Source: Pandoraea communis
GTDB lineage: Bacteria; Pseudomonadota; Gammaproteobacteria; Burkholderiales; Burkholderiaceae
Direction of reading: 5' to 3'
DNA: 32,598 nucleotides
Assembly: GCF_902459745.1 (NCBI RefSeq)
Contig: NZ_CABPSJ010000011.1
Span: forward strand, 1-32,598
Positions 1-32,598 of this stretch are shown one piece after another. Position 1 is the stretch's first letter. The number at the start of each line of letters is the position of its first letter. The notes beneath the pieces were generated by a model that did not search any database, was not told the DNA's origin, and was given only the letters and a program-made list of their open reading frames with translations. A program made the position numbers and the translations under genes.

Positions 1-76
1 CAACGAACTCAAGTCGCAAATCTGGAACACCGTACAGACCGAGGTCATGCGCAGTCTGGAAAGCCAGGCCGCGTAA
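1..76 (+). CDS. C-terminal tail of an unidentified protein (partial, cut by window start)
   Basis: Reading from base 2 gives 24 in-frame codons ending in TAA at 74-76, with a C-terminus SLESQAA. The rest of the gene lies left of the window. The peptide is mixed polar and hydrophobic and shows no recognisable motif, so no function can be given. It is called only because an open frame runs off the edge and the base composition matches the flanking genes. A chance open frame of this length cannot be excluded. Confidence 0.4.
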   Translation, partial: NELKSQIWNTVQTEVMRSLESQAA

Positions 77-246
77 CGTCGCCGGGCTCTCCCCCCCCAA
101 CGCACAAAGTTCGAGAAAGCGCTCGCCGCTGTCCCTGACCGTCCGGTGATCCCGTGCGGTCAATAAAACGCCTGTTTCGAGTAAACTAGGCGACCGCGAA
201 CTTGCGGTATCCAGATAGCGGAGCGAGATCGGGTTCGCGTTGACTA

Positions 247-263
247 GCCCGGTAATTCCGGGC
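247..263 (+). promoter_or_regulatory. Small perfect hairpin/operator candidate before the AraC-type gene
   Basis: GCCCGG and CCGGGC flank TAATT, giving a perfect 6-bp inverted repeat that ends 19 bases before the ATG and just upstream of the purine-rich ribosome site (AAGGGGAG). It could be an operator or a 5'-leader hairpin of the regulator. In the rest of the 206-base gap (77-282) I see only a run of eight C at 91-98 and no convincing promoter. Confidence 0.3.
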
Positions 264-282
264 GTGAAGAAGGGGAGCCCTC

Positions 283-1326
283 ATGGCATACACGGACATC
301 CGTATTTCGACCGACCTGATCGAGCCATCGCGCCGTGACGACTACTGGCGCGAGGTCACACGGCCGTTCTGCGAGACACTGCGCGCCTCGCAGGCGGATG
401 CCCCACCTCTCGAAGGGACCATGTTGATTCGCCATATGGCTGGATTGACGTTGGGCTCGACAAAATTCAACGCCCAGCGTTACGTGCGCGACAAACGAAC
501 CATTGCGCAGGGCGGGCTCGATCACTACCTCGTTCATGTGCTCTTGGCGGGCTCGATTCACGGCAACTTTGCAGGACGGGATGTCGTGGCCGCACCGGGG
601 GGCATTTGCATCATCGATCTTGCGCGTACCTATGAATGCGAGGTCGATGCCGGTATGCGGCTGGCGACGACGGTGCCACGCGCGGGCATAGAGAAACTGC
701 TGGGCGGCCGTGATTTGCATGGGGTCGTGCTCCAGGCCGGGCAGCCGATTACGCGACTGCTCGTGGAGTACCTGAAAGGATTGCATACGGTGTCGGCGGA
801 TTTGTCGGCCAGCGAGGGCATCGCCGTGATGGACGCCCTGATCACCCTGCTCACAACGGGTCTTGCCAACGCACCGCTAGCACAAGCCGAGCCAAAATCG
901 GTGCTCGGCCGGGCATTGCGCGAACGCCTGCTCGCCTACATTGAAAAACACCTCTCGCACCCGGAACTCGGGCCGGAGCTTCTCACGCAGCACTTTCGCA
1001 TCTCGCGCGCCCACCTGTATCGCGCGTTTGCCGAGGACGGCGGCATCGTCAACGTCATCCGCAGCCGGCGTCTTAACGCCAGCTATCGAGCGCTCATCGA
1101 CCCGAGCAGAGGCACCTGGACGACGGCGAAAATCGCCACCGAATTCGGTTTTTCGGACGTTGGGAAATTTCGCAAGGCATTCGCCGCGAGTTTTGGCGTG
1201 ACACCAGACGACGCGCGCGAGCAGGGGCGTTTCGCCGCATCGCCGGTGGACGGCGATGGTCAACTGTCGACGCATTTCGCAGCCTTTTGGACGCCCCCTG
1301 CCGTCCAAAGGCCTCACTGGCCGTAA
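283..1326 (+). CDS. AraC-family transcriptional regulator
   Basis: A 347-aa cytoplasmic regulator. The N-terminal ~190 residues resemble the AraC-binding-like domain of the type that starts with a DYWRE motif (residues 20-24 here) and a cupin-like core; this part would sense a ligand or an oligomerisation partner. Residues ~215-312 form the double helix-turn-helix: a first helix pair around SRAHLYRAF and a second around IATEFGFSDVGKFRKAF, ending in the usual FGVTP segment. The start is well supported by AAGGGGAG six bases before ATG. It stands alone, with no co-directional partner close by. Its target cannot be read from the sequence; AraC proteins of this class often control adjacent genes or themselves. 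The family call is secure and the ligand unknown. Confidence 0.9.
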   Translation: MAYTDIRISTDLIEPSRRDDYWREVTRPFCETLRASQADAPPLEGTMLIRHMAGLTLGSTKFNAQRYVRDKRTIAQGGLDHYLVHVLLAGSIHGNFAGRDVVAAPGGICIIDLARTYECEVDAGMRLATTVPRAGIEKLLGGRDLHGVVLQAGQPITRLLVEYLKGLHTVSADLSASEGIAVMDALITLLTTGLANAPLAQAEPKSVLGRALRERLLAYIEKHLSHPELGPELLTQHFRISRAHLYRAFAEDGGIVNVIRSRRLNASYRALIDPSRGTWTTAKIATEFGFSDVGKFRKAFAASFGVTPDDAREQGRFAASPVDGDGQLSTHFAAFWTPPAVQRPHWP

Positions 1327-1353
1327 GCGCTTGAACGAGGTCTGACGGGCACA

Positions 1354-1467
1354 TCATTCAAAAGCGATAGCTAAGTCCGACACGTCAATGTTGTCGTTGA
1401 AGTCGTCGCATCCCCGCAGGCCGCCAACGACATCGGCCCAGGTCGCGTTATCCGAATACCTCCGCAT
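1354..1467 (-). pseudogene. Possible remnant of an outer-membrane beta-barrel gene C-terminus
   Basis: On the minus strand a short open stretch reads TWADVVGGLRG...DFNDNIDV. One frame over, immediately downstream, the same strand reads VGLSYRF followed by a stop (1381-1358). The first part resembles a barrel strand of small outer-membrane proteins. The second is a textbook terminal porin strand ending in Phe. The two pieces are in different frames, with no start codon region, signal peptide or upstream barrel. This fits the last scrap of a deleted and frameshifted barrel gene in the 233-base gap between the AraC-type gene and the ATPase. The pieces are short, so chance resemblance is a real alternative. 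Confidence 0.3.
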
Positions 1468-1559
1468 GTGCGTGGCAGTGAGAGGCTGGGACGGCGCGTG
1501 CCCAACGCCGCCCGACCGGGTATGGTGCGAACTTCCGAACGTCACTCCTGAATCCCGCC

Positions 1560-2735
1560 ATGCTGAGCGCTCTCGCCATCGACAACTACCGTTCCATCCA
1601 GTCGCTCGTCATGCCGTTGACGCGACTGAACGTTATTAATGGCGCCAACGGTAGCGGGAAATCGAACCTTTACCGCGCGTTGCGGCTACTGGCGAGCACT
1701 GCCAGGGACGGAATCGTCGCGCCGCTCGCGCGCGAAGGCGGACTGAATTCGGTGATGTGGGCAGGTCCGGAAGAGATCAGCGAGCGCATGCAGCGCGGGG
1801 AGGTGCCGGTGGAAGGCGGCCCGCGTCGCAAGCGGTCGCGGCTGCGACTCGGGTTCAGCAGCGACAGCTTCGGCTATGCCGTCTGCATGGGATATGTCGG
1901 CGGTTCGGGCCCCGCTTCTGCCTTTGCGCTGGACCCGGAGTTCAAGCGGGAAAGCCTGTGGGCGGGAGACTTTCTGCGGCCGGCCAATACGCTCGTCGAC
2001 CGCGACGGCGGCGTGGTGCGTCGCAAGGCGGGCAGGGGTTGGGACATTCTCACGAGCAGTCTGCCGCGCTATGAAAGCCTTTTCTCTCATATCGCCAACG
2101 ACGCCGCGTGCCCGGAAGTGTTCACCGTGCGTGAGCGCATGCGCGACTGGCGCTTCTACGATCACTTCCGAACGGACATCGATGCCCCCGCGCGCGCGCC
2201 GCAGATCGGTACGCGTACGAGTGTGCTGCATCAGGACGGCCGCGATCTTGCGGCTGCGTGGCAAACGATCCGCGAGATCGGCGACCAGGCCGCCCTCGAC
2301 GAAGCCGTCTCCGACGCCTTTCCTGGCGCGCACGTCGAGATCGATGCGCAGCCGGGGGGGCTGTTTTCGCTGGCATTTCATCAGCACGGCTTGTTGCGCC
2401 CCCTGAGCGCGGCGGAGTTGTCCGATGGGACGCTGCGCTATCTGCTGCTCATCGCTGCACTCCTCACGGCACGTCCGCCGGAGTTGATGGTACTCAACGA
2501 ACCGGAGGCGAGCCTGCATCCCGACCTGATGCCCGCGTTGGGGCGTCTGATCCGACGCGCAGCGAAACATTCGCAGCTATGGATCGTCTCGCATTCGCAT
2601 CGGCTTGCGGCGGCGCTCGAGGACGATCCGGAGTGCAACGCCATTACGCTCGAGAAGGCGTTTTCCGCTACGACAATTCTGGGCCAGCGTGCGCTCGAAC
2701 GGCCCGCCTGGCGTTGGGCAGACAACGGCAGGTAA
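1560..2735 (+). CDS. Stand-alone AAA-type ATPase (AAA_21/RecF-SMC-like)
   Basis: A 391-aa predicted cytoplasmic ATPase of the ABC/SMC-like class. The N-terminus has the typical IDNYRSI strand and a Walker A, GANGSGKS, at residues 28-35. The C-terminal half carries an ABC-signature-like LSDGT (287-291), a Walker B with catalytic acid LNEPE (312-316) followed by the D-loop ASLHP, and a switch histidine in VSHSH (343-347). There is no TOPRIM, HNH or other nuclease domain after the ATPase core, so it is not an OLD-family nuclease. It ends shortly after the ATPase fold. The ribosome site before the ATG is poor, but the RSI strand must lie near the N-terminus, which fixes the start. The following gene is 111 bases away. 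The role is unknown; members are often called predicted ATPases, and a DNA or defence role would be a guess. Confidence 0.88.
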   Translation: MLSALAIDNYRSIQSLVMPLTRLNVINGANGSGKSNLYRALRLLASTARDGIVAPLAREGGLNSVMWAGPEEISERMQRGEVPVEGGPRRKRSRLRLGFSSDSFGYAVCMGYVGGSGPASAFALDPEFKRESLWAGDFLRPANTLVDRDGGVVRRKAGRGWDILTSSLPRYESLFSHIANDAACPEVFTVRERMRDWRFYDHFRTDIDAPARAPQIGTRTSVLHQDGRDLAAAWQTIREIGDQAALDEAVSDAFPGAHVEIDAQPGGLFSLAFHQHGLLRPLSAAELSDGTLRYLLLIAALLTARPPELMVLNEPEASLHPDLMPALGRLIRRAAKHSQLWIVSHSHRLAAALEDDPECNAITLEKAFSATTILGQRALERPAWRWADNGR

Positions 2736-2846
2736 CGCCGGGCACCCGCTGGGGTTCGTCGAAAGTGCAAGCCTGCCGCCGGTATGGCAAAACACAACGT
2801 CGAGGCACTGGCACGATGCCATCTCCACTACCGATGGAGCCCGACG

Positions 2847-3449
2847 ATGAACCCTATAGGCATCGCAACGATTGGCACTGCCCCGATGACCCATCCTGTC
2901 GCGAATTCGCACCCATGCCATCGACATGCGCGTTTCAATGCAGATCTTCAAACGGTTGAACTCAAGGCAGCAGGCAAGCTGCTGTCGCCATTCGCCGCCA
3001 CAGCGGTGCGAATCCGCGAGCCCGGCCTGCCAGATCACCTGCCACTCGCGTCAGCCAGAAATCTGCGTGACGTAGCGGACCAGGGGCCAGCAGCAGACTT
3101 CGCGTTTTTCCGAGAGCCTCTGAGGCAGAACGTGGCGTTGCTGGGCAGGTGGGGAACTGCTGCCAAGGCCGGCAGTCAATCCAACGCGTGGTCGCAGTTC
3201 GTCAACGACATCACGGAACACTTCTTCAAAGGCAGCCGGAAGCAGCGTGTCATGGACGCATTGATCCTGTCTCTCGATGTGCTACCCGCACGCTATCGGG
3301 CGGATGCGCTGGCGTGCCTGCTCGCCGATGGCGAGGAGGGGATGGCGGCCGCGGAGGAGTTCTGGGAATACATTGGGCTGGATCGGATTCCGGACGCGGA
3401 CAAGGACCGTGTGCGCGGTCTGATTCGCCAATATGGCATCGGAGCGTAG
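2847..3449 (+). CDS. Hypothetical protein, 200 aa, no recognised family
   Basis: A 200-residue protein that I do not recognise. The start is placed at 2847 because GATGGAG lies nine bases upstream; an in-frame ATG at 2784 would add 21 residues without a ribosome site. There is no signal peptide and no membrane segment. The first ~70 residues are low in secondary-structure signal and rich in Pro, His and Thr. The C-terminal ~100 residues look helical and folded (FVNDITEHFFKG, then VMDALILSLDVLPARYRADALACLL, split by turns). A disordered N-terminus before a helical body would suit a secreted effector or an adaptor, but there is no secretion locus nearby and this is only a thought. It converges with xapX, 62 bases away, with no clear shared terminator. 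Confidence 0.6.
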   Translation: MNPIGIATIGTAPMTHPVANSHPCHRHARFNADLQTVELKAAGKLLSPFAATAVRIREPGLPDHLPLASARNLRDVADQGPAADFAFFREPLRQNVALLGRWGTAAKAGSQSNAWSQFVNDITEHFFKGSRKQRVMDALILSLDVLPARYRADALACLLADGEEGMAAAEEFWEYIGLDRIPDADKDRVRGLIRQYGIGA

Positions 3450-3511
3450 CCACGCGAAGACGCCGGCCGCGCCCGGCAAGGGCGAAGGCCGGGATCGCGC
3501 TCGGCAGCCGC

Positions 3512-3793
3512 TCAGGCTTTCGGCGACTCCGTCTTGCTTTCCGTCTTATCCGCTTGCGCCACCGGCCCGGGCAGGCCGGTGATCTTTGGCACGCACTCGC
3601 GATGGAACCAGACGAGATTGACCGGCTCGCCCGCCAACAGACGCTTGACGGGCGGCACGACCTGCTCGCCGATCAGCATGCCGAGCAGCCCGAGGAGCGC
3701 GATCGCAGGGGGCGCGGGTGAGCGCACTCCGAGGCCGCCATAGATGATGCCGACGAGCACGCCGACACCGAGCGAGACGAGATATAGCTTCAT
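3512..3793 (-). CDS. XapX domain-containing small membrane protein
   Basis: A 93-aa inner-membrane protein. The N-terminal ~50 residues match the XapX family: two hydrophobic segments (LYLVSLGVGVLVGIIYGGLG and IALLGLLGMLIGEQ) joined by the conserved VRSPAPPAIA loop. The tail is charged and ends in a Lys/Glu/Ser-rich stretch. Its ATG overlaps the stop of the upstream DoxX remnant (ATGA), so translation was probably coupled to that gene, which is now broken. It is the last gene of the leftward hydrolase cluster. XapX proteins have no established biochemical function; the family is usually found beside small hydrolases and DoxX proteins. Confidence 0.88.
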   Translation of the reverse strand: MKLYLVSLGVGVLVGIIYGGLGVRSPAPPAIALLGLLGMLIGEQVVPPVKRLLAGEPVNLVWFHRECVPKITGLPGPVAQADKTESKTESPKA

Positions 3794-4063
3794 GAAGTTC
3801 TCCGCGACGCGCGCGTTCTGAGGTCGTACCAGACGACCGCAATAAAGCCGCCAACGAGCCCGAGGTGCTCAAAAAAGGCATTGCCGAGTATGACGCACTC
3901 GCCTGGCGGCGTGGCCCGGAATGGGTTGGCCATGAACGATGCCGCCCTGCAAATGGGCACTGCACAGCAGCAGGAGGGCGAGCCAATAGGCCCAACCCGG
4001 CAGCGAAATCCCCTCACGCCCTAAGGGCGGCGAGGGGTCGGGGGACGGCAAGACAGTGGCCAT
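3790..4063 (-). pseudogene. Decayed DoxX-family membrane protein gene (deletion plus frameshift)
   Basis: Two pieces of a DoxX protein lie in different frames. From ATG 4063 one frame reads LPGWAYWLALLLLCSAHLQGG, the first DoxX membrane helix with its usual entry, then becomes meaningless and stops at 3869. The other frame, open to 3790, carries the typical DoxX C-terminus: NPFRATPP, then NAFFEHLGLVGGF and VVWYDLRTR. Intact family members are about 130-150 aa; here both ends join after about 90 codons, so the middle membrane helices are missing and the frame is shifted. The end still overlaps the xapX start by ATGA, as expected from an ancestral operon. No functional product is expected, although the C-terminal frame might allow a short peptide that maintains coupling to xapX. 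Confidence 0.75.
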
Positions 4064-4090
4064 GACGGACCTCGACTGATGCGACCGTGA

Positions 4091-5950
4091 TCAGAACGCC
4101 CAGCAGGAACAGCCGAGCGCACCCCAGAACCCGCTTTCGTCGGACGCCGGCACGCTGGACATCCACGCCCTCGTGTGCGCATGGCCGTGCACGCCGCACG
4201 ACGTGGCGCACGCGCAACTCGCATTCACGTTCAGCACCTGCGGCTGACGAGACTTGTAGCCCACACCATGACGGGCAGGCGACCAGTCAGGCATGGCGGG
4301 CGGTATCTCGGGGGCGTAGCCGCCGAAGTCACCATCGCCATAGACGACCTTGCCGCCCAGCAGCGTGAGCACCGACGTAATGTCCTGAATCTCGTCTTCC
4401 GGCACGCTGAAATAGTCGGCGGAGAGCACCGCCAGATCGGCGAGTTGTCCGACTTTGATCTGCCCCTTCTTGCCGACTTCCGACGAGAACCAGGTGTTGG
4501 CCTCCGTCCAAAGACGCAGGGCGTCGTTGCGGTCGAGCAGATTGCCGGGCGCGGACATGCGAAGCCCGCCCACGGTCTTGCCCGTGGTCAGCCAGTACAA
4601 CGATACCCACGGGTTGTACGAGGCCACGCGCGTGGCGTCGGTGCCGGCGCCGACCTTGACGCCTTTCTCGAGCATCTTCTTGATCGGCGGCGTGGCTTCG
4701 GCGGCCTTGGCACCGTAACGCTCGACAAAATACTCGCCCTGGTAGGCCATGCGGTGCTGCACGGCGATGCCGCCGCCAAGCGCCGCAATGCGGTCGATGT
4801 TGCGATCGGAGATGGTCTCGGCGTGATCGAAGAACCAATGCAGGCCGTCGAACGGCACGTCCTTGGCAACCTTTTCGTAGACGTCGAGGGCGCGCGAAAT
4901 GGTCTCGTCGTAAGTGGCGTGCAGACGCCACGGCCAGCGGTTCTCCGCGAGCAGCCGCACGACCGGTTCGAGATCGGTCTCCATGGACGGCGGCATCTCG
5001 GGGCGCTCGACACGGAAGTCTTCGAAGTCGGCCGCTGTGTATACGAGCATTTCGCCTGCGCCGTTATGACGATAGACGTCGTCTCCCTGACCGGGGCTGA
5101 CTTGCTTGACCCACTGGCTGAAGTCTGCGAGTTCGGCTTTGGGCTTCTGCGTGAACAAGTTATAGGCCAGGCGCACCGTGAGCTGACCTTCACGGTGCAG
5201 TTCCTCGATGATGCTGTAGTCCTCGGGGTAATTCTGGAACCCGCCACCCGCGTCGATCACGCCGGTCACACCGAGGCGGTTCACCTCGCGCATGAAATGG
5301 CGCGTCGAGTTCTTCTGATACTCGGGCGGCAGCTTCGGGCCTTTCGCCAGCGTGGCGTAGAGAATGGTCGCGTTCGGCTTGGCGAGCAGCAACCCGGTCG
5401 GATTGCCCGACGCGTCGCGCACGATCTCGCCGCCCGGCGGGTTGGGCGTGTCTTTCGTGTAGCCCACGGTGCGCAGTGCGGCGCCGTTGAGTATCGCGCG
5501 GTCGTACAGGTGCAGGATGAACACCGGCGTGTCGGGGGCGACGGCATTCAGTTCGTCGATGGTCGGCAGACGCTTCTCGGCGAATTGATGTTCGGTAAAG
5601 CCGCCCACCACGCGAACCCATTGCGGCGCGGGCGTGCGGTCGACCTGGTCTTTCAACATGCGCATGGCGTCGGCCAGTGAACGAACGCCGTCCCAGCGCA
5701 ACTCCATGTTGTAGTTCAGGCCACCCCGGATGATGTGCATGTGACTGTCGATCAGTCCGGGAATGACACGGCGGCCCTGCAGGTCAATGACCTTGGTACC
5801 GCTGCCGGCCAGACGCATCACTTCGTCGCGCGTGCCCACGGCGGTGAAGGTTGCGCCGGTGAGTGCCACGGCATCGGCTTGCGGATTGGCGCGGTCGAGT
5901 GTTGCGAACTTGCCGTTGACCAGAATGAGGTCGGGCGTGGAGGCGGTCAT
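4091..5950 (-). CDS. YtcJ-like metal-dependent amidohydrolase (Amidohydro_3)
   Basis: A 619-aa cytoplasmic hydrolase of the amidohydrolase superfamily. It starts with the small beta domain (LILVNGKFATLD), then GLIDSHMHI with the metal-binding HxH at residues 70 and 72. Later metal ligands are visible in RLHATYDE and WFFDHAET, and the catalytic Asp is in AGTDATR (about residue 438). The C-terminus is Cys-rich (five Cys in the last ~50 residues) and ends GALGCSCWAF, an ending I associate with this subfamily. Two ATGs lie close together; 5950 is chosen because GGGAG sits six bases upstream, whereas it would abut the ATG at 5956. It follows the isochorismatase-like gene by 14 bases and is clearly co-transcribed with it. 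The substrate is unknown; YtcJ-like enzymes act on amides or cyclic imides. Confidence 0.9.
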   Translation of the reverse strand: MTASTPDLILVNGKFATLDRANPQADAVALTGATFTAVGTRDEVMRLAGSGTKVIDLQGRRVIPGLIDSHMHIIRGGLNYNMELRWDGVRSLADAMRMLKDQVDRTPAPQWVRVVGGFTEHQFAEKRLPTIDELNAVAPDTPVFILHLYDRAILNGAALRTVGYTKDTPNPPGGEIVRDASGNPTGLLLAKPNATILYATLAKGPKLPPEYQKNSTRHFMREVNRLGVTGVIDAGGGFQNYPEDYSIIEELHREGQLTVRLAYNLFTQKPKAELADFSQWVKQVSPGQGDDVYRHNGAGEMLVYTAADFEDFRVERPEMPPSMETDLEPVVRLLAENRWPWRLHATYDETISRALDVYEKVAKDVPFDGLHWFFDHAETISDRNIDRIAALGGGIAVQHRMAYQGEYFVERYGAKAAEATPPIKKMLEKGVKVGAGTDATRVASYNPWVSLYWLTTGKTVGGLRMSAPGNLLDRNDALRLWTEANTWFSSEVGKKGQIKVGQLADLAVLSADYFSVPEDEIQDITSVLTLLGGKVVYGDGDFGGYAPEIPPAMPDWSPARHGVGYKSRQPQVLNVNASCACATSCGVHGHAHTRAWMSSVPASDESGFWGALGCSCWAF

Positions 5951-5964
5951 GTGCATCTCCCCGA

Positions 5965-6654
5965 TCAACGCTTTGCCGGAACGGCCGGAATCGCTTCGTG
6001 CGGTGTTGCGGTGCGCTGGGCCGCTTTGTGGACCATCGTGTAGGCGTAATCGACCCCCATGCCGTACGCACCGGAATGTTCCTTGACGAGCTTCATTACC
6101 GCATCGTACGTGTCGCGGTGTGCCCAATCGCGCTGCCACTCCAGCAATACCTGTTGCCATGTCATGGGCACGACACCTGCCTGCACCATGCGCTGCATGG
6201 CATAGTCGTGAGCCTCCTTCGAGGTGCCGCCCGAGGCATCGGCGACCATATAAATTTCGTAACCGCCTTCGAGCATGGCGCACAGCGCGAAGGTGGTGTT
6301 GCAGACTTCCGTCCACAATCCGGCGACGACGACCTTCTTGCGGCCGTTGGCGGCGAGCGCATCGCGCACCTTCTGGTCGTCCCACGAGTTCATCGAGGTG
6401 CGTTCCAGCGTCTTCTGGTTCGGGAACACGTCGAGCAGTTCCGGATAGGTGTAACCCGAGAACGATTCGGACTCTACCGTCGTGATCGTCGTCGGAATGT
6501 TGAAGATACGCGCGGCCTTGGCCAGGCCCACCGCGTTGTTCTTGAGCGCCTGACGATCCATCGACTGAACGCCAAAAGCCATCTGCGGCTGATGGTCGAT
6601 GAAGATCAACTGGCAGTTCTGCGGGGTGAGGACTTCGAGCTTGGGATTGGACAT
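5965..6654 (-). CDS. YcaC-like isochorismatase-fold hydrolase
   Basis: A 229-aa cysteine hydrolase of the isochorismatase superfamily. The nucleophile Cys is in WTEVCNTTFA at residue 118, the same number as in E. coli YcaC as I recall. The catalytic Asp is at residue 20 in IFIDHQPQM, and SMNSWDD is a typical YcaC substrate-pocket segment. The C-terminal ~45 residues extend beyond the core. The start at 6654 has CGGAG at good spacing; an upstream in-frame ATG at 6693 would add a Pro-rich 13-residue tail without a ribosome site. It is the first gene of the leftward cluster, followed after 14 bases by the amidohydrolase. Two hydrolases acting in sequence on an amide-type compound is an inference. 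YcaC's own substrate is not settled. Confidence 0.9.
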   Translation of the reverse strand: MSNPKLEVLTPQNCQLIFIDHQPQMAFGVQSMDRQALKNNAVGLAKAARIFNIPTTITTVESESFSGYTYPELLDVFPNQKTLERTSMNSWDDQKVRDALAANGRKKVVVAGLWTEVCNTTFALCAMLEGGYEIYMVADASGGTSKEAHDYAMQRMVQAGVVPMTWQQVLLEWQRDWAHRDTYDAVMKLVKEHSGAYGMGVDYAYTMVHKAAQRTATPHEAIPAVPAKR

Positions 6655-6805
6655 GGAAGGCTCCGGAGGGGAATTGGGGGATCGCACAGGCACCGGACGC
6701 GACCCTCCATGAGGCTATGCTTTCCGTCCGGAGACTTCCATCGTCCCTTCGTATTAGTGCTGCAACGCCAGAGCCGGCGCGGGTTCGCCGCCGATGCATG
6801 CGGAA

Positions 6806-6864
6806 AATAGTGCGCACGTTCGTGCTATTCGACGATGTCGTGCAACTCGCGACTGACGTATACT
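6806..6864 (+). promoter_or_regulatory. Operator-like dyad and -10 element in the divergent hydrolase/regulator region
   Basis: Between the leftward hydrolase cluster (start 6654) and the rightward regulator (start 6897), AATAGTGCG and CGTGCTATT flank CACGTT (6806-6829), an imperfect dyad matching at 7 of 9 positions per arm. This suits a dimeric regulator such as the FixJ/NarL-type protein encoded next to it. A TATACT hexamer at 6859-6864 could be the -10 of the regulator gene, but no good -35 stands 16-18 bases before it. The remainder of the 242-base gap shows nothing clear. Confidence 0.3.
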
Positions 6865-6896
6865 CGGCGGCATCGAATCATGACGATGCCACCTGC

Positions 6897-7577
6897 ATGA
6901 ACGGGCTTCCCGACAGCGATACCGCGAATGTCTACGTCGTCGTCGACGACGTGGCGGAAAATGACGCGCTTTGTGCGTTGCTTTCGGCCGCCGGTCGTCG
7001 CGCATGCGGATTTTTGTCTGCGTCGTCGTTTCTTACGAGTCAACGGGGTGCCGGGCCAGGTTGTCTGGTGCTGGGTGCGGATCTCGGCACCGCCGGTGGC
7101 GGTCTCGCCCTGCAGGAGGCGCTGATTGTGGTGCAAGACCCGATCCCCGTGGTTTTCGTCGCCGGTCATACGGACGTGGCAACGAGCGTTCGGGGGATGA
7201 AGGCGGGCGCCATCGACTTCCTGACCCGGCCGTTTCCCGATAGCGTACTGCTTGAGGCCGTAGGGTCTGCGCTCGCGCGGGATCGACAGCGTCTGGCACG
7301 AGAGCGCGCCAGTACCGATGTTGCCGAGCGCGCGCAACGGCTCTCTCAGCGCGAACGCGAAGTCATGGCGCTCGTGGCGGCGGGCCGTATGAACAAGCAC
7401 ATTGCCGACGAGCTGGGGATCAGCGAAATCACTGTCAAGATCCATCGGGGCAATGCGATGCGAAAAATGGAAGCGCGCTCCTTCGCGGATCTCGTCATCA
7501 TGGCCCACAAGCTAGGCATGACGTCGCCTGCGCTTTATCACGGCGGGATTGGCCGGCACCGGCGCGAGACAGCGTGA
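6897..7577 (+). CDS. FixJ/NarL-family regulator with a degenerate receiver domain
   Basis: A 226-aa DNA-binding regulator. Residues ~10-125 form a CheY-like receiver of the FixJ type (VYVVVDD, then SVRGMKAGAIDFLTRPF). Residues ~149-205 form a LuxR-type helix-turn-helix (LSQREREVMALVAAG, IADELGISEITVKIHR). The receiver lacks the usual chemistry: the phospho-acceptor position in GCLVLG is Gly60 instead of Asp, the switch Thr is Ala89, and the conserved Lys is Arg111. It is therefore unlikely to be phosphorylated normally. The acidic pair D17-D18 is kept. The frame is open upstream to 6717, but the receiver begins right after M1 chosen here; no good ribosome site is present. It diverges from the hydrolase cluster and may control it. 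No histidine kinase gene is nearby. Confidence 0.85.
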   Translation: MNGLPDSDTANVYVVVDDVAENDALCALLSAAGRRACGFLSASSFLTSQRGAGPGCLVLGADLGTAGGGLALQEALIVVQDPIPVVFVAGHTDVATSVRGMKAGAIDFLTRPFPDSVLLEAVGSALARDRQRLARERASTDVAERAQRLSQREREVMALVAAGRMNKHIADELGISEITVKIHRGNAMRKMEARSFADLVIMAHKLGMTSPALYHGGIGRHRRETA

Positions 7578-7595
7578 GCTGCCATTGTTCTGTCA

Positions 7596-8021
7596 TCAAC
7601 GCCCTGGGATGATCGGTGCCGGCGGCGGCGCGGCAGGCCGCTGCGGCGTCGCCGAATTTCCGAACGTATTTCCCATGCGCTGAGACGTACCGCTCCAGTT
7701 GAACTGGCCGCCGATCTGATTGCCAGGCTTGTTGGCGATACCTTCAGACTCCAGCCCGGGCGCCCGCCCGCCGGCGAGCGGGCTTGACGCCGGCTGCAAC
7801 TGATTCGTCAGACAGTCATACGACGGCGAGCGCTGTCCATTCACTTCCACATCCACGCAACCGGCCCGCGGCCCCGCCGCCGACGCGCCGGTGCTGCGCG
7901 CCGCATCGTCGGCTGCGCTCACCTGTCCGGCCGCGCCGAGCGTCAACACGGCGGCGCTTGCGCCTGCGGCACCCAAAACCCGTATGCACCTTCGAATCCC
8001 GCGAGTGCTCTCTGCCTTCAT
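7596..8021 (-). CDS. Small secreted protein with one cysteine pair, function unknown
   Basis: A 141-aa exported protein. The N-terminus is a clear signal peptide: basic residues in the first 15, a hydrophobic stretch VLGAAGASAAVLTLGAAG, and a cleavage site near VSA-AD. The mature part has a Cys pair in CVDVEVNGQRSPSYDC, likely a periplasmic disulphide. It then has a Gly/Asn/Ser-rich segment (IGGQFNWSG, MGNTFGNS) and a Pro-rich tail ending PIIPGR. GGGGAGG six bases upstream fixes the start; an in-frame ATG at 8039 is less likely. I do not recognise the family. It is divergent from the TpsB operon, and its upstream region shares elements with that of the giant adhesin (see the regulatory entries), so it may be an accessory of the secretion module. 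It converges tightly on the FixJ-like gene (18 bases). Confidence 0.75.
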   Translation of the reverse strand: MKAESTRGIRRCIRVLGAAGASAAVLTLGAAGQVSAADDAARSTGASAAGPRAGCVDVEVNGQRSPSYDCLTNQLQPASSPLAGGRAPGLESEGIANKPGNQIGGQFNWSGTSQRMGNTFGNSATPQRPAAPPPAPIIPGR

Positions 8022-8060
8022 GGTCTGCCTCCCCCGCAAAAAATGATGGGTAGTCCATCA

Positions 8061-8126
8061 GGACTCCGACCGAACAAGCATACGTCAGTCCGTGCGATTT
8101 TCGAGAAAGATGAATTTCTCGTGACA
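8061..8126 (-). promoter_or_regulatory. Promoter-region elements shared with the TpsA gene
   Basis: Read on the minus strand toward the small secreted gene, TGTCACGAGAAATTCA (8126-8111) matches the TpsA upstream TGTCACGAAAGATTCA at 14 of 16 positions. Further on, AAATCG (8100-8095), 22 bases, and then CGGTCGGAGTCC (8072-8061) match the TpsA region with identical spacing (AAATCC, 22 bases, CGGTCTTAGTCC). GTCA and TTCA lie 11 bases apart, the period of PhoB half-sites. A perfect 7-bp inverted repeat CGAGAAA/TTTCTCG (8102-8121) overlaps the first element. The binding proteins are inferred, not shown. The rest of the gap to 8305 holds a TACCCGC/GCGGGTA inverted repeat (8209-8237) and no clear promoter for TpsB. 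Confidence 0.4.
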
Positions 8127-8305
8127 AACGTTAGTCGGTCGCGCCCCCGGACGTCTAGGTATCCGTATTCGTGAGGAATGTCGACACGGATTGCGTGCGG
8201 CCGGGCGATACCCGCGGTGTAGCGGTATGCGCGGGTAATCGTCAGGCCACCGGGGGCACTGCATCGGGCAGGGCCGCGTCGACCTAACAAAGCAGAGTCT
8301 TCTAT

Positions 8306-9991
8306 ATGCGTTTGATGAAAACGAACCGGCTGTGGCTGCGCTGGGCGGCAGTGTGCGCTGTCACGTTGGGCGGAACCGTTCATGGCGTTGCGATTGCTCA
8401 GGAGGCCAAAGCAGACCGGCCGGACAATTCGCCTGCGGCAAAGCCGCAGGCCGGCGCGACAGGATCGGCGCCAGCGAAGGAAAAGTCTGCCGACGCGCAG
8501 AAGCCCGTCAATATCAATGAGTACGTCGTGCGCGGCAACACGGTGCTCGATGTCCGCACGATCGAAAAAGCCGTGACGCCGTATCTCGGGCCGAACCGTA
8601 CACTCGCCGACATCGAAGCCGCACGCGACGCCTTGCTCGCGGCCTATCAGGCCAAGGGCTATCAGTCGGTGTACGTCGATTTGCCGGAACAGCAGGTCAC
8701 GGGCGGCGTGGTCTATCTCAAGGTGAGCGAGACCAAGCTGGGACGTCTGCGCGTGGTCGGCTCGGAATACCACTCGCCGCGCGAGGTGCGTGATCGCGTG
8801 CCGTCGTTGGCCGAGGGCAAGGTGCCGGATTTCAACGCCGCACAGGCGGAACTCACGGCCCTGAACCGTACCGGCGAGCAACAGGTGGTGCCGCTCGTCA
8901 AGCAAGGGGCGGTGCCCGGCACGATGGACGTCGACCTCAAGGTCGAGGACACCAACCCGTGGCGCGCGAGCTTCAGCCTGAACAACGACCGCAGTGCCGA
9001 TACGAAGCCGCTGCGCATGCTCGCGTCGGTGGGTTACGACAACCTGTGGCAACTCGGCCATCGCGTGTCGATGAGCTTCTTCGGTGCGCCTCAGGACTTC
9101 AGCCAGAGCAAGGTGTGGTCGGGGTCGTATGTGGCGCCGATCGGGTCTTCGCCCTGGACGCTCGAACTTAACGGCTATCAGTCGGACAGCAATGTCGCCA
9201 CTACCGGCGGCACTACGGTGCTCGGCAAGGGGCACGCGATCGGCGTCAAGACGACCTACACCGTGCCGGATACCGGCGCCTGGTATCACGCCTTCAGCCT
9301 TGGCGTGGACTTCAAGGACAACACGGAAACCACCCGCTTCGGCACCGCCGGCGATGTGGTGCCGCTCAAATACGCACCGATCACGCTCGGCTACAGCGGC
9401 TTTTATCAGGACGAAGACCTGAGCGCCGGCCTGAATACGTCGATCGTCTCGGGCATGTCGAGCTTCCTCGGCTATGGCAGCAGTCCGGCCCAGTTCGACG
9501 CGAAGCGCTATAAGGCGTCGCCCAGCTTCATGGTGCTGCGTGCGGATGCGAACGGCACCTATACGTTCGGCGGCGGCTGGCAACTCGCGGCGCGCGTTGC
9601 CACGCAGATGACCGATTCGCCGCTGATCTCCAACGAACAACTCGCCGGCGGCGGCATGAACTCGGTGCGCGGCTACCTCTCGGCCGAAGCGACCGGCGAC
9701 TACGGCGTGGTCGGCTCCATCGAATGGCGTACGCCGCCGATTCCGCTGCTAGGCCCGGTCGTCTCGAACTGGCGCGCGTATGCGTTCTTCGACGGGGCGC
9801 GACTGGGGCTGCGCGACGCGTTGCCGGAGCAGACCTCGCGTTACTCGCTGGCGTCGGTCGGTGTGGGGTCGTCGCTGCGTCTGACGTCGCACGTGACGGG
9901 GCGCGTCGATGCGGCGTATCCGCTGACCAACGGACCGCGCACGGAGCGCTACAAGCCGCGGTTGAACTTCAGCGTCACGGCAACGTATTGA
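8306..9991 (+). CDS. TpsB two-partner secretion transporter (ShlB/FhaC/HecB family)
   Basis: A 561-aa outer-membrane protein. Residues 1-31 are a signal peptide ending AIA-Q. After a Lys/Pro/Ala-rich linker come two POTRA domains, about residues 70-143 (INEYVVRGNTVLD to VVYLKVSE) and 145-218 (LGRLRVVGSEY to MDVDLKVED), which would bind the secretion domain of the partner in the periplasm. The rest is a 16-strand-type barrel. Its loop-6 signature VRGY is at residues 454-457. The last residue is Tyr after an alternating strand, acceptable for barrel assembly. It heads the operon running to 16341, and the likely substrate is the giant TpsA at 19258-32424. TpsB genes usually sit directly beside tpsA; here about 9 kb and nine other genes lie between them. 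The ribosome site is weak. Confidence 0.95.
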   Translation: MRLMKTNRLWLRWAAVCAVTLGGTVHGVAIAQEAKADRPDNSPAAKPQAGATGSAPAKEKSADAQKPVNINEYVVRGNTVLDVRTIEKAVTPYLGPNRTLADIEAARDALLAAYQAKGYQSVYVDLPEQQVTGGVVYLKVSETKLGRLRVVGSEYHSPREVRDRVPSLAEGKVPDFNAAQAELTALNRTGEQQVVPLVKQGAVPGTMDVDLKVEDTNPWRASFSLNNDRSADTKPLRMLASVGYDNLWQLGHRVSMSFFGAPQDFSQSKVWSGSYVAPIGSSPWTLELNGYQSDSNVATTGGTTVLGKGHAIGVKTTYTVPDTGAWYHAFSLGVDFKDNTETTRFGTAGDVVPLKYAPITLGYSGFYQDEDLSAGLNTSIVSGMSSFLGYGSSPAQFDAKRYKASPSFMVLRADANGTYTFGGGWQLAARVATQMTDSPLISNEQLAGGGMNSVRGYLSAEATGDYGVVGSIEWRTPPIPLLGPVVSNWRAYAFFDGARLGLRDALPEQTSRYSLASVGVGSSLRLTSHVTGRVDAAYPLTNGPRTERYKPRLNFSVTATY

Positions 9992-10072
9992 GCGATTGAG
10001 CGAATAAGGCGACCTGCCAACGGCCCGGAAAAGACACATCCGAATTTCACGACACAACATTCACGACCTGAT

Positions 10073-10101
10073 GCCCGGTGCGCCAATTCAACGCGCCGGG
10101 C
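10073..10101 (+). promoter_or_regulatory. Hairpin in the TpsB-ExbB intergenic segment
   Basis: GCCCG-GT-GCGC and GCGC-CGGGC pair around a 9-base loop (CAATTCAAC), giving a 9-bp stem with a 2-base bulge. It ends 24 bases before the next ATG. There is no U-run, so it is not an intrinsic terminator. It may protect or process the mRNA and so set the ratio of TpsB to the energising complex. The 133-base gap shows no convincing promoter. Confidence 0.35.
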
Positions 10102-10124
10102 GGCATAAACGGAGAAATACAGCC

Positions 10125-11897
10125 ATGCGACGCATTCTTCCATTCCTGCTTGCGCTGATCGGCACGCTGATGCCGGTGCTCGCGCACGCTTGGTGGCAAC
10201 CGGATTGGGCGTACCGCAAGCCGATTACCATCGATGCCGGCCCGCAAGGCGGCAATATCACGGGCGACGCCGGCCGGGTGCCGATGCTGCTGCGCCTGCA
10301 CACCGGCAACTTCAGCTTCGAAGGCGTGAACGAAACCGGGGCTGACCTGCGCTTCGTGGCGGCCGATGACAAGACGGTCCTCAATCACCAGATCGAGCAG
10401 TTCGATCCGGTGCTGGGCATCGCACTCGTGTGGGTCGATGTGCCCGCCGTCACCGCAGGCGCCAAGCAACAGGTCTGGATGTACTACGGCAACCGCAAGG
10501 CCCCTGCGGCGGGGAACGGTCAGCGTGTGTTCGATCCGGACTACACCGCCGTGTACCACTTCGGCGAATCGAACGTGCCCGCGCGCGACACGACCGCCTA
10601 CGGCAACAATGGCCAGAACCCGATCGTCACACTCGACGGCGCGATCATCGGCAAGGGCGCACAAGCCGGCGCGTCGCCGATCGTGCTGCCCGCTTCGCCG
10701 TCGCTCGCGCTTGCCGCCGGCAGCCCGTTCACGTTCTCGGCCTGGGTGCACCCGGAGAAGCTGGGCGCGAACGAAGCGATCTATGTGCGCCGCGACGGTG
10801 GCAGCGATCTGGTGATCGGTGTCGATCAGGGCGTGCCGTTCGTGCAGGTGGGGGCTCAGCGCAGTCAGCCGGGCCAGCCGATTCAAGCGGGGAAGTGGTC
10901 GCATCTGGCGGTCACGGCCGACGGTAAGTCGGTCACGCTCTACGTCGGCGGTCAAGCAGCCACCACGCTGGCGGTGGCATTGCCTGCACTGAATTCGCCG
11001 ACGATCATCGGCGGCGACGTCGAAGGCGCCTCGGGCGGCCTCGCTCGCTTCTCGGGTGCGGTGGACGAAGTGCGTCTGTCGAAGGTCGCCCGCAGCGCCG
11101 CGCTGCTTCAGACGGATGCGGTTTCGCAAGGTGCCGAATCGCGTCTGATTGCCTATGGTCCGGATGAGCAGCAAGCGGGCAAGAGCCATTTCGCCTTCAT
11201 CCTCGCGGCCATGCCGGTCGACGCCTGGGTGGTGGTCTGTGTGCTGGGCCTGATGGCGCTGGTCTCGTGGCTCATCATGATCACGAAGGGTCGCAGCTAC
11301 GCCGCGAAAGCACGCGCCAACAGCGCATTCATGACGCATTTTCGCGAAGCCTCGGGCGCACCGCTCGACCAGATCGCGCGTACGAACCGTGTGCCGGAGA
11401 GCGTGCAAGACCAATCGCCGCTGTGGCGTCTGTACGAGGTCGCGCTTAGCGAACTGCATCGCCGTCACGAACTCGGCTACGACACGAGCGCTGTGTCCGA
11501 GGCGACCATCAGCGCCATTCGCGCGTCGATGGACGGTGCGATGGTGCGCGAAGTCGAAGACATGAGCAAACGCATGAACTGGCTCTCGACGTCCATCGAA
11601 GGGGCGCCGTATGTCGGTCTGTTCGGCACCGTGATCGGGATCATGCTGGTGTTCGTCGTGGCCGCCATGGCGGGCGCGGTGGACATCAATTCGGTGGCAC
11701 CGGGCATGGCCGCCGCACTGCTGTGTACGGCCGCCGGTCTCGGCGTGGCCATTCCCGCACTGTTCGGCTACAACTGGTTGGTGTCGCGCTCGGATGCACT
11801 TTCCGCCGACATGGCCGTGTTCGTCGACGAGTTCACGACCCGCCTCGCCGAAGAGCAGGGCGAAGGCCGCCGTCAGCCCGTGCTGCAACGCGCCTGA
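10125..11897 (+). CDS. ExbB/TolQ/MotA-type proton channel with DUF2341 and LamG-like periplasmic domains
   Basis: A 590-aa inner-membrane protein combining two unrelated parts. Residues 1-22 are a signal peptide. Residues ~24-135 are a DUF2341 domain (WAYRKPITI, QVWMYYGN). Residues ~150-340 are a concanavalin/LamG-like fold (YHFGE, FTFSAWVHPEKLG, WSHLAVTADGKSVTLYVGG, GAVDEVRLS). The C-terminal third is ExbB-like: a first membrane helix at ~367-389, a cytoplasmic helical stretch, then helices at ~494-518 (YVGLFGTVIGIM) and ~527-552, the proton-channel signature. Ordinary ExbB is about 240 aa with no such ectodomain. The start at 10125 has GGAG ten bases upstream and gives the signal peptide; the frame is open further upstream without one. 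It precedes exbD by 12 bases. It should form the stator with ExbD and drive TonB; the ectodomain may bind peptidoglycan, glycan or the secretion partner. Confidence 0.9.
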   Translation: MRRILPFLLALIGTLMPVLAHAWWQPDWAYRKPITIDAGPQGGNITGDAGRVPMLLRLHTGNFSFEGVNETGADLRFVAADDKTVLNHQIEQFDPVLGIALVWVDVPAVTAGAKQQVWMYYGNRKAPAAGNGQRVFDPDYTAVYHFGESNVPARDTTAYGNNGQNPIVTLDGAIIGKGAQAGASPIVLPASPSLALAAGSPFTFSAWVHPEKLGANEAIYVRRDGGSDLVIGVDQGVPFVQVGAQRSQPGQPIQAGKWSHLAVTADGKSVTLYVGGQAATTLAVALPALNSPTIIGGDVEGASGGLARFSGAVDEVRLSKVARSAALLQTDAVSQGAESRLIAYGPDEQQAGKSHFAFILAAMPVDAWVVVCVLGLMALVSWLIMITKGRSYAAKARANSAFMTHFREASGAPLDQIARTNRVPESVQDQSPLWRLYEVALSELHRRHELGYDTSAVSEATISAIRASMDGAMVREVEDMSKRMNWLSTSIEGAPYVGLFGTVIGIMLVFVVAAMAGAVDINSVAPGMAAALLCTAAGLGVAIPALFGYNWLVSRSDALSADMAVFVDEFTTRLAEEQGEGRRQPVLQRA

Positions 11898-11909
11898 CGA
11901 GGACGAATC

Positions 11910-12320
11910 ATGGCAAACGCAACGCGATTCGCCGCGAAGAAGCGCTCGGGCGGTATCAACATCACGCCGTTCGTCGACGTGCTGCTGGTGGTGCTGGTGA
12001 TCTTCATTCTCACGAGTAACGCCAGCATTCCCGGCATCAAGGTCGATCTCCCGAAGGCCAGCTCATCGGTGGCGCTCGAGAAGCCGAAGACCAAGGCGAT
12101 CACGGTCGATAACGCCGGTCAGGTGTTTCTCGATGCCTATCCGGTGACGCTCACCGAGCTTGAGGATCGCTTGCGCACGGAGAAGGCGGTCACGCCCGAT
12201 TTCCCGGTGATCGTGCGCGGCGACGCGCAGGTGCAGTACGCCAAGGTCGTCGAAGTGCTCGACCTGCTGCGCCGGATCGATCTCAACCAGGTCGGCCTCG
12301 TGACCGGCAAGCCGCAGTAA
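11910..12320 (+). CDS. exbD: ExbD/TolR-family proton-channel subunit
   Basis: A 136-aa protein with the standard ExbD layout. It has a short basic cytoplasmic N-terminus, then INITPFVDVLLVVLVIFIL with the essential membrane Asp at residue 23 (equivalent to Asp25 of E. coli ExbD), and a periplasmic domain of about 95 residues (ITVDNAGQVFLD, FPVIVRGDAQVQYAKVVEVLDLLRRI). ACGAGGA lies before the ATG. It sits between the ExbB-like fusion and tonB, spaced 12 and 10 bases, so the three form a complete private energy-transducing complex in one operon. Length and key residues are normal. Confidence 0.95.
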   Translation: MANATRFAAKKRSGGINITPFVDVLLVVLVIFILTSNASIPGIKVDLPKASSSVALEKPKTKAITVDNAGQVFLDAYPVTLTELEDRLRTEKAVTPDFPVIVRGDAQVQYAKVVEVLDLLRRIDLNQVGLVTGKPQ

Positions 12321-12330
12321 GGAGCGCAGC

Positions 12331-13056
12331 GTGAAACCTCGCGATTTCGCGTCTCGCCCCGTGCGGCCCGCCACCAAACCGCCCAGTCCGGTGCTCGTAC
12401 AGCTGCGCCGGCGCGGTGGATGGATCGTTGGCGGCCTTGTCGTGCTCGGATTGATTGCCCTTTTCTGGCATTTGCTCACCGACAAGGCCAGCACGCGCCG
12501 CGAGGTCAACACCCCGCCGATGCTGATGCTGCCGCCGCCTCCGCCACCCCCGCCGCCGCAGGAGAAGCCGCCTGAGCCGCAGCCGGAGAAGATCAAGCCC
12601 GAAGTCGTCGAGCCGAAGCCGGCCGACCCCGTGGAGCCGCCGAAGGACGACACGCCGCCAAGCCCGACCAAGGATCTCGGCGACGCCGTGACGATCAACG
12701 GCGACGCGCAAGCCGGCACCGACGCGTTCGGCGTTGGCGCCGGCCGTGGCGGCGGCATGACCGGCGGCGGTGGCGGGCTGGGCAGCCGCTCATACAGCGC
12801 ATGGCTTGCCAGTTCGTTGCAACAGGCGTTCGGACGCGATCAGCGCACTCGCACGCTCGCGTTCGACGACGTGCGCATCGATCTCTGGCTCGACGCCGAC
12901 GGGCGCGCCACGCGCGCCCAGATGGTGCGGGGCACTGGTAACGCGGCGATCGACGATGCGGTGCTCGCGATGTTGCGCGACTTCCGTGCGGAAGAAAAGC
13001 CGCCGGCGTCGCTGCACTTTCCGCTGTCGATGAGTATCCGGGGGCGCAGGCCATGA
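12331..13056 (+). CDS. tonB: TonB-family energy transducer
   Basis: A 241-aa inner-membrane-anchored periplasmic protein. It starts at GTG with AAGGAG six bases upstream, the AA of which belongs to the exbD stop codon. Residues 1-29 are basic and cytoplasmic; 30-49 form one membrane anchor (WIVGGLVVLGLIALFWHLL). Residues ~59-115 are Pro-rich with a run of nine Pro and then Glu-Pro/Lys-Pro repeats, the usual periplasm-spanning rod. A Gly-rich hinge follows, then a C-terminal domain from ~residue 150 (YSAWLASSLQQAF to LHFPLSMSIRG) like TonB/TolA C-terminal domains. The anchor lacks the classical SxxxH motif in its textbook spacing, although a His is present at residue 47. The stop overlaps the porin ATG (ATGA). 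The outer-membrane partner is not certain: candidates are the porin-like protein, TpsB or the STN protein. Confidence 0.9.
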   Translation: MKPRDFASRPVRPATKPPSPVLVQLRRRGGWIVGGLVVLGLIALFWHLLTDKASTRREVNTPPMLMLPPPPPPPPPQEKPPEPQPEKIKPEVVEPKPADPVEPPKDDTPPSPTKDLGDAVTINGDAQAGTDAFGVGAGRGGGMTGGGGGLGSRSYSAWLASSLQQAFGRDQRTRTLAFDDVRIDLWLDADGRATRAQMVRGTGNAAIDDAVLAMLRDFRAEEKPPASLHFPLSMSIRGRRP

Positions 13057-14912
13057 AGCGCAATACGACGCTCGTCACGCCGCATACGGCACAAGCAGGA
13101 CTTCCTTTTTACGCAAAAGTCACACACAAAATGAAAGCACTGGAACGTATGACCGACGCGCTCGCGCACCGACATGCGCCACGCGCTGCGGGCACCGCAG
13201 GCGCTGTGGCGCTGGCGCTCGCGCTGCTGGGCACCGCGGGCCTGGCCCACGCTCAGGCGCAGCCTGCCCCGAAAGACACCGCCATGGTCAAGCTGATTCG
13301 CGGCCTCATCAAGAGCGGCGCGATCGACAAGACCACCGGCGAAGCCTTGCTTGCGCAAGCCGAAACGGAAGCGTACGCGGCGGCGGCGGCTCAGAAGGCA
13401 GCCGCAACGCCTGCGGTGGCCGCGGCGGCCGTGCCCGGCGGCGAGCCGGGCGATGTGCGCGTCCCGTATATCTCGCAGACCACGCGCGATCAGATCCGCG
13501 ACGAGGTGAAGAGCGAGGTGATGGCGCAGGCCAAGACGGAAGGTTGGGCCGCACCGAACGAAACGCCGGAGTGGACCAAGCGCATTCACGTCGAAGGCGA
13601 CTTCCGCCTGCGCAACGAGTCGCGCTTCTACTCGAGCAGCAACACGAACACGCAGATCGACTGGGCGCAGATCAACAAGGGCAATGGTTTCGACGTCAAC
13701 TCGAACACCAACCTGGCACTCCCGCCGCTGCTCAACACCACGCAGAACCGCACCAACCAGTTCCGCGCCCGTGCGCGCTTCGGTATCTTCGCGGACGTAT
13801 CCGAGCAGGTGAAAGCCGGCGTGCGGCTGGCCGCCAGCAACGACGACAGCCCCGTCTCGACCAACTCCACGCTGGGCGGCGGCCTGAACAAGAAGAGCGT
13901 GTGGCTCGACCAGATGTGGATGTCGTATCAGCCGTTCGACTGGGTGAAGTTCACCGGCGGCCGTTTCGCCCCGCCGTACGTCACGAGCGATATGTTGTTC
14001 TCCAGCGACCTGAACGTCGACGGCATTGCTGCACAGTTCAACAAGGTGCTGCCGCAGAACCCGAACGTCGAACTGTTCGGCTCGCTCGGCTTCATCCCGC
14101 TCGAATACTCGGGCGACAACTCGCCGTCGAACAGCCAGAGCAAGATGTCGAGCCAGACCAAGTGGATGCTGGGCACGCAGTTCGGCGCGAACTGGAAGCT
14201 CGACTCGAAGAACAGCTTCCGCGGCACGGTCGGTTACTTCGACTTCCGCAACATCACTGGGCAACTGTCGTCGCCTTGCGCGCTCTACGCAGGCCAGACG
14301 AGCTGCGATTCGGACTGGTCGCGCCCGGCGTTCATGCAGAAGGGCAATACGCTCATGCTGCTGCGTAACATCGCGCTCAACCCGCTTGACCCGGCCAATA
14401 CGGCGCAACCGCAGTATGTCGGCTATGCCTCGAAGTTCCAGTTGCTCGACCTGTCGGCCCGTTGGGACACGGTGCTGGCTGGCCGCTATCCGCTGCGCTT
14501 CGACGTGAACTACATCCGCAACCTGGCCTACAACGAAGGCGAGATGTGGGCGCGCGCGAACGGCGGCATCGTGAGCAACTTCGGCGCGGGCGACGCGACG
14601 CGAGCCAACTTCAAGAGCGGCCCGAACGCCTACATGTTCCAGGCCACCTTCGGCAAGCCGGTCATGGCGTCGCGAGGCGACTGGAACGTGCTGTTCGGCT
14701 ACAAGCGTATCGAGCCGGATGCCGTGCCCGATGCCTACAACGACTCGACGTTCCATGGTGGCGGCACGAACGCGAAGGGCTACTACATCGGCGCTTCGTA
14801 CGCCTTCGACAAGAACGCCTGGCTCTCGGGCCGTTGGCTCTCGACGAAGGAAGTCTATGGCGCGCCGTTGTCGATCGACACGCTGCAAATTGAAGTCAAC
14901 GCGCGATTCTAA
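13053..14912 (+). CDS. Putative porin (Porin_5-like outer-membrane barrel)
   Basis: A 619-aa outer-membrane protein. From the ATG overlapping the tonB stop, the first ~68 residues contain a long leader with a hydrophobic core (GAVALALALLGTAG) ending LAHA-QA. Starts at 13131 or 13149 would give a more normal 35-41 residue signal peptide, but neither has a good ribosome site. The mature N-terminus has the family's periplasmic helix (LIRGLIKSGAIDKTTGEALLAQ) and the segment VRVPYISQTTRDQIRDEVK with EVMAQAKTEGWAAPN. The barrel begins at RIHVEGDFRLRNESRF and ends in an alternating strand with terminal Phe. Proteins of this family are annotated as putative porins without a known substrate. Being inside a TonB-ExbBD operon suggests a linked outer-membrane task, possibly solute uptake or support of adhesin secretion. 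Confidence 0.85.
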   Translation: MKRNTTLVTPHTAQAGLPFYAKVTHKMKALERMTDALAHRHAPRAAGTAGAVALALALLGTAGLAHAQAQPAPKDTAMVKLIRGLIKSGAIDKTTGEALLAQAETEAYAAAAAQKAAATPAVAAAAVPGGEPGDVRVPYISQTTRDQIRDEVKSEVMAQAKTEGWAAPNETPEWTKRIHVEGDFRLRNESRFYSSSNTNTQIDWAQINKGNGFDVNSNTNLALPPLLNTTQNRTNQFRARARFGIFADVSEQVKAGVRLAASNDDSPVSTNSTLGGGLNKKSVWLDQMWMSYQPFDWVKFTGGRFAPPYVTSDMLFSSDLNVDGIAAQFNKVLPQNPNVELFGSLGFIPLEYSGDNSPSNSQSKMSSQTKWMLGTQFGANWKLDSKNSFRGTVGYFDFRNITGQLSSPCALYAGQTSCDSDWSRPAFMQKGNTLMLLRNIALNPLDPANTAQPQYVGYASKFQLLDLSARWDTVLAGRYPLRFDVNYIRNLAYNEGEMWARANGGIVSNFGAGDATRANFKSGPNAYMFQATFGKPVMASRGDWNVLFGYKRIEPDAVPDAYNDSTFHGGGTNAKGYYIGASYAFDKNAWLSGRWLSTKEVYGAPLSIDTLQIEVNARF

Positions 14913-14922
14913 GGAGGTGGTC

Positions 14923-15666
14923 ATGAGTCAACAGCCCCCACGCGCGATGTCGCGTCTGGCGTCGGGTGTGGCCGCTGCGGTGTTGCTTGCCGTGTGCTCG
15001 GCCGCCTCGGCACAGACGCCGCAGGGCGCACCGAGTATGGAAGAGCGTCTGCGCACGCAACTGCGTAGCACGACCGAGCAACTCCAGCAGGCGAAGAACG
15101 AACTGGCTGCGCTCAAGGCCGGTGGCGCAACGGCCGGCGCGCCGGGCAAGGACTCCCCTGAGGCGCTGAAGAAGGCGCTGGAGGATGCGCAGAAGCAACT
15201 GGCCGCAGAGCGTCAGGCGCGCGAGCGTCTCTCGCAGGGCACACGGACTTCGCAATCGGAAGTGAAGGCGGTGGCCGATAAGGCCAACGCGCAGATTACC
15301 CAGTACCGCAATGCCTACGACGAACTGCTCAAGCTCGCGCGTCAGGCCGATGCGCAGCGCAAGCATCTCGCCGACGAGGCAGCGGCGCAGCGTGTCGCGC
15401 TCACGATGTGCAAGGAGAAGAACGATCGTCTTTACGCTGTCGGGCAAGAGATTCTGACGGCGTTCGAGACGATGGATGTGGCGACCGTGGTCGCGGCGCG
15501 TCAGCCGTTCGCCAGCCAGGCTCGCGTGAAGTACGAACAGATCGCGCAGCAGTACGGCGATAAGCTCTATGAGGGCAAGTTCGACGAGCAGCAAGCTGCT
15601 GCCGCCATCGCCGCAAAGCCTGCTGAATCGGCCGCGGCGTCGGCACCGGCAGCATCGCAGCAATAA
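14923..15666 (+). CDS. Periplasmic coiled-coil protein, function unknown
   Basis: A 247-aa exported protein. A perfect AAGGAGGT overlapping the porin stop codon and ten bases before ATG 14923 fixes the start, although the frame is open from 14719. Residues 1-30 are a signal peptide ending ASA-Q. Residues ~38-175 are strongly heptad-like and charged (MEERLRTQLRSTTEQLQQAK, ALKKALEDAQKQLAAERQARERL), predicting a long coiled coil. A helical C-terminal part follows with one Cys (LTMCKEKNDRLYAVGQEIL) and a segment AQQYGDKLYEGKFDEQQA before an Ala-rich tail. It could be a periplasmic scaffold or holdase for the secretion pathway. I do not recognise a named family. It is translationally close to the porin and 72 bases before the YbjN-like gene. 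Confidence 0.8.
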   Translation: MSQQPPRAMSRLASGVAAAVLLAVCSAASAQTPQGAPSMEERLRTQLRSTTEQLQQAKNELAALKAGGATAGAPGKDSPEALKKALEDAQKQLAAERQARERLSQGTRTSQSEVKAVADKANAQITQYRNAYDELLKLARQADAQRKHLADEAAAQRVALTMCKEKNDRLYAVGQEILTAFETMDVATVVAARQPFASQARVKYEQIAQQYGDKLYEGKFDEQQAAAAIAAKPAESAAASAPAASQQ

Positions 15667-15738
15667 CGCGTGTGGCGAGGGGCGTCGGTGGCGCACCTCG
15701 TCCCGAATTCGCATAACGATAGTTCGAGGATCACTGGC

Positions 15739-16341
15739 ATGAACGAAGAGAACACGATGCAACACGACAACCACGACGCCGAGCGGGCCGGTGCGCCGAC
15801 GTCTTCGCACTCGTCGTCGTCCGCAGACATCATCACGTCTGTCACGTCCGCCCAGGTAGCCGACGCTATTCGTGCCGCCGGTTGCGCGGTGTCGGTGCAG
15901 CAAGACGATCTGGTCACGCGTCTGCACAGCGCGAGCCACGGCATCGGCTATCAGGTGCACTGGGGAAATCAGGCCGGCGCCGATCAGTATCTCGATTTCA
16001 CGCTGAGCTGCCCCCTGCGGGTTCAGGGCGGCGATCTTCCCGAAGGTCTGATCAACGAGTGGCACCGCTCGCGCCGGTTCGCCCGTGTAGCCGCACACGG
16101 CGAGTTCCTTGTACTCGAGATGGACGTCATCGTGGCAGGCGGCGTTTCCCCCGAATTCCTGAATTTCTCGATGCGCCTCTGGGTCGAGATGATGGGACAG
16201 TTCTTCCTGCATCTTCGCAACTTCACGCAGCAGGCCACCGGTCAGACCGCCGGTGCCGAGGCGTTGGGCGAAGACCTTGCTGCCGTGCCGGGCGACACGC
16301 CCGCAAGCGGCGATGGGCAGGTACCGATGACGCTTAACTAA
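15739..16341 (+). CDS. YbjN-domain protein
   Basis: A 200-aa soluble protein without a signal peptide. The first ~30 residues are polar and disordered (His/Ser-rich). Residues ~35-165 match the YbjN fold: VADAIRAAGCAVSVQQDD, then a beta strand pattern (YLDFTLSCPLRV), the conserved INEWHRSRRFARV helix, a strand segment LVLEMDVIVAGGV, and FLNFSMRLWVEMMGQFFLHLRNF. YbjN-type proteins resemble type III secretion chaperones and are often assigned a chaperone or regulatory role, which would suit a cytoplasmic helper for a very large exported substrate. That link is inference. The start at 15739 has GAGGA upstream; a GTG at 15670 opens the frame but has no ribosome site. It is the last gene before the terminator at 16438. 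Confidence 0.8.
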   Translation: MNEENTMQHDNHDAERAGAPTSSHSSSSADIITSVTSAQVADAIRAAGCAVSVQQDDLVTRLHSASHGIGYQVHWGNQAGADQYLDFTLSCPLRVQGGDLPEGLINEWHRSRRFARVAAHGEFLVLEMDVIVAGGVSPEFLNFSMRLWVEMMGQFFLHLRNFTQQATGQTAGAEALGEDLAAVPGDTPASGDGQVPMTLN

Positions 16342-16417
16342 AGCGTCGCCGCGCGGCGCATCATTGCGCGTTTCTCGCCTGAGCCTCGGGAACCTCCCGC
16401 GCGCGGTTGTTTCACGT

Positions 16418-16482
16418 CCAGTCAGACGACTGGTTGGCCCGTAATTCGCCTGCACCCCGTGGGCGAATTACGGGTGTTTTTT
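16418..16482 (+). terminator. Rho-independent terminator of the TpsB-ExbBD-TonB-porin operon
   Basis: CCCGTAATTCGCC (16438-16450) pairs perfectly with GGCGAATTACGGG (16462-16474) around an 11-base loop and is followed by TGTTTTTT, a strong intrinsic terminator. A smaller perfect hairpin CCAGTC/GACTGG (16418-16433) stands just before it. Together they separate the 8306-16341 operon from the signalling genes. Confidence 0.9.
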
Positions 16483-16557
16483 GTCGACGTTCGTCATGGC
16501 CTGGAGACGCTCGCTTCCGGGGCGGTGCGGCGAGACATTGAGCGGCGATCGGTGGCA

Positions 16558-16591
16558 CTGTCAAAGTACCGTCACAATCGATCACCAGAAT
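16558..16591 (+). promoter_or_regulatory. Pho-box-like site and -10 upstream of the STN gene
   Basis: CTGTCAA-AGTA-CCGTCAC (16558-16575) is a 7-4-7 direct repeat with 11-base period. It matches the PhoB consensus CTGTCAT-N4-CTGTCAT at 11 of 14 half-site positions. CAGAAT (16586-16591), ten bases downstream, fits the -10 placement of PhoB-activated promoters. It lies about 160 bases before the STN start codon. In P. aeruginosa the homologous signalling genes are, as I recall, induced by phosphate starvation through PhoB. The site is seen; PhoB binding is inferred. Confidence 0.55.
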
Positions 16592-16604
16592 TCTCAGGAA
16601 TTCT
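16587..16604. promoter_or_regulatory. Perfect inverted repeat just downstream of the Pho-box-like site
   Basis: AGAATTC and GAATTCT flank TCAG, a perfect 7-bp dyad overlapping or following the proposed -10. It could be an operator for a dimeric regulator or part of the transcript leader. The rest of the 392-base gap (16342-16733) holds the terminator, an AT-rich patch at 16603-16619, and a run of nine C at 16683-16691; I see no gene there. Confidence 0.35.
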
Positions 16605-16733
16605 TACAAATTATTTTTCGGGCCTACGGGGAAGCGGCTAACGCCTTGGCGCGTTGCCGTGAGCTTTGCCTGCCGCACAGGTCCCCCCCCCGATTTTCCC
16701 GAACGCCCGCCATGCAAAGGCCAACCGCCCGAG

Positions 16734-17447
16734 ATGACCGCTATTGTTCGCTCCCCACGTTTGCGCTTCGCGGCTGCGAGCGCTCTGGCGGGCTGGTTGC
16801 TATGCGGCACGCTGGGCATCGGGGGCGGAAGTGCGTCAGCGGCCCCGCCGCAGGCGCAGTCGTTTGATCTCCCGGAGATGCCTTTGAAGGACGCGCTCGC
16901 CCGCTTCGATGCGCTCACGCGTATGTCCGTGTTCTACCCGTCGTCGCTGGTCGAGGGGCGGCGCTCGCATACCGTGACGGGGATTTACTCGCCGCACGAA
17001 GCCCTTGACGCACTTCTTGAAGGTACCGGTGTAATGGCCGAGGCGACTGCGCAGAACGCGTTCGTTCTCGCGCCACTGGGCACGGCGGATGTGCCGGGCG
17101 AGTCGGTGCGCAGTACTACACGCGGGGGCATCGATTACCGCGCGCGTTTGCAAGGCATGGTGTTGCAGGCGCTGTGTGCGCGGCCGTCGCTCTCGCCGGG
17201 GGAGTACCGCTTGGCAATGACGGTGCTGGTTGATGCCAACGCTCGGGTGGCGCGTGTCCGCCTGCTCGATACGACGGGAGACGGTCGCCGCGATGGCGCG
17301 ATCTTGCGCCGCTTGCAAGGGCTCGATGTCGGCATTGCGCCCGTCGACACATCGCAACCGTTCGTGCTGTTGCTGGTACCCACCGATTGCCGGGCGAACG
17401 CGTCTGTGTGTGCGCCATCGCCGTGCGCGGCGACGACGGAGCGATAG
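16734..17447 (+). CDS. Barrel-less STN-domain signalling protein (VreA-like)
   Basis: A 237-aa periplasmic protein. Residues 1-36 are a signal peptide (RSPRLRFAAASALAGWLLC... ending SASA-AP). Residues ~43-115 are an STN (secretin and TonB N-terminus) domain: FDLPEMPLKDALARFDALTRMSVFY, VTGIYSPHEALDALLEGTGV and FVLAPL. Residues ~135-217 form a TonB-C-like alpha/beta domain (RLAMTVLVDANARVARVRLLDTTG). The tail has three Cys. Normal signalling receptors have an STN domain on a ~700-aa TonB-dependent barrel; this one has no barrel or plug, as in P. aeruginosa VreA (from memory). It would pass a signal to the FecR-like anti-sigma factor in the periplasm. The frame is open from a GTG at 16659, but the ATG at 16734 gives a normal signal peptide; the ribosome site is weak. 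The sigma gene starts at the base after its stop. Confidence 0.82.
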   Translation: MTAIVRSPRLRFAAASALAGWLLCGTLGIGGGSASAAPPQAQSFDLPEMPLKDALARFDALTRMSVFYPSSLVEGRRSHTVTGIYSPHEALDALLEGTGVMAEATAQNAFVLAPLGTADVPGESVRSTTRGGIDYRARLQGMVLQALCARPSLSPGEYRLAMTVLVDANARVARVRLLDTTGDGRRDGAILRRLQGLDVGIAPVDTSQPFVLLLVPTDCRANASVCAPSPCAATTER

Positions 17448-17963
17448 ATGGCCGACACGCCCAGAGCGTTCCTGCGCGATCTGCTGACGCAGCGCTATGA
17501 GGACCTCAAGCGCAAGCTGACCTGGCGGCTCGGGTCGTCGGAACTTGCCAGCGATGCCTTGCACGACACATGGGTGCATCTCGACGATCGGGCCGACCGC
17601 CAGAGCGACGTGAAGAGCCCGGGTGCGTATCTCATGCGCATCGCCATGAATATGGCGTTCGACCGCGTGCAGCGCGAACGCCGGTACATGAGCGACGACG
17701 AGATCGATGCGCTCATGACCGAGTTCGTCGACCCGGCGCCCGGCCCCGCACAGACGGTGGAGGCGCGCGATGAGATTGCGCTGCTCGAACGCTTGCTGGC
17801 CACCATGCCGCCACGCCGGCGCGCGATCTTCATCGCGGTACGGGTGCACGAGATGTCCAACGAGGAGGTGGCACGTCGCTTCGGTGTGTCTGCGCGGCTG
17901 GTCGGTCTTGAGCTGAAGCGCGCTCACGAATACTGCATGGCCCACATGCCGAGGTCAGAATGA
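17448..17963 (+). CDS. ECF sigma factor, FecI type (VreI-like)
   Basis: A 171-aa sigma-70-family factor. Region 2 covers residues ~10-75 (LLTQRYEDLKRKLTWRLGSSELASDALHDTWVHL and YLMRIAMNMAFDRVQRERR). Region 4 covers ~110-160 (ALLERLLATMPPRRRAIFIAVRVHEMSNEEVARRFGVSARLVGLELKRA). There is no region 1 or 3, so it is a group IV factor; the short length and the gene order before fecR are typical of the FecI group. GGAG at the end of the STN gene serves as its ribosome site and the ATG directly follows the STN stop, implying coupled translation. It should direct RNA polymerase to the adhesin and probably other module promoters once released by the anti-sigma factor. Confidence 0.92.
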   Translation: MADTPRAFLRDLLTQRYEDLKRKLTWRLGSSELASDALHDTWVHLDDRADRQSDVKSPGAYLMRIAMNMAFDRVQRERRYMSDDEIDALMTEFVDPAPGPAQTVEARDEIALLERLLATMPPRRRAIFIAVRVHEMSNEEVARRFGVSARLVGLELKRAHEYCMAHMPRSE

Positions 17964-17995
17964 ACGATCGATTGCCGATGGCGCGCGGGAAAGCC

Positions 17996-18023
17996 GTCTC
18001 ATGGAGTGAGACCTGCCGTCTCA
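17996..18023 (+). promoter_or_regulatory. Three-part alternating hairpin between sigma and anti-sigma genes
   Basis: GTCTCA (17996-18001), TGAGAC (18007-18012) and GTCTCA (18018-18023) are separated by 5-base loops. The middle element can pair perfectly with either neighbour but not both. The structure ends 16 bases before the FecR ATG and abuts its ribosome site (GAGAGGTG). It could tune anti-sigma synthesis relative to sigma. Function is inferred. Confidence 0.35.
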
Positions 18024-18039
18024 TGCGAGAGGTGACGCC

Positions 18040-19056
18040 ATGAGTTTGCGACCCGATGCCACGTTGCCGCCGAAGCGGCGTCTCGATGCACTTGAGCGTC
18101 ATGCCATGACCTGGGTGCGGCGTATGGCGTCCGGCGAGATGACCCACGCCGATGGCGAGGCGCTGCGCGAGTGGGCGCGGCGCGACCCGAGCCATGCGAA
18201 GGCGCTGGCGAATGCGCGTCGTCAGTGGCAGCACCTGATGCAAGCGGCCCATCAGAGCGCATCGGCGGCTGCCGTGTGCCCGGCTTCGGCTCAGCAGCCC
18301 ATACCGCAACGAAAGGCCGGACACGGCTTCGATCCGCGCCGTCGCTGGTGGCTGGCGGGTACCGCCGGGGCATTCGCGACCGCCGCCGGCATTGCCGCGA
18401 TGGGTGGCCCGCTTGGCCTGTTTCAGGGGGCGGCCGCTTTGCATGCGGATTACCGTACCGGCACCGGCGAACAGCGCACCGTGGCGCTGGCCGGCAACGT
18501 GTCCGTCGAAATGAGCACGCGCACCAGTCTGGCGTTGCGCGCGGGCAGCACCCCCGGCATCGATCTGCTGGGTGGCGAAGCGGCGGTCGATACCACGAGA
18601 ACGGCAGCACCGTTCGAGATCGTCGCGGGAGCGGGCCGCACGATTGCGCACCGCGCACGTGTGGAAGTGCGCAACGTGGCGCAGAGGGTGTGCGTCACCT
18701 GCATCGACGGCGTGGCCGATGTCGTGCATACGGCAGGACGTGTGCAATTGCGCGCGCGTCAGCAACTGGTCTACGACGAGCACGCGCTTCAATCGCTCGT
18801 GAATGTCGGCGACGGCGAGATGCCGGCCTGGCGCGACGGCTATCTGAGATTCGCCGAAGTCCCGCTCGGCGAAGTCATAGACGAGATCAATCGCTACCGT
18901 CCCGGCAAGGTCGTGTTGATGAACGACAAGCTGGCGGCGCGTCCGGTGACGGGGCGTTTTGCGATTCGCTCGCTCGACGTGGCGCTGGGTCAGATCGAGC
19001 ACTCGCTGCAACTCTCCGCACACACCTTGCCGGGCGGGATCGTTCTGCTCGGGTGA
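18040..19056 (+). CDS. FecR-family anti-sigma factor (VreR-like)
   Basis: A 338-aa single-pass inner-membrane protein. Residues ~16-58 are the DUF4880-type cytoplasmic sigma-binding domain (HAMTWVRRMASGEMTHADGEALREW, DPSHAKALANARRQW). A Pro/Ala linker leads to a membrane helix at ~101-125. The periplasmic part has a FecR domain at ~136-230 (YRTGTGEQRTVALAGNVSVEM, LLGGEAAVDT) and a C-terminal STN-interacting domain at ~268-338 (GYLRFAEVPLGEVIDEINRY). The Gly-Thr at which many FecR-type anti-sigma factors cut themselves appears to be replaced by Arg205-Ala206 in AHRARVEVRN, so autocleavage at that place is unlikely. A Cys pair CVTC is also present. It follows the sigma gene by 76 bases. It should hold the ECF factor inactive until the STN protein signals and proteases release it. 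Confidence 0.9.
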   Translation: MSLRPDATLPPKRRLDALERHAMTWVRRMASGEMTHADGEALREWARRDPSHAKALANARRQWQHLMQAAHQSASAAAVCPASAQQPIPQRKAGHGFDPRRRWWLAGTAGAFATAAGIAAMGGPLGLFQGAAALHADYRTGTGEQRTVALAGNVSVEMSTRTSLALRAGSTPGIDLLGGEAAVDTTRTAAPFEIVAGAGRTIAHRARVEVRNVAQRVCVTCIDGVADVVHTAGRVQLRARQQLVYDEHALQSLVNVGDGEMPAWRDGYLRFAEVPLGEVIDEINRYRPGKVVLMNDKLAARPVTGRFAIRSLDVALGQIEHSLQLSAHTLPGGIVLLG

Positions 19057-19082
19057 CCCTGCGCGCCGCGCTTCGTGGCGGC

Positions 19083-19148
19083 TTGACCGTGTCACGAAAG
19101 ATTCAAATAAATCCTTGCCGATTGGCGCGCGCCGATCGGTCTTAGTCC
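19083..19148 (+). promoter_or_regulatory. Promoter region of the TpsA adhesin gene
   Basis: TTGACC (19083-19088), 17 bases, then AATAAA (19106-19111) is a fair sigma-70 candidate. TGTCACGAAAGATTCA (19090-19105) is the element shared with the small secreted gene upstream region, with GTCA and TTCA 11 bases apart as in PhoB sites. AAATCC (19109-19114), 22 bases, then CGGTCTTAGTCC (19137-19148) is the second shared element. A 22-bp near-perfect palindrome (19118-19139, CCGAT..GGCGCGCGCC..ATCGG) fills the space between. It could be an operator or the anti-sigma transcript end, though no U-run follows. From 19149 to the ATG at 19258 I see nothing further. Confidence 0.4.
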
Positions 19149-19257
19149 CGAGAGCGTCAAGCGTTCGCATCGCTTGAACGAAAACCTGCCAGGGCCGTCG
19201 CTGGCGTTGTCGCGAGACAACGTCCCACGGCCGCACGAGACGCCAGACGGGATTGAG

Positions 19258-22200
19258 ATGACCATGCACAAGCGCGTAGTTTCCCTACCAACTCGCACGC
19301 GGGCCAGCGCATGTCTGCCGCGCATCCGGCCGCTTGCTCAAGCCGTGGCCGTATTCGCTGCCAGTAGTGCCATGATCGGCGCAGCGCACGCGCAGCAAGC
19401 CTTCAGCAACGCGTGGTTTGCCGCGCGCGGTGCGGCGCAATCCACCGCTGCACAGACGGGCCGTCTGCCGAACGGCATGCCGGTATCGTCGCTGCAAAAT
19501 CCGGGTGAACAACAGCAACGCGCGGCGCAAGCTGTTCAGAACTCCATCGCCAATCTCGCGACGGCGGCGCAAGGCATCGCTGCGATGCAGGCCGCGCAGA
19601 ACGCAGCACGTCAGGCCGCCGCCGCGACGCCCGAGACCATTCCTGATGGGCTGGCCGAGGGGGGACTGAAGGTCGATACGAATAGCCTTACCGCCGGCTG
19701 GATCAACGCGAACAAGAAGATCGCGCAGGATCGCGATGCCGCGGGCAACACCAAGGTGGCCATCCAGCAAACCGGCGAGAAGGCGATTCTGAACTGGGAG
19801 ACGTTCAACGTGGGCCGTCGCACGACGGTCGAATTCGTGCAACAACCGGGTTGGGCCGTGCTCAATCGCGTGAACGATCCGCAAGCGCGTCCGAGCCAGA
19901 TTCAGGGGCAGATCAAGGCCGACGGCACGGTGATGATCGTCAACCGCAACGGCATTCAATTCTCGGGAACGGCGCAGGTCGATACGCGCAATCTCGTGGT
20001 GGCAGCCGTTGGCATGACGAACGATCAGTTCAATCGCGGCATCTACGGTGCCGCAGTGTCCGGCGCTACGGTGCCGACGTTTGCGAACGATCTTCAGGTG
20101 AGCGGCTCGAGCGTGTCGCACACGGGGGCGACCGCCGACGTGACGGTGGACGCTGGCGCACGCATCAACACGCGACGTCCGCAATCGGTGACCGAAGGCG
20201 GTGGCTATGTGCTGCTGCTCGGGCGCGAAGCCCACAATCGCGGCACCATCGTCACCCCTTCGGGGCAGACGGTCGTTGCCGGCGGCGATGCATTCGTGAT
20301 CCGGCGCGGTGTCGGCACCGACGGCAATCTGAACTCAAGCACGCGCGGCAACGAAATCGAGCCGAAGCTGTTGCCCGGTTCGACGGCGGGCCGTGTGAGC
20401 AACAGCGGGTTGATTCTGGCGGAGCTTGGCGACATCACGCTCGCGGCGCGCCAGATCGAGCAGAGCGGAGTGCTTGTCTCCACCACCTCGGTCAATACGC
20501 GCGGCACGATTCACCTGACGGCGAGTGGTGACAGCAATGCGCTGGTGCGCGTTGCCCCTGGCGCTCTCAATGCCATCGTGCTCGATACGTCGGGCGATGC
20601 GGCACTCGATGCACAGCGCACAACGCTGCTGGCCGAGGCCGACAAGGTCGCGGAGTCCGGGCTGTTTAACCGCCGGGATCAGTCGCTCGTGCAGATCGTT
20701 TCCTCGGGCGACGTACTTTTCGATAGCGATTCCCTCACGCTCGCCACGGGCGGTCAGATCAACGTGCTGGCGACGCGCCGTGCCATGGCGATGGAGCGTG
20801 CGAAGCTCGACGTCTCCGGTGCCGTGGGCGTGCAGGTCGCCATGTCGGCGAACAATCTCGAAGTCAACGTGCAGGGCAACGAGCAGCGCGATGCGCCGAG
20901 CAATCGCGACACGCACCTGCTCAACAACCTGACCGTCTATATCGACCGGCGTTATCTGGTGCGTGTGCCTGCGGGCACGCAGGGCTACACCACCGACCGC
21001 TGGTACACGCAAGGCGGCCTGCTGGAAGTGAGCGGGTATCTGAACACGGCGTCGCATGGCATCGGCGAGTGGGCGGCGCAGGGCGGCACGGTACAACTGG
21101 GCGGCGCGGAAGTGGTGACGCGCCCCGGTTCGCTCGTCAATCTGGCCGGCGGCACGCTCGACGTGCAGACCGGCATGATCCGGCAAAGCTGGCTGCGCGG
21201 TGTAGACGGGCAGTTGTACCGCGTTGATAACGCGCCGGGCGATTTGCGGTACCTCGGCGTGTATCGGGGCTTCGAAGCCGAACACGCCCGGTGGGGAAGG
21301 AACACCACCGAGACGTATGCCACCCCGTTCATTGCACCGGGGCAGCGTCTGGAGAACGGTTACACGGTCGGGCGCGATGCAGGGCGATTGATCGTTTCAG
21401 GTCTGTCGGCCGTGCTCGAAGGAGATGTCGATACTGCTGTCTATCAGGGCCCGCGCCAGACACAGGCCGCCGACCGAGTGCTGTACGACGGGTATCTGCA
21501 ATCGCAGCTTGCTGCGCCGCGTGCCGGTCAGTTGATCGTCGGCAAGCTCACGCCCTATTACGACGACGCCTTGCTCACGCTGCGCGACAGCCCTTCGGCG
21601 ATGGTGCGCACAATCAATGTCGGCGACGTTCAGGCGTTGGCCGCAGCCATTGCGCAAGGGAGTCCGCTTGACGTGCAGCGCGCGGGGAAAATCACCATCG
21701 ATGCGGACTGGCTCAACCGTCAGCAATTCGGTGGTGTGAAGCTGCTGGCAACCGATGAAGTGACGCTCTCGCGCGACATTCGCGTGGCGGACGGCGGCGA
21801 TGTGGGCCTGCACGCCACGCGCGTGAACATCGACGCGAACATCACGGCGCATGGCGGTTCGATTGCGGCGGGCAACGTCGTACAGCGCATGCTTTCTGCG
21901 ACGGGCAACGGCACATGGGCCGATTCGCCCCTGACGGACCCTGCGCTTGTGGCGGGCAGACAGTCCGTAAAGGTAGCGAGCGGTGTGACGCTCGACGCAC
22001 GCGGCCTGTGGAGCCGGGCGGATGATGGCGAGGCAGGCATCCGCGGTATGCCGTACCTCAACGGCGGTGGTGTCGTGCTTTCGACTACCGGGGACGTGCG
22101 GGTGCAGCAGGGCAGCACCATCGATGTCTCGTCCGGTGCCGCGCTGCTCTCGGGCGGCACGGTGCGCGGCGGTAGAGGCGGCAACGTCTCTCTGCTCGCC

Positions 22201-25200
22201 AACCAGTACGACATCAGCGGCAAAGGCACAGGCGAACTGCATCTTGACGGCGCGCTGCGCGCCTACGGCGTGAGCGGCGGCGGCTCGCTGACACTGAACA
22301 CAGGTAACGGCGTGGTGATCGGTGACCCGATGCCGCTTGGCACCTCGCCCGACACGTTGCTCAACACGTCGCTCTTCTCGACAGGGTTTTCGCGCTATGA
22401 CGTGACGGGCCAGCTTGGTGTGACGGTGGCCGATAACACGCGCCTCGACGTCACCATGCCGGTGCTGAACATCGATAAACGGGCCGCTGGCGAAGCTGTC
22501 AGCGGCAGCGACCCGTCCGGCGTACTGTCGGTCTTCCTTGCCCCGGTCTGGCAAAGCGATGCTGCGAAGGGCACCATCACGCAGCGTGGCGGGGCCGATC
22601 TCGCGCTTTCCACCGGCGCGCTGCGCAAGCGCGGGCAGCTGAGCGTTGGTGAAGGCGCTCGGATTGAAGTCGACCCGGGCCGCAGCATTACGCTCACAGG
22701 TAACGGGCAGATGACGGTGTTCGGCACGCTACGGGCAGCATCGGGCACGGTCAGCTTGTTGCCCGGTCCGTTCAGCGCAGTCGACGGGTATGACGGACCT
22801 GAGGGCACGTTCACACCGACGTCGATCTGGCTGGGGGGCAATGCCGTGATCGACGTCGCGTCACGGGCGTTCGTGGCGCAGGATGCCTCGGGCGCGATTT
22901 CCGGCAAGGTCGCTGCAGGCGGCACCATCCAGATCGGCGCGAAGTATGTGGCGGGCGCCACGCAAGTCGAAGCGGCCGACGCGTTCGTGATCGTGCGCCC
23001 CGGTGCACGGCTCGACGCGTCGGGTACGGCCGCCGACGTCGATGTACCGGGGCAGGGACGCACGCATGTGGTCAGCAACGGCGGGGTCATCTCTCTTGCG
23101 TCGGCACGGGGCCTCTATCTCGACGGCGACATGAAGGCTGTATCCGGTGGGGCAGGTGCGGCGGGCGGCACGCTGAACGTCGTGCTGGAGACGCTCGCCT
23201 ACGGTATGGTCGATCGCGTGACGTTGCGCGGCCCCATGGTGGACGATTCCGTACGTGTCGCGCACGAGATGATCGTGGCGCAAACGCAGGGCAACAGTCT
23301 GCTCTCGGAAACACTGCTCCCCGGCACGCTCGGCGGCGGGCTGACGCTGGGTAGCGCGCGCATCGGTGTGGATCGTGTGACGGCGGGTGGTTTCGACAAC
23401 CTCGCGCTGTTCGCGAACGGGATGATGGATTTCGACGGCAACGTCAATCTTGCGCTCGGTCAGAGCCTTCGCCTGACGGCGAGTTCGTTCGGCCTGTCGG
23501 CGAGCGCCCCACGGGACACACAGGTCAGGCTTACGGCACCCATCGTGCAACTGGCTGGCCCGACGCGCCAGCAGTTAGACAACTACATCATTCCCAATCC
23601 GGTGAGCGGTTCGAAGAACTCCGGGCAGGGTAGCGGGATGCTCGGGGTGCCGACGCTGGCCGAGAAGGCCAAGTTCGAAGTCGACGGCGCACTCATCGAT
23701 GTATCGGGCCGGATGCAGTTCGGCACAGCGGGAACCATCGAGACCAACGCCGGTACCCCCGTCAGTGTCTTGCGTGATGCCTTCGGCAACGTCGCGTTGC
23801 GAAGTACCGGTGACCTTCGTCTGCTCGACAAGACCGAAGTCTATTCGCCCGGCGACATGACGTTGGCCGCAGTGCAGATCTATCCCGGACAGAACGCGAC
23901 CGCCAGGATTGTCGTGGGGCAGCGCAGCTATCCGAGCGATTGCTGTGTGCGTCAGACCATGCTGGACCCGGATCGTGTGCTGACCTTCGAGCGGGTTGGC
24001 GACACGCTGGCACCTCAGCCGTACTCGTTGTTCGGCAGGATGACCTTTTTGGCGGGGCAGATTCGTCAGGGCGGTGTGTTGCGCGCCCCGATGGGAGGTA
24101 TCACCTTCGGTTCGCTGATAAACACGGAGGCCAACGGCATGCTTCATCTGTTGCCGGGTAGCGTGACGTCTGTGAGTGCAAACGGACTGGTGATGCCCTA
24201 TGGCGGCACGCTCGACGGATTGAGCTATCTCAACGCATCCGCCGACGCGGTGTACGCGCTGGCGGGCGGCGGACCGTCGGTGATCGTGTATAGCCATTCG
24301 CTGGCTGTGGAACCGGGCGCTGTCATCGATCTGTCGGGCGGGGGCGAAATTCGCGGTGCGGCCTTCCTGACCGGACGTGGCGGCTCCACCGACGCACGTT
24401 TCGCGCCACTCATGCAAGTGGTGCAGACCGGCACGAAGGGAAGTTTCCGTCTGCCGTCGCTCTCATCCAATCCGGTGTACGCGATCGTGCCCGGCGCGCA
24501 ACCGGCCTATGCGCCTGTCGTGAGCGAGAACGGTGCCGGTGCGCCGCTCGCCGGGCAGCAGATCACCATCGGCGCAGGCGTGCCGGGACTGCCTGCGGGT
24601 ACCTACACGCTGCTGCCGTCGACGTTCGCGTTGCTGCCCGGCGCATATCGCGTCGAATTGCAGACGCAGACTGTGTCTCAGGCAGGGCTGGCGCCGGTCG
24701 CGATGCGCAACGGATCGCTGACGCTTCCTGCGCAATTGCGTGTGAACAACACCAGCATTCGCAATGCCACGCCGACCCAGGCCGTGCTCACGTCGGCGGA
24801 TGTCCTGCGGACCTACTCGCAGTACAACGAGATGAGTTACGCCGACTTTGCGCGTGCCACGAGCGGGCGCGTCGGGGCTCCCCGTGCGTTGATCGAGGCA
24901 GATGCCAAGCGTCTCGATCTCAATTTCCTGTCGGATAGCTACCAGGGCAAGATTGGCAACGCCCCCGCGTTGCGATTCGAGGGCACGGCAAACGTTGCAC
25001 CGGCCAAGGGTGGCTACGGCGCGAGTCTGCTCGTCAGTGCCGACAACATCGAAATTCTTGGGGCCGGTGCGACACCTCGGCAGGGCGACACCACGCTGAC
25101 TTCGCTCAGGGCTGACGATTTGAACGCGATCGGTGCGGCGCGCATCGGGATCGGTGCATTGCCGGTAGTCGCCAGCGATAACTCGCAGTCGATTCTCAAT

Positions 25201-28200
25201 GCCACGACGGCAGGGTTCGGCGGCAAGACGAATAACGTGGTGCTGCGCGGCGGCGCCATGCTGCGCGCCAGCGAAGTCTTCCTCGTGACGACTACGCCGA
25301 CCAAAGGCATCACCATCGAACAGGGCAGTGGCATCAATACGCTCGGCTACGGCATGCCGATGTGGGATTCCACGATGGGGTATACCTACGCACCGGGGGC
25401 GTCGGGTGTGCTGGCGGTGTCCAATGGGCGGCTCGCAATGCTCGCACCGATGCCTTCCAATCCGGGCGATTATTCCGGGGCGGGATACATCGACCTCGGC
25501 GTCTGCGCGGCGGGTGCGACATGCGCAGGTGAAACGCTGCTGCTTTCCGAAGGTTCGATTGCGGTGGCGACCGACAAGCGGTTCACGATCACCGATGCCG
25601 TGCGCTATGGCACGCGTCAGTTGTCGCTCGCCGTCGGCCGGGTCAACGTCGGCGAGCAGGCGTCGCTCGACGCACTCGCGGCGTCCGGACGTCTGGCGGA
25701 AGGTCTCACGCTCAACCAGACAGTGCTTTCGCGACTGATGCGTGGCGACAGGCTCTATGGCGCGCCCGCGCTGGAAAGCCTGACTCTTATCGCCCGCGAT
25801 TCGATCAACTTCTACGATTCTGTCGAACTCTCGACCATCGACGCAGCGACGGGCAAGTCGACCATCGATGCGCTCGTGCTGGGCACGCCCGCGATCTTCG
25901 GATACGGCGCGAGCGATGCGATCGCACGCATTCGTACCGACCGGCTTGTATGGACCGGTTCGAAGTCGCCGGCGGGGGCCATCGTCGCGGGCGGGGCAGG
26001 CACCGGCAGCGGACGGCTGTCCATCGATGCGCGTGAGATCGAGTTCGGCTTCGGGGCAGCCACGCAGCGCGACGTCAACCACGACATGAACCGTATGACT
26101 GTCGGTTTCTCGACAGTCGAGCTCAACGCCAGTGAGCGCGTGAGTGCCAACCAGAAGGGCAGCCTGTCCGTCTATCGCTCGCAAAACGCGTGGAACGATC
26201 AGAAGCAGGATTTCGATTACAGCGGTGGCGACATCGTCATCGATACGCCGCTGCTCACCGGCGCGGCGGGGTCGGTGAACCGTTTCATCGCGGGTGGCAA
26301 TGCGTCGGTATCCAACGCCAGTGCGCGTGCGAAACCCGTGATCGACAGCGCCATGCTGGTGGCCGCACTGGGTGCCGAGGTCGGGCTGACGGCGGGAGGC
26401 GCAGCCACCATCGATACGAATGTCGTGCTGCCGAGCGGCCGCCTGACGGTGGCCGCACAGGGCGACGTGACGCTCGGTGACGGCGCACAAATCGATCTGG
26501 CCGGACGCAAGCTCGATTTCTTCGACACCAGCAAATACAGTTGGGGCGGCGATGTGGGGGTGTCGAGCGCGAACGGCAACGTGCGCCAGGCTGCCGGGTC
26601 GCGCATCGATCTGTCGGCGGTGGAGAACCGGGCGGGCAAGCTCACGGTAGCCGCATTGGCGCCGACGGGCGGTGTCGTGTCGATGGCCGGCAAGCTGCTC
26701 GGCAGTGCCAGCGGGCGCTACGACGCGGGCGGCACGTTTGTCCCGTTCACGGCAGGCGGCGTGGATATTCGGGCACAACGCATCGACGACTTCGCCGCGC
26801 TCAATGCGCGTCTGACCGAAGGCGGTGTCTTCGGCAGCCGCAACTTCCAGATCAAGCAGGGCGATCTCGTCATTGGCGACGAACTCAAGGCACGTGAGAT
26901 CACGCTGTCGATCGACGGCGGGCGGCTCGATGTGCTCGGACGCGTCGACGCGAGCGGCGCGCAGGTAGGCACGATTCGCTTGTCGGCGCGCGACGGCGTG
27001 ACGGTCGGCGGCAACGCGGTGCTGGATGCGCACAGCACGACGTTACGCCTGGACAGTTACGGTCAGCCCATCGAGGCGTCCAACCGTGCGGTCATCGAGA
27101 TCAACGGGGATCAGGGGCGGGTAGTGCTGGCCAATGGGGCGCGACTCGACGTGCGTGCCGGCACGAACGACAAGAATGGCGCTTCGCTCTCGGCAGGCAC
27201 GGTCGAGATTAGTGCCAAACGGTTGGGCGGTGCGAACGAGGCGCTGGGCAACGACATCGCCATCGACGCGGGTGGCAACGTGGTGATCGACGGTGCGCGC
27301 TCCATCACGGTCAACGGAATGTTCCGCGACACCCATGCGCCGGCGGGCACCGATGTCGCTGTCGACGGCCGACCGTATCAGGTCGTCAATCAGGCTTATC
27401 TGGACACGCTTCACGGGCAGAACGAGACGTTCATGTCGAACGCGCTGGCCAACGGCGCGTTGCTGGCCCGTCTGGCCGGATTGCGCCGCTACACCGACGC
27501 CTTCCATCTGCGCCCGGGTGTCGAGATCGTCAGTGCGACGCCCAATGGCGATATTCACCTCGACGGTGACATCGACATGTCGCGCTATCGTTACGCGAGC
27601 CTGAATCCGAATACGCAGAAGACCGGTGTCTGGGGCAGCGGCGAAGCGGGCGCGCTGACGATCCGCGCCGGAGGCAATCTGAACGTCTTCGGCAGCCTGA
27701 CCGACGGGTTCGATACCAGCAAGCTCACGCCGAACGTCGACAACAAGGGGTGGGTGCTGATCAGCGGAAAAGCGGGGTGGGGCGGCGATGCCGTGGTGCC
27801 GGTGGGCGGGCTGGTGACGCTCGCCGCTGGCACCGTGTTCCCGGCGGAGCGCAAGCTCAACTTCGACGTGCAGGTCGCGGCAGCGAAGCTGCCTGCTGGC
27901 ACGCGTCTGCCTGCACGCGCAACACTTGACGCAGATCTCACGCTGCCTGCCGGCACCGTGCTCGGAGCCGCCGTGCGTGATGCGGCGGGCAACGTGGTGT
28001 ATCCGGCCGGTACGGCGTTGACGTCGGCGTTGGCCTTGCATGCCGGCATGCAGCTCGATGCCGGGATGTTGTTACCCTCGGAGACGTCTGTCGGCGCGAT
28101 GCGATGGCCTGCGGGCGCCGTGATGCCGGTGAACTTCAAGCTCGCGGTCGATGTGCCGTTGCGCAAGGGCGCGATCATTCCGGCCGAGACCGACGTCAAA

Positions 28201-31200
28201 CTGCCGGGGGATGTGTTGTTCGTCAATGTTCGCCCGGCGGATGCCGACGGCAATCAGGGACAGCTCCACGCGATTGCGCCGATGCTTCAGGCGGGCTCCG
28301 CGTCGTGGTCGCTGCGACTGGTCGCCGGGGCCGATACGTCGGCGGCCGATCCGCGTGCGTTGCAACCGTTAGGGTCCGATGGGCACCTGATTCTCTCGGA
28401 CACTCATTACGGCATGGGCGAACTCAGTGTGCTCAGGCCAGGGACCGGCACGCTCGGTGTCTACCGTTGGGGGCCGGATGCATGGCAACTGGGCGGTGTC
28501 GAAGGCGAGATCGTGACGCAGGGCGAATTGGATGCCTGGGGCATTGCCTCGGCCGCAGATATCGACATGTGGAACGGGTACTACGACGCGTTCCACCTCG
28601 TGACGCCGGGTATTCCTGCTGAGTACGACACGAAGACGCAGCCCGCTCGCGAACCGGTCTTCAGCGTGGTGCGCACCGGCACGGGCGATCTCGACATGCT
28701 CGCGGCGGGTAACTTCACGATGAACTCGCCGTTCGGGGTCTATACGGCAGGCACACAGGCGCGCGATGTGACGAGCGCCTATAACCTCGCACGGGCCAAG
28801 CTCAAGAACACCTCCGTGCTTGGCGCGGAAGGTGCGCCATTCGAGACATACGTCAGCGGTACGCAGAGCCTTTACACCGCGTGGTACCCGGAGCACGGCG
28901 GCAATCTGTTCGTGCGCGCTCAGGGCGATATTCGTGGCGACACGGTCGGGACGCGCGACCGGTATCAACGCGCGACAAGCTTTGGTGCGCCGCGAGCCGT
29001 TCCGGATTCCGGCAACGTGGGCAACTGGCTGTGGCGGCAGGGATCGGGCTCCGCGATTGCGCAGGGGGGCGTGCCCACTGCCTGGTGGATCAACTTCGGG
29101 ACTTACACCTTCGGCAAGGAAGCCGGCTACGCGGTGTATGAATTGGCGCCGTTCCTGACCGGTTTCACCGGACTTGGCACGCTCGGCGGCGGCAATGTCG
29201 TGCTCGAAGCCGGTGGCAACGCAGGGATGCTGGAGTCACGCATCGGGGCGGGGAATTCCGACGGCACGCTCGCGTTGGCTCGCAGCGAGGGCCTGAATGT
29301 GTCGGTCGGCAGCACCGGGCGGGTATCGGCCGATGGTTCGCAGATCCAGTTGACGGGCGGTGGCGATCTCGACGTGCGTATCGGCGGCGGGCTGAATCCG
29401 GTGCGCGAAGTGCGCGCCGTCGCACCGGCCAACAGCGTCGTGAACGATTCGACGGCATGGCGCAACGGCAATCTGGCGTTGTATGGCACGTTCACGAATC
29501 TGCGTGGCGCCACGCGCATAGAGGCGGGCGCGCTTGGCGGCGTCGACACGCTATTCGGTGTTCCCGACTTGCGCGAAGCACGGGCGCGCGATGTGTTCAC
29601 TGCGCAGACGGCGTTCGCGACCGGCGGCCCGACGCTGGTGCTCGGCGACTCGACCGCTCGTATCGACACGCGTGGCGATCTGGTGATCGGCGGCTACGGC
29701 GATGCCACGCGCTTGCAGCAGCGCACCAACGGCACGCCGTTCTCGGCCGCCGGTGTCAACTACGGCGGCGAGGGTCACAGTTGGTTCACGTTGTGGACGC
29801 CGTCGACCGCCATTGACCTGTTCAGTGCCGGGGGGAATCTCTCGCCCCTTACGGCCATCGCCGACAATCGCGAGGGGGCGAACTATGCGGCGACCGATGG
29901 CCGCTTCGTGTTGCCCGCGACGCTTCGTGCTGTGGCGGCGAGCGGCAGCATTTACAACGGCTATTCGGCAACGGGTATTCGCGATGCGGCCGGGGTTTCC
30001 ACCATCGGCGATACTCCCGCGTTGCTGGCGCCCGAGCCTGTCAGCTCGTTGTTCAAGGTCGCTGCCGATGGCGGGGCGCTCGAGATGATTGCGGGCCAGT
30101 CGCTGCTTGGGTCCGGCTTTCCGATCAGTCGCTCGGCGGCGGATCCGACGGCTTTGCCTACGCCGCAAAATCCGGGGTTTGCCGGTGGCGTGCGTAGCGC
30201 ATGGTTTGGCCGCGTGTATCTCACAAATGTCAGACAGGACGCGCTCGCGCCGCAGATCATCACCTCCCCCGGTCAGGACTCGGCAACGAAGTTTCCGATG
30301 TTCAGCCTGACCCCGGCAACCGTGTCCGGTTATGACTTCACCGGTATTTCGCCTGCACGCTTCTATGCGCTCGCTGGCGACATCGTCGGGTTGCAGACGG
30401 GGGGCATCGACTATCGTGGCAGCATACTGCCCGCACCGGGCACCCAGCCGACGTGGTACGAGGGCAACGGCGCGGTGGCGATCCGGGCAGGACGAGACAT
30501 CGTCAACTCGGGAACGCCGCTCGGCACCTATCTGAGCACCCATGCAGATTTCGCCGGGTGGAGCACCACGCCTGACTTCCAGGACCCGGTCAACAATCCG
30601 GGGCGACCGGTGAGTGCGTCGAGCGCGACGATGCGCGGCAATCTGATCGTGCAGAACTCGGCAGACGATGTTTCGGTAGTGTCGGCGGGACGGGATATTC
30701 TTTACAGCACGTTCTACGTGGCCGGCCCGGGGCTTCTGGAAGTCACGGCGGGGCGCAACGTCTTCATGGGCGACAAGGCCGAGTTGCGCAGTCTCGGCGC
30801 GCTCGCCAACGTCAAGCCGGGCGACCGGAGCAACGGGGCGGCGATTGCGGTGGCGGCCGGTGTGGGGCCGAAGGGGCTCGACGGCATCGACTTCAAGGCG
30901 TTCGCGGCTCGATATCTCGATGCGGCGAACCTGGCGGACGGATCTCGGCCATTCGCCAATCAGCCGGGCAAGGCCGTGGTCGTCTATGGCGGGGAGCTTA
31001 CGCTCTCGGGATGGCTGCATCAGGAGTTTGGTTATGACGGCAATGCGACCGGCGCTGATGCCTTCCTCGTCAAGAAGCAGACGGAACTCGACGCGGCGAG
31101 CAAGGCGGCGGGCGGCACCGGCGGTGCGGCGAAGCGTGATCTGCGCAACGAATTCGCACAGCAGAGCCAACTGTATCTCGTGAATTGGCTGGCCACACGC

Positions 31201-32424
31201 TTTGGCGGACGCAACGGTCTGGGTGTGCATTTCGATGCGGCGTCGATGGATGCGCGTCAGTTCTTCGATGCGCTTCCGGCCGAACAGCAACGCGCGTATT
31301 TGCGCGATGTGTACTTCGCCGAGTTGCGGGCATCCGGGCGTGAGTACAACGACGCTAGCGGCCCGCGTGCGGGGAGCTATCTGCGCGGGCGCGAAGCCAT
31401 CGCTACGCTTTTCCCGGGCGGCTCGACCGAGTACGACGGCAGTCTCACGATGTACAGCAGCGCGCTCTACTATCTTCAGAACATCGGGCGGGAAGCGACG
31501 ACGCGTCCGCGGCCCGGCGTGAAGTATCTGACGCAGGCGCAATGGGCTGCACGGGGTAGCCCGGCGTACGACGTTCCCCACTACGAAGTGCAGGATGCCG
31601 GCATTCATACGGACTTCGGTGGCGGGGTGAGCATTCTCACGCCGGGGGGGCGCATGCTCGTCGGCGTGGATGGCGGTTTCGTGCCGGGTGAGGGCTCGGG
31701 TGTGCTCACGCAGGGACGTGGCAACGTCGATATGTATGCGCGTGACAGCATCCTGCTTGGTCAGAGTCGGGTGTTCACGACGTTCGGCGGCAATATTCTG
31801 GCGTGGTCGGCGCTGGGGGATATCAACGCGGGCCGCGGTTCGAAGTCGACGGTGGTGTACACACCGCAGCGTCGCGTCTACGACAACCTGGGGCTGGTAT
31901 CGCTTTCGCCGACGACACCGAACACGGGCGCTGGCATCGCTACGCTGAACCCGATCCCGGAGATTCCGCCGGGCGACATCGATCTGATTGCGCCGCTGGG
32001 CACGATCGATGCGGGCGAGGCGGGGATTCGGGTGTCCGGTAACGTGAACATCGCGGCGCTGCGGGTCATGAACGCGGAGAACATTCAGGTGCAGGGCAAG
32101 TCCGTCGGCATCCCGGCCATTGCGGCTGTGAATGTCGGCGCGCTCACGAATGCCAGTTCAACGGCGGCACAGGCTGCGGCTGCGGCACAGGATGCGGTAT
32201 CTCGCGATCGGGCGTCGGCGCGGCAGAATCAGCCGTCGATCTTCTCGGTGCGCTTGCTCGACGTGGGCACGTCGAGCGATGCGACTGGCAAACCGCGTGC
32301 CGATGGCGGGCGGGCGCTGCGCTACGATCCGGCGTCGCCCGTGCAGGTGCTCGGACAGATGAATCTGAGTGAATCGCAGTCGCAGGCGCTTACGCCCACA
32401 GAGCGGAAAAACCTGATGCGCTGA
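19258..32424 (+). CDS. Giant TpsA filamentous haemagglutinin-family adhesin (4388 aa)
   Basis: A secreted or surface-displayed beta-helical exoprotein. Residues 1-45 are a long basic signal peptide (cleavage AHA-QQ). A Gln/Ala-rich helical spacer leads to the TPS secretion domain from ~residue 128, with NWETFNVG (179-186) and NRNGI (229-233, the usual NPNGI motif with Arg). The body is built of Gly/Asp/Val-rich solenoid repeats (patterns like GGxVxLxAxxxxxxG). Residues ~2847-2990 are unusual, with repeated LPAGT-type units. The C-terminal ~300 residues match the DUF3739 region of this family (PGGRMLVGVDGG, NAENIQVQGKSVGIPAIAAVNVGAL). The mature protein has only four Cys (1562, 1563, 2083, 2089). 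There is no VENN motif or toxin tail and no immunity gene, so it is not CdiA. ATG 19258 is chosen over 19264 and a TTG at 19174. It should be exported by the TpsB at 8306-9991. Confidence 0.93.
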   Translation: MTMHKRVVSLPTRTRASACLPRIRPLAQAVAVFAASSAMIGAAHAQQAFSNAWFAARGAAQSTAAQTGRLPNGMPVSSLQNPGEQQQRAAQAVQNSIANLATAAQGIAAMQAAQNAARQAAAATPETIPDGLAEGGLKVDTNSLTAGWINANKKIAQDRDAAGNTKVAIQQTGEKAILNWETFNVGRRTTVEFVQQPGWAVLNRVNDPQARPSQIQGQIKADGTVMIVNRNGIQFSGTAQVDTRNLVVAAVGMTNDQFNRGIYGAAVSGATVPTFANDLQVSGSSVSHTGATADVTVDAGARINTRRPQSVTEGGGYVLLLGREAHNRGTIVTPSGQTVVAGGDAFVIRRGVGTDGNLNSSTRGNEIEPKLLPGSTAGRVSNSGLILAELGDITLAARQIEQSGVLVSTTSVNTRGTIHLTASGDSNALVRVAPGALNAIVLDTSGDAALDAQRTTLLAEADKVAESGLFNRRDQSLVQIVSSGDVLFDSDSLTLATGGQINVLATRRAMAMERAKLDVSGAVGVQVAMSANNLEVNVQGNEQRDAPSNRDTHLLNNLTVYIDRRYLVRVPAGTQGYTTDRWYTQGGLLEVSGYLNTASHGIGEWAAQGGTVQLGGAEVVTRPGSLVNLAGGTLDVQTGMIRQSWLRGVDGQLYRVDNAPGDLRYLGVYRGFEAEHARWGRNTTETYATPFIAPGQRLENGYTVGRDAGRLIVSGLSAVLEGDVDTAVYQGPRQTQAADRVLYDGYLQSQLAAPRAGQLIVGKLTPYYDDALLTLRDSPSAMVRTINVGDVQALAAAIAQGSPLDVQRAGKITIDADWLNRQQFGGVKLLATDEVTLSRDIRVADGGDVGLHATRVNIDANITAHGGSIAAGNVVQRMLSATGNGTWADSPLTDPALVAGRQSVKVASGVTLDARGLWSRADDGEAGIRGMPYLNGGGVVLSTTGDVRVQQGSTIDVSSGAALLSGGTVRGGRGGNVSLLANQYDISGKGTGELHLDGALRAYGVSGGGSLTLNTGNGVVIGDPMPLGTSPDTLLNTSLFSTGFSRYDVTGQLGVTVADNTRLDVTMPVLNIDKRAAGEAVSGSDPSGVLSVFLAPVWQSDAAKGTITQRGGADLALSTGALRKRGQLSVGEGARIEVDPGRSITLTGNGQMTVFGTLRAASGTVSLLPGPFSAVDGYDGPEGTFTPTSIWLGGNAVIDVASRAFVAQDASGAISGKVAAGGTIQIGAKYVAGATQVEAADAFVIVRPGARLDASGTAADVDVPGQGRTHVVSNGGVISLASARGLYLDGDMKAVSGGAGAAGGTLNVVLETLAYGMVDRVTLRGPMVDDSVRVAHEMIVAQTQGNSLLSETLLPGTLGGGLTLGSARIGVDRVTAGGFDNLALFANGMMDFDGNVNLALGQSLRLTASSFGLSASAPRDTQVRLTAPIVQLAGPTRQQLDNYIIPNPVSGSKNSGQGSGMLGVPTLAEKAKFEVDGALIDVSGRMQFGTAGTIETNAGTPVSVLRDAFGNVALRSTGDLRLLDKTEVYSPGDMTLAAVQIYPGQNATARIVVGQRSYPSDCCVRQTMLDPDRVLTFERVGDTLAPQPYSLFGRMTFLAGQIRQGGVLRAPMGGITFGSLINTEANGMLHLLPGSVTSVSANGLVMPYGGTLDGLSYLNASADAVYALAGGGPSVIVYSHSLAVEPGAVIDLSGGGEIRGAAFLTGRGGSTDARFAPLMQVVQTGTKGSFRLPSLSSNPVYAIVPGAQPAYAPVVSENGAGAPLAGQQITIGAGVPGLPAGTYTLLPSTFALLPGAYRVELQTQTVSQAGLAPVAMRNGSLTLPAQLRVNNTSIRNATPTQAVLTSADVLRTYSQYNEMSYADFARATSGRVGAPRALIEADAKRLDLNFLSDSYQGKIGNAPALRFEGTANVAPAKGGYGASLLVSADNIEILGAGATPRQGDTTLTSLRADDLNAIGAARIGIGALPVVASDNSQSILNATTAGFGGKTNNVVLRGGAMLRASEVFLVTTTPTKGITIEQGSGINTLGYGMPMWDSTMGYTYAPGASGVLAVSNGRLAMLAPMPSNPGDYSGAGYIDLGVCAAGATCAGETLLLSEGSIAVATDKRFTITDAVRYGTRQLSLAVGRVNVGEQASLDALAASGRLAEGLTLNQTVLSRLMRGDRLYGAPALESLTLIARDSINFYDSVELSTIDAATGKSTIDALVLGTPAIFGYGASDAIARIRTDRLVWTGSKSPAGAIVAGGAGTGSGRLSIDAREIEFGFGAATQRDVNHDMNRMTVGFSTVELNASERVSANQKGSLSVYRSQNAWNDQKQDFDYSGGDIVIDTPLLTGAAGSVNRFIAGGNASVSNASARAKPVIDSAMLVAALGAEVGLTAGGAATIDTNVVLPSGRLTVAAQGDVTLGDGAQIDLAGRKLDFFDTSKYSWGGDVGVSSANGNVRQAAGSRIDLSAVENRAGKLTVAALAPTGGVVSMAGKLLGSASGRYDAGGTFVPFTAGGVDIRAQRIDDFAALNARLTEGGVFGSRNFQIKQGDLVIGDELKAREITLSIDGGRLDVLGRVDASGAQVGTIRLSARDGVTVGGNAVLDAHSTTLRLDSYGQPIEASNRAVIEINGDQGRVVLANGARLDVRAGTNDKNGASLSAGTVEISAKRLGGANEALGNDIAIDAGGNVVIDGARSITVNGMFRDTHAPAGTDVAVDGRPYQVVNQAYLDTLHGQNETFMSNALANGALLARLAGLRRYTDAFHLRPGVEIVSATPNGDIHLDGDIDMSRYRYASLNPNTQKTGVWGSGEAGALTIRAGGNLNVFGSLTDGFDTSKLTPNVDNKGWVLISGKAGWGGDAVVPVGGLVTLAAGTVFPAERKLNFDVQVAAAKLPAGTRLPARATLDADLTLPAGTVLGAAVRDAAGNVVYPAGTALTSALALHAGMQLDAGMLLPSETSVGAMRWPAGAVMPVNFKLAVDVPLRKGAIIPAETDVKLPGDVLFVNVRPADADGNQGQLHAIAPMLQAGSASWSLRLVAGADTSAADPRALQPLGSDGHLILSDTHYGMGELSVLRPGTGTLGVYRWGPDAWQLGGVEGEIVTQGELDAWGIASAADIDMWNGYYDAFHLVTPGIPAEYDTKTQPAREPVFSVVRTGTGDLDMLAAGNFTMNSPFGVYTAGTQARDVTSAYNLARAKLKNTSVLGAEGAPFETYVSGTQSLYTAWYPEHGGNLFVRAQGDIRGDTVGTRDRYQRATSFGAPRAVPDSGNVGNWLWRQGSGSAIAQGGVPTAWWINFGTYTFGKEAGYAVYELAPFLTGFTGLGTLGGGNVVLEAGGNAGMLESRIGAGNSDGTLALARSEGLNVSVGSTGRVSADGSQIQLTGGGDLDVRIGGGLNPVREVRAVAPANSVVNDSTAWRNGNLALYGTFTNLRGATRIEAGALGGVDTLFGVPDLREARARDVFTAQTAFATGGPTLVLGDSTARIDTRGDLVIGGYGDATRLQQRTNGTPFSAAGVNYGGEGHSWFTLWTPSTAIDLFSAGGNLSPLTAIADNREGANYAATDGRFVLPATLRAVAASGSIYNGYSATGIRDAAGVSTIGDTPALLAPEPVSSLFKVAADGGALEMIAGQSLLGSGFPISRSAADPTALPTPQNPGFAGGVRSAWFGRVYLTNVRQDALAPQIITSPGQDSATKFPMFSLTPATVSGYDFTGISPARFYALAGDIVGLQTGGIDYRGSILPAPGTQPTWYEGNGAVAIRAGRDIVNSGTPLGTYLSTHADFAGWSTTPDFQDPVNNPGRPVSASSATMRGNLIVQNSADDVSVVSAGRDILYSTFYVAGPGLLEVTAGRNVFMGDKAELRSLGALANVKPGDRSNGAAIAVAAGVGPKGLDGIDFKAFAARYLDAANLADGSRPFANQPGKAVVVYGGELTLSGWLHQEFGYDGNATGADAFLVKKQTELDAASKAAGGTGGAAKRDLRNEFAQQSQLYLVNWLATRFGGRNGLGVHFDAASMDARQFFDALPAEQQRAYLRDVYFAELRASGREYNDASGPRAGSYLRGREAIATLFPGGSTEYDGSLTMYSSALYYLQNIGREATTRPRPGVKYLTQAQWAARGSPAYDVPHYEVQDAGIHTDFGGGVSILTPGGRMLVGVDGGFVPGEGSGVLTQGRGNVDMYARDSILLGQSRVFTTFGGNILAWSALGDINAGRGSKSTVVYTPQRRVYDNLGLVSLSPTTPNTGAGIATLNPIPEIPPGDIDLIAPLGTIDAGEAGIRVSGNVNIAALRVMNAENIQVQGKSVGIPAIAAVNVGALTNASSTAAQAAAAAQDAVSRDRASARQNQPSIFSVRLLDVGTSSDATGKPRADGGRALRYDPASPVQVLGQMNLSESQSQALTPTERKNLMR

Positions 32425-32429
32425 AGCCG

Positions 32430-32461
32430 GAACGACTCCCCCCGTTGTGGGGGAGTCGTTC
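32430..32461 (+). terminator. Strong hairpin terminator after the TpsA gene
   Basis: GAACGACTCCCCC (32430-32442) pairs perfectly with GGGGGAGTCGTTC (32449-32461) around a 6-base loop, five bases after the TpsA stop. The 13-bp GC-rich stem has no U-run after it, so it may end transcription with Rho or mainly stabilise the 3' end. The symmetric stem can act on either strand. Confidence 0.75.
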
Positions 32462-32546
32462 GGAACACGGCGCGGCGTGGCCCAAGACATATAGAGAAGC
32501 TGACGGCAGGAATTTGCCGGGTTTTCAAAATAATTTCACAAAGGGC

Positions 32547-32575
32547 TTGCGCAGTTTGGCGAAGGTGACTAATAT
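32547..32575 (+). promoter_or_regulatory. Sigma-70 promoter at the right edge, tRNA/rRNA-like
   Basis: TTGCGC (32547-32552), a 17-base spacer, then TAATAT (32570-32575) is a near-consensus promoter. The following ATCTCGTCTCTCGC resembles the initiation region I associate with stable-RNA genes in Burkholderiales. The gene it drives lies beyond the window. Confidence 0.6.
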
Positions 32576-32598
32576 CTCGTCTCTCGCAACGACGGCGA

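Follow-up and report, generated by a model that had tools for sequence, protein, structure and literature searches.

The closest described relative of the locus studied here is the PUMA3/Pdt locus of Pseudomonas aeruginosa, in which vreAIR is followed further down by pdtA, phdA, pdtB, exbB2, exbD2, tonB4 and PA0696–PA0699 (PMC7035377, PMC2729926). One promoter has been reported for phdA, pdtB, exbB2D2, tonB4 and PA0696–PA0701 (PMC4971064). Loss of VreR raises pdt, exbB2, exbD2, tonB4 and PA0696–PA0699 together, and the locus responds to phosphate starvation (PMC7035377). The same paper describes PA0696 as a putative outer membrane porin, PA0698 as a member of the YbjN family and PA0699 as a PpiC isomerase; VreA seems to be dispensable for the activation of VreI, and exbB2, exbD2 and tonB4 as a group are referred to as "still uncharacterized". 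In 2009 VreA was modelled as an STN domain with a TolA/TonB-like C-terminal domain, and PUMA3 homologues in six other genomes were found to adjoin homologues of TPS (two-partner secretion) proteins, ExbBD and PA0696 (PMC2729926). In that study, mutants in the tonB homologue PA0695, in tpsA and in tpsB were as virulent as the wild type in zebrafish, in a VreI-overexpressing background. Type V secretion has been described as needing no energy source, and HxuABC as a TPS system with a TonB-dependent partner (PMC5422565).

The window, i.e. the whole stretch of DNA that was analyzed, is the complete contig C11 of 32,598 bases from a genome of 5.7 Mb in 17 contigs. The system that it holds belongs with the Pdt/PUMA3 locus of P. 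aeruginosa, as a variant with one engine and many passengers. By engine we mean an ExbB fused to DUF2341 and LamG together with ExbD and TonB; the passengers are TpsA proteins with a DUF3739 domain.

Gene content and relation to described systems

The cluster starts with the gene of a TpsB outer-membrane transporter of 561 residues (8306..9991, + strand; Pfam POTRA_2 and ShlB), the only TpsB of its type in its own genome (next best match 42.7 bits). It is followed on the same strand by ExbB fused behind a DUF2341 and LamG/ConA-like region (608 residues, 10071..11897), which was assigned by domain matches and is present as a single copy in the genome, by ExbD (136 residues, 11910..12320; Pfam ExbD, 104 bits) and by TonB (241 residues, 12331..13056; TIGR01352 and PDB profile matches). 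Next come a Porin_5 protein (13053..14912; Pfam, 618 bits), a coiled-coil protein with a signal peptide in the position of PA0697 (14923..15666 from its ATG; no Pfam family) and a YbjN-like protein in the position of PA0698 (15670..16341, inner ATG at 15739; Pfam YbjN, 39.3 bits). The family of the coiled-coil protein has a conserved C-terminal motif, C..kN..ly..g.e.L.aYe...rqPfag..RVk. The spacing suggests that the genes from tpsB to ybjN form one operon.

Further along the + strand are a VreA-like protein composed of an STN domain (Pfam STN) and a TonB-type C-terminal domain (16659..17447, inner ATG at 16734), a VreI-like ECF sigma factor assigned by domain matches (17448..17963), a FecR/VreR-like anti-sigma factor (18040..19056; Pfam FecR and DUF4880) and a TpsA of 4388 residues with a TPS domain and DUF3739 (19258..32424; the frame is open from a TTG at 19174). 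The original prediction had named this gene set, with its positions, on a single strand, and our check of open reading frames and domains agrees with it. The pair is a two-partner secretion system, TpsA having an N-terminal TPS domain and TpsB POTRA domains and a barrel.

A small gene overlooked in that prediction lies divergent from tpsB (7596..8021, - strand). It encodes a small secreted protein with a conserved Cys pair and an RMGN.FG.S..PQRP tail, to which a Pfam scan assigned no family. The protein family is a recurring neighbour of the system and was found in 39 of 124 scanned loci (the window, 80 loci from named genomes and 43 other stretches), where its position varies: beside TpsB, beside STN/sigma/FecR, or a few kb downstream of the engine.

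A pho-box-like direct repeat with one mismatch precedes the STN gene (16558..16575, + strand) and is found at the same place in two relatives from the genus (L033 and L199); at up to three mismatches the pattern occurs 10 times against 11.55 expected, which is not above chance. No shared promoter motif was found upstream of tpsB and three tpsA genes.

Compared via the published PAO1 gene list, the PUMA3/Pdt locus agrees with the window in its gene set and, between tpsB and ybjN, also in gene order, in line with the earlier comparison to VreA/I/R with PdtA/PdtB-ExbB2-ExbD2. The hallmark of PUMA3, a barrel-less VreA (STN plus TolA/TonB-like domain) with an ECF sigma factor and a FecR-type regulator, is present in the window as well. 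Pseudomonas-titled loci among L041–L087 show the same tpsB-to-ybjN order; P. aeruginosa itself falls outside the best 80 relatives described below. Unlike in P. aeruginosa, no PpiC isomerase, phdA or hxc type II secretion system was found beside the engine in the window, the STN/sigma/FecR genes and TpsA stand directly behind the engine, and the genome carries extra TpsA genes per engine. Earlier papers already report both the linkage and the accessory genes. The porin, coiled-coil and YbjN genes had been put forward as candidate new parts of the system, which they are not: PA0696, PA0697 and PA0698 are already listed in PMC7035377.

With type Vb systems such as FhaB/FhaC and HMW1 the window system shares the TPS domain and a TpsB with POTRA domains and a ShlB barrel, to which it adds DUF3739, a tail motif and an almost invariable set of TonB and porin partners. 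With the haem-haemopexin system HxuCBA it has in common TPS and TonB dependence in one gene cluster. HxuC, however, is a TonB-dependent transporter, whereas the window has a 16-stranded porin and its own TonB-ExbBD. We set aside PMC8599685 as a parallel because its exbB2 is a TolQ.

Motor proteins, porin and TpsA tail

The channel residues of a TonB-ExbB-ExbD motor are retained. Thr520 and Thr553 of the ExbB fusion are invariant in all 13 aligned fusions, the window's included, and the transmembrane Asp of ExbD is kept in an alignment with ExbD from PDB entries 7ajq and 6tyi. The Glu of the TolQ "IAEAL" motif is an Ala in the window's ExbB, and the DUF2341 and LamG region of the fusion is probably periplasmic. 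For TonB, the Pfam family TonB_2 scored below its cut-off (19 versus 22 bits) and TIGR01352 above (31 versus 27.1 bits), and a profile of the family gave weak but consistent matches to TonB, HasB and TolA in the PDB. An AlphaFold2 model (mean pLDDT 77) predicts a transmembrane helix, a Pro-rich disordered stretch and a C-terminal domain of α-β-β-α-β topology. The STN protein ends in a domain homologous to this C-terminal domain (hhalign 99.6%, E = 5e-24; two controls 0.1%). While a motor is present, a classical TonB-dependent receptor is missing from the cluster.

The AlphaFold2 model of the porin (mean pLDDT 88.5) comprises a 16-stranded barrel preceded by N-terminal helices. The best match in a Foldseek search was the attachment porin OmpM1, with a TM-score of 0.71 normalized by target and 0.42 by query and a sequence identity of 15%; general porins such as OmpF come next in the list. 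The likeness to OmpM1 of Veillonella is one of fold, as a Pfam scan found only Porin_5 and no SLH domain in the window's porin. We rejected the idea that it is a plugged TonB-dependent receptor, since the predicted secondary structure has 16 strands and no plug in place of 22 strands and a plug, although it could still be a client of TonB. A conserved GDVRVPYVP-like segment is located in a low-confidence linker ahead of the barrel in the model. The first pattern written for it matched 24 of 62 aligned system porins and the second 47 of 62, the 15 misses being near variants as judged by eye; the pattern is absent from all four more distant porins examined.

TpsA is composed of a signal peptide, an Ala-rich helix-like extension, the TPS domain (76.5 bits in the genome search, unlisted in the whole-protein Pfam scan), a long body, DUF3739 (131.9 bits) and a C-terminal tail. 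Tails of DUF3739 proteins contain an Ala-rich stretch followed by a short strand-like motif, typically PS[IVF]x[TS]V[EQ][VI]LG[FY]G. After removal of two short frames of L073 from 45 rows, 43 tails remained, and the strict motif occurs in 39 of them, 38 times at the homologous place; the one other match (L156, from the window's own genome) lies at a different site, later in the tail. Shuffled tails gave a mean of 0.09 strict matches and two at most. As controls we took the longest open reading frame in each of 20 stretches with a TpsA lacking DUF3739; none of the 17 complete ones has the motif, the three open-ended ones being left uncounted. A second pattern, written later, matched 37 of the 43 tails. 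Among tails added afterwards, that of G422 fits the strict pattern and those of G010 and G558 fit only the later, looser one, while the contig of G101 ends before the tail. No more than one residue separates the motif from the C-terminus in six distant genera.

The tail segment of the window's TpsA, PSIFSVRLLDVG (32233..32268, + strand), is a local variant of the motif and one of the four tails that miss the strict form. All five tails of the window's genome have such a variant, PSIF[ST][VI]R.L..G-like, at the homologous place. The motif may resemble a TonB box. Both the tails and the genomes of our samples are related to each other, and the tail and co-occurrence statistics are uncorrected for phylogeny.

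Two other candidate contacts for TonB were discarded. The N-terminal helix extension of TpsA is not universal, which rules it out as the general target: 99–106 residues precede the TPS domain in the window and in two copies from its own genome, 13–14 in G150, G262 and G249, and a median of 5 (range 0–58) in the 20 controls. The extension had looked conserved in 26 rows, but these were chosen by a profile that contains it, and the row of L043 starts in the reading of another gene. A TonB box at the N-terminus of TpsB was ruled out by the stretch ahead of the POTRA domains, which is unconserved in 90 sequences. The candidate clients of TonB are thus the TpsA tail motif and the porin segment, either or both of which may be the target.

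Co-occurrence of the engine with DUF3739 TpsA

With a profile built from 13 fusions, named genomes yielded at least 574 relatives; we retained the best 80, most with flanks of 10 kb. By their titles these belong to Burkholderiales, Pseudomonas, Xanthomonadaceae, Bradyrhizobium, Sphingomonas, Verrucomicrobiota and one metagenome-assembled Anaeromyxobacter; one fusion among them, from Pandoraea sp. PE-S2T-3 (L033), is 97% identical to that of the window. Within the window and the best 80 loci, TpsB and ExbD are present in 81 of 81, TonB in 79, Porin_5 in 78, the coiled-coil protein in 69 and YbjN in 51. Excluding loci without room, the genes are adjacent in 80 of 81 loci for TpsB, 76 of 78 for ExbD, 77 of 77 for TonB, 74 of 75 for Porin_5, 66 of 73 for the coiled-coil protein and 47 of 69 for YbjN. 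The gene-order comparison called for by the original prediction thus finds the linkage conserved in the best 80 relatives, with an order retained across Burkholderiales, Rhizobiales and Verrucomicrobiota. At some of the loci scanned no STN genes were found near the engine. Three deeper copies of the fusion-ExbBD-TonB set (L142, L143 and L152) have neither TpsA nor porin beside them in 20-kb stretches, which shows that an engine of this kind can serve other clients.

Since the 80 loci were selected through the fusion itself, their conservation alone is no proof that DUF3739 TpsA needs the fusion. We also searched a draw of 274 genomes from about 170 families of the class with the fusion, DUF3739, the general TPS domain, the window's TpsB and the window's porin. 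The fusion was found in 18 genomes and DUF3739 above the cut-off in 18, both together in 17; one further DUF3739 match was weak and below the cut-off. The general TPS domain is present in 94 of the 274 genomes. System-type TpsB (at least 273 bits; next score 170) was found in 16 genomes, 15 of them with the fusion, and in none of three of the 18 fusion genomes (G070, G104 and G221; 78–85% complete). System-type porin (at least 146 bits; next score at most 56) was found in 19 genomes, namely all 18 with the fusion and G200. In a draw of 279 genomes from the phylum, fusion and DUF3739 occurred in the same eight genomes, two of which (G000 and G107) are also part of the class draw. Fisher tests gave p = 7e-25 for the class and 1e-15 for the phylum, uncorrected for the relatedness of the genomes.

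Two genomes of the class draw break the rule. G104 (85% complete) has the fusion without DUF3739; on a contig of 8.6 kb, 435 bases separate the start of the fusion from the contig end. On another contig of this genome the N-terminus of a TpsA is cut by the contig end, and the adjoining TpsB scores only 37 bits, so that this pair may be of another type. G200 (64% complete) has TpsB, DUF3739 and porin without the fusion. Its TpsA ends about 300 bases from the contig end, and on each of two further contigs a porin adjoins a TonB fragment cut by the contig end. Both cases may be assembly gaps; we still count them as exceptions. G558 has its fusion in the interior of one contig and the genes for TpsA, TpsB and porin on another.

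In the sampled genomes, DUF3739 TpsA, its own type of TpsB, the DUF2341-LamG-ExbB/ExbD/TonB engine and the porin co-occur almost perfectly. What is added here to the published linkage is that the engine goes with one class of TpsA, defined by DUF3739, and not with TPS in general. In the literature searched on DUF3739, DUF2341-ExbB, VreA/TonB4/ExbB2 and TPS-TonB, which included few subscription journals, we found no statement of an obligate tie between a TPS class and a TonB motor, and no paper on DUF3739.

The window's genus shows the same association at closer range. Among its 32 genomes the fusion is present in 17, always as a single copy, and each of these has one to six DUF3739 matches, some of them fragments. 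The 15 genomes without the fusion hold no intact DUF3739; the only match is a frame of 170 residues with a stop in G291, which adjoins a gene for the small Cys-pair protein; no further system genes were found in that 20-kb stretch. The window's own genome has one engine, one TpsB of this type and five DUF3739 matches. Contig C2 carries the two full-length DUF3739 genes, both preceded by an STN-sigma-FecR trio of their own, a 1324-residue DUF3739 frame on C6 has no trio upstream, and the DUF3739 gene on C10 runs into the contig end. In G276, a genome of two contigs, a trio precedes two tandem TpsA genes, a third TpsA and the ortholog of the window's TpsA, and a 1324-residue DUF3739 frame is again without a trio upstream; the genome has a sixth DUF3739 match besides. 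An STN-ECF-FecR trio of its own thus stands ahead of all five full-length dispersed TpsA whose upstream region is in view (two in the window's genome, three in G276).

The earlier proposal that TpsA forms a unit with the engine and the signalling trio is supported, and by more than linkage: the co-occurrence holds for whole genomes and includes TpsA genes far from the engine. The further claim of a self-contained system is half right, since the single engine of this genome seems to serve several dispersed TpsA genes. A shared TpsB/TonB machine with separately switched passengers fits the pattern in the genus. Loss of the passengers together with the locus could result from their dependence on TpsB alone. 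Motor and porin are implicated because, in the sampled genomes, system-type TpsB and DUF3739 TpsA are not found without the motor except in G200, and this TpsB is never found without the porin.

Possible role of the motor

The co-occurrence suggests that secretion may depend on the engine in some way. Based on sequence comparisons we propose a TonB-coupled two-partner secretion, in which the engine would energize the display or release of TpsA; we rate the chances of this reading as about even. TpsA would cross the outer membrane via TpsB by the usual folding-driven route, and its C-terminal end with the Ala-rich stretch and the strand motif would stay in the periplasm. Proton-driven ExbBD-TonB would then act at the outer-membrane assembly, on the TpsA tail, on the porin segment or on both, and would complete, hold or release the displayed TpsA. 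The surface touched by TonB and the kind of work, display versus release, are speculative parts of this scheme. Because its C-terminal docking domain is of the same type as that of TonB, the STN protein could recognize the target of TonB as well and signal its state to FecR and the ECF sigma factor; these two would then turn the TpsA and engine genes on or off.

The main rival, which we regard as rather unlikely, is adhesin-linked uptake. Here TpsA would capture a ligand outside the cell and the porin would be the TonB-energized channel for this ligand or its product, as in HxuA/HxuB/HxuC for haem, so that the engine works on the porin and not on secretion. The system-type porin, present in 19 genomes, is indeed no less obligate than the ExbB fusion, its gene directly follows the engine in 74 of 75 loci, and its linker segment is missing from the four more distant porins. 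The precedent of HxuABC (PMC5422565) and the phosphate-starvation response of the P. aeruginosa locus (PMC7035377) point the same way. The predicted barrel, however, is plugless and 16-stranded, with OmpM1 and not a TonB-dependent receptor as its best fold match, and one porin for up to six TpsA would demand a common cargo.

It is considerably less probable that the engine powers no transport, anchors the porin as a stalk and signals envelope or surface contact to FecR via the STN protein. The TonB-type domain of that protein, the resemblance of the porin to an outer-membrane attachment porin and the large lectin-like region on ExbB would suit such a tether and sensor. Against this, ExbB retains the Thr pair and ExbD the Asp of working motors, VreI of P. 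aeruginosa can apparently be activated without VreA (PMC7035377), and at some loci no STN genes were found near the engine. A plain TPS system and a neighbouring TonB system that travel together by linkage or regulation and share no function would agree with the description of TPS as free of energy need (PMC5422565) and with the unaltered zebrafish virulence of single mutants (PMC2729926), but this is highly improbable given a co-occurrence that extends to TpsA far from the engine in the genus and to separate contigs in G558, and a gene order kept from Burkholderiales to Rhizobiales and Verrucomicrobiota.

For TonB-coupled secretion a stronger form can be formulated, which we put forward tentatively and consider somewhat doubtful. 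The DUF3739 class of TpsA might be obligately motor-driven: proton-motive force, transmitted by the dedicated ExbBD-TonB and acting with the periplasmic tail motif of the passenger, would pull on the giant protein so that it is displayed, retracted or released, and a single motor would work for several passengers, each with its own switch.

What drives type V passengers through the outer membrane when no energy source is at hand is a general question of this kind of secretion. If a class of TpsA is almost never seen apart from its own proton-driven motor, it would offer an exception by which this question can be tested. The one-motor, many-passenger layout offers a natural experiment, as the absence of the engine coincides with the absence of every intact passenger across the 32 genomes of the genus.

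Small Cys-pair proteins and conserved tails of TpsA

A family of small secreted proteins, each with a pair of cysteines and a conserved RMGN.FG.S..PQRP tail, was found in 39 of the 124 scanned loci. In the window its member is encoded on the reverse strand (7596–8021), and relatives are located in L033 (7484–7930) and L082 (19181–19633). In genome G291, a member of the genus, a leftover DUF3739 end adjoins a small Cys-pair gene (relic in stretch L200, 9721–10695). No other genes of the system were found in the 20-kb stretch around this relic.

Many TpsA tails (e.g. L080, L040) contain a weaker second site, S.VQV.G.G-like, which is located farther along and is similar to the first tail motif after DUF3739. 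The record of L080, where the system is present with 61% identity, is titled Bacillus subtilis; this assembly is most likely mislabelled or contaminated.

Pho-box-like sites and a further window gene

A pho-box-like site was observed upstream of the STN gene (16558–16575) and also in two genus relatives. Two further sites, one within tpsA (24320–24337, two mismatches) and one at the small Cys-pair gene's 3' end (7579–7596, one mismatch), are probably due to chance. The window also encodes a large amidohydrolase on the reverse strand (4091–6817; Amidohydro_3, 451 bits), with genes for an AbiEii-type AAA ATPase and an AraC regulator nearby.

Neighbors of the system and of its energy genes

A second set of fusion, ExbBD and TonB genes in stretch L143 is enclosed by a type II secretion cluster (5220–19274; GspD assigned by Pfam, the remaining genes by eye) and adjoined by a 214-residue protein with a lone TPS domain. 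In L145 a BTLCP (LapG-type) cysteine protease gene (10449–11009, reverse strand) lies immediately 5' of the fusion ExbB gene.

Seven loci (L045, L050, L058, L060, L066, L069 and L074) carry GspK-like type II secretion genes, recognized by visual inspection, in the vicinity of the system, comparable to hxc at the P. aeruginosa locus. A PpiC-type isomerase gene was looked for in the window and not found. Such a gene lies close to the coiled-coil and ybjN genes in L035 (15545–16489, assigned by Pfam) and in 38 other loci, as PA0699 does in P. aeruginosa.
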